In this document: positions 1-64,000 of the stretch, piece after piece
Layout: every line of letters starts with the position of its first letter
Numbering within the stretch: position 1 is the stretch's first letter
Source of the DNA: Ischnura elegans
Lineage: Eukaryota; Arthropoda; Insecta; Odonata; Coenagrionidae
Assembly: GCF_921293095.1 (NCBI RefSeq)
Contig: NC_060248.1
Location: 79,057,243 to 79,121,242, forward strand
Direction: 5' to 3'
Length of the DNA stretch: 64,000 nucleotides
The notes under the pieces: model-generated
Database searches by the model: none
Seen by the model: the letters and a program-made list of their open reading frames with translations, nothing else
Told to the model about the DNA's origin: nothing
Translations under genes and position numbers: made by a program

Positions 1-378
1 GCCTCAGTGTCCGGCACCACTAGTCCTTCCCCAGCCCACCCCAACCACCACCCTCATCATCATTCCTCACACCACCATCACTCATCTTCGCATCAGTCCT
101 CACCCGCATCGTCATCGGCATCTCCGACCCCCGGCAGCGGCGTCTTGGTCGTCAACCTTCCTCCTGCCCAGTCCAACTACTTGAACCAACAGCAGCAGTC
201 TTCCCAACAGCCCCATGGGCACGGGAGCCAACAGTCGCATCAGGGATCGCAGCAGTCTGGCCATCACCAGAATCATCGCATGCCACACATGTCGTCCTCG
301 TCTTCCCTTTCTGTGGTGGCGATACCTCCCTCTGGGTCTGGGACGCTGCTCTCCACTTACAGCCACACATACATTGAG
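1..378 (+). CDS. neur: neuralized E3 ubiquitin ligase, internal exon (partial)
   Basis: This exon runs in from the left window edge and ends at GAG|GTGAGC (donor 379-380), phase 0. The frame beginning GCC at position 1 is open throughout. It encodes a low-complexity linker rich in His, Ser, Gln and Pro (runs of H near residues 13-27, a Q run near 60). In Neuralized proteins a poorly conserved linker of this kind lies between the second NHR domain and the C-terminal RING finger. The assignment rests on the downstream exon, which joins in frame and carries the diagnostic RING. Neur ubiquitinates Delta in Notch-signal-sending cells (family knowledge). The upstream exons with the NHR domains are outside the window, and I cannot tell whether the left edge is also the exon start. 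Confidence 0.8.
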
Positions 379-1002
379 GTGAGCTCGGTGAATTTTTTTT
401 CAAGTGTTCTTTCTGAAGCAAAATAATGGATCTAGTTAAAGCTCAGTGGATTCGTTAATTCGTTATTGTAATGCTCGGTGAGAAAATGGAATTTCTTTAT
501 TGAACATGATATTATGTGTATGAATTATCCATTGTTTACTTTTATTAATCTTGGAAAACTGCTAAAAAATCAGCTTGAAAATTATTACTACTTAAAATCC
601 ATGGAAGTTTTAATACCTAAATGAAATAGCAAAAAAATACTCAACTTCTTGAAATTTTACTCGGGGATTTCTCTGGAATACTAATTTTTGTGCGTGGAAC
701 ATATGCTTGGCATTCATGAGGAATTCCTGGCCTGAACTTAACTGAATTCATGCACATGTTCAAGATTATTCATTCTTCAGATTTAAAATTCAGTTTGCTC
801 CAAGCAATAGTTTTTTTATCTCACTTGGCAAACACTGTGTGGAAAATTATGTTCCCACTTAACTTTTACTTGACAACATCTTAGAAAAATTGCCATGTAT
901 ACACAAAAATTGTCAAATTTATTTTCCTATGTCACGTTCATATGGTAACTATATTTTTAAAGTGCATGTATCTAAAATACCTGTTCTCTTTTGACTTTAC
1001 AG
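379..1002 (+). other. neur: neur last intron
   Basis: A 624-bp AT-rich intron with GTGAGC donor and a TTTTGACTTTACAG acceptor. It separates two phase-0 exons. No other feature was seen in it. Confidence 0.8.
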
Positions 1003-1269
1003 CCAGTGTCAGCCACAACATCTTACTCTACCATGGAATCGAGTGGAGGACGCACTGGTACAATGATGAGTGGGGCAGGTGGAAGTGGCGGTGCTGGTAG
1101 TGAGTGTTCAATTTGCTACGAGCGATCGATAGACAGTGTACTTTACATGTGCGGCCACATGTGCATGTGCTATGAGTGTGCTTTGCAACAGTGGAGGGGG
1201 AAGGGTGGTGGCCATTGTCCATTATGTCGTGCTGTCATCAAGGACGTCATTCGCACTTACAAATCCTGA
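1003..1269 (+). CDS. neur: neuralized terminal exon with C3HC4 RING finger
   Basis: The exon starts after the AG at 1001-1002 and ends with TGA at 1267-1269, giving 88 codons. The C-terminal half is a RING finger: CSIC, then MCGHMCMC and YEC, then CPLC, followed by a short tail ending in YKS. The segment [14 protein letters not shown] and the tail [11 protein letters not shown] are close to what is known of the Drosophila Neuralized and vertebrate NEURL RING, where this domain recruits the E2 for Delta ubiquitination. All eight metal ligands are visible, so the copy looks functional. The N-terminal half (Ser/Gly rich) continues the linker of the previous exon. Codon use is ordinary and no lesions are visible. 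This is the best-supported gene of the window and the only firm host gene. Confidence 0.95.
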
Positions 1270-1325
1270 TAGCATTCTGCAAGACGTGGAGGCCCCTCCA
1301 CGAGGAAGAGAGACTCTGTTGTTGG

Positions 1326-1333
1326 TGTAAATA
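1326..1333 (+). promoter_or_regulatory. Pumilio-type element TGTAAATA in neur 3' UTR
   Basis: Exact match to the TGTANATA consensus 57 bp after the stop codon. An 8-mer can occur by chance in 2 kb of AT-rich DNA, so this is a candidate only. Confidence 0.3.
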
Positions 1334-1854
1334 TCTCTGCAGGAAGGAGCAATTGTTGACATTTATGGAAACAGTGCGTTGATATAATTGACTCGTCAAG
1401 GGAAATGAAGCTGAAACGTGTTGGATCTTGTTTTTGTGGAATGGATGGATTGAAGAGAACCTGATGTAACCTTTCACAAGTGATCTGACTGTTTGGGTTT
1501 ACGGCCTTGAGTGAAGTGTGAGTGGTTAGCCAATGCTAGCACAGCCATTTGGCCGGTTAACGGAAGACTCCTGATTTTATGTGAGATCCCAATGGCTGAG
1601 CTGTGAGATAGAGATAGTGCCTGCTTTATAAGAATGCCAGTACTCCTGTCTGTTAATAGCCAGAGGATTTACCAAAGAAGATGTGGAAATGATAAAGAAC
1701 CTTGAACCTTTTGAGATATATTTATTGTTTATTAACATCTTTCTATTGATATTTATTGGACTTAAATTCAAAACATTCTAGTCATGTCATCGTACCTTCA
1801 TTGCAGTCCCCCTTCTTTCATTGAAGTGAAACTATGGAAGTAATAGAACAGGGA

Positions 1855-1860
1855 TGTGAT
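1855..1860 (+). promoter_or_regulatory. K box (TGTGAT) in neur 3' UTR
   Basis: Exact TGTGAT, the K-box hexamer known from Notch-pathway 3' UTRs in Drosophila and complementary to the miR-2/6/11/13 family seed. Chance occurrence is possible. Confidence 0.35.
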
Positions 1861-3016
1861 TTATTCCCAGATTTTCTGCTCTCCGTGAGCAACATATGGC
1901 TTAAAATATTACCTCCTTGCATTTTCTCATGTTTCTTTCAGCTTATTTTTACCTGATTGAAAATTGCAAGCCATGACAATTCTTGGCCTGGCTTCATGTC
2001 CTCATAAGACTTAAAAGTATTTTGTATGTTTGTGAGCCCTGTATTAAATGTTCCAGGCTGGTTTCACCCTGTTACCCAACTTTTACTACCTCTATTTTCA
2101 AGAGGTAATTTTGTGGCATTTTAAGTTTCAATTGGATGTGTCTTCTTTGTGAACAACTTTCTTAACTAAATGTTATAAACTCAATTTTGAGGTAATTTAT
2201 TCAAAGCCTAAACAATTGAAATTGAATTTGATGAATAGCAATCATCCAACATATAATGACTGAATTTCATCATGCCTTGGGATTGAAAGCATTTGCGATA
2301 AAAAGTTTTGTGACCCACTTTCAATCAAGAAACAATACCATTGGGGTCTAAAATAACAAATTATATCTATGTGAGAAAAGAGGAGGAAGTAATGAGTAAT
2401 TCATTTAAATACCAATGTTATGTATGCATTGTTTATACCAGAGTTGCTTTATTTTTGGGTAGGAAAATTTATGATTTTTCACTGGTGGTTTTCTTTATAT
2501 TTAGAATGGAGATGTGAAATTGCAAATGAGAGGTTCATTTCTCGTATTCCATTCGTTGTTTTCTGTTCCAATTCATTTGAATGAAAAAGTCTGAGATCTT
2601 TTATGAAGCTGTCACAAAGCTCAAATTTGTGGATAGTCATTAGAAACCATGTATTTCTCAGCACATAGTGTATTCTTTCTTTTTTTAATATATTTTGCTG
2701 TTTAAGTCTAGTCATGTTTGGGTGAGGGTAATAGTATCTGCAAGTGAATGATGTTTGTATCTCCAGAAATCTTTTTTTGCAGACTCTGCCTTTATTTATA
2801 TATTCAATCAGTTGAAATTGCATTATTTAAATTGACTGGCATATTTTTATTAGGGAAGATGATGCATTATTTTGATATATTTTTGGCAAGTGAAAGGGAT
2901 GCGGCAGATATTATTTCTGTATTTTTATAATTTGACATCTAATGGCATTGGTGGTACTCGTCAAGCACTCTGGTGGATGAAATTATTGAAGTGGACTATT
3001 CTGTATAATGGAAGAT

Positions 3017-3023
3017 GTCTTCC
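3017..3023 (+). promoter_or_regulatory. GY box (GTCTTCC) in neur 3' UTR
   Basis: Exact GTCTTCC, the GY-box heptamer of Bearded/E(spl)-type 3' UTRs, complementary to the miR-7 seed. It lies about 230 bp before the proposed poly(A) signal. Confidence 0.35.
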
Positions 3024-3248
3024 CACTTTGATTTCAATTCTGCTGTGAGAATGTTGTGACATCCTTCCTGCCTCTCCTCAGCTGACTGTTCATCATAGTG
3101 CAATGTTTTCCACTAGCTCATGTATGCAAGTGATGTTGCTGTAGAGTTGCACTAACTCTCATCCTTACAGTACATGATTTTTTATCTGTGCATTGTAATG
3201 CCTGTCTTGGAGCATATATTTGTAAGTTTTCAGGTTGTATATCTTGAG

Positions 3249-3254
3249 AATAAA
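3249..3254 (+). terminator. neur polyadenylation signal AATAAA
   Basis: AATAAA within TTGAGAATAAAAAATC, followed by T-rich sequence (ATTCTTATTTTTATT) about 30 bp on. It is the best-placed signal for ending the neur transcript. Confidence 0.5.
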
Positions 3255-3998
3255 AAATCAGTTTATCATGAAATCTCAATTCTTATTTTTATTATAAATC
3301 ATAAATGGTCCCCAAAAAAATCAAAATGTTTAAAAAAGTGAGCATACTTCAAATTGACAATGAAGCTAGATTATTGGATGAGGAAAGCACTGGACTTCAA
3401 CCTTTTTCGCTCCCCGTACCTGTAAAATAATGAAAAATGGAATAAATAACTTGAGTCACCTGGAAAGCATTGTGTTCAAATAAAGATTTGGTAGGCTCAT
3501 GATTATCTTTGTCTTATATTTGTCCATTGAAACACATTGTGAAACAAGAAAACTTCTTTTATAGCATGAAATGGGTATTGCAGATGTTCACAGTGTCAGA
3601 TTAAAACACTTGGGGACTGCTGGCAGTTAAAGTGAAGGACCCCCTTTAGAGATGGAGGAAGGGTTAAAAGAGCCCCACGAGAGATCTTGGGGTTAAAATC
3701 TCATAGAATGGTATATTTTGCATTCATCCGATGATTGATAATAAGGTGGGGATGTGAAAATTCAGTATGCAAATGCTTATCTATTCACAAATTTGCATTC
3801 CATTTTTAAAAACTTTTTTAAATTTACTCAGTACCTATCTTAAAATATTCCAAGATAGTCACTGCAAAGAGAAGCTCATTTAAATAAAGGGAGATAAAGT
3901 TTTCCATACATATTTTTTGAATGATTTTAAAAGCCCTCTTGTTTCATAGAGATGTGGTCTAAATATGTAGTTTTCTATCATCAGTGGCCTGTGGTTTA

Positions 3999-4790
3999 AT
4001 AACAATAATAATATTTATTAACTTCATTGGGATAATACATCCACGAGTTAAGTCAAGATAATGTAGGATAAAATACAAACAGAAAATAAAATACAATACA
4101 CACGAGCTATACAAACACACAGCTAATCAGTGGGATTGAGGTCATAAGTTAATATACAACACCAGTTAAAAACACATTTATACTGTAGTAGCTGTTTTCA
4201 ATTAACATGTGTTTCAGTTTGGCTTTGAATGGAATTGATGAGGAAATGGAAGGGATGGTGATAGGAATCTTATTGTACACAATGACAATGGAGAGGTTAG
4301 AAAGAGAGGAGAACCTTTTAAATAGAGGCTATAGGGGTGTTGGAGGAGGTGTATGTTGTTTCTGGAGTGTGTGTTGAGATTGTGTAGGTTGGCGTTAATA
4401 GGGTAAACATGAGGATTGTTTCGAACAAACATGGCACAGGTAAGGATATAAGTTTGGAGGTAATGATAAAGGATGAGGTGCGGTATAGGTAAGGTATAAA
4501 GGTTTGAAGTCACCCATCCTAATCCTTTCTGAATACACTCTGAGTGATTTTTCTGTGCTAATAGGTTGTATAAGTACCAAATCTTTAGAATTCCCCTACA
4601 GAGGACAAGTAGTGCACTGCTTGCCCTGGTGAATGCTGGCGAGTTTACAGCCAGCAAGAATTTGCCGACATACACACTTATCATCTGGTAGAGAATAAGG
4701 GTTTAGGAATGTGCACGCCAGATAATCTGCGTGATATGCATCAAGTAGAGCTACTGTATGGAACCCCTCCAGTGGATTTGGAACTTCCAA
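3999..4790 (-). pseudogene. non-LTR retrotransposon 3' fragment (reverse transcriptase tail)
   Basis: On the minus strand a 156-codon open stretch (4684-4214) ends in the pattern typical of the C-terminus of arthropod non-LTR pol proteins: the N-x-H-x-x-N-T-H-S-R-N-N-I-H core, then hydrophobic residues and PHQFHS. The same layout (DTRRKNHL, then LFNHLPASAR) is seen in the longer element at 13.6-15 kb. The minus-strand 3' end is an ATT/GTT-rich tail at about 3999-4016, as expected for a retroposed copy. The piece is 5'-truncated and its frames are broken, so it cannot be active. The clade is not resolved (jockey/CR1-like guess). Confidence 0.5.
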
Positions 4791-4949
4791 CATAATACCA
4801 TGCCAGAGGAATGACTAAGGCAATGTTTTCCATTGAGGAGAAGATGTTTTCCACTATGCAGGGGATTGATGCCAGGGTGACTGATATAAATCTGTAGCAT
4901 AATTGAGCAGTGTATGCAGGTTCAAAGATTTTCCTGGTGTTGATCAGAT

Positions 4950-5080
4950 ATTCTCTTCGGGTTTTCACTGCATCTGATGGCTTTTGGCGACAACAGTTTA
5001 GACCTGAAGACGCTGACTACAATGCCAGCGAAACTGTTGTCGCTAAAAGCCAACGGATGCGGTGAAAACCCGAAGAGAAT
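4950..5080. repeat. 50-bp inverted repeat (hairpin), 31-bp loop
   Basis: Arm 1 (4950-4999) begins ATTCTCTTCGGGTTTTC. Arm 2 (5031-5080) is its reverse complement, ending GAAAACCCGAAGAGAAT, with only a handful of mismatches. The loop is 5000-5030. A hairpin of this kind is common at the tails of dispersed arthropod repeats, but I cannot name the family. Confidence 0.75.
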
Positions 5081-7005
5081 GCAGAGATCGAGCAGTGTAT
5101 GCTCCTAATTTTTTGGCACTGAGTTAATTTTAAAGTTTTCACACATTTTATCGAGGTCGCAGGGGTAAGGAGTGGAAGGGGTTGAGGTGGCAATGGAGGT
5201 GAGGCAGCATATTGCTGATCTCACTGATCTTGTGCACCATTCACCATGCCACTGCCCACTGCTTCCATGCTCTTTTGAGACTTGGCAGCTCCAATTAATC
5301 AGCATAGAAATTCAATTCAGTAGTAATAACTAATTACATTAATTGAGTGGTCTCAAGACCCTGAGGATTCAACATCCTGAAGACGATGGGAGAATCAGCC
5401 ATAGAAACATCAGCTCTGACTGAACGGCTCACTTGGTGGGAATCCCATGAAGAATTCATCCACATTGTGTGCCAGGAAAGCACCAAGTCTTATAGGAGAA
5501 CTGGGATGGATACATTGGATATTTTGCTGAGTTGGGTTTACGTTGCTATAAGTATTGCTGGGGTCATTACCAAAAGGCATATGACCATTGCAATATTATC
5601 ATAGAATTCATTTTACGTGTTGGGGTCAAAATTGTTCAATGGATTTATTTTTGCACGTGATTTCAAACTATGAGCATCAAACCTTATACATTGGATAACT
5701 TCACCTCCCAGTAAGCAATGATATTTGGAATACTAAAGTTTCAGTTCATTTTTTTAGATCCTCCTGCATTTGATTTGTTTGTTCATGCTTTTAGCAACTT
5801 AGATACTCTTGGCTGTCGCTGCTAGTAATTTACGTAATTTAAGTAATTCCTTCTCAGTAAAGGAAGAAGTAGGTTGCCTTGTCCCACACTCTGGCCTACA
5901 TTTCACCATCATGATTCTCCATCAGTCAGTCACCTCACTTCTGTGTCATGAGCTTGATATTGATTAAAATTGGGTCATCTATCCCTCCAAACTATTTCTT
6001 AGGAAGTTCCATTAGCTTGCTATGAAGAAATTTCTGCTTATATCTCAAGCACACAAACACTCACAATAACTACAGTAGTGACCATGTGCTTACAAATTAA
6101 AAGAATGAAAGGAAAACAACACCCACTCACCTCGCAGATTTGTCCCTAGAGAAACAAATGTCTGCATAGGTACATGCACGCAGACTCAGAGGTTTCCAAA
6201 GATTTATTCTAGAGCAGTAACCAAATTTGTACTTGTAAAAATAAGCTAGATTAAAGAAAGCTATACATGTGATCGCTCATTCACCCCACAGATTTGCATC
6301 ATGGAATAGGTTTTCATGGAGGTCTCTAGCACAAGGATATTTCCTACAGCAGTAACTGTCAGTGACAATAGGAAGAGGAAGGGGGTTTGTAAAAGTCCAC
6401 AAGATTAATCTGCTGACACTTTTTTTGCCTAAGACTCAGGCCTTCATGAAGAAGTATACCAGAAATCAAACTTGTGTCATATCAGTTTAACATTTGAGGT
6501 GTAAGGTCGAATTCCTTCGAAGGGGGAGGTGGGAGCTGATGGTGGATAAGTAGTAGTATTTGATGCATGGCAGTAGAGAAGGGAGAGGGTAAAGGGGGTG
6601 GGGTAAGCCAGAACTAGATGTGGTTAGGTTGTGATTTTCCGTTGCTGTTGCAACGTAAGGAAAAAAAGCTGAAAGACTGTGACGAAAGGAAAAAAGTGAT
6701 AGACTTGGTCCCTATTTGTAGTGTTGCCCATGTTTCTTTGAAAGTAGACGTATTCATAGAAGTCTAGTAAATAATCACAGGCATATTTTATAAGACTGAA
6801 GTTGTTGATGTTGATTGAATGGGATTTTGATGCCATGTCTTAAGCATCAGATGATTTGTTGAAGTGTTTTAGTCTGTGACATATGTGGCATTCTCAAATG
6901 GGTATTTTGATGTCTCTTTGTCACTCGGAGCAGATGACTTTTATATGCCTGATGGAAAGTCAATAGAATCTTTGGGATTACCGAGGAGAAACTCACGCTT
7001 TTTAA
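5081..7005. other. no recognisable gene
   Basis: AT-rich sequence with short chance frames only. A purine-rich patch lies at 6510-6600. I see no domain, tRNA or terminal repeat. Confidence 0.5.
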
Positions 7006-7279
7006 CTCCTTAACTGGGGAGAGCGACTATAGTCGCAAGCGGACTCCGCTCCCCATGTGGGGAGCGCGACTATAGTCGCGTGTGCCGTCGCGTCGCAATG
7101 TTATGCGGAGAAGGCGTGAATATTCATTCTTTATGCATCATTGCATGTTTTTTGCTTTGTCAGAGGTTCTATACCAATATATTTTAAGTATATTGCCATT
7201 TTTGTGCAATAGCTTTACTATAAATTTTTTTTCGAAAACGGCATCTCCGAAAATCGGTGGATTTGCTCCCCACCAAGGG
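7006..7279. mobile_element. piggyBac-type MITE, copy 1
   Basis: About 274 bp, beginning CTCCTTAACTGGGGAG after a TTAA (7002-7005) and ending CTCCCCACCAAGGG before TTAC. A second copy at 47,861 begins CCCCTTAACTGGGGAG after TTAA and shares the interior, including GACTATAGTCGC and CGTCGCGTCGCAATG. Short C/G-rich inverted ends with TTAA targets are the mark of piggyBac. There is no coding capacity. A piggyBac transposase fragment lies 1.5 kb away but need not belong to it. Confidence 0.65.
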
Positions 7280-8048
7280 TTACTAGCTTATTATATACCC
7301 AGAATTCAGTCGTTTTTGTGTCTTACTTAATTTTAATTGTATAACTTTGAACATGCATTGATGGCTTGTCCACAGCTTCTTAAACTAAACCTCAAAGGTT
7401 GGATTTCATTATCTTATTAATTTTTCATATAAACGTCCATCATATTCACCCTTTCCTTTTGTACATCAGTGATAGTTGACTGACTCACACCTCAAATAGA
7501 TGGCAAGAATATTTAATCCGTGAACTGAATAAAACAATGACAAGTGGTGATATTTTTCAAAAACTACAATGAGCTAACTGAGAGCATTACAAAGCTTTTA
7601 CACCAATGAGACATTTGAGGCTAGACACAGCCAATGGAGATTCAGAAATCTCAGTTTCTGAGAGGCATGAGAATACATATCATCTTAGACTCTCACTATG
7701 ATTCAAGGTCCTATACAGAATGTATAAAATAGGAAAGATATTTTTCCAAGCATATTGGTAAAGTAATTCTTTATATATGTATATAAATATCTATCGATGG
7801 GGAATTTTTCAGTACTTTCATTAGGCTCTGTGCAACTTTTACTAATTATTTTGAAGTGAAATTCAATGTGACTAGATAATATAGTGTTACAATTATTGTT
7901 TAAAAATAAAAGGAAAAACAGATTGACCATGCTTTGAAATTTTAAGTGACCAATGACAGAAGTTAAATTTTGTGGTTCACTGGTGCATGAGGTGAAATAT
8001 TCATCAAGTATAGTATCATTTTAGAATGTTTCTATGAGTTTTACTTAC

Positions 8049-8145
8049 TTGGGTCTCCCCTGTTTCCTTTTGCCATGTCTGTCCTTTTTGTGGCATTTCA
8101 AATCATTTTTTTCCGCATTTTTTCGTATTCCTCTTTTCTTGGTGC
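8049..8145 (-). CDS. candidate exon of unidentified minus-strand gene (basic, GRPK end)
   Basis: A 97-nt stretch between TTTTCTAG| and |GTAAGT (both read on the minus strand). In the phase set by the two exons upstream (12,999-13,269 and 10,877-10,901) it is fully open. It encodes a very basic segment with KKRGIRK, HKKDRHGK and a terminal QGRPK reminiscent of an AT-hook core. It ends two bases into a codon. No following exon could be found. The sites and phases fit, but the exon is short and unsupported by homology. Confidence 0.35.
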
Positions 8146-8767
8146 CTAGAAAAGAAAAAAAAATATTTAAAAAAATGTCTATTCTTTATTCTCAACCCAC
8201 TCCTTCCTAAACTGCCCCAAAAACCGGCCGTAAACATTTCCCTGTCATGCATGAAGTTTAAATACCCATTTTCCCCACTGGTAGACCTATTTTTCTCCGC
8301 AATGAGTGGCACATGCATATGTGTTATTCATTAGTAGTAATTTCATGAGCATCACACTTGAAAAAAAGCTATCAAAGTACACATGATGATTTTTCCCTAA
8401 AAAACTTTTCATTAAATTCATTACAACTTGAGTCCCAAGAAACATTCACAATTTCTTATACCTTTTTTCCCTAGGTACACATTTCCCTGCAGCCATGGGA
8501 GCTTGCTAAAACCTAAACTTTAAATCCCCTCTTCGTTGGCTCTCCTTGGATGTATTGTTTTATGTAATGACATCCTCGCCTTGACCTCGACATGAACCAT
8601 TGCCTTGTCAACACTTAATTCCCTACCTGGTTTATACTTTTGATGAAAAGTTTCCATTATATCAAGAACTGGCCTAATTTAATGCAATGCATCAAAACCC
8701 TCCTCTCCCTGTTTTTTTTCCTGAGTTGTATCACTAATATGGAAATATTGTGTGTATTTACCAAAGG

Positions 8768-9301
8768 TCATACAGCCACAAACAATTGAGTAGTCAATAT
8801 ATCTTGGCTATGCCAGTAATCACTGCTTTCAGGTAAATTAAATATTCCCATGTATACAAGCACTCCAATGTATGCTACCATTTCATCGCACGTAACATCT
8901 ACCCGGTCTTTGTCAGCCTTTCCTGTGGAATGTTGAAGATGTTCTGCATATTTTTTTGTGTTCTTGACAATGTTGTAAAAAAAATCTTCACTCCCTAGCA
9001 TATATTTCAGGAAGGAAAATTCACTGTCACCTATCGCCAAATTATGAATAGGCCCTCTCTCTTCTTTGAACTCAGACGGTTCTTCAAAAATCAGGCCATC
9101 GCTCCTAAAGTCATGCACCTGAATATTAACTGTTAAATCACTCCTACTTGGGGTAACGTCATCCTCCAGTTCTACTTCACTTGATTTGTCACTATCACTG
9201 TATCCTTCTTCTCCATTCAAACAACTAGAACTATCTGAATCACTCGAAAATTCACTTATGTTCACTTCCTCTGCGATAGCATCCTGACTCAAAGAGGCCA
9301 T
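8768..9301 (-). pseudogene. piggyBac-family transposase, N-terminal fragment
   Basis: 177 codons from an ATG at 9301. The order is an acidic Ser/Asp/Glu-rich head (residues 1-60), then the piggyBac-type entry into the transposase fold: a phenylalanine-rich segment SEDFFYNIVKNTKKYAEH near 104-121, DEMVAYIGVLVYMGI near 138-152 and the LPESSDYW motif near 155-162. These match the DDE_Tnp_1_7 (PGBD4-like) pattern. The family usually has 500-600 residues; here the frame stops just after the DYW motif, so all catalytic Asp residues are missing. It is a truncated, inactive copy, or a remnant exon. Confidence 0.65.
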
Positions 9302-9304
9302 GGT

Positions 9305-9490
9305 CAGAACTGAGGGGCATTAGTTTTCTTTCCATTTGAGCTGAGCTTCGCCTCCTTGCCATATGAGATAGGAAAAGTGTGAGTGTGTGTGACCACCTAC
9401 AAACAGAACTGAGGGGCATTAATTTTCTTTTCATTTGAGCTGAGCTTCGCATCCTTGCCATATGAGATAGGAAAAGTGTGACCACCCACA
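9305..9490. repeat. two-copy tandem repeat (99 and 87 bp)
   Basis: CAGAACTGAGGGGCATTA begins each unit (9305 and 9404). Both continue through TTTGAGCTGAGCTTCGC and GATAGGAAAAGTGTG. The first has an extra GAGTGTGTGT run. It sits immediately upstream of the piggyBac fragment ATG, so it may be a duplicated 5' region of that element. Confidence 0.8.
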
Positions 9491-9585
9491 AAGAAATATT
9501 GCCATTAGATATGACAGTCACTCTAAATGACACAGGGCTGGCCTAAGGTTTTTGTATTACATCATTTCAAAACTGGCCATCATAA

Positions 9586-9855
9586 AAATCCCTTCGTAAT
9601 GGCTTTACAATATTCTCTCTTTACTTCCCAGTTAATGTACCACGCTGGAACAAAGTACCTTATTGTCTCGGGATTTTAGCTTATGGTGACAACGTTCTGC
9701 TTCTTCTTAATGAAACTAGAGATAAGAAGGATGCTTGTGCTAGCAAAGATAAACACTCTCAAGATAAAACAGATGCCTATGAAGCTCAAAAGGCTGCCCC
9801 AAGTATAGCAGGGCAGGCCGGCCAGATTCAGCCAGCTAATGAAGGAGCGACTTAA
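9586..9855 (+). other. 89-codon stop-free frame, unidentified
   Basis: A frame without ATG start, open from after TAA 9583-9585 to TAA 9853-9855. The second half is Lys/Asp/Ala/Gln rich (DKKDACASKDK, QAGQIQPANEGAT), unlike the AT-rich neighbourhood. It could be the tail of a retroposed or transposon-borne coding sequence. No family was recognised, and chance is possible. Confidence 0.2.
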
Positions 9856-10055
9856 ATGGCGGTGGCTGGTTTTGGTGGTTGGTTAGGACGGAGTGGAGAA
9901 TGAGGCATTTAAACTTCAGTAGGGAGAGGGTTAATTTTTGAATCCTTCATCTTAAATGTCTCACCACTCAGTAAGAATATGTTAATAGTGCACCTTTTGA
10001 TAGTCACAATGAGAAAAAATAGAGATATTTAAACTTTCGTTTTAAATCACTTCAA

Positions 10056-10200
10056 GCAGTGGTGTAGCCAGGAATTTCGTTCGAGGGGGGGGGGGGTCCA
10101 AAACCAAATGACATTTTTGAGGGTTCAAGGAGAAAATGGCAGGCATTGAAAAAGTCCAGGTCCCCCTGAGTCCATTAGGGGCCCTTTGCCCAGGGACCTT
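10056..10200. mobile_element. MITE fragment with CAGTGGTGTAGCCAGG tip
   Basis: The tip and following G-tract (GAATTTCGTTCGAGGGGG) match the ends of the elements at 28,479 and 39,529. Only one end is recognisable here. Confidence 0.5.
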
Positions 10201-10876
10201 AGGGGTTGTGATGATTCATATAATTCAGAGGAGGAGCCTGCAACTTTGAATTGATGATGACATAGTTGATGTTTCCATGTGTTAACTCTAGTTTATATTT
10301 ATTTTTAATAATTATATGTACTAAAAGAATAAATTTCAATTTTTACAATTATATTTACACATTCACCCCAATGCATAGTGGCAATTCTAGCGGGATGTAT
10401 TCAATGATATGAATATGAAACCATTTACCCCGGGCTAATTTATATTATCTTCCAATGGCTATACTCTTATAATAACTTAATTACATATCACATTACATTC
10501 TAGTAGGGTCAGTGTGATTCACTGGCAGGTCACACCACATCATATTGTGGGTACCATTATAACCCTCTATAGTAGCCCATGCCTGGGGTGAATGTTATTT
10601 GTAATCTGATAATTGTAATATCTACGCAGAGACACCAAGTGTTATGAAGGTGAACTATCTTCCTCTTTGTATGTTTTTTGTTTTTACTTGTATTTCCGGT
10701 TGTCGTTGTTCATCCGTGATCGCGAATAGACGTGTAAATTTAATATCCGTCTTATTTATTTCCAATCCTGATCCGTTCCTACAGTGAATGTGTTTAAATT
10801 CTAGTTCACAGGTGGTAAAAAGGGTTTGTTTTCAATATGATTTCAAAAAAATTATGTGTCATGAATATCTACTTAC

Positions 10877-10901
10877 TTTTTTTGGGTTGTGTCCAAGGGA
10901 C
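10877..10901 (-). CDS. candidate 25-nt micro-exon of the same minus-strand gene
   Basis: On the minus strand CCCTTCCAG| precedes and |GTAAGTAG follows. It enters in phase 0 and leaves with one extra base, exactly what the next candidate exon (8049-8145) needs to stay open. It is very short, so support comes only from the phase chain. Confidence 0.3.
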
Positions 10902-11410
10902 CTGGAAGGGAAAAATATTGAAAAATGTCAATAGATGGATATTTTTTAAAGTTTGAATAGCATGAATGCTGTAATTAGTGAGTTAATCTGATAGTATTTT
11001 GACATGGTTTTAATAATCTCAGCTACATTTCGCACTTATTCATAAATAACTGGTACAAACATCATTTGGTTGGAATGAAGTTTGACTAATTTTGGTTATA
11101 TAATAATGAAGCAAATTAGTGAGCTGGTTTTGTTGAAAATATCTTAATACAAGGCTTTCTAGATTATTTAATTATTCAAAAGTTCCACTTGAAATTCGAG
11201 ATGGCCTAGGGCTTGCAGGCATTGGTGGATTTTTTCGGTAAAAAATACAAGCAATATAGCATGAATTTCAGCCATAAGCAAACCAAAGTTATGTGGCATT
11301 ACAAATATTGGATAGCAATATACATGAGGAGTTATATACTCCAATGCATGCACACACAGTATGCTCTCGAGTCTCGATGATAGATGGCTCTTACTGTTTC
11401 ATCTCACCTC

Positions 11411-11739
11411 AGGGACGGCCCTAGCAGGTGCGGGGCTAGGGGCGAACCTTCAGTGCGGGGCCCTTCACTTAAAATATTAAACTCTATACCCCATCTACAA
11501 ACTTGAGCATTTTGAATCCCTACCATCTATGGCTAAGTATGTGACAAACGCAAGTGCACAATAAAAATTACTGCATTATTATTCCTTTTTCATAATATTA
11601 TTTTTTGTCCAGCACGAACTTTACAATACAGTAATAGTTGAAATTTCGTTTTCAAAACTATCGTATATTTTAATTTTTTTTCATGAATGCGGGGCCCGGG
11701 GTGGTCGCCCCGGTTGCCCCGCCCTAAGGCCAGCCCTGT
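11411..11739. mobile_element. MITE with AGGGACGGCCCTAG / GGCCAGCCCT ends
   Basis: The left tip AGGGACGGCCCTAGC and right tip TAAGGCCAGCCCTG are imperfect inverted repeats. Both are followed inwards by GGGGC-rich tracts around an AT-rich core. No coding capacity. Family unknown. Confidence 0.55.
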
Positions 11740-11792
11740 CTCACCTGACAGCCTGAACTAGATCATATAATATGGGAAAATGCGTGATGGGA

Positions 11793-12153
11793 CAAGGGTC
11801 TACTCAGGATCACAACTAGGGGGATGAGGGGGGGGGGCAAGCCATGGTCTAGGGGGGCGAAAGCCAAGTTGTTACATTTTAGTATGGAAAAGGGGAATGA
11901 AACCAACATTTTAAGAAAACTATAACAGCACTTTATTACCTAGTTTATGAGATTATTTCCTTGAAAAAAGTTTTATTTTAGCTACATATCTTTTTCTAAT
12001 ACATTCATTTTTCATGGGTTTAAAGAAAATTTTTTGAGTTCTTTCGTTTCAATTCAGCGCCGATTTTGCTCAAAGACTTTTGCAATTTTTGCTTCTCTAA
12101 TCTTCAGCTGCCCCCCCCCCCCCCACCCCCGGCCCCTTGCTGAGTACGCCCAT
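11793..12153. mobile_element. MITE family M2, copy 1
   Basis: Related over its whole length to 12,593-12,941 and, inverted, to 29,672-29,966. Shared marks are an ACTCAGGATCA/ACCCAGGATCA tip, a G tract, CAAGCCATGGTC, ACCAACATTTTAAGAAAA, CAGCACTTTATTA, and a C tract before the right tip GTACGCCCATG. Non-coding. Confidence 0.7.
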
Positions 12154-12592
12154 GTGATAGGAGACTACAAAATGTATAGCTTATTAATGAAAGTTATGGT
12201 TGTCCAATCAGTGCTTGCTAAGTGGCAATAAATTATCAAAGCTGTTAAGTGTAGGAGATTCAGGTGCATTGAAAATCTTAAAACATCTAACTAAGCCAAT
12301 AGCAGATACAGAAAAAATTCAAGGGGGGGGGGCACAAAATATATCTTGAGTTGTCTTTACTTGTATCGTAATAAAAAATGATCATCTGCGAAAAGTTAAA
12401 GATCATTCATTAATATCATAGCGGTAAGTCATCTGAGACATTGAGATGTGTTATTTTTCAACAATTATTCAAAACTCCACTGGGGGGTTGCCCCCCCAGG
12501 CCTCTCCATCCCCCCAGAAGCATATTCCAAGTTACGTCACTGTGCCTATCTACTACAATAGGGATATAGCCCAAGGAAAAGAAAATACAACC

Positions 12593-12941
12593 AAGGGCAT
12601 ACCCAGGATCATAACAAGGGGGGGCAAGCCATGGTCCAGGGGAGGAGCAAGCCAAGTTGTGACATTTAGCATGGAAAAGGTGAATGAAACCAACATTTTA
12701 AGAAAATTATAACAGCACTTTATTAGTTCATGAGATTATTTCCATGAAAAAAATTGTTTTATTTTAGTTACAAATCTTACACTAACAGATATCATTTTTC
12801 ATGGGTTTTAAGAAAATTTGTTGAATACTTTCGTTCCAATTCAATCCTGATTTTGCTAAAAGACTTTTGCAATTTTTGCTTCTTGGGGGGGGGGGGGGGG
12901 GGGGCAGTTGCCCCAACTTGCCCCTCATTGGGTATGCCCAT
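12593..12941. mobile_element. MITE family M2, copy 2
   Basis: The left tip GGGCATACCCAGGATC and right tip ATTGGGTATGCCCATG are inverted repeats. The interior is as in copy 1. A run of about 20 G lies at 12,885-12,904. The 440 bp between the two copies holds another G/C-tract fragment (12,310-12,540) that I could not classify. Confidence 0.75.
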
Positions 12942-12998
12942 GAATACAATTCTACTTTCAAAAATATGTACATATATTCATGCATTAGTTTCACTCAC

Positions 12999-13269
12999 CA
13001 GTGCGTCTTCTGAGATAATATTGAATTCCACTTTAAACCCTTCCACCACTTCATCCCACTCAGGAGCTGATAGGAAACCCTCATGCTCAGGTGATGGCAG
13101 TGATGTTATGCAGTTCTCCTCTTCAGATCCTTCAGGAGTCGGCTGGTATTCTTCTGTATCATAGTCGATATAAACACCCATTTCATTTTCATCTTCATTC
13201 CCCATTGCATCAATAGCACAGTGAAATGAGCTTGAATCCACTTGAGAATTTGTTGATCTAAGCATAATT
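12999..13269 (-). CDS. candidate exon of unidentified minus-strand gene (acidic)
   Basis: 271 nt between TATTACAG| and CTG|GTGAGT on the minus strand, open in one frame with two bases contributed by a preceding exon. It encodes a strongly acidic segment (EDENEMG, YDTEEYQPTPEGSEEE, PEWDEVVEG). It ends at phase 0, compatible with the 25-nt exon at 10,877-10,901 and then the basic exon at 8049-8145. An acidic segment followed by a basic, GRPK-ending one would suit a chromatin or DNA-binding protein, but no family was recognised. It may instead be a transposon exon. Its neighbours are all repeats, and the gene would converge on neur. Confidence 0.45.
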
Positions 13270-13589
13270 CTGTAATAAAAGCCCATTATCAATTGTCGTG
13301 ATATTTCTCATAATTATGTGTCCAAATATGTACTTGCCTGACTTTAAAGCCTGGACAGAGTAAAAACCAGAATAATAGAAAGGAAGTCAAGGTATGTGAT
13401 AATACATATACCTATGCTTCATACTTAGTACCACTTAACATCAGTTCCACAAGAAATATTTTCATTCTTTGTGAGCATTAGCTTCAGTAATACTTCTCTG
13501 CTTGATAAGAATTTTGATGGTTAATATTGAATGGAGCTATATAAACACTATTTTTTCACAACCATTCCCTTGGAATAGGATTTTATGTT

Positions 13590-14950
13590 GAAACTATAAT
13601 AATAATAATAGATTTATTGGTCGTTAAGTAAATAATTTACACTTGACCTCGTCAGTTCAGTGTTAAATACATATAATTACAGTTTGCATACTTATATAAG
13701 GAACAGGATTATTCAGAAAACGATATCAGCTTCCTGAGTAAAAAACTCATTTATGGAGTACAGTGCTTTAGATGCTAGCCAGGAGTGTACAACAGATTTA
13801 AATTTAGTACTGTTGCTTCGTCTTGCAGACGCAGGTAAGTGATTGAAGAGCTTAATACCCATGTTTGAGAAGGAATTTTGTGTTATATTTAGACTCATTT
13901 GACCTGCAAATAGGTGATTCTTTCTTCTAGTGTCGTGGTCATGTATGTCGGATCTAATTGTGAAAGACTCGAGATTGTGTTTCGTATGTACAAGTAGGTA
14001 CTCTATATACATACAGACTGTAGATAGTGAGTATGTTCAGTTTCCTGAATAATGGCCTACAATGTTCTGTAGAGGGAGAATGAGTTATTATTCTTATGGC
14101 TTTTTTCTGTAACTGAAAAATAGATTTTGTAGCTGGGGCATTACCCCAGATCTCTAGCCCATAACTCAAGTGACTGTTGAAAAGAGCATAGTAAATGGAC
14201 TTGAGATGTTCTGAGGGGATTAGAGAGCTTAGCTTCCTCAATACGTACAGTGATTTTGAGAGTTATTTTGTGATCTCTGAAATGTGTGCAGTCCAATTTA
14301 GATTTGAGTCTAGGTGAAATCCTAAAAGTTTTACTGTGTGCACATCGCGCATTAGGGATTTTAGGCTACAGATGAGATTTAACGTTTTGTATTTATTTAG
14401 TGTAAAACCATTAGTTTTAAACCATGTTGTGGCTGTACTTAGATTGCTGTCAAGAAGGCTGTTGGCATCCGATAAATTTTTGCAGTTGTGCAATATTGCT
14501 GTATCATCAGCATACAGGATCGAGTCTGATGGGGGGTTGTTGGGGAGATCGTTTATCATTATTAAAAGAAGTAAAGGTCCCAGGACAGAACCCTGGGGAA
14601 CTCCATATTGAATTTTAATTGAAGAAGATTTTTGCCCATCCAGATCGACACATTGAGTTCTACCAGAGAGATATGACTCGAAAAGGGATAAGTTCTAAAC
14701 CAGAGATTCCGAAGAATTCCAGTTTCTTTAGAAGTAAAGGGTGATAGACACAATCAAAAGCCTTGGAAAGGTCACAGAGAGTTAGCAGAAGGTTTGATTG
14801 TTCTTCAAGAGAGCTTATGATTTTGTTAACAACCATTTCCAAAGCCTGAGTGGTAGTTTTTCCTGAACGAAAACCATATTGAGAAGGGGAGAGCAAACAA
14901 TTGTTTTCTAGGTAAAGATATAATTTGGATTTGATCAGAGCTTCAAAAAT
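13590..14950 (-). pseudogene. non-LTR retrotransposon, reverse transcriptase part, frameshifted
   Basis: Read on the minus strand, several overlapping frames give successive pieces of a pol protein. QYGFRSGKTTTQAL and DLSKAFDCV come first (14,896-14,660), then ILYADDTAI, the catalytic YADD box (14,559-14,263). Next is the thumb/connection region with HLSYGLEIWGNA (14,241-13,954) and the C-terminal DTRRKNHL ... LFNHLPASAR block (14,012-13,713). The 3' end is an (ATT)n tail at 13,590-13,602. The 5' part (endonuclease) is missing beyond about 14,950. At least three frameshifts exclude activity. The clade is probably jockey/CR1-like, uncertain. Confidence 0.8.
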
Positions 14951-15299
14951 CTATATTCTATCTTGAACTGGGGTCAAAACTGTGATGAAATGCCAACAAA
15001 CCTGAATGGATAATAAGCTGTTTAGATCTCTTTCATTGTTTAATAATTACCTTGATATTTGGCAAAAGATTTTGATATTTAAAACAACTTCAGTGTCCCA
15101 CAAACTGATCTTTAACTGTATAACTATTGGAATCATATGTTTGATATTTTATTTCACTGACATGGTACCTAGTTTGTAGAGTTTTCAATGGACAAGATGG
15201 TGAAAGAAAGTTTCAACCTGATTCTTCTACTGAGTAGTGCTGTTTTATATGTACATAAAATTTAGTGGCATAACTATGAGAGGGGATCTGAGATAGATA

Positions 15300-16013
15300 C
15301 CCAGTAAACACAATGAGTTGCAGCAACGTTGCAGTCAGGTTGCACGAGGTTGCAGAGGTTGCAGGGCTGTTGAGGTCTCTTTGCTACGTCCTGGTAACGT
15401 TGCAGACAGGTTGCACGAGGTTGCAGAGCTACTAAGGTCTCTTTGCAACGTTGCAGACAGGTTGCTTTGCAACGTCCTTACAACAATTTTCCCTCATTCA
15501 TTAAAATATGAAAATATCGAGTTAAAAGAATAGGTAATAGTTCTTGCGCTAAAATGAGGCCAAAGCTTTAAAGTTTTTAATTTTTGCTAAAAAAAAATTG
15601 CAAATAAGGAATAATAAAAAAATTTCATTTGAAACGACACAATTTAAAGTATTATTTATTAAAGGTTGCATCACGTTACGCTTCTGGTTGCGAAGATTTG
15701 TGAAAACGTAGTAAGGATTAAATTTTGGCAGTAAATTAGACGTTTTCACAACGTTGCATGAAAGTTGTTTGCCCAGTTGGTTGACGTGAGACGTAGCTGC
15801 AACGTTGTGGCAACCTATATGGTTTACAGAAGGTTGCGGGCAGGTTGCAATCATGTCACGTGTCACGTTGCAAAGATGTTGTGAAGACGTTGTGAAAACG
15901 TAGTACGGAGGACGTTTGGCAGTAAATAAGACGTCACAATGTTGCATGGAACTCCCAGTTGGTTGCCGTGAGACGTAGCTGCAACGTTGTGGCAACCATT
16001 ATGGTTTACAGGG
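15300..16013 (+). mobile_element. E9 element, copy 1 (714 bp, deletion derivative)
   Basis: Left end CCCAGTAAACACAATG, right end CATTATGGTTTACAGGG, imperfect terminal inverted repeats. TA lies on both sides (15,298-15,299 and 16,014-16,015). The left 200 bp repeats a palindrome-cored word (GTTGCAGCAACGTTGCAG, AACGTTGCAGACAGG), and the right half holds the same word inverted (AGCTGCAACGTTGTGGCAAC). It lacks 16,305-17,610 of the neighbouring copy, so it is an internal-deletion derivative. It keeps only the last codons of the accessory gene exon. The CCC...GGG tip and 2-bp duplication match E1-E8. Confidence 0.85.
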
Positions 16014-16449
16014 TACCCAGTAAACACAATGAGTTGCAGCAACGTTGCAGTCAGGTTGCACGAGGTTGGAGAGGTTGCAGGGCTGTCGAGGTCTCTTTGC
16101 TACGTCCTGGCAACGTTGCAGACAGGTTGCACGAGGTTGCAGAGCTACTAAGGTCTCTTTGCAACGTTGCAGACAGGTTGCTTTGCAATGTCCTTACAAC
16201 AATTTTCCCTCATTCATTAAAATATGAAAATATTGAGTTAAAATAATAGGTAATAGTTCTTGCGCTAAAATGAGGCCAAAGCTTTAAAGTTTTTAATTTT
16301 TGCTGCCGATTTCTCCCGACGTGTCGAAAAACTATGAATGTGTTGAGCTTTACTCAGAAAATGTACGCACATTTCAGCTCCTTTCGTTTTGGTTGCTATA
16401 GCAAATGTTCCATACATGGAACGTTTGTATTATCGCCGATTATGTATTA

Positions 16450-17404
16450 CAGGCGGTCCTCGACTTTCGTACACTCGACTTTCGTACAATTCGCACTTTC
16501 GTACATTCAAAATTGACACCTTTTACTCGACTTTCGTACGCTAAATTCGGACTTTCGGACGTTGGTCTGTAATTTTTTTAAAATTCCCGCGATGTTTATT
16601 GCGCATCCCAACATTCAATTGTTTCAAATGTCAGTATCGGCAGTATATACGAACAATACGAACGTATATAATGAAGGGAATTGTTGGTAATTGACTCAAT
16701 GTGATTTATTTGGGAGGGAGACTGCCTGCTATAGACTCCTTTATCAAGAGAAGAAGAAAGCCTTCATTGGAGATATTTTTCAAAAGAAGTTGACTAGACA
16801 TCATCGAATAGCTTTCAATAAAACTAGTAAGACCTTTCTAATTGTGTTTTTTCGTTTGAGTGCTGTTTAATTCATGTAAACCTTCAGCAACGATATTGCA
16901 CGAAATATCACCCGAATTCCGTTTGTCTTTTGTCTTTTTTGAATAACATGCGGAATATACGCGATCACGAATGTCACCTGCCAAATATCGAATTTTGGTG
17001 TAAAAATTAAAAGGTGTCCAGAGTGCGGGTTCAACAAATACATTTTGTTATGCTTCTTGATATGTCCTTTTATTTATAGTGGACGTAATAAGTGGAATGT
17101 CAACTTAGACGCCAAGAGGAAGTTTCACTCGATAGCCAACGGAGTTCTTGTTTTTTAAACTTTTATTTGCACTTTCTGCCTATTTTCGAAAGAAATTAGA
17201 TGATTTGAGGAGTTTTATTAACATATTATTAAAATTAAGTCAATTGAAATGAATTCCGTGAAAAAAAAAGTTTTAGTACGTATATTCCGCTCTTTTGGAA
17301 CGCAACCCCTAATTAGTATGGAAGTCAATGGTTCGACTTTCGTACATTCGACTTTCGTACAAGTTTTTGGGAACGCATTGTGTACGAAAGTCGGGGACCG
17401 CCTG
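16450..17404. mobile_element. pogo/Tigger-like non-autonomous element
   Basis: The ends CAGGCGGTCCTCGACTTTCG and the inverse of CGAAAGTCGGGGACCGCCTG are good terminal inverted repeats. TA flanks both sides (16,448-16,449; 17,405-17,406). CAGGCGGTCC tips with TA duplications are typical of Tigger-like Tc1/mariner relatives. The motif CGACTTTCGTAC recurs several times near each end. No transposase frame remains. Confidence 0.8.
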
Positions 17405-17497
17405 TATTGGTATGTTGTACTTATAAAATCATTTCAAAATGGGAACTGCTCAATAAAACTACTTGTGTCTAAAATCCTTACTAAAATTTAATTTCAG

Positions 17498-17634
17498 ATG
17501 CTTTCCGTTGCAAGCCCACATTAAAGGAATATGACTATAAGCACATAAAGGAGAAGGCAATTGACTGGTTCAGGCATGCTGAGTCAAGGCATCAGAGGGT
17601 GGAGGAAAGGAAAAAAATTGCAAATAAGGAATAA
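17498..17634 (+). pseudogene. E9 accessory-gene terminal exon
   Basis: Acceptor TTAATTTCAG|ATGCTTTC, entering one base into a codon, open to TAA at 17,632-17,634. It encodes about 45 residues with the core AIDWFRHAESRHQRVEER. The same phase and the same W-L/F-x2-A/S-x2-R layout occur in the last exons of E8 (51,538-51,650), E6 (60,759-60,855), the exon at 35,630-35,736 and the exon split by E3. The upstream exons are deleted, so this is a stranded relic of the accessory gene. Confidence 0.6.
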
Positions 17635-18058
17635 TAAAAAAATTTCATTTGAAACGACACAATTTAAAGTATTATTTATTAAAGGTTGCATCACGTTAAG
17701 CTTCTGGTTGCGAAGATTTGTGAAAACGTAGTAAGGATTAAATTTTGGCAGTAAATTAGACGTTTTCACACCGTTGCATGAAAGTTGTTTGCCCAGTTGG
17801 TTGACGTGAGACGTAGCTGCAATGTTGTGGCAACCTATGTATATGGTTTACAGAAGGTTTCGGGCAGGTTGCAATCATGTTACGTGTCACGTTGAGATGT
17901 TGAGAACACGCAAAGATGTTGTGAAGACGTTGTGAAAACGTAGTACGGAGGACGTTTGGCAGTAAATAAGACGTTGTCACAACGTTGCATGGAACTCCCA
18001 GTTGGTTGCCGTGAGACGTAGCTGCAACGTTGTGGCAACCATTATGGTTTACAGGGTA

Positions 18059-19725
18059 ACTATGGTGAGGGATAGATTCTCCCCCAAAGCTTCAGAAAAA
18101 TAAATAAATAATTTATAACTCTTATCTAGTTGTGACTTGGCCACTAGAGTGAGTGAAGTTAGCTTTGTAGAAGAATAGGTTGTTCACAATTGCACAATTG
18201 CACACGTGCTAATAAACCTGTTAACTTTTTATACAACTAATTGTAAATGTTTTAATTAGAAGAAGTACCACACAAAGTTTAAAACAGGTAAAATTAGTTT
18301 TTTTTAAATCGGTTGTTGAATCGAGCGATGCCATGTCTTATGAAATCATCGGAGTTGTGCTGAAGATGGGATGACATTTCTTTAAACAAAGCTCAGCTGA
18401 TACAATAACCCCCAAATACATATTGATGGAGGAACTTCTAGATGGAAATTATGATTCAATATAAATACTTGTGGGGTGAGGACGAAGAACATGAGGTCAC
18501 TCTCAAGTGAGTGCCAGCAGTTGTAGGATGCAACCTTGGAATCCATCCTCAACACTTATAGTGTTAAATGTGTAATAGTATGCCCCTATGAATTTTCATG
18601 TGCAAGATGTAATATTAGGTCTCCCACCATTTAAAATTTTAAAAAATTCTGCCCAAGTGAAAGAGATTATTTCATATTATATCATCCCACCTATCCTATA
18701 AGAGGAAGAATTAAACTTAAAATTAATGCATTGATACAAGTAGAATATGATTGACCGACTTTCAAAAATATTGTATGAAACCCATCAGGAATAAATGCAC
18801 TCCTTTAAATCAAGCCACCTTCAAAATGTTATGGATGGGGATGAGCAGCCTAGAAATTAGATGTACTTAGCGCTCTTGAAAAAAAGTGAGCTAGGGAAGT
18901 TAACCTCTATAGCAATAGCCATATGGACTGCTATGATTTAAATAAATCCTGAAATGTTAAGTGTGGGAGCTGGGTCGCCGACTCCAGGCAAGGGTGAACC
19001 TGTAGATGTAGTCATGGAATTTGGCTTTGGGAAGTCACCCTAAGACCACTGACTATCCATGGGGGTATGTTGGGTAACCCCACTAAAAGTAGCAAGCACA
19101 CAGCCAGGGGGGACTGTTAGCCTCCATCCCAATTTTTTTTCCTTTGTGGTGACTACCCGAAATAATCTGGTAAAGAGACCACTCTGACATTATATTTTTC
19201 ATTATCGTTACGTTTCATAAAGTCTGTCAATAATTTCAATGATAACTTTAACTTTGAGCGCTATGCATTTATGGGTACATGTCTGCCAAGAAGGAATGTT
19301 TCCCCTCCAGAAAACTTGTTAAATTCAACCTTCTGAGAACTTAAATCAACCCTAATTTCTGATGACATGTTCTTTTGGTACTGGAATGGGTTGCTAGTGC
19401 TGCATGAAGTGTAGCTGCTGCAATTGCAAGTTGTTAAAATTTTCCAGGGGGTACAGAAGCCTTCTGAGGGAACCCTGATAACTATGCCCATGGATGAACC
19501 AAGAAATTAATTCCAGAAGGGTCATTACTATCAAATTCCTGCATTGTTGCCATTACATACGATATTTATCATTTTATCAAAAAAATTGGACGGAGGGCAA
19601 ATTTCCTTTATCTGATTGTGGGTTCCTCCCTGACTTTGGGGGTGCTTGCATGCCCAGTAGTTGTATAGGGAATGATTAGTAAAAAAGGAGATAATGTTAA
19701 ATATAGGAAAAAATAGTGCTTGATA
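18059..19725. other. no recognisable gene
   Basis: AT-rich, with short chance frames. A moderately GC-rich patch at 18,960-19,130 (GAGCTGGGTCGCCGACTCC) could be an old dispersed repeat. I see no clear boundaries. Confidence 0.45.
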
Positions 19726-20099
19726 TACAGTAAAACCTCTTTACATCATAATGAAGGGGACCAAATTTTGGGCAATTTGATGTATGGAGGTTCACTATAG
19801 AGAGGTTTTTGTGATATGCACCAATTTTTCATATCCTTTGGAAATGAAAGACACTACTGTCTTTTAAACCATTATATTTATGCATTTAAATAAACATGCA
19901 TGCATTAGTGAACATATATTTATTATCTAATGATAACACAAAGTGAGCGCTATCGTGTGATTTTTACCATGATTCGAGAGAAAACGATGTGATCTCTCTT
20001 AATTCAACAGTCACTTAAAGTGATTAGGATAGTTGGATATCTTTTTTCTTATTTACTGATAGGCATACTCTCGCACGGAACAAAATGGCCATAACTAAC

Positions 20100-20271
20100 T
20101 GTTATGTATGCACATTGTTGCAGAATAAAGGCGATTGGTGAGTTCGCTCATGCCTCCCCTCCTTTCCCTTCTTCTCCCCTCTTCTCCCGATCGTTCGCAG
20201 TAGTCTACCTCGTGCCCTTCCCGTGGCATGGCGGACACCACCGTTGACAAATAACTCGTGTGTTTCATTCA
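20100..20271 (+). repeat. gypsy element 5' LTR (172 bp)
   Basis: TGTTATGTATGCAC ... TTTCATTCA, starting TG and ending CA. Base for base the same as 22,539-22,710 as far as I can read. It contains an AATAAA and a pyrimidine-rich CCTCCTTTCCCTTCTTCTCC tract. Confidence 0.9.
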
Positions 20272-22364
20272 TTGAAGCTATTGTTAAAGCACCTATCCCA
20301 CAAAATGTTTCCCAACTCAAAGGTTTTTTAGGCCTGGTTAATTACTACTCTAAGTTTGTGCCTAAGCTATCTTCTATTGCAGCACCGTTGTATAATTTGT
20401 TAAAAAAGGATGTACCCTTTGTTTGGAGTGTGCCTTGTAAAAGATCTGTTGAGATCATTAAGCAAAAGCTGATATCAGCACCCATCCTAGCTCACTACAA
20501 TCCAGATCTACCGCTTAAGTTGTACACAGACAGTAGTTTTTATGGTTTAGGAAGTGTATTAACTCAAATTCAAGCTAATGGATGTGAAAAACCTATTGGG
20601 TTTGCTTCCAGGACGTTAACCCCAAATGAACTTAATTATTCAGTGATTGATAAGGAAGCAACAGCCATTGTATTTGGTATCAAAAAGTGGAACCAGTACT
20701 TGTTTTGTAGGAAATTTACGCTGGTCACTGACCATAAGCCTTTATTATCTATTTTCGGTCCTAAGAGAGGCTTACCAGCCTATGCAGCCAGTAGACTACA
20801 GCGTAATGCACTCTTCCTATCAGGTTATGATTTTGACATTGAATATGTCCCCTCTAAAGATAATGGACCAGCTGATGGACTCTCTAGACTACCGTTGAAT
20901 TTACAGGATTTAACGTAACCCCCCAAAAATCAAAAGGAGTGGATAGATGTAAATTGTGAGGGAACTTACTTGCAGTGTTTGAAGGAGAGTAATATACCCC
21001 TTAATTTTAAGGATGTAAGGGTGGAAACTAAAAGGGACCCTGAGTTGAGTAAGATTTTAGGCTATGTTTTGTATGGCTGGCCAAGGAATGTCGATGATGC
21101 CTTGAAGGCGTATTTTCAAAGGATTAGTGAGCTCACCATTGAGCAAGATATCTTAATGTGGGGTCACCGGGTCATAATACCCAAATCCTTAAGAAAATTG
21201 ATTTTAAATGAGCTCCATATTGGCCATTTAGGCATCGTAAAAATGAAAGCATTAGCTCGATCATATTTGTGGTGGCCGGGTATTGATGTTGATATTGAAC
21301 AACTGGCTAATTCCTGTTTACCGTGTTTATCACAGAGGCAAAACCCAGTGAAAAGTATGTTGCATGTGTGGGAATACCCACAGACACCCTGGCAAAGAGT
21401 TCACTTAGACTTTTTAGGGCCATTCAATGCCAAAATGTATCTGGTTATTACGGATGCATATAGCAAGTGGTTGGAAGTAGAAGAAGTTACTTCCACCTCC
21501 GCAAAGCAAACCATTTCCAAATTGAGACCCATATTTTCAAGATTTGGTCTTCCGCAGCATTGTGTAACAGACAATGGTCCACCCTTTTCGTCTAGTGAAT
21601 TTGACCAATTTCTGAAGGAGAATGGAGTGAGACATACGTTCACACCATCCTACCATCCAGCTAGTAATGGGCAAGCTGAAAGCTCAGTAAAAATTGTCAA
21701 GAAATACTTAAAATGTATATTATTGGGTAAAGAAAATGCAGAAATGGCATTAAGTCAATTCTTGTTTGCCTATAGGAATTCAGTTCATAGCACCACAAAA
21801 GAGACACCTGCTAAACTTATGTTCAATCGTAATTTAAGAACCAGATTAGATTTGATCCGACCCAATTTACAAGAAACAGTTCATAATAGTCAGACGAAGC
21901 AAACTCATAATTCAAATGTGCATAACACCCGAGAATTATGCATTGGACAACCGGTACTCTGTAGAGATTATAGAGGCAAAAGTAAATGGATAGATGGTAC
22001 AATTTCAAAGATATTGAGTCCAGTGTCATATTTAGTCCAACTGGATAACGGCATCATTTGGAAGCACCATATTAACCAGTTGATTGGCGTCCAATCTTGG
22101 TTAGACGGAATTGATGTCAAAAGCCCTGATTTGCCTTTCCAAAATGATGTTGGTAATGACTTGCCTAAATCACCAATGGGCATGGTACATGGTTCACCAC
22201 CACAAGAGAACACTTCCATTGTGGAGAAAACATCGGGTGAATCCACTGCAGGGGTGCCCCTAACATCAGCTGATCAGGTGGTTGAACAAGTGCAACTTTC
22301 AAAAAGCCCAATACGTCGCTATCCAGCTAGAGAGAGAAAGCCAATCTCTCGGTTGAACTTGTAA
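20272..22364 (+). pseudogene. Ty3/gypsy pol: RT thumb, RNase H, integrase (5' deleted, one stop)
   Basis: The frame begins directly at the LTR edge inside the reverse-transcriptase thumb (LKGFLGLVNYYSKFVPKL). RNase H follows (LYTDSSFYGLGSVL, then TDHKPL and the ADGLSR end), then a zinc-binding HIGHLG...C-x2-C segment. The integrase core has LDFLGP, TDNGPPFSS and NGQAESS carrying the D, D, E residues. A tail ends in ARERKPISRLNL. Gag, protease and the YVDD half of RT are absent. One in-frame TAA at 20,916-20,918 separates RNase H from integrase; both sides are in the same frame, so it is a point lesion. The identical LTRs argue for recent insertion. The pol type resembles the mag/K02A2.6-like lineage. 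Confidence 0.85.
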
Positions 22365-22524
22365 GAGTGTGTCTGTGAAATTATTATTAGTTATTTTCTC
22401 TGTGGTTTATTGTGAAATCGTATTTTCTTTCTCCTATCTGAATGTGATTGATGTGCTGATTGTATAATCATAGATATGTATTATGTTACAATTTTTTTTT
22501 TTTTTTGTTATGGAAGTCAAAAAT

Positions 22525-22538
22525 TAGGGGAAGGAATG
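22525..22538 (+). other. polypurine tract of the gypsy element
   Basis: AGGGGAAGGAATG directly before the 3' LTR, at the expected position for plus-strand priming. The primer-binding site after the 5' LTR is lost with the internal deletion. Confidence 0.6.
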
Positions 22539-22710
22539 TGTTATGTATGCACATTGTTGCAGAATAAAGGCGATTGGTGAGTTCGCTCATGCCTCCCCTC
22601 CTTTCCCTTCTTCTCCCCTCTTCTCCCGATCGTTCGCAGTAGTCTACCTCGTGCCCTTCCCGTGGCATGGCGGACACCACCGTTGACAAATAACTCGTGT
22701 GTTTCATTCA
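22539..22710 (+). repeat. gypsy element 3' LTR (172 bp)
   Basis: Matches the 5' LTR. The flanks (ctaac before the 5' LTR, tggtt after the 3' LTR) do not form a target duplication. This suggests the present structure arose partly by recombination or deletion. Confidence 0.9.
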
Positions 22711-23386
22711 TGGTTTCAGTAATGAACTACAAAAGAGATTCCCTAACGAGGTGAGGCGTAGAATATAACACTAACGATTTGGGTGAAAATTACAGCATGT
22801 TAAAGGTGTAAAAGAAAAAAAAAGTAAGCGTGAAATATTTATAGCTGAAAATGTCATTCCATGTTTATGTGAATTAATGGTCGCTATTTGTCTTGGTACA
22901 ATTTGTGGAGGTAGTGAGGCAGTCTCTGGGATGTCTCCTTGGTATGATAAGGGGAGGTTTTACGATATAAAGAGGTTCACTATAAAGAGGTTTGCCTATA
23001 AATTTACATGTAAATCTGACGGGACTGTCGGGGTGGTATGAAGTATGGAGGTTTATAATGTAAAGAGGTTCACTACATAGAGGTTTTACTGTAATATTTA
23101 AAATATATGAAAAATTAATTTTCACTATGAGACCATTTTATCTGATGGTAGGACCAAATATTTAATCAATTTCCAATCAGTAGGATGTCAAAATGAATGT
23201 GGCTGAAAATTTCCTAGAAATTAAAATTAGTATATGTATAAAATTCTTTTTGGTTAGGAATCGTCATAGGTTAGGGCATTATCAAGTCTAAATCCAGTAT
23301 TTGATTATCATCAGAGTTGATCATAGTGACTCTTCCTTTGGCAGGGGGGTAGGTGGGGATGGTGTGGGCAAGAGTACCCTCCTACT

Positions 23387-23650
23387 CAGTGGCACCTACT
23401 CCATGGGGCCTGAGGGGGCTCGAGCCCCCTCAAAAATTTGCTATGGGTGTGAGGAAAAAATGTGTCAGGTTTATTGATTTTCCCCAGAGTGTCCAGATAT
23501 CGAGATTCAAGTTATCAGGGTGCTAATCTTAATTGTATGACTCTTCTAAAATGCTTAAAAAACTTAAAACTCACTACTTATAAAATTTCTCGGGGCAAGA
23601 TCCCTGGTTTGGGCCCCCACAATATTATTTGTAAGTCGGTATCCCTGCTC
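23387..23650. mobile_element. MITE family M5, partial copy, inverted
   Basis: CAGTGGCACCTACTCCATGG, then GGGGGCTCGAGCCCCCTC. At its other side GGGCCCCCACAATATT and GTAAGTCGG match, inverted, the element at 24,232-24,594. Confidence 0.6.
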
Positions 23651-24231
23651 CTACTACCACATATAGCTCTCTTTAGAGCATAAGTTTATTTTAATTTACA
23701 GGTCACTGTCGCATGATGGAAAAATACCTCAATCAGGCAGATGGCCAGCCCCTTCTAAAATATCTGGGTTCCCTCTGATTGGTGTCACTGGAGGAAGAGG
23801 GTATTTTCTAATTTTGAGGTTTCAAAATTAATCCTTCATGACCATTCGATGTTGATACACTCTGATCAGGCGCATACTCAGCATCAAATTTGGGGGAGGG
23901 TCCTAGTCCGGGTCCAAGGAGTATAAAATACCCAGGGAGAGAGGGGCGTTTTTACAACAGGGAGTGCAATGCTCTACATTAAATGCAACTCAGACTTCTC
24001 TCACATTTGGGATTTGTAGCCATGCATTAGCATATGCAATCCCTTTACTCCTTTGGAAAGATTAAAAAAAAAACTATTAAACTAATAAAAATTAAGAATT
24101 TTTGATCAAATTTGGGGGTCATGACCCCTGTGACCACCTGTCTCTAATACTCCCACGAACGGGATCGAATCATGCCTGATTGAACCCATTAGATTCAGAA
24201 TCTGAAGAGCATTCTTAAGAGAAAGCTTAAC

Positions 24232-24594
24232 CAGGGGCGCCGACTTATAAAAAATATTGGGGGGGCCCATATCAGAGGTCTTGCCTCGGGAAGAGGTTAA
24301 ATTCAAAGTCTGTCGCAGTACCGAAACACTACCATGATTCACACCACTTGATTCAGTTAACCTGCTTAACCTTATAATTATTTGTTTCAACACACATTGT
24401 TGAATTTATTTATAAGGTAACTATCGTCAAACATGGGAAATAAAAATTACCAATATATTTTTGTGATTTCACAAAGCATAATATAACTTAATTATTTTCT
24501 TGATTTATTGAGGGGGCTCCGCTCCCCCAAACGAATCTTTGAGGGGGCTCGGGCCCCCTCAGGCCCCATAGAGTCGGCGCCACTGCGCTTAACT
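24232..24594. mobile_element. MITE family M5 (CAGGGGCGCCGACT / AGTCGGCGCCACTG)
   Basis: The left end CAGGGGCGCCGACTTATAA and right end ATAGAGTCGGCGCCACTG are inverted repeats with adjoining G and C tracts. A second internal GGGGGCTCCGCTCCCCC palindrome lies near 24,512. Non-coding. Confidence 0.7.
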
Positions 24595-26878
24595 CCCGTT
24601 TGACCCATCTTTTTTCGTAAAGAATTACTCATTTTAAACTTTGCGCTACCGTCTTGAAATTAATATCGAGTTGCCTGTTCCTCAAAATTAAAAATTATCC
24701 CTAAGTATTTTCTCGTATGTGAATATTTTATGTTTAAGATGAAAACAGATGTTTACACTATTATATCCTGAAAATGTCAAAATTGCAACCTGAATTGTGG
24801 AAAAAAAACAAATTGCGGACCAGTCGATAGATCGAGTGATGCGTAGCAACCGTAGAGCAGCAGATGCTTGGCGGGGTAGGGTTGGGGAGAGAATTGGATA
24901 ATTTATATGGGTGTGATATGAGGTGAAATAATAGGTTGAATCCGAAAAAATAATTTAAAATTTATCTATTCACTCGTAATTAAATAAACTTCTAAAGAGC
25001 AGCGAAAGCTGCCACCCTCCAGAAAGGTGGTGACGTCGACTGCGCATAGTTAGTTGAAAAAAATGTGGCAGGATACGAAATCGGCGGTGGGTTTGGTGCT
25101 TTTGTTTACAGCTCTCTTTTTTTAACTTAACACGTTGATCTATCTTGATTGTTAAGGCAAAAGTTACAAAGACAAAAAGAATCATGAAATACAAATTCGT
25201 ACTCACGTTATTTCGGCGCGTTCGATGCACTTTATGTTGACCCGGGAAGATCAAAGTCCGGCCTTCTTCGATTACGGCGGTTGTGGAATGATAGCTTGTC
25301 GAGATCGGTGTTTTCTAAAGCAATAATATATCATCGCAAAGTGAGGGCCCAAGCATTGTCGCACGAAACCCTTGATGGCAAAAAATAATTAGGTTCCATT
25401 GTGGAATCCTTTGGAGGTGAATTTTTATTATTCGCGACGCGGGGATATCTATTGTTGATAGGAATTTTTGCTCGCAGTGGGGAGTTCTAACAATCCTCTT
25501 GATTTTTAACCTCGGACAAAACATTAGCAAGTTGGAAAAGAAGGGTGGGGTGAAAAGACGGAGGGGAAGTGAGTGTTTTGAACACTCGGACACCTGCGGC
25601 CATAATATTAAATAATAAATGCTATTTATGATCATTCATGAATTTACAAGACGCTCTAAAACGGGTAACAAATTAATAGAAGTGATGGAAAAAAAGGATA
25701 GAAAGCAAAGAATATAGAGAACAACGCAAGATATGGTCAGGTGATTCCGAGAGCACCTATCCTATGGCTCTGCATTTTTCGATAAAGTGACATTTCACAA
25801 TATTTGCCTATAAATAACTATTTATTTAACTTTAAGCATTGTGCAAACTAAAAATTTAAGTGATTTAATAAAAATTTTGGTCTTCCGAAATTATGGTCGC
25901 CACATCCGAATTAACAGCTAATTATCTGTACAGGCAGGATCGGTCTATTGGTCGGCTGGTCGTCAATCGCCGAGGGCCCCGAGTGTAGTGGTCCCCCACA
26001 ACACTTGCGTCTAGCGTGAGTGCTGTAATAAAAAAGACTTAGTTTATTTAAACCCAAGTTTTTTTGCAATTATAAAATTCTACGTTTTCCTTAGTTACTT
26101 TATTTACAACACACTCAGTGTTATAAAAAATAAATTAAATAAAGGTGGCAGAATGTAAAAAAAATGAGAACCTAATGCTTTTTTGAAAAGGATATTCCGA
26201 AAGGCTTTTTTTTGTTTTTTTTTAGATTCCAGAGCAGTTTTAAGGAAAAAATTCACTAAATAGATAACGGAACCATAATATATTATTAAATTTTATAAAA
26301 TGTGAAATTCTAACTTTTCGCAGTATTTTTTCTTACGAAATTTTATTTTTTATCGATATTTATCTAGGTTTTAAGAGCCAGAATAGCGTAAAAATCTATT
26401 TGTCGTAGTGGAAAGTATGAAGGATGATAGGAGTAACTGTGAATAGCTCTAAATATCAATTTTGTTTCCAGCTTAACGCAATCTTAGTTTTATGTCCATA
26501 ATCTGGCAATTTCCAGGGTGAATAGCTTTGTCATAGGCAGATGCCATGAAATTGTCAATGCTTCTCTCAGTGCAGTTAAAAAAATGTGTACAACTTAATT
26601 GTCATTTGCTGCAATAGTAACTTCTTCTTTCTAACCCTTCTAATTAGCCCTTGCAACTGATTAAAATTCCAATGAATAACTTTATTAATCCCAGATACTC
26701 TGTCAGGTAGTGGCAGAAGAAGGGAAGGCCGCACTTAAAAAAAACTTAAAATATCTTAATCTTTCAGGTGGCTCTAAAAAGAAATATTTTATTTCACGAG
26801 CTTAACAACAATGTGAAAAATAATTGATGATTACCTGAAAGCCACATTTCTACGAATATCAGTCCTTAGACGCATTAT
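24595..26878. other. no recognisable gene
   Basis: AT-rich, no convincing exon. The somewhat GC-richer patches at 24,830-25,280 (AGTCGATAGATCGAG, GACGTCGACTGCGC) and near 25,960 (CGAGGGCCCCGAGTG) might be old repeats or a promoter region, but nothing decides this. Confidence 0.4.
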
Positions 26879-26995
26879 CGCCAATATGTCCCATTCCCTA
26901 CATATCACCAAGTTTCCGCGGAAAGTAATGAACTCTCCTCTCCCCCAAAATAAAAGTGATCTTAATCCTTCTCTACTTTCTAGTGCCCTGTCCAT
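26879..26995. repeat. direct repeat, copy 1
   Basis: CGCCAATATGTCCCATTCCC through TAGTGCCCTGTCCAT, repeated with small indels at 27,671-27,780. Confidence 0.8.
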
Positions 26996-27350
26996 CACGG
27001 GACGTCTTGGCGCGGCCATCTCGGCGTATCTCAAGGGCTCAATCCAACAAGATTTGAAATTTATTGGTTAAAGATGCATGAACACCACACGAAAGGTTTA
27101 GTTAATATTGATTTATTTTATCTACCTCTTAAAAAAAGGAAGACACCCGAATTGGACTGCTTGCTTCTGCGTATGATGACATGGTTAAAAAATTCCTCCG
27201 CCCATTACTATTTCTTTTACAAGTTTGGCTTATGATACATCCTCATTAAATTACTTTATACACGGTAAAATATTTTTATTACGCATAATGAGGCAAATCT
27301 ACAAACTACCAGGGTATTTCGCCAAAAAGAAAAATTTAATAACACCTTGC

Positions 27351-27425
27351 CCACTTTCGCGCCAATACGTCCACTTTCGCGCCAATACGTCCACTTTCGC
27401 GCCAATACGTCAACTTTCGCGCCAA
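27351..27425. repeat. 20-bp tandem repeat (nearly 4 units) with E2F-like core
   Basis: The unit CCACTTTCGCGCCAATACGT is repeated at 27,351, 27,371 and 27,391, then partially at 27,411. Each contains TTTCGCGC, which fits the E2F consensus TTTSSCGC. It sits between the two copies of the direct repeat at 26,879 and 27,671. Confidence 0.85.
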
Positions 27426-27670
27426 GTGCCAAGGCATGTGCAAGTGCAGGTTCATCTGGCCCGGTCAGCTGTGACACCAACTCCTTCCTATTGTTGGAAT
27501 AAGCTATAACTCGAAAATATGTCAAATTAGATTGAGAAGTACAGCTTCGTATTTTTATTTTAACTGAAACTTTTGATATTGGTATTTAACGCAAATTATT
27601 ATTTTCATTGATGCATGTGTTTATGTTTTGTACGGTTTCAATAGACATTGCGCATCGTTCGCCAACGTGG

Positions 27671-27780
27671 CGCCAATATGTCCCATTCCCTCGCTAAGAG
27701 GTATTGCATATCACCAAGTTTCTGCAGAAAGTAATGAACTCCTCGCTCCCCCAAAATCTACTTTCTAGTGCCCTGTCCAT
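27671..27780. repeat. direct repeat, copy 2
   Basis: Second copy of 26,879-26,995, same orientation. Both may be ends of a longer dispersed repeat whose limits I cannot define. 27,781-28,478 between this and the next MITE shows nothing recognisable. Confidence 0.75.
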
Positions 27781-28478
27781 TCATGAAAATTATATTTTCC
27801 CTATAGAAATACCAAGACTGTAGCCAGCGGGGCGTGAGAGTAAAGTGTCAAGAGGTACGAATCCCCTTACGTCTGAAATTTTTTTGGAGGTCCCCTGAAC
27901 TTGGTTCAGTTTTCTGGGCACCTATTCGGAGTGAACTCTCCACACCATACACTTCACTCACCCCCCCTGGTTACGGGCTTGGACATTGTAAATGACATGC
28001 AAGACAGACCAACCTCTTCAGAAGTAGTCCCGCTCTCAGGTCCGAGTGATTTCTTGCACCGACTATGTTCTCCTGTGAGGGTAGATAACAGTCCTCGAAA
28101 ATGTTCGGCACCGAAGGAATTCTCCTAGTCTTGTTCTGGGAACATTGACGGTATGTAGCCAGAGGTATCCGTGCATTCTGTTCGCATTGAAAGTGGAGAG
28201 TCTGCGAGGGAGGAGATCACCGAGAAAACTCCCCTAAGCACTGCTCTTTTACCCAGCTAAATTTACTCTGCCCTTGTTTGGTCATGGGTGCTTAGCGTCT
28301 TTCGCTCCTATTTACTTTCCCCTCACAAATTTTGATACTATTTTCCAACATCTTCGCATGGTTATCGCCCCTGCGAAATTCTCTGAAGTATTCTCTCTAA
28401 AATATCCGTTCGACTTGAGTCATAAGCCAAAAAGAAAAAATTATAATCTTTCTAGATGCCTGGAGAAATGTAAGGAAG

Positions 28479-28722
28479 CAGTGGCGTAGCCAAGGGGGTC
28501 CGGACCCCCCCTCCCCCCGAAATATAAAAGCGCAATTATTTTCCTTAATAAAAGAAAACAAATGAATTTCCAAAATATTTTTTTAACAAATGAAGTTTTT
28601 TCGATTGTAAAAAGTGTTAAAACTAGTTTAAACCCCATTACTTAGTGCCTTATTTTTCAAAAATGTCCCCCCTGGTTTTGGACCCCTCCCCCCCCCGAAC
28701 GAAATTCATGGCCTCGCCACTG
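28479..28722. mobile_element. MITE family M1 (CAGTGGCGTAGCC / GGCCTCGCCACTG)
   Basis: The inverted ends CAGTGGCGTAGCC and GGCCTCGCCACTG are each followed inwards by G/C tracts (GGGGGTCCGGACCCCCC; CCCCCCCCCGAACGAAATTC). The AT-rich core shares TTCCTTAATAAAAG and GTTTTTTCGATTG with the inverted copy at 39,529-39,788. Confidence 0.8.
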
Positions 28723-28937
28723 TAAAGAACTAAGGGTCTTGTGCTTAAACCATGTCATCATTGTCTAAGTAGATCAAAAGCACAAGGGTTAGTTGGGCTG
28801 GCACCGTAATTTGGCATGTTGACGAGGTCAAAAACCAGCTTTGGTTTGAGTGGCCTTAAAAGTTAATAAAAAGGTTTATCTTCCTAAAGGTCTTGAATAA
28901 CCAATGTAGAGAACACCCTGGAAGTTTGTCTCACAAC

Positions 28938-29294
28938 CAGGGGCGGATCAAGGATTTCTTTCTGGGGGGCACAAGCAAGACCGTATCCAGGATTTTGTTC
29001 TAGGGGGGGGCACAAAGATACCTTGTAATACAAAACGAACGCAATGATAGTGGGACCGTATTGAAAATCTTGCATATTTTTAATGGGTCTAGGGGGGGGC
29101 ACGTGCCCCCCCAGGGGCGGATCCAGGATTTTTTTCTGGGAGGGGCACAAGGATACCTCGTAATACAAAACGAACGCAATGATAATGGGACCGTATTAAA
29201 AATCATGCATATTTTTGAGGGTCTGGGGGGGGCACGTGCCCCCGTGCCCCCCCCCCCCTGGATCCGCCTATGTGCCCCCCTCTAGATCAGCCTA
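28938..29294. mobile_element. MITE family M3, nested/tandem cluster
   Basis: Three left-type tips (CAGGGGCGGATCAAGG at 28,938; a CCGTATCCAGG variant near 28,980; CAGGGGCGGATCCAGG at 29,112) are followed by two right tips (CCTGGATCCGCCTA to 29,270; TCTAGATCAGCCTA to 29,294). Each unit has TACAAAACGAACGCAATGAT and GGGACCGTATT. Related single copies lie at 33,141 and 56,361. The arrangement looks like one copy inserted in another. Confidence 0.75.
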
Positions 29295-29671
29295 TGCTCA
29301 CAACTTCAATTTTTCTGGTACCGAAAATAATGCAAGTACTTAATTCTGAGCTAAATTATTTTTGCTTTTCTGCAACAACTCATTACATCTTGGAGTAAAC
29401 TTATTAGCTGGTGAGTTATTTCTGATTGGGAACCATATTGGTATGACACTCGGGGTACAAATAAAGTGTTCTGAAATTTTGAAAGTAGAAATATTATTTC
29501 ATCCGAAATTCAACCATAGTTTCTCGATTTTAATTTTTTTCAACACTGTCTGCAGTCTTATATTTAGTAGTAGTGCCATATATTTTTTTTCAGAGTTTTA
29601 ATATATTTTCTGAATGCTACGATATTTTCATTATCATTCAGGCTACCTTAATTGGAATGGTGAGTTTGGCG

Positions 29672-29966
29672 AATGGGCGTACCCAGCGAGGGGCAGGAGG
29701 GGGCAGCTATAAGAAGCAAAAATCGCTAGTCTTTAAGGAAAATAAGACTGGATTGAGTCCATAGTTTTCAACAATTTTTTACCTAATAGTTTAAGACAAG
29801 TAACTAAAATGTTTGTAAGCAAATAATTTTAAAAACTAATAAAGCACTGTTATAATTGTCTTGAAATGTTGATTTCATTCACCTTTTCCATGCTAAAACA
29901 TAAAATTTTACAGCTTGAACGATCATGGCTTGCCCTCCCCCCTAGTTTTGATCCTGGGTATGCTCT
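29672..29966. mobile_element. MITE family M2, copy 3 (inverted)
   Basis: ATGGGCGTACCCAG at the left, GATCCTGGGTATGCTC at the right. The interior is the reverse complement of the copies at 11,793 and 12,593 (AATAAAGCACTGTTATAATT, CATGGCTTGCCC). Confidence 0.75.
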
Positions 29967-29989
29967 TGGTTTGGTGATCACATCATAGT

Positions 29990-32690
29990 GCAAAAACCAA
30001 CTTGTTAGCTGCAAAATATATGAATATTGCATGAAGAAGAGGATAGCCAAGTGTGTACAGAAGGTTTCATATGTAGATGACATACTAATAGTGTTAAGGA
30101 TTGGAATGCTACCAAAATATTTAGTCATTGCCCAAGTATATATGCCTACATCAGCTTACAGTGATGAAGGCATTGAAAGGGTATATGAGAATATAGACCG
30201 TGTAATTGAAGATGAGGTGAACTGCTGTAAGATAATAACGGGAGATTTGAATGCTGTAGTCGGAGAAAGGAGAGAAGTACAAAACTTTGGACTGGGAAAA
30301 AGGAACGAAAGAGGGGAAAAATTAATAGAGTTTTGCAGGGAGAATATGTTAGTCGTAGCAAATACCTTTTTTGAAAATCATAAAAGAAGAATATATATAC
30401 ACATGGATAGGGCCAGTAAATAAAATGCAATATCAAAGTGACTATATACTAGTGGTGGAAAGATATAAGAATGCGGTGAAGAAAGTAAAAGGCCTACCAG
30501 GAGCAGATATTAATAGCGATCATGTAGTACCTACTTCTTACGATGGAAGTAAGAGTAAGATTAAATAAATTGGGAGAAACAAAAAGGTTTAGGAAGTGGA
30601 ATATGGAAAGGATGAAACAAATGCAGGAAACTATAGGTAGTAAGTTTGCACAAGCATTAACAGAAGGAAAGGTGCAGGATGAAAACAGTGCTGTGACATG
30701 GGAGAGAATAAAGAATGGCACGTTGAAAACAGCAATAGAAGAGCTAGGATATTATGAGGGAATGAAGGGTAAAGAAACCATGGGTGACAGAAGGAATGTT
30801 AGAAAAAATGAAAGAGAGGAGGACATATAAGAATAAGATAGGAGAATGTGCTTGGGCCATGTACAGGAAATTAAACAATAAGCTGAGAAGGAAAACACAG
30901 AAAGCGAAGGAGAAATGTTATCAATCAAATGTGAAGTTTTGGAAGAATTAGAGAGAAAAGGTCAATATAATTTAATGTATAAGAAGGTAAAGGATATAAA
31001 ATGGCAGGGAAAGAGAGGAAGAGCAAGAATTAGAGAGGTTGGGGATAAGGAAGGTAAAATAGTATACGAACAAGGGGAGGTAAGAGAGAGATGGAAAGAA
31101 TATATGCACAGAGAAAATATATGCAACAGATGAGAAACCTGAAGCATTGGGTATAGAAAATGAATGGGAAGCATAGGATGAATATAAAGGGTCATCAATA
31201 CTGGAGTGTGAAGTGCAGAAGGCAATGAAGGAAATGAAATTTAGGAAGGCAACTGGAGTGGATAAGCTTCCAATACAATTTTTCAAATCTTTAACAGAAG
31301 AAGGATTGAATGAGATAGTGGATTTGTGCAACAAAATATATAATACTGGTAAATGGCCGGAAGACTTCTTAAAGATTGTGATGATACTAATTCCAAAAAA
31401 GACTGGAACGAAAAAAATGTACTGAGTATAGAACGATCAGTTGAATTGCACACGCTGCTCAAATTCTGTTAAAAGTGCTAAATCGAAGGTTAAAAAGTAC
31501 AATGGAAGAAAACGCTGGTGAGGAGCAGTTTGGTTTCAGGCAAGGAAGAGGAACAAGAGATGCCATAGGACTGATGCTTGTTAGTGAGACGTATATAGAA
31601 AGAGGAAAAGGAATAAGTCTCTGTTTTATAGACTTGGAAAAGGCTTTTGATAGGGTAAATTGGAAGAAACTGATGGAAATTATAAATATGAAGAAATAGA
31701 CTGGAAGGAAAAAAGACTAATAAGTGCATGAATTGTGTTTGGGACAAAAGACAGCAGTGAAAGTGAATGAAAACCTGACTGAATGGGCAGAGCTAGGTGG
31801 AGGGGTTAGGCAAGGATGTTGTCTGTCACCAACTCTTTTCAATATGTAAGTTGAAGACATGTTAAGTGAGACATTAGATGAAAAAGAAGAAGGAATAAGT
31901 ATTGGTGGAGTAAAAATAAGATGCATTAGATTTGCTGATGATATGGTGGTTTTAGCCAAGGATACAGAGTCACTGCAGATATTGATAACACAGTTGGAGG
32001 ATGGAATGGAAACATATGGAATGAAAATAAAAGTTAAGAAGACTAAAGTGATGAAAGTAAGCAATGTAGATGGTGTGAGAGTGAAAACAAAAGTAGGTGA
32101 AATAGAGAATGTGCGAACCTACAGCTACTTGGGAACTTTGATAACAGAGGACTGGAGAAGTATGGGAGAAATAAAAAGAAGGATAGGAATGGCAGAAGAA
32201 GTTTTCAAGAAGAAGAAAAGAGTGTTGGGTAACAAGGGACTGGTGAAGTGTTATGTGTGGAGTGTGTTTATGTATGGATCTGAGACTTGGACGATGGGGA
32301 AGAGAGACAGGGACAGGATTGGGACGTTTGAGATGTGGGTTTGGAGGAAGATGGAGGGAATACGGTGGATGGATCGAGTAAGGAATGAGCAAGTGATGAA
32401 CAGGGTAGATGAGGAAAGGATATTGATGGATAAAATAAATAAAAGGAAGAGTAACTGGCTGAGACATGTGCTGAGAGGTAATGGCATTTTGAAGGTTGCC
32501 TTGAAGGGAACAGTGGAAGGGATAAGAAGAAGGGGAAGGTTAAATTAAAAGGTTAAAGCTGCTTGACAGTTTGAAGATGGGAAAGTACAGAGACTTCAAA
32601 GAGATGGCTGGAGACAGGAGGGAGTAGAGATGGCATTGGCGTGAGGGACCTGCCGATGGGCAGGACACTAGATGATGATGATGGTAACTG
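29990..32690 (+). pseudogene. RTE-like non-LTR retrotransposon, frameshifted
   Basis: Successive + strand frames give a 5'-truncated pol. The apurinic-type endonuclease end comes first (VYMPTSAYSD, ITGDLNAVVG, 30,031-30,423; TWIGPVNKMQYQSDYI, 30,371-30,568). Reverse transcriptase follows: KATGVDKLPIQFFK at 31,213; EEQFGFRQGRGTRDAI and LEKAFDRVNW at 31,475-31,699; FADDMVVLAKD at 31,859 on. The C-terminal block is MYGSETWTM ... RKSNWLRHVLRG. The 3' end has a short ATGATGATGATG repeat (32,673-32,684), as in RTE-clade elements. Frame breaks near 30,420, 30,550, 30,830, 31,130, 31,430, 31,700 and 31,850 make it inactive. Confidence 0.85.
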
Positions 32691-33140
32691 CAATAGCCCA
32701 TCGTGCGAATGGTTTGACTCATATATTTGTGTAGAGCATGTAATGGGATTTAAGTATGGATTTAATTTTGAAAGGGGGATTGAAGGCAATTGCGTGGATG
32801 GACATAAGGATAATAATTCAAAAATGCACCTAGAGGTATACAACTGGACGTGGAAGCAAAATCATTTCATTTACTTGGACATAGGATACAAATTCTTTTG
32901 TTTACTTCCATTTATTCCAAATATAATACAAAATGTTATGTGGACTAAGTGGAGAAAAATGTTCATTTAACAAAAATTATAAGCTTTTTATCATCGAAAA
33001 TTCTCTTATGGCATTAGATCCCCCTTTTAGTATAGGCGATTCATGAAAATAAGGAAGTCTAGTGATGACTTGCGGCCATAAAAATTTGTGTTTGCTCTCA
33101 TCACCAATGTTTTTTGCTCTCAAAAATTTATGGTGATCTG

Positions 33141-33300
33141 CAGGGGCGGATCTAGGATTTCTTTATGGGGGGGGCACAAGCGTACCTCATAATACAAAAT
33201 GAATACAATGATAATGGGACTGTATTAAAAATCTTGCTTATTTTTAAGGGTCTGGGGGGGGGGGGCATGTGTCCCTATGCCCCCGCCTAGATCCGCCTAT
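33141..33300. mobile_element. MITE family M3, single copy
   Basis: CAGGGGCGGATCTAGGATTT at the left, CCTAGATCCGCCTAT at the right, with TACAAAATGAATACAATGAT inside and a 13-G run near 33,255. Confidence 0.8.
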
Positions 33301-33796
33301 GGTGAAGGGTGTTTACTGAAAACCAGAGAATCCATTGGGTAACCCTCCGGTTTTTCAGGAGCAAACACCATTGGGAGGATTCACATAATCCACTCTCTGG
33401 GAAAAAAGGATCAGGCAGGGCTCAAACTCTCTGTCTCGGTAGTGGCCATTGAGGTCTTTTATCTTAAGCGCACATTCAGTGAAGGCGGATTTTAATGCAG
33501 CCAATAGTATGAAAGTGTAATGAATTTAATAAATTCATTGAGACGTACATTTGGTAATAAAATTGTTTGTGGTCGTTAAATATGTAGATCTATTTTTTAT
33601 AGATCTTGTTATCTATGGGTGAAATTTATCAGCTAGGTAGAGGTGAAAAAAGGTTATCAGTCGAGTAAGGTGTTCTGATGCAAAACCGATTTTCTCAAGT
33701 TTAAATCTGGGTGAAGCCATGGGGCACTCGTCAAAAATCCCAACGCTGGCACTTTCAGGTTATTGAAATCCCTTGATGAATTTCTAGTACCCTATG

Positions 33797-34290
33797 CCCA
33801 CATCGCACAAAATATCTTCTAGATGTCTAAAAAATATCTAGATCCAGCGGCGCAGCGAGGAGGGGTTTTGGGGGATAAAACCCCCCCCAGAGCTCACAGA
33901 AATTTTTAAGTTAAATCTATTTTACTTAATTGGAGTAATATTGCGTATAGAATAGTGTGATGATTAATAAAATATCCCTCAGAACGCCGTAAACATCACC
34001 ATTTTGATCCATTTATCTTAATTTTTTTCCGGCGGAAGGCCTCCGCACCTCCCGCTTACCCTGGCAGGTATGCAATACCCCCAAACCCCCCAGTATTATA
34101 GTTGCGCCTGAAACCCTCCCTAGCCTTAATTCCTGGCTGCGCCCTTGTCTAGGACGTCTTCAGCTAATGTCTAGAAAATAACTTGTAATATCTTCTAGAC
34201 ATCTTCTAGATATTTAGTAGATATCTGAATGTCCCATTTTCTGTTATCTACAAGATATCTTTGAGAAGATATTTTCTAGACATTCATATT
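33797..34290. mobile_element. E1 element, left end with TCTAGA words
   Basis: Tip CCCACATCGCACAAAATATC, of the CCCAGATAGCACAAG class, preceded by TG. It is followed by repeated palindrome-cored words (ATCTTCTAGATGTCT, TGTCTAGAAAAT, AATATCTTCTAGACATC, AGATATTTTCTAGACATTC). An M4 MITE interrupts it at 33,844-34,147. More of the same words (CTAGTAGATTTTTATGATATCC, TTTTCTAGACTTCTAGTAGATA) reappear at 35,170-35,238 after a hairpin insertion. No right tip of this family was found. Confidence 0.6.
33844..34147. mobile_element. MITE family M4, copy 1
   Basis: CCAGCGGCGCAGCGAGG at the left, CCTGGCTGCGCCCTTG at the right. Its interior (GAGCTCACAGAAAT, AATAGAATAGTGTG, AATAAAATATCCCTCAGAA) is shared with 52,499-52,849. 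It sits inside the E1 subterminal repeats. Confidence 0.75.
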
Positions 34291-34599
34291 CAAATTCAAT
34301 CCATTAGAAAAATTCAGGATAAATGAGTAAAATATAATATTTTTCGGTATAACAATAGTTTTTTTTCAACTGACAGCCTACTGGTGGAGCAGGAGGTGAT
34401 GGTAGGCTGCCTTCTAGGGATTCCTCCTGAATATTGGAACCTCTCTGGCATTCACTTCTTTCTAATGGGGGCTTCCTCCTCCTAGTCCAAATTTGAAGTT
34501 ACCAAAGTAGCTTATAATTTCCTTTTAGATTTCTCAAAGGAGTCTGCAACATTATCAATGAATGTTGATTCAGTGTCTTGCAAAATAGGTCTTGAAGAA

Positions 34600-34790
34600 T
34601 GTTTAATGCAAGTTTTTGCCAACGCATTTATACACCTTCATCAGGGCTATGAGTGAATGATATTTATATGAATAAGTACATAGCTGTGATACTTAAAAGG
34701 TTATGGCAATATTTGTTACGATAGTAAAAAAATTAATTGTAAATTAATTATAAGAAGCAGAGACTAGAATTTTGACATACCTTTCATTCC
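34600..34790 (-). other. possible Penelope-like element tail
   Basis: On the minus strand AGCCCTGATGAAGGTGTATA is followed by AT-rich sequence. CCTGATGAAGG-type signatures follow the endonuclease domain in many Penelope-like elements. No coding part is recognisable here, so this is tentative. Confidence 0.25.
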
Positions 34791-34814
34791 ATTGAATTGG
34801 ATTTGCTTATTGAT

Positions 34815-35104
34815 GGTAACTAAGCTGAGACAGTTTGATACTTCCACTGCAAAAACACTCAACAATCGCCCACCGAATCAAATCCGCTCATCTATTAGCC
34901 CAACAATACGAATCCGCTCAGCTGGCAGTGTCTGGAGCATTAACGCTCATCTCCTATTCCCCAATCTTGGAGGTGAGTGTTTATGCTCCGGACACTGCCA
35001 CCTGAACCGATTCGTATTGTTGGGCTACTACTAGATGAGCAGATTTGATTCGGTCAGCGATTGTTGAGTGTTTTTGCAGTGGAGGTATCGAGTTCATAGT
35101 TACC
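34815..35104. repeat. 290-bp near-perfect hairpin
   Basis: The left half starts GGTAACTAAGCTGAGAC and the right half ends GAGTTCATAGTTACC. The halves pair almost throughout (CCACTGCAAAAACACTCAAC with GTTGAGTGTTTTTGCAGTGG; CCCAACAATACGAAT with ATTCGTATTGTTGGG). The apex is about 34,950-34,980. A 75-bp piece of it (34,910-34,984) is copied exactly at 35,239-35,313. Confidence 0.85.
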
Positions 35105-35238
35105 TATCAATTTTGATTTCACTGGACATATATATGTACAAATAGAGTCCTCGCTCAAAAAAACGTATGCTAGTCATCTAGTAGATTTTTATGATATCCA
35201 CTAAATTGAAGACATTTTCTAGACTTCTAGTAGATATA

Positions 35239-35313
35239 GAATCCGCTCAGCTGGCAGTGTCTGGAGCATTAACGCTCATCTCCTATTCCCCAATCTTGGA
35301 GGTGAGTGTTTAT
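35239..35313. repeat. 75-bp exact copy of hairpin segment, cut by E2
   Basis: Matches 34,910-34,984 base for base and stops exactly where the E2 tip (CCCACACAGCAC, 35,314) begins. So E2 interrupted a second hairpin copy whose remainder is not in the window. Confidence 0.85.
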
Positions 35314-35520
35314 CCCACACAGCACACAGACACCTTTCGGACATCCGGTGATTGTCCGCCAAGTGGCCTATGGACGTCCTACGGACGTGCGAATTCATGC
35401 CAAAGGATGTCCGCTGCAAGTCCGCATGTCAGTAAAAAAGGTGGCCTACGGACGTCCTGAAAGTGTCCGCTCCGGACACCTTGAGGACACGTTTAGGTTA
35501 GGATTGCATTTTGTTCGATA
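35314..35520. mobile_element. E2 element, left end with GGACGTCC words
   Basis: Tip CCCACACAGCACACAGACACC, followed by words built on a GGACGTCC palindrome (TATGGACGTCCTACGGACGTG, TACGGACGTCCTGA, CCGCTCCGGACACC). A patch of the same word (GCGACGTCCGCAGGACATT) appears at 42,630. No right tip CTGTGTGCTGTGTGGG was found, so E2 either lost it or extends past the window around all later insertions. Confidence 0.65.
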
Positions 35521-35629
35521 CAAATAAATAATAGGTCCAGACAAGAATTTAAATAAATAAGGCATCAATTCCATGCAAAATATTTATTTGGCTTCTTAAA
35601 ATAATACAATGTAAGAAACTACATACATA

Positions 35630-35736
35630 TTATTTAATTTTCTTCTTCCCCTGCAACCGCTCCTTGGCGTGCCTTAGCCAGTTTTGGATGGCAACCTCCA
35701 CATCTTTTTCAGCGGTCATGCTCTCCTGCATTGCTC
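35630..35736 (-). CDS. E2 accessory-gene terminal exon
   Basis: Minus strand: acceptor TTACAG|GAGCAATG, entering one base into a codon, open for about 35 codons to TAA (35,630-35,632). The core AIQNWLRHAKERLQGKKK has the same W-L-x2-A-x2-R pattern and phase as the last exon of the intact E8 accessory gene. No clear upstream exon was found between here and 37,084. The tail is highly basic. What the domain does is unknown. It lies just inside the E2 word array, as the E8 terminal exon lies near its end. Confidence 0.55.
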
Positions 35737-37083
35737 CTGTAATAATGAAGTATATAAACATTTCATTGTAGCAAGAAATTGTATCTTGTACGTAACAAGC
35801 AGATTACATAAGACAGGACGCTACAGTCTTATTAGTCACGTGTTTAACATTCTTAAGGTTTCAAAATTAGGAAACCTGTCCATTAGAGGCTGAATACATT
35901 TTACAAACTTTTCTTTGACTTTTTCTTGTTCTTAAATAAGAAAAGATTTTGAGTAAAAATATTAATATGTTAGTTATGTATATATTATGATTAAGAACAT
36001 TTTTCATAGAACAATTGTTGCACTAGATTTTAATCCCAAATATGAGAAGACTGTTTGCCTGTTAGACCCTGGTGCACCATTTAGCAAAAAATTCTTTGAT
36101 CCATCCTTGCCAGACAGCTAAATAGAGGTCTCGAAAAAGATATTGGAAAAAGCATTCAAATGGAGGATTTCTGAACAATTGGTCTCTGCTTGAAGATTAT
36201 GACTACACTAGAGTGAATTGTGGAGGTAAAGAAAAGTGTTACAAAAGCTGGAGCTAAGGAAGACTAATGCAGAAGAGCTGAATATGATATAGGAGTAAAG
36301 GAAACTAGAAAATTTAAAGGAGGAAGTTTAAGTGGACTAGATCTCTTGGGATTAGTGTGAAAACAGCCACACTGATTTGGCACACAAACTAGTTAGCTGC
36401 ATTGGCCGAGATGCAACTTAAAAAAATAGAAACTTTGAAAAACTTGCTGTAGTTAAGGCCATTCCATGATTTAGATCTCCGAATTCTTCCAATCTTAATA
36501 ATTAAAATAGATCTTCTAATGTAGTCTGGTATCGAGGCAAAAGTGACAACCTAGCTCACTGGCAATATTCACATTTCGACAGAGACATAACAGGGGAATA
36601 GCAGCCAAGGCCTGCTGTGAGCTACTGAAATTTCTATAGCTCCTACAATAACACCTACTTCAAAACATCTTAGTTAGCTAGAGCTACTAGAAAATAGTAG
36701 CTTCTGTAGTACTGTGCAACTACCATCCCTGTTGAATAAGTTATCCCATTCTTAAGTTCAACAGGTGTTATACATCGAACTTTTATAGAGCATGAGATCC
36801 TTTTCAACCATGTTTTTGGTAATTATACCTCCCATATGCAGAACAAAAATTTTTTTCAAATGTTTGAATTACTTGGTAGTGGAATCTGCATCTGAAAATA
36901 ATACATAACAATACTATTTTCTCTACCTTTAGCATGGAAGGGTGAACCTTGTATTACAAGATGTTTAATAATTATTTAAATTTACTTTATATGAGCTCCC
37001 TTAACAGTAGCAACTTGCCAAAAAAGTATCCAGACCAAAATTATTCCTCCTTGCCCAAACCTATATAATAATCAAACTAATAC

Positions 37084-37173
37084 TTACACCTCTCTCTCAT
37101 GCCTTGCTTTAGCATGTTCCAGCCAACTCTTCACTGTAACTTCCACACTAGAATTGATGGCTGTATCGTCCTG
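37084..37173 (-). pseudogene. accessory-gene terminal exon, 3' part, split by E3
   Basis: Minus strand, open to TAA at 37,084-37,086 with the core VTVKSWLEHAKARHEREV. It begins abruptly at the E3 left tip (37,174). Its missing 5' piece is at 40,883-40,896 on the far side of E3. In silico removal of E3 with one TG copy leaves an uninterrupted frame entered in phase 1, as in the sister exons. It may be a second or alternative last exon of the E2 gene, or belong to an older element. Confidence 0.6.
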
Positions 37174-38839
37174 CCCTGGTGAAAATAAAGTGTGCAAAAA
37201 CCGTGCAGAAAGTGTTCGTAAAGCGTTCTGAGAAGTGTGCAAGAAATGTGAAAAAAGCGTGCATTGTCCTCCAAAAGTGTGCAAAAAGTGTGAGGAAAGC
37301 GTGAATTGGGACTACTAAAATGTGCATAGCGTGCAAAGAGTGTGAGAAAAGCGTGCAAAGAGTCTGAGAAAAGAGTGCATTGCCCCCCAAAAGTGTGAGG
37401 AAAGCGTGCATTGGGACTACTGAAATGTGCATTAAGTGTGAGAAAAGCGTGCAGAGTGCCTTAAAAGTGTGAGACAAGCATGAATTGGGTCATTGCATTG
37501 CATTGCACGAAATGTGTGAAAGGAGCATGCAAGAATTTAGAATCATAACCCCAATGAAAATTTTATAAAGACTGTGTAAATTGTACAACAATTTGGCTTG
37601 ACACAATTTGTGTACATAGTTTACAATTGACACAGTTTCATACATTGTATAAAAAAGTGTCCACTACACACAAATTGTGTAAAGCCAAATTTTTGTACAA
37701 TGTACACATTCTTTATACAATTTGTAAACAATTGTACGGTTTTACTGAGAGCAATGGATAAATATCCAATGAAAGTTTAACACTTTCACTCACTTTCTTG
37801 GTAGTTTATTTCCCTTAACATCAATCTTTCAAATTATTTTATAAGAGAGGCAACACAGGCTTAAAATACCACCAATAGTGGAATAATAACTGCCAAAATT
37901 AATGGGCCAGAACCAGCAGGGAATCATTGAATTTAATTACTTTTAGGTAAATCATTAGATGCAGGGTAGCCATAATAATACGATCAGATAATGAATAAAT
38001 CATAATGTAATCTAAACATGGAATCCCCAAATACAGAGTACGATTTCTTACAATGTAAAAGATTATGCATTTGATACCGATTTTCTTCATTCCTCTTTCC
38101 TAATGCTCGGAATAGTCTGAGGAATAACTACAGCCACACTCTCAAAATGATAAATCCAAGTTTTCACAGGAGGTACTATCACAAACGTCACATTCAATAT
38201 TATTGGCAGGGGGGGGCAAAGAAAGAGACTTGATTTCAACTTTAATTGGAGAACTCGCAAATGTTCAAGAGCAGCCACTTTGCTCATGCTTGCTCCTATA
38301 CATCATTAATATTTGTACCCCCTTTTAAGTAGAAGTGGGAGCCCCACTAGCGTTGGGAAGAATGTGGTCCTCCAGCATCAATTGACGAATAATGTATCTC
38401 CATCAGCCTCGTCGTTGCCATTTCTGGGTTAGCATAGTCCATTTGCACCTCCTTGGGCTCTTAATCCTCCTGCTGGAGCTTAAGAATTTTTCTCTTTCTA
38501 ACTACAGGCGATCTGGAGAGACTAAGGTGTCGTGATCCTGGCATTCCAATATGAGGCGTCACTGTTTCCTTTATCCTCAAAGGGCCTCACATCATTTCCC
38601 AGTATGTGTACTTTTCTGCATCCTCTTCCAACTGTAAGGCATTTGTGAAAAATGTACAAATCAATTCTTAAATGATAACGATTGGAAAAAGTTAAATTGA
38701 TGACTATGATTTAAACAGATTCTTTATCACCTTAATTCTTCGACATTTTCCCAATGGGTATTCATTTTCGAGAAAAACCCTTCATATACGAGTTAATTAA
38801 GATTGAGACTAATAAGAAAAATATGTTCCATATACTCAC

Positions 38840-38992
38840 ATTTACATAGCACAGCAGAGATGGGTTGATACTGATAAAGGTATCTTCTTAAATCACTTCG
38901 TGCCGCTAAGAGCCACTGTTTCCGGGAACATTATTCTTCCAATACCTTTTGCCAGTCTTCACTGCGAAACACAGATTATTTTCCTCCTCCAT
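38840..38992 (-). pseudogene. E4 first exon relic, possibly THAP-like
   Basis: Minus strand, ATG at 38,990-38,992, then about 150 bp to AAAT|GTGAGTA. It is clearly homologous to 44,981-45,137 (+ strand) in E6, including the start (MEEEN), CF(A/V)V and the shared QWLLAAR-DLR piece read across frames, and the first 150 bp of the intron. The W-x2-A-x-R-x-D pattern followed by a late C-x2-H recalls a THAP finger, but frames are broken in both copies, so the label is tentative. Confidence 0.35.
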
Positions 38993-39528
38993 TGCGTACT
39001 CCAAAGTAAATTTGCTTGTAAAACAAGATTTTACAGCACAGCTCATATCGCAAAGTCACAAAGTAGAGTAACTACGAATGTAATCAAAGTTTCAGTTGCT
39101 GTTACCCATATTAGCATGGGGAGATGGCGATGTTCGTTGCGTTGGGTTGGGTCACATGACATACAAGATGGCCGCCGGTCATTTTGGCGCAAGTTTCAAA
39201 ATATGATTTTTAATCCAAGATGTTTAAAAAAGTTCGTAATATAATTAATGGGCATAAATTTGTAACTTCAGTTTTTTAAATATGTCAAATATATATTTTC
39301 CGTAGTTACCAAAAGTTGTGCAAATACTTGCTTGTCCCTGTTTGCATATTTTGTTGCCTTAAATTTACTAAGGTGGATCACATATGAAGATTATATTAAT
39401 GCCATTATATTGGTATATTACTAAAATGCTGATTAAGTACATATTATTAACACCTGATATCCAAGTTTCCAGTTTTATCGTTACCATGGAAGCATTTGTT
39501 TTTAATGCACATTTTAAACGGATCCTTT

Positions 39529-39788
39529 CAGAGGCGAAGCCAGGAATTTTGTTCGGGTGAGGGAGGTCCAAAAGCAGGGGCGGAAATTTTTGAAAAACAC
39601 GGCATTAAATAATGGGTTTTAAACCAATTTTAACACTTTTCATAATCGAAAAAAACTTCATTTGTTAAAGAAATATTTAGTAAATTCATGATTTTTCAAT
39701 ATATTGTTTCCTTTTATGAGGGAAAATAATTGTATTTTTATATTTCGAGGGGGTCCGGAACCCCTGGACCCCCCTGGCTACGCCACTG
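39529..39788. mobile_element. MITE family M1, inverted copy inside E4
   Basis: AGAGGCGAAGCCAGGAATTT at the left and GGCTACGCCACTG at the right. The core is the reverse complement of 28,479-28,722 (AATCGAAAAAAACTTCATTTG). Confidence 0.75.
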
Positions 39789-40012
39789 GATTCTTTCGCA
39801 TAAATTTTTGTATATTGTATTCACTTGTGTAAATTGTATACCGTGTAAACAATGTATGAATTTCCATACAGGCTCTAAAAATGTTTATAAAATGTCTATA
39901 CATGCGGTATATAATGTACAACTTTTAAACAGACTACACAATTATATATCAAATGTGTACATTGTACCTATCCTGTGTAGAAAATTGTGAACAAATTTAT
40001 CATTGGGGAAGT

Positions 40013-40830
40013 GTGCAGAAAGCGTTTGGTGAAGAAGTGTGCTGAAAGAGTATGAGCGTGCAAGAAGTGTGCAGAAAGCGTTCGGTGAAGAAGTGTGCTA
40101 AAAGTGTGAAAAGAGCGTGCAAGAAGTGTGAATGAAGAGCGTGCAAGAAGTGTGCAGAAAGCATTCGGTGAAGAAGTGTGCTAAAAGTGTGAAAAGAGCG
40201 TGCAAGAAGTGTGAATGAAGAGCGTGCAAGAAGTGTGCAGAAAGCGTTCGGTGAAGAAGTGTGCAGAAAGTGTTCGGTGAAGAAGTGTGCTAAAAGTGTG
40301 AAAAGAGCGTGCAAGAAGTGTGAATGAAAAGCGTGCAAGAAGTGTGCAGAAAGCATTCGGTGAAGAAGTGTGCTAAAAGTGTGAAAAGAGCGTGCAAGAA
40401 GTGTGAATGAAGAGCGTGCAAGAAGTGTGCAGAAAGAGTTCGGTGAAGAAGTGTGCAGAAAGTGTTCGGTGAAGAAGTGTGCTAAAAGTGTGAAAAGAGC
40501 GTGCAAGAAGTGTGAATGAAAAGCGTGCAAGAAGTGTGCAGAAAGCATTCGGTGAAGAAGTGTGCTAAAAGTGTGAAAAGAGCGTGCAAGAAGTGTGAAT
40601 GAAAAGCGTGCAAGAAGTGTGCAGAAAGCATTCGGTGAAGAAGTGTGCTAAAAGTGTGAAAAGAGCGTGCAAGAAGTGTGAATGAAGAGCGTGCAAGAAG
40701 TGTGCAGAAAGCGTTCGGTGAAGAAGTGTGCTAAAAGTGTGAAAAGAGCGTGCAAGAAGTGTGCAGAAAGTGTTCGGTGAAGAAGTGTGCTAAAAGTGTG
40801 AAAAGAGCGTGCAAGAAGTGTGAATAGAAC
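40013..40830. repeat. minisatellite in E3 right end
   Basis: Tandem higher-order units of roughly 60-110 bp are built from GCGTGCAAGAAGTGTGCAG, AAAGCGTTCGGTGAAG and AAGTGTGCTAAAAGTGTG. Several units are near identical, so they expanded recently. The long minus-strand frame through it (40,548-40,000) is a by-product of the repeat, not a gene. Confidence 0.9.
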
Positions 40831-40882
40831 TGTGCGCACACTTTTTGCACGGTTCTCTGCACACTTTATTTTCACCAGGGTG

Positions 40883-40896
40883 GTTCAGTGCAACAT
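40883..40896 (-). pseudogene. accessory-gene terminal exon, 5' part, split by E3
   Basis: Minus strand: CTTTACAG|ATGTTGCACTGAAC, then the TG duplication and E3. It joins 37,173-37,084 in frame. 40,897-41,300 upstream holds an unidentified 65-codon minus-strand frame (41,212-41,015) that may be another exon of the same gene. Confidence 0.5.
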
Positions 40897-41212
40897 CTGT
40901 AAAGAATGAAGACAAATAAGTATACAGACAATTATAAGAAGAGAGACATACAAACTTATAAATAGAGATAGGAACTAAATAAAAGTACAGTTAAGCTATT
41001 TTTATTCAACTCCACTACATGAAAGCTATAGTCAGTAAATGCCTCCAGGTAAATATATCAGGTTCACGATACTCTACACCAAAATGTGTACCGATGGCTG
41101 TACGAAAAGATGCACAAGTTCTATTTTCTGGGTATAAGATTTCATGCAGCAGTTTGAGCAAATAAATGAACCATGTAACATAGCCGTAAGGTTTGTTTAC
41201 ACAATATATCAC

Positions 41213-43183
41213 TTATAATTAGACCTTGTTTAGATTCATCCCAAGTTTCTTACAGTCGTCCTATAGTTTCCACTAAATTAAATGCATGGATGACTAATAG
41301 CACAGTTACTTAGTTTGTAGTTAAATTAGTTTATAGTTTAGTAGGTTAGCAAAGTTTGGCAGAAAAAATATATTAAACGCTATAAAAGTTACGTCGGCAT
41401 TGTAATTTTTTAATCCCTAAGCCTTATCTTTACTGACATAATAGATCATTTATTTATTTAGGACCTAAAATTTTTAATTATTAACCTAGTTCCATCAAAC
41501 AGATAAAGAGTATAAAAACTTTTAGTAAAAAGGCTAAACATTGGTGGTTATCCTATCATAACATTAATTTTCTTTTTCGATGCGTGCGTGAATATACATA
41601 TCGAAAGAAATCACACGGTGTAGTCCGATTTCAAAGAATTAATAATTTACGTGAAACCTATTAATCATGCATGCGTGTTGCAAAATCCCCCGGTTACACG
41701 TAAGTACAATTCCTAGTTATATTTATTGCCAAGAACCCTACTTGATTTGATTTAGGAACGGAACCAAACGGACCGTTTGGACTTCCAACAAATTCAGCCG
41801 TAGGCCGTAGCCTACGTTATCAAAACAACAGATTCTATTTTATACGCTAGCACTTACATTATTTCCTATACGTTCTCGCGTACAGAGACTATAGTACAAG
41901 AACTTCCACTTTAAATTATATCATGAAAACAAGGAACAAAAGCGAAAATTTCACCATGAACAACGGAAAAAGACGCTACCTTTAGTTGCCAAGTAACGGT
42001 TTTACCAAGACGGTCATGTTGTTCCAAGCAGAGCCATATTTTTCCTCGAGATGTTACAGGCTGAGTTATAAGAAATATAAGGAGCATGCGGAAACACTAT
42101 ACTGCCGCCAGTGAACGCCAAGAAAAAATTATTTAGATGTCACATCAAACTTACTTGGAATACAGCTGCATCTTTGCACCCGCCAAACCACCATGCTGTC
42201 TCCGGTGTTCCGTTCCGGTTCCTCTGTTGGAACGGAGGAATGTGGAGAAACATGGGAGAACACCTTCCAGTATCGCGGAGTAGCGGTAGATTCAAAATTC
42301 GTTCGCCACCAAAAAATCTAGAATTTCAATATAAAGTAAAGGTACGGCAGTACTTACCTTCTATTGCCTATCCTTAAATTGGACAATTACAATGTCTAAT
42401 CTGGGAATGAGGCCATCGATGCCGTGATAATTTTAGGAGAATTCTTACCATTAAAAATTAAAATGAATTTAAAGCGTTATGTTTCATTAAAATACTTTCC
42501 AATCAATCGCCTCTGAGCTTTTTTAATCCCTAGAGAGTAAATATTAATTAATCAATAAGTTGAAAGAGTTCATTTAACCTGTAGGAATGGAATGTCCCCG
42601 AGACGGCTACGCGACGTCCGCAGGACATTGGTACATAATATAAAATTTCAGTAAAAATAGATAAATTCCATTATTCCTGTTGTTAATTTTTGTAAAAGTT
42701 GCTAAATTTGTTTACCTTTAAGTAATTTTTATAATCATGAAAGAGTACGCGGGTCTATTGTTCATCCAACGCTTCTCAACCGTACAACATGCGGAAATTT
42801 TTAATTTTTTGAAAGTTGCTAAATTTGTTTAAAATTTAAAAATTGTTATAAATAATGTAGAGTCATAAGTTCGTTCAATTGTTGTTGTTTAACCCGTAAG
42901 GCATGTAGAAATTTTTAACGCTCGTAAATGTTACTTAAATTGTTGCTAACTTTGTTTAAACTTAATTAATTGTTATAAACAATGTAAAACTTAAAAATAG
43001 CGTACATTTGTTGTTCTTAAACTATAGAAGCGGTAAAAATGTCAAATTTTTTTTTCGTTAAATAGTTTATAATTTCCTCCCAGAGTCCACACTCCAACAA
43101 GAGGATTACATTTGGTTACCTAAAATAATCCTCAAAATATCTCTTCCTCCACGAAAAATTTCCTCTTCCTCGATCGGGAGGAA
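41213..43183. other. no recognisable gene; word patch and tandem repeat
   Basis: AT-rich. 42,595-42,640 has E2-type words (GCGACGTCCGCAGGACATT). 42,690-43,060 contains about three diverged units of roughly 120 bp (GTTGCTAAATTTGTTTA, then AATTGTTATAAA(C/T)AATGTA). The rest was not identified. Confidence 0.45.
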
Positions 43184-43490
43184 CCCTGAGAGCACAAAGT
43201 TTGCAGAATACCACATGTAAACCAGATGTAGACGTCTATATGTGGTATACAGCAAACCTAATGGTTTGCCGTATACCAAATGTAGGAGACTACATTTGGT
43301 CTACATCAGGTCTACATTCGGTCTACATTAGGTGCAAATGTCTTCCTTTTTTGGTCTACTGGTAACTTATAATGGTATAATTTTGGTCTGCGGTAATACC
43401 AAATGTAGACGTCTATATATGGTCTACATCAGTGGCAAATGTCGCCCATTTATGATAATTTTGTTCTACGGTTACACCAAATGTAGGCGT
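43184..43490. mobile_element. E5 element, left end with TGTAGAC words
   Basis: Tip CCCTGAGAGCACAAAG, preceded by AA. Then come arrays of ACCAAATGTAGACGTCTA, GTAGGAGACTACATTTGGT and GGTCTACATCAGGTCTACATT. Similar GTCTACA/TGTAGAC inverted modules lie at 63,183-63,489, after the right end of E6. The right tip CTTTGTGCTCTCAGGG is not in the window. This suggests E5 surrounds E6 and ends beyond 64 kb. Confidence 0.6.
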
Positions 43491-44980
43491 AATTTTTTTT
43501 ACAAATACATACATTTTATACTGCTAATCTTATAGCAATATGTGATTTTAAACTGAAACGAATTTATGGCAATTTTGATGATTATCTCCGAAGAATTATC
43601 AATTATATCTATTATTAACATAGGATGCAATGCCTAATTAGCCGTGCTGTTGAATTTGTTAACGACGCATTAGCGGAGAAGGTGATTGATATTGGTATCC
43701 CTCCGAAAATGCTAAAAATCCATCACGAATACTTAGGAGAACCTTAATTACAGACAAAAACACTGAACTCCTATGAAATAACAAATAATCGGTTGCTCTG
43801 CATTCTTTTCGTGTATGTAGCGGGGTTTGGAAAGCAATAATGCCAATTCAGGGAGCAAAAGAAAACGCTTTCTAAAATAATGAAAAATAACTTTTAGGCA
43901 GTTATCTATGAAAAGCAATATACAGTTAAAGAAACACAAGACATGCACTTATTGTAGAAAGAAACTTTTATTTCATGATAACATGACAAAGCTTCACCAT
44001 TTCCTTGGTTTGACGAATACGAATTCACAGCTAGTGTATGCACATAATTCACATTTGAAATCGCGAATCGGTTCCGCTGCCAACACAAACACACACAAGC
44101 AACAACGTATTTCAATAATATAGGTAAATCCACAAGCGATATACTAGCACATACCATAAAAACATAGTGGGAAATAGGCAAATATAATCATAAAAAACTG
44201 GAAGTCACTACCATACTTATATTAATCACGTCCCAGATAGCATGCAAGCTTGCAGCAAACTTGTCATAGGCTTGTCCTTGGCTTGTCACGACAAGCCTTG
44301 TCGTGGCAAGTTTGCAGCAAACTTGCTGTGACAAACCTATTCTGGCATGAAAGCTATGTACAAGCTTGAATAAAGCTTACAAGTTATGTGAACACATACA
44401 AGCCGTAGACTTGTACATCACACCTGCAGAATACATGCCATATTGCACCCATAGCAGATTTGTCATATCATTCCTGCAGCAAACTTGCCATATCACACCT
44501 GCAGCAAACTTGCCATATCAAACCTGCAGCAAACTTGCCATATGGCGCTTGCAGCAAACTTGCCATATCAAACCTGCTACTACCCACACATAGCATGTTA
44601 GCTAACGTGAAGCTTGACTTTTCCTTGCCATCTCAAGGTTGAATTTTTCATGCCTCTTTCCAGCCTATTTGGCTTGGTTGTAAGATTTTAATAATATGTA
44701 CTTAATGAGAATTATAGTAATATAACAATATAATGTTATTTGATATAATTATCTTCATACTCATAAAAAAACTCAAGTATAAAACTTTTCCCATTATATT
44801 ACGAACTTATTTTAATATTTTGGATTAAAAATCGTATTTTGAACTCGCGCCAAAACGCCCGGCGGCAGTCTTATGTACCACGTGACCTAACGGTTGCCGT
44901 TATTTTGTGATTGTGAATTTAGCTGTGAAGGCTGTGAAGTAAAATCTTGTTTTACAAGCAAATTTACGTTGAAGTATGCT

Positions 44981-45137
44981 ATGGAAGAAGAAAATCCGTG
45001 TTTCGTAGTGAATACTGGCAAAAGGGGATTGGAAGATTATTGAATTCTCGGAAGCAGTGGCTTTTAGCGGCACGAAGAGATTTAAGAAGTTGCCTCTGTC
45101 AGCATCTACTCATCTCTGCTGTGCTGATCATGTAAAT
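44981..45137 (+). pseudogene. E6 first exon relic, possibly THAP-like
   Basis: ATG (MEEENPCFVV) followed after a frameshift by a QWLLAARRDL segment, ending AAAT|GTGAGT. It is homologous to the E4 exon at 38,840-38,992, although E4 and E6 have different tips and words. This shows that the two families share an ancestral gene. Stops interrupt it. The zinc-finger reading (C...C...C-x2-H, THAP) is tentative. Confidence 0.35.
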
Positions 45138-47745
45138 GTGAGTAAATGGAACATTTTTTCTATTCGATACTATGTATGATTAATGAACCGCCAATTACTA
45201 TCCAATAATTATTTAAGATTATTCATTATTTTATTCTCAGTGTAATTGCAATTTAGCATGATCTTTGCTTTTGCTGGCATAGTGAAAAGACTCCATTCAG
45301 ACGGTTTAAGTTGAAATATCAGGGTTCTCGCAGTAGAATCCACTTTGTTAGCAGTTCTTCATGACGTTAAAGTATTAGTCTCAACCTCAGTAAACTCGTT
45401 TATGAAGGATTTTTCTTGAAAATGAATAACTATTGGGAATATGTCGAAGAATAATAGCAGTTAATTAGCTGTTCTAAACATAGCCATCAGTTGAACTCCC
45501 TCTAATCATTATAATTTAGGCATTGATTTATGCTTTAGTTCATTTTTTTTACAAATGCCCATGTATATATCGTACATTTCTGCCAGTACATTCTTAACAG
45601 GCATGTTGCACTCAAGGGCATAAGTAACACATTTCTAAGCTGTTTCTGTGCAATAAGATTGCAATTCTTAAAATTTTTGAGATGTAAAGTACATAATCAA
45701 TTACTCGTGTTTGTTGACAGAAAAAATAGTGGTGTATTAAAATCTATGGTTAGCACCTGTTTGATAAGCATTTAGGCAGGATTTATGATGATTAAGTACC
45801 AAGTGTGCTAAGGTAGTATAATATAAGCAAATCAATTCCCAGCTAGCACACGGGAGACTGTCTCCCCCGAATCCTTAGAGACTCTCTACAGAAACCAAAG
45901 AGACCGCCTCCCGGAAGCGGTAAGCGTCTCCGGAGACAACAAGGAGACGGCCGGACGATACGATGACGAACCCATGACGAAATGTCCGCACTACTCAAGA
46001 GACGGTCTCCGATTTCCGATTCATGCGCCATCAAGCGATAACCACGCGAACTACGTCGGACACATCAACTGTGCGACGGTGGCGCCATCTGTTGTCATTT
46101 ATCAGCACTACGAGCAGCGAGCTACAGCCGACCGCTACTTCACTATTCCAAATCAGGACATATTAACCGGCCACTTATAAATCCGTGGCGTATGCGAATT
46201 GACATTAAAGCATATTACTTACGAACATGGTGTTAATGGACTGCTACAGCGATGACAACACACAAACAGAAATCTCGGTGACAAACGTAGGAAATGTCAA
46301 AGAAAATCAGGCATTTTCAAATATTGGTTTATTTACAAAAAGTATTAGAACAAGCCACATTGAATGTCAGAGGAACTTCAAAGATGAACTCCTATTACAT
46401 AGAAACAGCTTTTCACAAGGCCACTGGACATCAAGGGACTGAAGCAACACCTGAAAAGAAAAAGCAGAATACTCGCATTAAGAAAATGCTATGACTACAC
46501 AAAAACAATAATAATGCTTTGGGAACTTTAACACGTATTCTCTCAGGTCAGCTAAAATACTATGCAATGCCCACTTAATAGAGCCAATACATAATGAAAA
46601 TAACATACTTGATACACAAGAACAAGATGAGATTTTAAAGATAAAATGAACAAAAAAGGAAATCTGTAAAGAATCCTCCCTGAATTAAAAACTGCAGAAT
46701 CGCAATAACAAAGCTATGCATTTTAGAAAATAGCATCTTCATCCTCACAGCAATATCCCAAGAATGTCACCATGCCATATGTTAAACCCATACTTAAGAA
46801 TAAACAATACACGAGGGATTTCCATTGTTCCCTATCTTAAATGAAACAACAGAAAAACACCAGGCATCTCTGCCAAGGATTAAGTGCACAACCTTCTAAT
46901 TCTACTGCAGAATATCATGCCTGCTTCACTACATTGTGGAGATTCATTATGGCTGTGAACCATGCTCACCATCAGAAGGTATTAACATGTTCCATCACAA
47001 GGTAATAAGAACAAATTGCCTGAAAATGAAGAAATTAAAAAAATTGTAATCACTCAAAATATTGACGAAGAATTTACTTGCAGAGAACTTGGCAAGTTTC
47101 ACATAACCACCCAACAACATAAGTATGGGAACAACTGCCAAAGAATCCATCGATAATAGTTCCTCTATTATATTAATATGCCCAAAACGGTACGGCTACT
47201 GCATGAGGAATGCAGATATGTGGTCAAACGGGTGTGGAAATGAACCATTTATATGTCACCTACTAAAAAAATTAAGAAATTTCTATTACTCCATTAAACT
47301 GCATCAAATATAAAAATGACAATAAAAAAGGAATGAGAGAGTCCATCAAGTACATTAACCAAAACTAATTAAATATCAACCATATATGAGAGGATAATGA
47401 GTAAAATAAAACCAAAGATTACGGATAAAGCTGTGCCTCCTAAGATTCTTCACCCAAAATGGCATAATAGGCAGATTGTCGCTGCAGAATAATCCTTATT
47501 GTGAATGTCTCCCACCAGCAAAAGAAACCAAACAGGATACATCACTACGACACCGATAACTCTGCCTATTAATAAAGAAAAATATCTGTTACTACAGAAT
47601 TAAGCTACACAATAACCAAGCAAGATAACGACAACTAAGAACCTACGGAGTTCTAAACCATCATCTCATGTAAACACACAAAAAACAGCAACATTAAAAA
47701 ATAAGCAAGCTGTATCAATACCACTTTCCACTCCCTATGTTTAAG

Positions 47746-49335
47746 TCATCCAATTCTCGGCTACGATACCAGAGGAAAATCATCCTCACAGAGAATTTTG
47801 GCCACCAGAATCAGAAGAACGATTATCCAATCGTGAGGTCCTTGCTTCACCACCTATTAACCCCTTAACTGGGGAGCTCGACTATAGTCGCGCGTGCCGT
47901 CGCGTCGCAATGTTATGCGGAGAAGGCATGAATATTCATTCTTTATGCATCATTGCATGTTTTTTGCTTTGTCAGAGGTTCTATACCAATATATTTGAAG
48001 TATATTGCCATTTTTGTGCAATAGCTTTACTATAAATTTTTTTTCCAATAACGGCATCTCCGAAAATCGTTGGATTTGCTCCCCACCAGGTGAAAGATAA
48101 GGAAATTTCTGCCCCCAACCAAGGGGTAAATGAAGATGTAAAAAATTCGATTACTCCAAACATATAAACAATAAGGGTGGATAAAAAGAAATAAAAAGAA
48201 CTCACCAAGACTAAAAACCACCACTATTAACAGGAACATCCACTGAGATGCCAATCAACCTGTTCCACTTTCCATAGATATTTATGATACCAAGTCAGAA
48301 GAGAATCACCCTGGAGTAATTGTTGCCCACCAGAATCAGAAGAACGATGATCCGATCGTCAGGTTGTTCCTTCACCACCTACTAATGAAGATGTAAAAAA
48401 TTTTTCTTAGTCCATACATATAAACTGTAAGGGTGAATATTGGTAAATCACAAGAAGCACTCACCAAGACTAAAAACCACCACTATTAACAGGAACATCC
48501 ACTGAGATGCCAATCAGCCAGTTCCACTTTCCATAGATATTTATGATACCAAGGCAGAAGAGAGTCACCCTGGAGTAATTGTTGCCCACCAGAATCAGAA
48601 GAACGATGATCCAATCGTCAGGTTGTTCCTTCATCACCTACTAATGAAGATGTAAAAAATTTCTCTTAGTCCATACATATAAACTGTAAGGGTGAATATT
48701 GGTAAATCACAAGCACTCACCAAGACTAAAAACCACCACTATTAACAGGATCATCCACTGAGATGCCAATCAGCCAGTTCCACTTTCCATAGATATTTAT
48801 GATACCAAGGCAGAAGAGAGTCACCCTGGAATAATTGTTGCCCACCAGAATCAGAAGAACGATGATCCAATCGTGAAGTCCTTACTTCACCACCTATTAA
48901 TGAAGGTGTAAAAAATTCGATTACTCCAAACATATAAACAATAAGGGTGGATATTGATAAATCACAAGAGGCACTCACCAACATTAAAAACCACCACTAT
49001 TAACAGGAACATCCACTGAGATGCCAATCAGCCAGTTCCACTTCCCATAGATATTTATGATACCAAGGCAGAAGAGAGTCACCCTGGAGTAATTGTTGCC
49101 CACCAGAATCAGAAGAACGATGATCCAATCGTCAGGTTGTTACTTCACCACCTACTAATGAAGATGTAAAAAATTTCTCTTAGTCCACACATATAAACTG
49201 TAAGGGTGAATATTGGTAAATCACAAGAAGCACTCACCAAGATTAAAATCTACCACTATTAACAGGAACATCCACTGAGATGCCAATCAACCAGTTCCAC
49301 TTTCCATATTTATTTATGATACCAAGTCAGAAGAG
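47746..49335. repeat. tandem array, about 258-bp unit
   Basis: CAGGAACATCCACTGAGATG (or a one-base variant) recurs at 48,231, 48,490, 48,746, 49,004 and 49,263, spacing 256-259 bp. A degenerate unit at 47,746-47,860 is interrupted by a MITE. On the minus strand each unit has an open exon-like piece ending near TTGGTGAGTGC, a donor-like site. The protein fragment (DHRSSDSGGQQLFQGDSL) is not recognised. Confidence 0.9.
47861..48126. mobile_element. piggyBac-type MITE, copy 2
   Basis: CCCCTTAACTGGGGAGCTCG after TTAA (47,857-47,860), ending CCAACCAAGGGG before TAAATGAAG. Intact array units read CACCTATTAATGAAG at this place, which gives the empty site directly. The interior matches 7006-7279 except near the right end. 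Confidence 0.7.
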
Positions 49336-49726
49336 AAATTCCTTGCAATATTAAAAAATTATTAGTATTTCCCCAACTGCACTGATTTATCGGTACAATA
49401 ATTTACAACCCAATCATAGTTAAATGCAACTCATTGCAGGATCACATGAGTACTGCGTCTTAACCGATTAATCTGATTTGCATATTTGATTGAATTGAAC
49501 GACCTAAGTTTGGTCGCCATCTCCTTAGCATTATGAATGATCAAAGTATTTAATTTCTCGCGCACTTACAAGTAAATATTGGCGCTATGTCAAACTACAA
49601 AATCAACTGACTACGTTAACATCAACAATGAACTGATAGTAACGAAATTAACGTAAAGTATGTGAAAATCATTTCGCGCACCCTATTTGTGAATAAACAG
49701 TGATAAATGAGCTGCCCTTATGATTC

Positions 49727-49830
49727 AGCCCTGATGATGAGTGCCGAGACGGTACTTGAAACGTTGGCCGATATAAAAACATTAACCCGGAGGGAATCCC
49801 GAGAAAAGTTTACCCACAATGATAAATCAG
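49727..49830 (+). other. possible Penelope-like element tail in E7
   Basis: GCCCTGATGATGAGTGCCGAGACGG-type sequence followed by GAAACGTTGGCCGATAT and CCCGAGAAAAGTTTACCC resembles the conserved tail after the endonuclease of Penelope-like elements. No coding domain is present here. Confidence 0.35.
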
Positions 49831-50454
49831 CTTTTTATGAGGTAAATCAACAATCAACCCAGATAGCACAAGATTTGTAATACCACTGCAATACCACCAC
49901 AATACGATCATATTACAAAATGGAACTCTTTGTATTCCATTTGTATTCCAATTGTATTACAGTGTCAAATGTCCTCTAATACAATTGTATTATATTCGTA
50001 TTACAGGGAAAAATACGAAACTTTTACAAATTGTATTTCTCCTGTAATACCATTGTATTACAGAGAAAATAAAAAGCTATTACAAATTGTATTTCTCCTG
50101 TAATACCATTGTATTACAGAGAAAATAAAAAGCTATTACAAATTGTATTTCTCCTGTATTATCTTCGTATTACAGAGAAAATACGAAAGTTTTTACAAAA
50201 GCTGATCATGTTAATTTTACATTTTTAGAGAGGTGAAAAGGAAAATATACTCTAAAATAAATAGTATAACTTTATTTGATGAAAAAAGCTATATTTAATG
50301 AAATATTTCTCATTTCATAACAATGCTACACAAGGATTTCATTTATGTAATATAAAGAAATTTCAAAGGTAAAGAATATAACGAAACATTGACAAAAAAT
50401 TTTGCAAATCATCCTCAGAACTATATTCTGTGATGTGAATCATCACTGGTATTA

Positions 50455-51515
50455 TCCTGAACAGTAAGAAAATGCTTCATGAACATCTGAAAAACACAAT
50501 GTGCTAAGTGCGACCAAGGTCTTTACCTTCAGTGCAATTCTTATAATCATACTCTGCAATATAGTAAATGAAATATCTATTATTCAATGACTCTACTGTA
50601 TACGGGACAAATTTTGTCAATACATTCATTGATAATTTGTCTTCATTCAATAGCTGTGTCCAAAACGGAATTTTAAATTTCTGTACTCCTTTGAATTTTC
50701 AAAAAAATGTTTTAACTGAAAAAATACGATTTGATGATTTGAACTTATCTCAAAGAGTACTCCAAGTACTAGAACAAAGAGTATTCCAAGAGTACAATTG
50801 TCCGTTGACTAACACTGTTGAAGTTTGACATTAAATGATGAAAGAGCACCGATCATGTTTTATCAATAACAATCATTCTTCAAACTTTGCCAGACATCTC
50901 ATAGAATGTGGTCATGATAGTAATTTTCCACCGAAAATTCTCCACAAGTCAAGTAACGGCCCCAGACTCGACGCCTTGGAGCAGCTAGAAATTCTTCGAG
51001 GCCAAAATTCCCCGTCTGTAATGTTAGTCAATGAACAATTGTACTCTTGGAAATTCCCCCATTCTCAATGTGTTTTCTCAACCTTAACCCCCTCCTCCAA
51101 CCCCACCTACATACTCCATCTCCCCTCCCATTCCTACTGGCCCGTGACTTGACGCTGTAAACTATTCCCCCAACCTCTCCCCTAACCTTTCATCCCTCCC
51201 AACTACTATATATGTGGTAATAATTGCATTAAAAGTGACTGATGATGATACTATGTAATCGAAAACAGTTGCAGTAATTATGAAATTGTGGAACCTGCCA
51301 TTGTCTTTGCTTCCTGTACAGTTAAAATGCTTCATGAATATCTGAGAAATACCTCATGTTCAGCTGGGTAATGCCTCATGAACAGCTTGTTTGTAACATT
51401 TACGTGGGCCATAATACAGTGTGTGAGCGGTTCACCCCAACACTTCGGTAACAGATTCTGAACACTTGCTGTCACACTTCTGGAATGGTTCATGAATAGC
51501 TTATTTTCACCAGGG
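50455..51515. mobile_element. E10 element (TTCATGAA words), left end uncertain
   Basis: Right tip AGCTTATTTTCACCAGGG followed by TA (51,516-51,517). Its inverse CCCTGGTGAAAATAA equals the E3 tip, but its words are GGTTCATGAATAGC, GCCTCATGAACAGC and ATGCTTCATGAATATC. A diverged left end near TATCCTGAACAGTAAGAAAATGC at 50,455 is the likeliest partner. The same motif occurs again at 51,312 after the Penelope-like scrap. The left boundary is not secure. Confidence 0.5.
50568..51250 (+). pseudogene. Penelope-like element fragment (GIY-YIG endonuclease end)
   Basis: A + strand frame at 50,835-51,152 carries EHRSCFINNNHSSNFARHL, then H, ILH and LEQLEILR, the layout of the C-terminal endonuclease part of arthropod Penelope-like proteins. 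It is followed by TGACTGATGATGATACTATG, typical of their 3' tails. A preceding 86-codon frame (50,568-50,828) may be decayed upstream sequence. The reverse transcriptase is absent. Confidence 0.5.
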
Positions 51516-51537
51516 TAATTAAGCATAAATTACAATT

Positions 51538-53695
51538 TCAACCACTAAGAGGAACTATTTCGCCTTTCCGCCTATTACTCTGGTAGAGCCAGTTGGAAAT
51601 TTCTCTCACAAACTTGGTGTCTTCGTAGATCTCCCTTTTCCTTGCAGCACCTGTAAATATATTGAGATAACATTTTTTGAGCAGATATGAATGAAAGAAA
51701 ACCTTAATTATCACTTAATACGCATTTGTTAAAATACCTGCCAACAGTGATATTAAATTTTTTAAGCCATTCAGGGCATGTTTCTTCTTTTCACTCTTCC
51801 CCTGCCATGTGTACTCCGCAGCCACACAGTTACTCATAATTTTTATTAAATTCTTTCGGAGGAACTGTCCAAGATCTTTTGCATGTATCTCTCCCATAAT
51901 ATTTTCCTGTAATATTTAAAACTGGTCAGTTAGGACCAACACAAATCACTTTTACAACATTATCTTTTATGAGTCATGCAATGAAGTAAATTACCAGATA
52001 TTCCTTAAAGGCAGGGTCTCTGCCTAAGAGATCTTCAACTTCTATAAGCTCTTCCCTGCTTTTTACCGGCAAAGTGATGGGAGGGGTGTAGACTCTGCAT
52101 TGCGGCTCATAATTGTTATGCACTTGCTTTTTCCTAAGCAAGTCCAAAATTAATTTGGTATCTTCCTTTATAACAGCCAAATCTTTTTTGATGTGAGCCA
52201 CATCTTTTTCTAAAATGGAGAGCCTTTCGGAAAAATCTTTCTCTTGAACACCTGAAGAGAGGTAAATTTCACAATTATATTGTTCAGCTTTTTACAGTCA
52301 CATAAACTGGATTTTCAACATAATATATAGTCGTTGCGCCAATGATAAAAAAGTCATTAAAAGTAATCAAATACTCACATTCTTCACCTGGCTCCACTAA
52401 AAGCATAGATTCACACTCTGAAATGTAGAGAAAAAATTGACATTAAAATACATATTGGAAAATTTTTTTTCTTGTTTCATGAAGCATGATTAAACAATGG
52501 CGCAGCAGGGGGGGGGTTTGGGAGTTTAAACCCCACCCAGAGCTCAGAGAAATGCCTAAGTTTAATCCATTTTACTTTATTTGATTGATATTACGAATAG
52601 AATAGTGTACGGATTAATAAAATATCCCTCAGAAAGCCGCAAAATTCACCATTTTGAACCATTTATCTAAAAATTCCGCAATTTATTAATCTCACACCTA
52701 TCTCTTATCCTGGTGGGTATACCATACCCTCACACCTCAGTATTAGTTGCCACCTATCTCTTTTCCTGGTGGGTATTCCACACCTCCAAACACCCCAGTA
52801 TTAGTTGCACCTAAACCCCCCCAGCCTTAATTCCTAGCTGCGCCCCTGTGATTAAATACTTATATTTTAAAGCCACTACTGTTACAATAACTATTACTGA
52901 AACTTCAAAATTGTCATTTGCTTTTATATGTGCAAATTATTAATAATGGAAATTTGAGCAGTCTTCCTATGGTGCTACTAGCGTTACATGGGGCAATCAT
53001 TAAGTTACATACCATCTCCATCTTCTATTAGAGATACAGGGTTTTCTAAATAATCCACTATTGGAGCATTTTCTTCAGCTTTCTCCCTCATGGATGGAGG
53101 AGAAGGGATTCTCTTTCTAGGAGGCATAATGATCTCTTCCTCCGTACTTTCCTCCCCAGGTTGAGTCCTCTTGGCAGGAATTCTTATCCTTGCCTTTCTG
53201 ATTTTGGCATCAAGTAGCACTTTCTGTGCTTTCTGGCATGACTTAAGTTTAATAGCCAGGGTTTCCAGCTCTAGCGCTTCTTGGAAATCATCTGAAAAGT
53301 CAACATATGCGCTACAATCAACTCAGGAACCTGTCACACATTACCACATCATGGTTTTATTACAAATCAATTTAACATTATATGGGAACATTCATAATAG
53401 TTATGAACAAAATATTAGTCAAGCTTTGGATATGTAGCAATCGAAATCACTCCAACGGTACTTAATGAAAACTTGCTGAATACTACTTACAAACTGAGGA
53501 TGACATTTCTAACACCAACGTAAGTGACCATGAATCCTCTGGCTGTGTTTTCATTTTGATGGCATCCATGACATTCACACTTTTACTAGGAGGCCAAAGG
53601 ACATATTTATTTCCATCAATCACTTTTACCCAGTTTTCAGGTACCACGTTAAAAATGCAGCCATCTGCCTCCAGCATCTCTGCCACCAACCACAT
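51538..53695 (-). CDS. E8 accessory protein, coiled coil plus DUF4806-like region, six exons
   Basis: Minus strand. Exons are 53,695-53,491 (ATG start; acceptor just upstream at 53,697-53,698), 53,291-53,013, 52,417-52,379, 52,251-51,995, 51,906-51,738 and 51,650-51,538 (TGA). All borders are GT/AG (donors GTAAGT, GTATGT, GTGAGT, GTAATT, GTATTT). Phases 1, 1, 1, 0, 1 agree, giving 353 residues without a stop. Residues about 1-60 have an N-terminal module seen in many arthropod DUF4806 proteins (VVPENWV, then LWPPSK, then PEDSW). The middle is basic and acidic (PAKRTQ, RKRIPSPP). About 180-215 is a heptad-like coiled coil (ERLSILEKDVAHIKKDL). A DUF4806-like region follows (ITLPVKSREEL, then the AAEYTWQGKSEKK block), then a last exon with ISNWLYQSNRR. 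The function is unknown. By position and by analogy to TnpA of En/Spm it could bind the subterminal words (inference). Confidence 0.8.
52499..52849. mobile_element. MITE family M4, copy 2, in an accessory-gene intron
   Basis: GGCGCAGCAGGGGGG at the left, CCTAGCTGCGCCCCTG at the right, with the interior as at 33,844-34,147. It lies wholly within intron 2 of the accessory gene (52,418-53,012), so it does not disrupt coding. Confidence 0.75.
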
Positions 53696-53791
53696 CCTAA
53701 AACATGAGATAAGAAATTTTTCTGTTAGATAAAATTTGATGAATGGATTGATTGTTGAATTATAATATCTAATCATCTCACCACTTCCACG

Positions 53792-55846
53792 TCAATTATC
53801 ATGGAGACTGTGCAGTAATTCTGCCACAAAGTAAACATCACTTCCCAGGCCCATTGGTACCCTCAATGCTTTTCCTTTTACTTTGGAGATAGGCCATTTT
53901 GCCGGATTCAAGAGCTTTCCTGCTTTATAAATTCCAACTTTTGTTGATGCACATGGGTTGAGGAAGAAGTTTTCGACAGTTTCAAATTTTTGTCCAAGGA
54001 TCACTTGGCTCCCATTGCACGTTCCAATGAAACGGATGACAACAATATCACCAGAGTCCATTATGACACAGTCATTAGGTGGTTTGGCAGCAATTTTGAA
54101 GCCGTTGCATTTGATGTATGAGTATGCTGGTTCAGTGAAACCTAAAGGTATAGCATTCTTCACAGACTTTGAACATGCTGCACCTTCAATGTCTGACTTC
54201 CCAAGTAATTTCTTTGCCTGTTGAGTTGATGACTGTTCTGTCAGCCTGCGACATAACTGCTGCAGCGGTTTATCAGGTTTTCTCAGCACTTTTTTAATTG
54301 TTTGCAGTCTGTTTTCAAACTTAAAAGCACTAAAAACATCTAGCGGCCCAAGGGACTTAACATTAGAGGTGATGTGAATCAAGTTGTGCACGTTATGTGA
54401 AACACTTTCCTCCCCATAAAGTGCAGGAAAATTTTCAACGAAGTAGAGAAGTAGCTCTTCTGCATAATCGACATATTTAGAAATCAACTCTTTACTTATC
54501 AAAATTCTGACAGCGGTATGCAGACAAAGAAAATGCTGAAATACTGTACTGCAAACAGAGCCATTTAGAACAAATGGGCCAGTATAGAGAAGAAATTGTC
54601 TGAATTCTGTAGCCTTCCAACGTAAAAGCTCTTTTAAAGATCTGGGCTTCCGCACAAAGTCTGAAGAGACAAATGACACAATATGTTCTAGACGAAGGTT
54701 GATTAGGTTCAGGTTTTGAGAAGAGAGCCGCACAGAGTAGCTACCTTTGGTGAATGCCAGTAAAACTTTCCTCATTACACCTAAGCAGATCAAGTGCATA
54801 TAATCAATTGGAAAAGCAGCCACAATGTCCAGGTTTGGAATTTTTAGAAGAGGAGTTGTGCCAACATGATGAATGTCATCTCTTTTTTCCCTAAAACTTT
54901 CATTGGTCCTCAGACTACAGTGGCTGTCTAAGAAAGACACTCTGTTTTTTATGTAATCTCCCTCAACAGTGCATTTAGGGCAACTACTGTATGCCGTGTG
55001 TGACTTTATTTGCAGCAGAAATGCACGTGCTGGAGCATCACAAACAAATGAGTGAACAGACACCTTAATATTCCTACTACCGACATTAATTCCCTCATCA
55101 AGAGTGAGACACAATTCATCAATGAAATTGCCCATGAAATCATCGCAACTTTCTGGTTTCTCTTTCCCATGATACACCCCTACAGGAAAAGGGATGATTT
55201 CCGGTAATTCCACGATGGCAATTAGTATAGGCCATAACTGACTTCCACTGCTCTTAGAAATAGGAAGACCATCTACATTTATTTGCAAACTGATGCTGTC
55301 TACAATCTTATAATTATTTTGAAGTATGTCCAACAGCAAACACCGCAAGCCTAGATGAGCATAGACCCCACACCCCATTTTCCTCACCTCTGTATGTCGT
55401 GGTGTTTTAAGCAATGTTCGACAGTCTGATGGCAACTCTTTTAGATAAGGACATGATTTCAATATTTTTAGGAGACTGTTTACTTTGCTTTGAGGAATAT
55501 CACTGGCCCAAGTTGATAATTCATTCCTAAATGTGGAAAAATCAAAATCAATTGGCAACTGCTCATCCTCAGAATCTGAAAGTGGTTCTAAAATTTCTAT
55601 GTCTTCATCCTGAACATCACTGATATCACTCTGAAGCCAAGAAGTATGTCCCACATTTTCATTTTCATTAAAGATGTGTTCTGGTGATAATCTAGGTTGC
55701 TCTGTGACACCTGAACAACAGGAACCATCAACTCCCTCTCTTTCCACCTCAAAATCATCATTCGAAACAATTTTTGCTTTCTGAAGCAACCTGCGCTTGT
55801 GTCTCTCTGAGACACTTTCTATATTTTTATACCTATATTTTGGCAT
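53792..55846 (-). CDS. E8 Tnp2-like (EnSpm/CACTA-type) transposase, 684 aa
   Basis: Minus strand. The ATG at 55,846 is chosen because a clear acceptor (TTTTCAATTGCAG| at 55,875-55,876) lies just upstream; the frame itself is open further up. The head is basic then acidic (residues 10-105). The core has NVDGLPISKSSGSQLWPIL (190-208), SCDDFMGNFIDEL (233-245), FVCDAPARAFL (267-277), the K-x-HTAYSSCPKC segment (281-292), DYMHLICLGVMRK (348-360) and HNLIHI...GPLDVFSAFKFEN (487-512). The D192, D270 and late E/N block fit the RNase H-like core of Tnp2 transposases (pfam Transposase_21 type). No stop or frameshift. A donor at 53,780-53,781, just past the stop codon, could splice to the accessory exon at 53,696. 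Confidence 0.8.
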   Translation of the reverse strand: MPKYRYKNIESVSERHKRRLLQKAKIVSNDDFEVEREGVDGSCCSGVTEQPRLSPEHIFNENENVGHTSWLQSDISDVQDEDIEILEPLSDSEDEQLPIDFDFSTFRNELSTWASDIPQSKVNSLLKILKSCPYLKELPSDCRTLLKTPRHTEVRKMGCGVYAHLGLRCLLLDILQNNYKIVDSISLQINVDGLPISKSSGSQLWPILIAIVELPEIIPFPVGVYHGKEKPESCDDFMGNFIDELCLTLDEGINVGSRNIKVSVHSFVCDAPARAFLLQIKSHTAYSSCPKCTVEGDYIKNRVSFLDSHCSLRTNESFREKRDDIHHVGTTPLLKIPNLDIVAAFPIDYMHLICLGVMRKVLLAFTKGSYSVRLSSQNLNLINLRLEHIVSFVSSDFVRKPRSLKELLRWKATEFRQFLLYTGPFVLNGSVCSTVFQHFLCLHTAVRILISKELISKYVDYAEELLLYFVENFPALYGEESVSHNVHNLIHITSNVKSLGPLDVFSAFKFENRLQTIKKVLRKPDKPLQQLCRRLTEQSSTQQAKKLLGKSDIEGAACSKSVKNAIPLGFTEPAYSYIKCNGFKIAAKPPNDCVIMDSGDIVVIRFIGTCNGSQVILGQKFETVENFFLNPCASTKVGIYKAGKLLNPAKWPISKVKGKALRVPMGLGSDVYFVAELLHSLHDN

Positions 55847-56360
55847 TGTCAAACTGAAGATTGAACTTTTGGTTCTGCAATTGAAAAGGGAAATTATTAT
55901 AATATGCCAAGTAAAATTAGGATTCAAGTTAATTTTACTTAATTATAGCTTAACCTATCACAAAATTCTTAAGCAACTCTATGTTAACCTATGCAGTCTT
56001 TCTTTTGATGGCAACAGAAATTTCATTTTCCACTTCCCACAAGCATAGCAATTACCACTTCAAACTATTATCTTGAACAATTTTCCAATACTTGCATTAT
56101 TTTTTTACAATACCCTCCATGTTATTTAGGCGCTACACCGGAAAATGTAGGGGTGGATTTTATTGAGATATAGGTTCCTATAATTAGTTTAGGGTATTTG
56201 GTTTTCCTCAAAGAAATAAGTCCTAAGATGAAGTTATTCCATGCGGTAACAATATTACCTAAAATTTCGTTGCATTGCAATTATCTCAATATTGCAACAA
56301 TTGTTGCAATATTGAGATAAATGTGGTATTTGGCGGAGGCGACTGACAGGTACGATCAAG

Positions 56361-56496
56361 GCCGGATCCAGGATTTCGTTCTGGGGTGGAGGACAAGGAT
56401 ACCCCGTAAAACAAAACGAATGCAATGATAACGGGACCGTATTAAAAATCGACTTTCCCATTTTTTAAAGGGTCTTGGGGGAACTTGCCCCGTGCG
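56361..56496. mobile_element. MITE family M3, diverged copy in E8
   Basis: GCCGGATCCAGGATTTCGTT, then AAACAAAACGAATGCAATG and GGGACCGTATTAAAAATC. The right tip is degraded (CTTGCCCCGTGCGC). Confidence 0.65.
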
Positions 56497-56832
56497 CAAG
56501 TTGTTCTTTTTTCAATTAATATAAACTAAGAATTGAATTCTTTGTCTTTTGAGGAGCGTTTACAATTTTTAAACGAAATTTTACGATAAATATTAACTTA
56601 TATTTCGAGTTCTTTATAAACATCAACATGGAAATTGATGCTGCATTAAATGCGTTAATATTGACCTTAGAACTTCGTTTAAAATTTGACAAGGCTCAGA
56701 AAAAAATGAGGAATTCAATTCAAAGTCTGCAATTTACGTGCAAGAAACAATTATCCATGTGCCAAACACACATATTAAGCAACCCCCATGAGTTGACCTC
56801 GAACCGATGCCACTGGTAGGGTCGTAAACCCA

Positions 56833-56864
56833 GAGAGGAGGGAGCACATGTGCTCCCTCCTCTC
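56833..56864. repeat. 32-bp perfect palindrome
   Basis: GAGAGGAGGGAGCACA followed by its exact reverse complement, within the 5' half of E8. Purpose unknown. Confidence 0.85.
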
Positions 56865-57276
56865 CGGAAGCACATCTGCTCCAGTCCTCACTGGAAGGGG
56901 TTGAAAAAGGTTGGAGCTGAAAGCGTGTGATTGTCCGCGACACACTTTAACGAATGTCCTCCAAAAATGCTCCGTACCAATGGCGCAGCGAGGGCGATAA
57001 ACAATTATTTAAGGCAATGGGCACTTCTTCAAGTCTTCGCAAGGTTGGGTGCCTCTCTAACTTTCACAAAAAAGTGGTATTCACCCGAAATTTTCTCTTG
57101 CCTCACTAATTACATTCATTAAAATTAAATTTTTGTTGACATCCTCGGTCTAGTAACTTGTTAGGTAATCGTTGACTCTTTAACATAGATATATCCGTAG
57201 GGATTAATAATGAATAAAACGAGACAGCAACACGTCACTATTACAATAATTGCATTATCAATTGATACCAATGTAA

Positions 57277-57314
57277 AACCTTTAGGCGCCTATTAATAGG
57301 CGCCCTTAAAGGTT
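57277..57314. repeat. 38-bp inverted repeat
   Basis: AACCTTTAGGCGCCTATTA followed by its near-exact inverse (TAATAGGCGCCCTTAAAGGTT minus overlap). It lies upstream of the E8 transposase exon, in the region where its promoter and first exon would be expected. Confidence 0.75.
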
Positions 57315-58290
57315 ATAGAGAACAACCACTTCCCAAGCTTAACTCATCAAACATTTGTATGCATGCATCGATTAAACCAAATATTGCCATAATCTTACCT
57401 GCAGCAAAAACCGTAGGTGCTGGAGCTGGCAAGGTATACCGCTGTCGCAGCCGTAGTTTCAAAATCAAAATCAAAACGGAGCCGGGGTCAAAATCGGGAG
57501 GATATTCCAAAAACCAAACGAAGCAGGGGTCAAAACCGGGAGAAAAGGAGTCCAATGCGGTGCAGGGGTCAAAGTAATCTACAAAACGAATCAGAAAATG
57601 TGCGCCAGAGCTCTCACGACCTTCTCACAACGAGGTATCAGCAGGGCTTTTCATTAATTGTTTACGCGATCGCCAAGACGACAGATCAATAATAATAATA
57701 AATCTGTATTTGCCCGGAGATCTGGTACATATACATATATTATATACAATTGAGTATTTTAACATTAAGATTCAATAAGATATTCATCAATCGAATATAA
57801 TAGGGATTTCGTGACAGGATCGCGAAAATCACATTGTTGCTCTTCACTAAGCCATTTCGAACATTCCGCCGCGTAAGTTTCGTGCTTCAGTTTACGCGAC
57901 GAGAGTTATCAACGAAAACTCAGTTTCCGCCGCGTAAACAGCAGACCGCAGTAGACGACGGAGCCACATACTGTTAATATATGTCGTATATTTGCTTTGC
58001 CATGTAAACAGCGGTGTTCATTGTAGTTGTGGACGTAATTTCATTTCGTGCAAGTAATAATTTGCATATTTAACTGTTAATTTCATGAATTTTACATTAT
58101 TCTTGTCTCTTATATGCTTCTCATATTCTCTTTTCGTAATGTATGCCTATTGGAGTTGGAGGTATCGTAATATTATTGTGGAAATGTTTTATATTTTAAA
58201 GAGTTACTGCAGTATTCATGAATAGCCCTGCAGGAAAAGAAGTTCGACGATACGTATTTCATCATTGTTTTGCGTATTCCGGGCGGTTGA
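57315..58290. other. E8 right internal region, probable promoter/5' leader
   Basis: No convincing exon was recognised. For the minus-strand genes this is the upstream end, with GC-richer patches (CCGCCGCGTAAAC and similar at 57,870-57,940). The donor feeding the acceptor at 55,875-55,876 must lie between here and 55,880. Confidence 0.3.
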
Positions 58291-59849
58291 GGGATTCTCC
58301 TGGTAATACAAAGCTTTTACAATTGTATTACAAATGTGGTATTTCCCTTGTATTTTGGCTTTGTATTACAACTGAATTGCGAATCATCTGTATACAAGAA
58401 GTTTGAATACAACTGTTATACAGTTGTATTACAAAAATCGGTACAATTTGTAAACGTACAGAAGATATACCATTTGTATACAAATGCTTGTGCTATCTGG
58501 GAAGGGGATAGTGAGCCTATATGTCACTAAATTTTCAGCATTTTTTCGAATACTTTCCCCAAATTCAAGGTAAATAACGCAGAAGACGAAATTCGAGTGC
58601 AAGAATGGGAATTTATTTTTCTTTCCAATGTTATATGCTCCAACTATGTGCAACCATTATCACTAATTTAAATATGCAAAAGAAAAGGTTGCAGTCGTTC
58701 ATAACGAACTTTACCTGTCCTTCTTACGGAAAATATTCAGGGCCCATTCCAAGGCCACATATACCTCATAATATTCTCACCTTTTAAACCTTCCCTGAAC
58801 TTTCACTCACCAACATTTTAAAATCAAAATGAGCCAAATCGGTTCTCGAGTATTAGCGAGACTAAAGGACATCAATTCTTATAATCTATATCAGTAAATG
58901 TGACAATGCACCTCGAGCCACACAACATGGCGGCTAGCCGAATATTAAACATATCAACTTTCATTAATTTTAATGTCTCAAAATAAATCTGCTGTTTACA
59001 TTAATTTTCCTTATTATCGGGAATTCAACAAAACTTAATAATAGTCCACAGAGTAAATAATAGCGTCGGAAGGATAACGGCCATGCTTCGTGAATATTTT
59101 CGACTTGCACGAGGCGATTTGGGATCAACACTAAGGTAGGTACATTAGATAACGAATATTATCCTTAATGAGGTTAATGAGTGACACATGAAAATACATG
59201 TAAAAGGCAACCATAAGCGAATCGAATACACTACCGAATAAATGACAAAATCTAAGTCCTTTGGGACACGTGAAGACAATATGATAATGCCATAAAAATT
59301 AGCAGGGATACAAATTAATCAGTACTTACCTCAAAGCGGTGAAAATGGACGCAGTTGAAAAAGCGATTGCAAGAACCGGCAAGCTCCAACAATGAGGATA
59401 AACACGTGCGGTGATCGTAACTTCGAAGGCAGGACCTCTCAGATTCGAGTTACAAAGTGAAAGAGACGAAGCGGATGTTGCAAGGGGGAGGAAGGGCTCT
59501 TTTCCGGTATCGGCGTAGTCAGCGATATAATTATACTAATTAATGTCTAATTCGTGTTATACCACGACGAATTACCAATATAAAATTAGAAAATAATTAA
59601 ATATACAGCCATGATCACTCGGTATCCGCATAATGCCTCTTGAAGATAATTTAATTTCGGAAAGGCGAAGTGTTGACCTCGGAAAGAAGCGGAAGTGGGT
59701 GGGGGTGAACACTCGAAAATTGACGAACCAAGGGAGAAAGGGGAGAGGGCGGCCATCTCCTCGGGGTCTCTTACCTGTCGTCAAGAGACAGTCTCCTGTG
59801 TGCTTGTAGGGTTGGTATTATTGTATTTATAACAATTTCATATTTACAG

Positions 59850-60082
59850 GCTGCAGTAAATTAAAACTAAAGAATGGGCAGCTCCTCATGTGGATGGGAG
59901 AAATGGCACCTGGGTTTTCTCACTTGGAGAGGAAAGTAGATGCTTTATTGGCTTGTGACCCAAAGCAAAAGGATTCTGCTGTGAAGGAGATGTATTTCAG
60001 CCGATTGCCATTGACAGCAGATGAGGATTTCATCAAACTCTGCCGTAGGATAAGTGAAGAAACCTCATTTGGGCCAAAGTTG
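59850..60082 (+). pseudogene. E6 accessory-gene exon with DUF4806-like start
   Basis: ATTTACAG| to |GTAAGTG, entered one base into a codon and left in phase 0, the same phases as exon 4 of the intact E8 gene. It is open throughout and encodes KLKLKNGQLL, MAPGFSHLERKVDALL (helical) and FSRLPLTADEDFIKLCRRI, aligning with the ITLPVKSREEL block of E8. Exon order and phase make homology convincing although the sequences are diverged. Confidence 0.65.
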
Positions 60083-60486
60083 GTAAGTGAATAATGATAA
60101 TTTGTGTGCTACCTTCCTGATTCAAAAAATGTATGATTGTTTAATGAAAGAACAATTAAGTTTTTGTAAGAAAGTTTCAAAATTGATGTAAATCTGGAGC
60201 TCGCCAGACACTCGGTGTTTGGAATTCAAAGTGCTATAAAAATACTCAAGTACAACATAATTTTGAAGTGCGTATGGATTATTGTCCTATGAAATATTAA
60301 ACAATTATGGTATGATTGGATTTTTGTTATTTCATATGCACTTGTGCACACATACTACATGTGCATACTAACCATGACAATTGTGTTAATTTTTTTGGTG
60401 AATTTTTCTTCTGGCTATAAACATGATTTTTGTTATTCTTGTATAAGCTGTTAACTCTTAATTGATCTGATCTTTTTTATCTCTAG

Positions 60487-60665
60487 ATGCAATGTTTGGT
60501 AGCAGTTGGTAGAAGAAATGAATGAACACTTCTACAAAATATGTTGCGTCGTCTTAGAATGACTATGTAGCAGAGCTGTATTCCCTTATGGGCAAACTTC
60601 AGAAGAATTCGGTTAAGAAATCATTTTATAGCACTTCAGTGTGTCCTGTTATTTTTCGGGAGTGC
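60487..60665 (+). pseudogene. E6 accessory-gene exon, broken
   Basis: After TATCTCTAG| the frame reads MQCLVAVGRRNE then hits TGA. MLRRL continues beyond it, and a frameshift near 60,565 leads to VAELYSLMGKLQKNSVKKSF, the conserved C-terminal block of DUF4806-like proteins. One stop plus one frameshift: the gene is dead. The 3' border is not certain. Confidence 0.5.
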
Positions 60666-60758
60666 ATCCAATAGGATATTCTAAGATTATTATAATAATT
60701 GATCGTTGAAATGAACTTTTAACATACTGCATTAAGTATGTTTTTTATAATTTCATAG

Positions 60759-60855
60759 GTGTATGCAGAAGGGTCTACTCTGATGCATCAGATGTGGTGC
60801 TGATAGGGTGTCTGAGTAATTGGCTCAACCAGGCTAAAGTCAGGAAAATAAGAAT
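60759..60855 (+). pseudogene. E6 accessory-gene exon with SNWL motif
   Basis: TTTCATAG| to |GTAAGT, entered in phase 1. It encodes RRVYSDASDVVLIGCLSNWL and QAKVRK, alignable to KREIYEDTKFVREISNWLYQ in the last exon of E8. Open, and leaves two bases for the next exon. Confidence 0.6.
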
Positions 60856-61088
60856 GTAAGTAGTCGCTTCTCATTTCCGTGCCACATTAATTCGATTCGA
60901 TGGAAGTTGAATAATTTACCGCCATTGTGAGAATGTGGGGGTACAATATGGACATATTATTTATTGAATCTGATTGCTTATTCTTTTTGGAATATTAGTT
61001 AATAATTTCTCAATTTACCTCCCTGATTTAAGCAAATGATACATGATATATCATTTCACATGGAGTAATTACTATTTTCTCTTCAGGG

Positions 61089-61146
61089 ATTGGCAGGATA
61101 AACAGACCGAGGATCAGGCTGATGAAGACAATAAGTTTGCTTAATA
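61089..61146 (+). pseudogene. E6 accessory-gene last exon
   Basis: CTCTTCAG| then, in the phase set by the previous exon, DWQDKQTEDQADEDNKFA and TAA at 61,144-61,146. This acidic tail has no counterpart in E8. An AATAAA lies about 370 bp downstream. Confidence 0.45.
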
Positions 61147-61769
61147 AGTTCATCAGTAACGATCTATAAGTATGTAACCATGTAAGTTCCATGCACAGCC
61201 TTGTACTCCCATAACTTAACAAGAATTCAAAAGAATGAAGTTTTAATTTTAAATCCTCAAAGCCAATCAGCATACTTGTGAATGTTTTGATAAAATTCGA
61301 GCAATATGTTTTTACCTTTTGAAGATTTCTGTAATTTAGTTATTACCATGTGTGGCCTAGGGGGTCATACATTTTTTAAAGTGTTTCTGTTTTAGATGTT
61401 TCCTATTCAGTTTGTAAGTATTTCACTCACTTCATTAATAATGATTAACTATCGATGACTAGACATCTATCTTTGATATGTCCACCGCTGCCTCAACATG
61501 TACATAATTAATGAGAAAAATAAACTCTTCAGCATTTATTTGTTGCCCATTTTATTAAATAAATTTAGCAGCCAAATTCTGTGCATGTGAAATGACTAAC
61601 AATTGAGAGAGTAGAAAATTTTCAATTTTGTTGTTGTAAATTGATCATTATTTAGGAGAGCATTTTATTTAGCAGAAATTTTAAGGCAGTTTTTCCTCAG
61701 CAAGTGTCACTACAGAAATGGTAGGTGTTGAACTAGTTTTCCTAGTATGTAGCAGGTGTGACACTACAC

Positions 61770-62125
61770 GTTTTCAGCAGGTGTGATGTGACAAGTTTGC
61801 AGCAGGTTTGATGCGACAAGTTTGCCGCAGGTTTGTTGCGACAAGTTTGCTGCAAGTTTGAAAAAGCGTAACTAGGAGGTTTGATTCAAGCTTGCCGCAA
61901 GCTTGCAGGCTTGTCATGACAAGCTTGCTGCAGGTTTGATGCGACAAGTTTGCTGCAGGTTTGATGCGACAAGTTTGCCGCAGGTTTGTCGCGACAAGTT
62001 TGCTGCAAGTTTGAAAAAGCGTAACTAGGAGGTTTGATTCAAGCTTGCCGCAAGCTTGCAGGCTTGTCATGACAAGCTTGCTGCAAACTTGCAACTTTGT
62101 CATGACAAGCTTGCAGCAAGTTTAG
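61770..62125. repeat. E6 right subterminal word array
   Basis: GACAAGTTTGC(A/C/T)GCAGGTTTG-type words are repeated in both orientations. 61,806-61,930 and 61,937-62,092 are largely duplicates of one another (both contain GAAAAAGCGTAACTAGGAGG). Confidence 0.9.
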
Positions 62126-62138
62126 CATGCTATCTGGG

Positions 62139-62874
62139 GTACAACTTACAATCATAGAGCTCGCTATGATGAAAAATACTATATATTCACCGATTTTGAG
62201 ACTTAATTAGCCCATTCAAGTGGCACAGGTGACTTTTCTCACTGCTATTCGTTGATATACTAGAAAAATAAACTTCACACACAGCTTTGATCTTGATAGC
62301 TTGATTGTGATATGTCATACCCACGGTGAACAACGGAGGATAACACGCCACTGTCATTTTCATAACTGTCCATTTATCGATAGCGTAATAGCACTGTTTA
62401 CAATTCAATCACGATGGAAATCTGAAAATACAACTCTTGGCCGATGTTTTTCAACCTTGTCAAACTTAACTGTCATAGTGCATTACAACCACTGCACTGT
62501 TATTTCCAGCAGTAGGTTAACGAGAGTTGTCACGATGAAAATAACACTATTTTGGCACAAAAGATGTTTTAGTAAAAATCGAAAATCTCCAAGCATAGCG
62601 AACTAAGTTGTATTCTCTTGGTGTTCACCTTATAATACAAGCACAAGCAGTCCTTAACGACGAATTTTCCAGTACCTACGAAGAAATGGATGAAATTATT
62701 GACTGTCAAAGCATAGCGGGCATTAGAAAATATCAAAATTGTTCTAATTACACAAATGGATGAGGTGACGTCGATAACATCAACTTACAATTAACGTATC
62801 CACCTCCAACGGCCGTGGCTCATTGTCAGACTGCTACAACGATGCTACTGACTTCTTGGTTTAACCACTGTTCC
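62139..62874. other. no recognisable gene
   Basis: Sequence right of E6, probably part of E5 or its host. Only short chance frames. Confidence 0.4.
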
Positions 62875-62924
62875 AGTTTATATTTTATGCGCTTACTCAT
62901 GAGTAAGCGCATAAAATATAAACT
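62875..62924. repeat. 50-bp perfect palindrome
   Basis: AGTTTATATTTTATGCGCTT read inward from the left, centre ACTCATGAGT, and the exact inverse on the right. No loop. Confidence 0.9.
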
Positions 62925-63182
62925 ATTATAAATAAAGATATTAATATTGTAAATAATACAAAATTTGAGGGCTTCTGAGCCTCTATCGTCGGATATTTTG
63001 CTTTACATTGGAAATAACCAACACGTATCACAAACGAAGCTCTCACAACTGCTCGCAACTCATAAACAATCAAAACAATACACTAACGTGGTCTGCAGAC
63101 GACCAACTTGCGACCAACTGTGTTACCATCTCCGGCACACGGCTCGTTAGCTTAGGCAATTAAGGCATTGTTAGAATACGTC

Positions 63183-63489
63183 GCGTATATTTATGGTCTA
63201 CAGGTAACTTCCATCATTTAAGTTACCTGTAGACTAGAAATATCCCAAATGCATACGCCTTCAATTTTTCGTGTATTATACGCCGTGTATATTTATAATT
63301 AGCTGTTTCAGGCGTAACTTTATGAAATCTACTTGACATGATGAAAATACATGGCATGATATTTGTGTGGAATAACTAATGTTTTCTTTACTTTTCATCA
63401 CGCGTATATTTTTGGTCTACAGCCTTACATCGGTTAAGTTACCTGTAGACTTGAAATATCCCAATAGGGAAATTGCATACTTTTTATAA
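63183..63489. repeat. two inverted-repeat modules with GTCTACAGG words
   Basis: Module 1 (63,183-63,262) reads GTATATTTATGGTCTACAGG ... AGTTACCTGTAGACTAGAAA. Module 2 (63,401-63,489) repeats the design (TTTTTGGTCTACAG ... TAAGTTACCTGTAGACTTG). The GTCTACA/TGTAGAC core is the E5 word, so this is likely the E5 right subterminal region. Confidence 0.6.
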
Positions 63490-63719
63490 ACAGTATGCTG
63501 ATATACTACAGTAAACACTTAGTACCGCAATATACTTTTTTCCGCTTAAAATTCAGTTTATACACTAGAAAATGACTCCCAAAAGTCTCCCGAGTTTCGC
63601 GGGCTAAAAAATACCGCCCCCACTAATCTTTGGCCGTGACGTCATAGTTCAGTAGGAGTCCAAGATCCAAGCCCAGTAACTGCAGGTTTGGAAGAGCCAC
63701 GTTGCGTTTAAAGGAGAAC

Positions 63720-63878
63720 ATGGGTGAAGTAAGGAAAAATTGCAAGTGGTGCATCGTTCCTCTGTGCAATAACACCCCAGAAAACATTTTCGTCTGAATT
63801 CCCACGGAGAAAATTAGAAGAAAAGCCTCGATGCATGCCGTCTGTCGGGATGAGCGTTACGGGAAATTAGGAGTATAA
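63720..63878 (+). pseudogene. THAP-like zinc-finger exon relic
   Basis: ATG at 63,720, frame MGEVRKNCKWCIVPLCNN, an in-frame TGA at 63,795-63,797, then IPTEKIRRKASMHAVCRDE. It ends at TAA 63,876-63,878. C-x2-C near the start, an I/F-P segment, then R-x-K-x-x-x-x-A-V-C-R resembles the THAP C2CH finger found in P-element and other transposon proteins. Its place next to the E5-type words suggests it belongs to E5. One stop codon disables it. Confidence 0.45.
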
Positions 63879-64000
63879 TAAACGAAATGATAAACCCGTG
63901 TGCTATGTGAGCGAAGATAACTTTAATATAAATAATATTTCCATATTTCATTGACTGAATAACTTGAAACTGAGATTTTTCGATCATTCGGCCGTCGTAG

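Follow-up and report, generated by a model that had tools for sequence, protein, structure and literature searches.

How animal CACTA-type transposons tell their own ends from the ends of relatives with similar tips is the question raised by a 64,000-nucleotide stretch of Ischnura elegans DNA (GCF_921293095.1, NC_060248.1, positions 79,057,243 to 79,121,242, forward strand), hereafter called the window. It is crowded with nested cut-and-paste transposons whose tips are CCC...GGG, whose target duplications are 2 bp long and whose subterminal regions are dense with words specific to the family. The layout is that of a known transposon type; what is new is the linkage of several words to their own transposase, together with a candidate DNA-reading partner protein. 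In our reading, to which we give a probability of about 0.65, the elements are CMC transposons with TRC-type ends, their private words are lineage-specific protein-binding arrays, and the DUF4806 accessory protein is the most likely reader. From the outside inwards, W6, W7, W8 and E8 are nested in one another. The features are as follows, with the strand where one was assigned.

15300 to 16013: E9a (W1), transposase-free CCC element, word CAACGTTG, duplication TA
16016 to 18056: E9b (W1), second tandem copy, the middle TA being common to E9a and E9b
33797 to 34295, plus strand: W2 left end, tip CCCACATCGCACA, word TCTAGA, broken by an insert at about 33846 to 34144
35314 to 35500, plus strand: W3 left end, tip CCCACACAGCACA, word GGACGTCC
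37174 to 40880: W4, tips CCCTGGTGAAAATAA, word AAGTGTGC (non-palindromic), duplication TG
37549 to 40008: W5, inside W4, tips CCCCAATGAAAAT and CCCCAATGATAAA, word TTGTACAA, duplication AA
43184 to 63469: W6, outermost, with a tentative right end, word GTCTAC, duplication AA
44232 to 62138: W7, inside W6, tips CCCAGATAGCATGC, words CAAGCTTG and TTGTCATGACAA, duplication GT
45838 to 59811: W8, inside W7, tip CCCAGCTAGCACAC, word GAGAC-N-GTCTC, duplication TT
49858 to 58501: E8 (W9), inside W8, tips CCCAGATAGCACAAG, duplication AA, bearing the transposase and the accessory gene
49858 to 50200, plus strand: E8 left subterminal array, words TTGTAATACAA and TACAAATTGTA
51320 to 51515, minus strand: W10, a further CCC element seen by its right end, word TTCATGAA
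51538 to 53696, minus strand: E8 accessory gene, predicted as six exons bounded by GT-AG, DUF4806 at residues 231-315
53792 to 55942, minus strand: E8 transposase, 716-aa open frame
58290 to 58501, minus strand: E8 right subterminal array, dense in half-sites

Direct reading of the sequence gave the right ends of W8 and W6, and that of W6 is tentative because the W6 tips match over CCCT only; GTCTAC words are present at both W6 ends. A single end is visible of W2 (33797), W3 (35314) and W10 (right end at 51515). E8 has two more genomic copies with unchanged spacing between left end and transposase, and the transposase is identical in all three copies. The W10 right end is at the identical position in 3/3 of them.

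The tip CCCAGATAGCACA occurred 469 times in the genome (246 + 223), compared to 11 times (3 + 8) for the reversed-pattern control. Among 29 distinct ends with an identical CCCAGATAGCACA tip, identical ends being counted once (La, 20; the E8 family, four; both ends of L007; single ends of L015, L018 and L028), the DNA after the tip was unrelated between different families. In the fetched loci 2-bp duplications flanked six of eight distinct strict tip pairs and seven of 14 looser pairs (chance 1/16 each, binomial 9e-6). The looser pairs were counted by hand in 15 loci with a right end, reduced to 14 since L007 and L008 are the same place, and the first right end was used if there were two. De novo pairing of CCC tips in these loci yielded many weak pairs and a similar number of weak ones in the reversed control, and for this reason only strong tip pairs were used. 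The CCC ends with 2-bp duplications reported in an earlier note on this DNA were confirmed for W4 (TG), W5 (AA), W7 (GT), W8 (TT), E8 (AA) and E9 (TA).

Compared with first-order Markov shuffles, the most frequent 5-mer or 7-mer was in excess (P ≤ 0.05) in all end sets but Lc (15 of 16). This upholds the dense subterminal repeats claimed earlier, in a test tilted toward that claim because the borders of the end sets were drawn by eye and Lf had been chosen for its repeats. As background, 300 random genome pairs passed in 5.7 % (5-mer) and 10.7 % (7-mer) of cases, counted apart. Within their own family the chosen words reached 8-42 per kb; elsewhere they were mostly at 0, with a maximum of 11; the end set of L041 and the second one of L048 joined this comparison after the statistics and carry no P values. 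TACAAATTGTA is common to E8 and W5, and GGACGTC to W3 and the second end in L048. The words are thus mostly private, as the earlier note had it, but these two shared words mean that they do not differ wholly between families.

A palindromic core passed the calibrated test in 11/16 end sets (background 8 %), namely in eight of ten window families, W3 only narrowly (P 0.05), in two of five families outside the window, and in the sixteenth set, Lb, which is the E8 family again. The test failed in W4, W6, La, Lc and Le. A palindromic core in almost every family, as had been stated, is therefore an overstatement. GAGAC and CGTGC were rejected as palindromes by themselves; GAGAC-N-GTCTC is palindromic and occurs. 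The E8 half-sites were present at 47-60 per kb at the ends (47 in the left array) versus 1.6 per kb across 4400 internal bases of E8, and wherever both ends of an element are known the word occurs at both. Tandem units were found in the arrays of E8 (56 bp), E9 (62 bp) and W7 (25 and 153 bp).

Eight of the nine end arrays searched genome-wide were well conserved between copies, and W10, with copies mostly 68-78 % alike, was weakly so. Words varying at random or by mere drift, the outcome which the earlier note had set against its own claim, were accordingly absent from eight of nine ends. Among the matches listed, the E9 end was conserved at 98-100 % across 40 places, and 25 of 45 rows of the W7 left end reached 99-100 %; the W8 left end was also conserved. 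The listed matches started at the first three letters of the tip in 40/40 rows each for L032, L041, E9 and La, in 34/37 for L048, 38/40 for W8, 37/45 for W7 and 32/55 for E8. When E8 was compared with each of two short relatives, its words were not significantly more conserved than the spacers (Fisher P 0.12 and 0.16); a third pair gave P 1.0, being too similar to tell.

CMC (CACTA/EnSpm-Mirage-Chapaev) transposases have DDE residues, the second D and the E being separated by a stretch that contains C(2)C and H(3-4)H (PMC12730594). On our own assignment of the alignment columns, the transposases studied here carry this signature: D224, D302, C321xxC324, H519xxxH523 and E543 of the E8 protein were invariant in 13/13 aligned transposases and in 13-14 of 14 in a second alignment. 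The ends of CMC elements are CA..TG 'in most cases', with duplications of 2-5 bp (PMC12730594), whereas those described here are CCC..GGG with 2-bp duplications. Two aspartates were 78 residues apart in the 10 scored of 14 transposases. Among 13 transposases, Pfam gave DUF4218 in 10 and PF02992 (Transposase_21) in none at E ≤ 10. A eumetazoan-box-A-like motif was found in its strict form in 3/14, and in 13/14 with D or E allowed; TRC motif I was found in 0/14. A PDB sequence search with the transposase profile gave no match. Of 62 listed transposase matches, 44 were without an internal stop.

Five words were linked by position to five transposase lineages, E8, L032, L048, L041 and E9. The E9 end was 1123-1127 bp upstream of a transposase in four copies, all with a 695-aa frame; the link was seen in 3/3 cases for E8, 2/2 for L048/L051, and once only for each of L032 and L041. 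The chance expectation for such proximity is about 0.017 per 40 places. The places checked were 37 for L048 and 40 each for E9, L032, E8, L041, W10, La, W7 and W8, short internal-array E8 rows and last or repeated W10 and W7 rows being left out. The wider check added no link beyond a tentative one for W8; save E8 and its nest, no place of La, W7 or W10 (40 each) had any of the 62 listed transposases closer than 10 kb, and most places of the linked families were likewise without a listed transposase.

The linked transposases are themselves divergent. Those of E8, L032, L048 and L041 are pairwise 40-47 % identical and the E9-linked one, compared with E8 only, is 38 % identical to that of E8, the five lineages being 38-48 % identical in the pairs compared. 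This rules out one transposase for all families, and the premise of the earlier note, related elements sharing one transposase type, does not stand as worded for the families whose transposase is known. The words may simply have diverged along with the proteins.

The exons of the E8 accessory gene (53696-53491, 53291-53013, 52417-52379, 52251-51995, 51906-51738 and 51650-51538; further upstream exons are possible) encode a predicted protein which matched Pfam PF16064 (DUF4806) with 30.0 bits (cut-off 25, E 6.6e-7); a single exon alone scored under the cut-off. The N-terminal part of the accessory gene was found downstream of the transposase in 28/30 loci and in 13/15 families of our own grouping, with five of the 30 loci and E8 as queries, and the gene start was absent from the fetched DNA at L033 and L049. 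The fetched DNA beyond E8 covers the gene start only, and the full gene and DUF4806 are established in E8 alone; other families may carry the domain as well. The En/Spm-like clan proposed in the earlier note was borne out: its families have their tips in common but differ in their subterminal words, and an accessory gene adjoins the transposase.

A search with the PF16064 family model gave no match in the genome and equally none in 14 control genomes, and a PDB sequence search with the C-terminal part of the accessory protein gave no useful relative (one match, E 0.35). Exon-like stretches in W7 and W5, considered as THAP and DUF4806 remnants, were dropped, Pfam being empty for the five pieces. 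DUF4806 has been reported as a subtype of the BEN DNA-binding domain (PMC11075544). Because some BEN proteins bind palindromes, although others, e.g. NAC2, bind non-palindromic sites (PMC7764960), the E8 accessory protein is likely to be the reader of the palindromic words. No printed link of DUF4806 or BEN to CACTA elements was found in the literature searched, most subscription journals lying outside it. We put forward, tentatively and at somewhat less than even odds, that DUF4806 (BEN-type) proteins are dedicated readers of palindromic words and that the domain family arose or spread as a specificity component of CACTA elements, with a code for each lineage.

In the preferred reading the near-constant tip would be the cleavage site for the conserved catalytic core of the transposase, which would leave the 2-bp duplication, and the private word beside it would form a lineage-specific array of putative protein-binding sites that may give specificity. 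The word would be kept within a lineage and its gene-less copies and would differ between lineages as the proteins diverge, while the arrays would enlarge partly via tandem duplication of units. The second element protein, with DUF4806 in E8, would most likely read the word, and dimeric or symmetric recognition would account for the many palindromic words. Alternatively, the variable N-terminal part of the transposase could read the words and the DUF4806 protein could serve otherwise, e.g. in regulation. The words do track transposase lineages, R47 is the sole invariant column of the aligned transposases before W145, and in other superfamilies, as described for Hermes, the ends are read by transposase domains. 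In En/Spm, however, the subterminal repeats are bound by TnpA, a protein distinct from the transposase (PMC2613891), and here the accessory gene start is present at nearly all loci and the E8 protein has a reported DNA-binding domain; we regard this alternative as unlikely, but as one to be taken seriously. The view of the earlier note, that selection against cross-mobilisation drove the switching of words, appears somewhat less probable still. It fits the near privacy of the words and the coexistence of several lineages with near-identical tips which look young, judging from the identical transposase of the three E8 copies and the W7 left end. The divergence of the linked transposases speaks against it, no special selection being needed for word differences if the proteins diverged as well, and a word switch between close relatives was not seen.

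VANDAL elements are Mutator-type transposons. In Arabidopsis their VANC proteins are paired with tandem target repeats that vary among related elements (PMC5735166), and the arrays here, which include tandem units, could be targets of such an anti-silencing protein and not cut-and-paste sites. VANC targets are, as here, repeats which differ among relatives and belong to an element-encoded sequence-specific protein, in our case a candidate; unlike here, they are also found in introns and upstream regions, and the proven role is anti-silencing (PMC5735166). Since the words adjoin the tips at both ends and persist in 287-bp copies, as expected of movement sites, this explanation is improbable. 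That the words are by-products of slippage, drifting neutrally as tandem repeats without a reader, is the least probable of these alternatives: several arrays hold tandem units and the word-versus-spacer test was not significant, but the arrays are conserved across many dispersed copies starting at the tip, the words are at both ends where both are known, and many sets beat shuffles for palindromes. The reading with DUF4806 as the word reader, if true, would give this animal domain a role and yield binding domains naturally paired with their DNA words. At least five lineages in this single genome combine similar tips with private arrays, often-open transposases and a neighbouring candidate reader gene.

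TnpA and TNP1 are not known to be related to DUF4806. The principle itself has been published: in plant CACTA elements the tips are fixed, whereas the subterminal repeats vary and the binding proteins diverge (PMC2613891), and VANDAL/VANC has a similar pairing of protein and target repeats (PMC5735166). En/Spm and Tgm resemble the elements here in their conserved tips, variable subterminal repeats and a transposase with a separate DNA-binding protein, here a candidate; they differ in the CACTA tip and 3-bp duplication of Tgmt* (PMC2613891), and many of the words here are palindromic.

TRC elements, which have a CCC tip and a 2-bp duplication, were described in 2006 in Tribolium and Aedes (PMC1636069), and the same definition is used in PMC4298943. 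The ends described here, with both characters, are of this TRC type of animal CACTA elements, and the supposed novelty to arthropods does not hold for the element type. The Tribolium tip CCCTAGTAGCACCG resembles CCCAGATAGCACA, and TRC elements (SmTRC1 and relatives) share the box-A-like motif and a similar aspartate spacing, about 80 compared to 78 here (PMC1636069). They differ in that Transposase_21 was not matched here among 13 transposases nor motif I found among 14, and the available text of PMC1636069 describes neither a family-specific word code nor a DUF4806 protein for TRC. The Hydra element Spongebob (EnSpm-4N1_HM), named TRC by its authors, is alike in its tip CCCAGCCAACATTGAC and 2-bp duplication and unlike in that no array or accessory protein is described for it in the available text (PMC4298943). 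Rhodnius and Bombyx are listed as having related copies (PMC4298943).

Among the CCC-tipped elements the words, that is, the family-specific subterminal repeats adjoining the tip, follow transposase lineages, and the evidence for this is positional. The end of element E9 lay 1123-1127 bp upstream of a transposase in four copies (match positions), and these four transposases, each with a frame of 695 aa and 38 % identical to that of element E8, were provisionally taken as one family on those two features. The E8 left end was at an equal distance from the transposase in 3/3 copies, the two members of the L048 family each had the end from locus L048 upstream of their transposase, and the ends from loci L032 and L041 lay 994 and 828 bp upstream of their transposases, each seen once, in the locus of origin of the end. 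By chance, about 0.017 end-transposase pairs would be expected per 40 places. A W8-like end (74 %) 4.8 kb beyond one further transposase on contig C4, oriented as the opposite end, would tentatively add a sixth link. No new transposase link was obtained for W7, W10 or La (a family outside the window) in the 40 places checked for each, and no listed transposase was near the 40 W7 places, the nest of elements in the window aside.

The searched genome, in which the window occupies positions 79057243-79121242 of contig C3, comprised 1.72 Gb in 110 contigs. With the E8 frame (716 aa), 62 matches including itself were scored from 865 candidates; three were identical and full-length, the other 59 had 36-48 % identity to E8, and 44 of the 62 had no internal stop. 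Pairwise identity among 14 representative transposases was 35-59 %, and the CMC motif set (D, D, C(2)C, H(3)H, E) was invariant in 13/13 aligned proteins. Pfam DUF4218 was found in 8/13 transposases at E ≤ 0.01 (10/13 at E ≤ 10) and DUF1258 in 1/13 (2/13).

The earlier note had described CCC elements with 2-bp duplications, and tips and duplications were confirmed for E9, W4 (TG), W5 (AA), W7 (GT), W8 (TT) and E8. W6, W7, W8 and E8 are nested one within another, and a single end is visible for W2, W3 and W10. The elements delimited here include:

15300-18056, E9, two copies in tandem, tips and TA duplication
43184-63469, W6, duplication AA, right end tentative
49858-58501, E8, both tips, duplication AA

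Because a single TA, common to both E9 copies, lies between them, one copy is suggested to have inserted beside the end of the other. Elsewhere, locus L052 has an empty site, with TT, for the right side of an element inserted in L054. A possible large pair at 12602-29958 has tips CCCAGGATCA, TA on both sides and 40 common 8-mers.

The tip CCCAGATAGCACA occurs at 469 exact places genome-wide, its reversed form at 11. The window and 28 loci of the 469 places supplied 29 distinct ends bearing the tip; 20 were of family La and four of the E8 family (three grouped by similarity, and the E8 left end), and the ends of L007 (both), L015, L018 and L028 (one each) had no similarity to the remaining ends at E 1e-5 over 40 bases.

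Most ends were well conserved between copies. Rows were counted when the match started at one of the tip's first three letters; as scoring was confined to the best candidates, the counts give minimum numbers of copies. At least 40/40 rows did so for E9 (98-100 % identity), La (96-100 %), L041 (91-99 %, self aside) and L032 (84-91 %, self aside), at least 38/40 for W8, 34/37 for L048 and 37/45 for W7, and at least 32/55 for E8, the remainder being partial or internal array rows. For W10 the figure was at least 36/45, identity outside the three E8 copies being mostly 68-78 %, with one row at 92 %. This W10 end (51320-51515), just past the stop codon of the accessory gene, has the same position in all three E8 copies; E8 therefore harbours a different CCC element that inserted long ago. 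The W7 left end (44232-44480) had 99-100 % identity in 25 of the 45 rows listed, and on sequence its copies are evidently a very recent burst.

The commonest 5-mer or 7-mer exceeded shuffles in 15/16 end sets (ten window families, five from outside, and the E8 family again), the background in 300 random genome pairs being 5.7 % (5-mer) and 10.7 % (7-mer), each counted apart. The end sets were cut by eye. The palindrome measure was passed by 11/16 sets vs 8 % background. A palindromic core, previously claimed for almost every family, held for 8/10 window families (W3 marginally, P 0.05) and failed in W4 and W6, and also in La, Lc and Le from outside, where 2/5 passed (L032 and L054, the latter chosen for its repeats; chance 0.054). 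Palindromes include TTGTAATACAA and TACAAATTGTA in E8, TGCAACGTTGCA in E9, GCTTGTCATGACAAGC in W7, GGGAGACTGTCTCCC in W8, ATGTATACTATACAT in L032 and ATGGATTCCAT in L048. Words were near-private to their own family, the exceptions being one word in E8 and W5, and GGACGTC in W3 and the second L048 end. The W4 right array (40008-40824) has expanded and now holds about ten 83-bp units; a minus-strand open frame lies in its region at 40000-40647. Inside W8 there is a tandem array of 4.7 copies of a 259-bp unit (48129-49336).

Downstream of the E8 transposase is an accessory gene of six predicted exons with GT-AG borders, whose 353-aa product carries DUF4806, seen in E8 (Pfam, 30.0 bits vs cut-off 25). 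The N-terminal portion of a gene of this kind was downstream of the transposase in 28/30 loci, or 13/15 families by our own grouping; the L048 match spans 17 residues only, and among the 30 loci L033 and L049 had no accessory match. DUF4806 is a BEN subtype according to a passage of PMC11075544, citing Pan et al. Passages of PMC7764960 give palindromic sites for NAC1 (ACATGT) and for Insv and Bsg25A (CCAATTGG), and a non-palindromic one for NAC2. The DUF4806 gene is, on domain content, a candidate reader of the words.

Tips and duplications match those of TRC elements, described in parts of PMC1636069 from Schistosoma, Tribolium and Aedes and in parts of PMC4298943 as TRC-type in a Hydra element with insect relatives; the clan can therefore be assigned, by sequence, to the CMC superfamily, its ends being of TRC type. 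For Transposase_21, one of the TRC criteria, the 13 transposases gave no Pfam match at E ≤ 10. Plant CACTA elements, as excerpted from PMC2613891, have the same plan, in which the tips are fixed, the subterminal repeats vary and the binding proteins diverge; VANDAL/VANC also resembles it (PMC5735166, in part). Added here over known systems are the count of lineages that a single genome contains, the positional evidence of words tracking transposase lineages, the palindrome tendency of the words and the DUF4806 gene as candidate reader.

Some 0.8 kb of degenerate sequence is common to W5 (38651-39465) and W7 (44673-45536), inverted and 76-93 % complementary in pieces, with no Pfam domain in the pieces tested. 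Near W2, at 34845-35081, is a short inverted-repeat element of another type with CACTG...CAGTG tips. At 8768-9319 there is a transposase fragment (Pfam DDE_Tnp_1_7, E 7e-9), which we take to be of piggyBac type.
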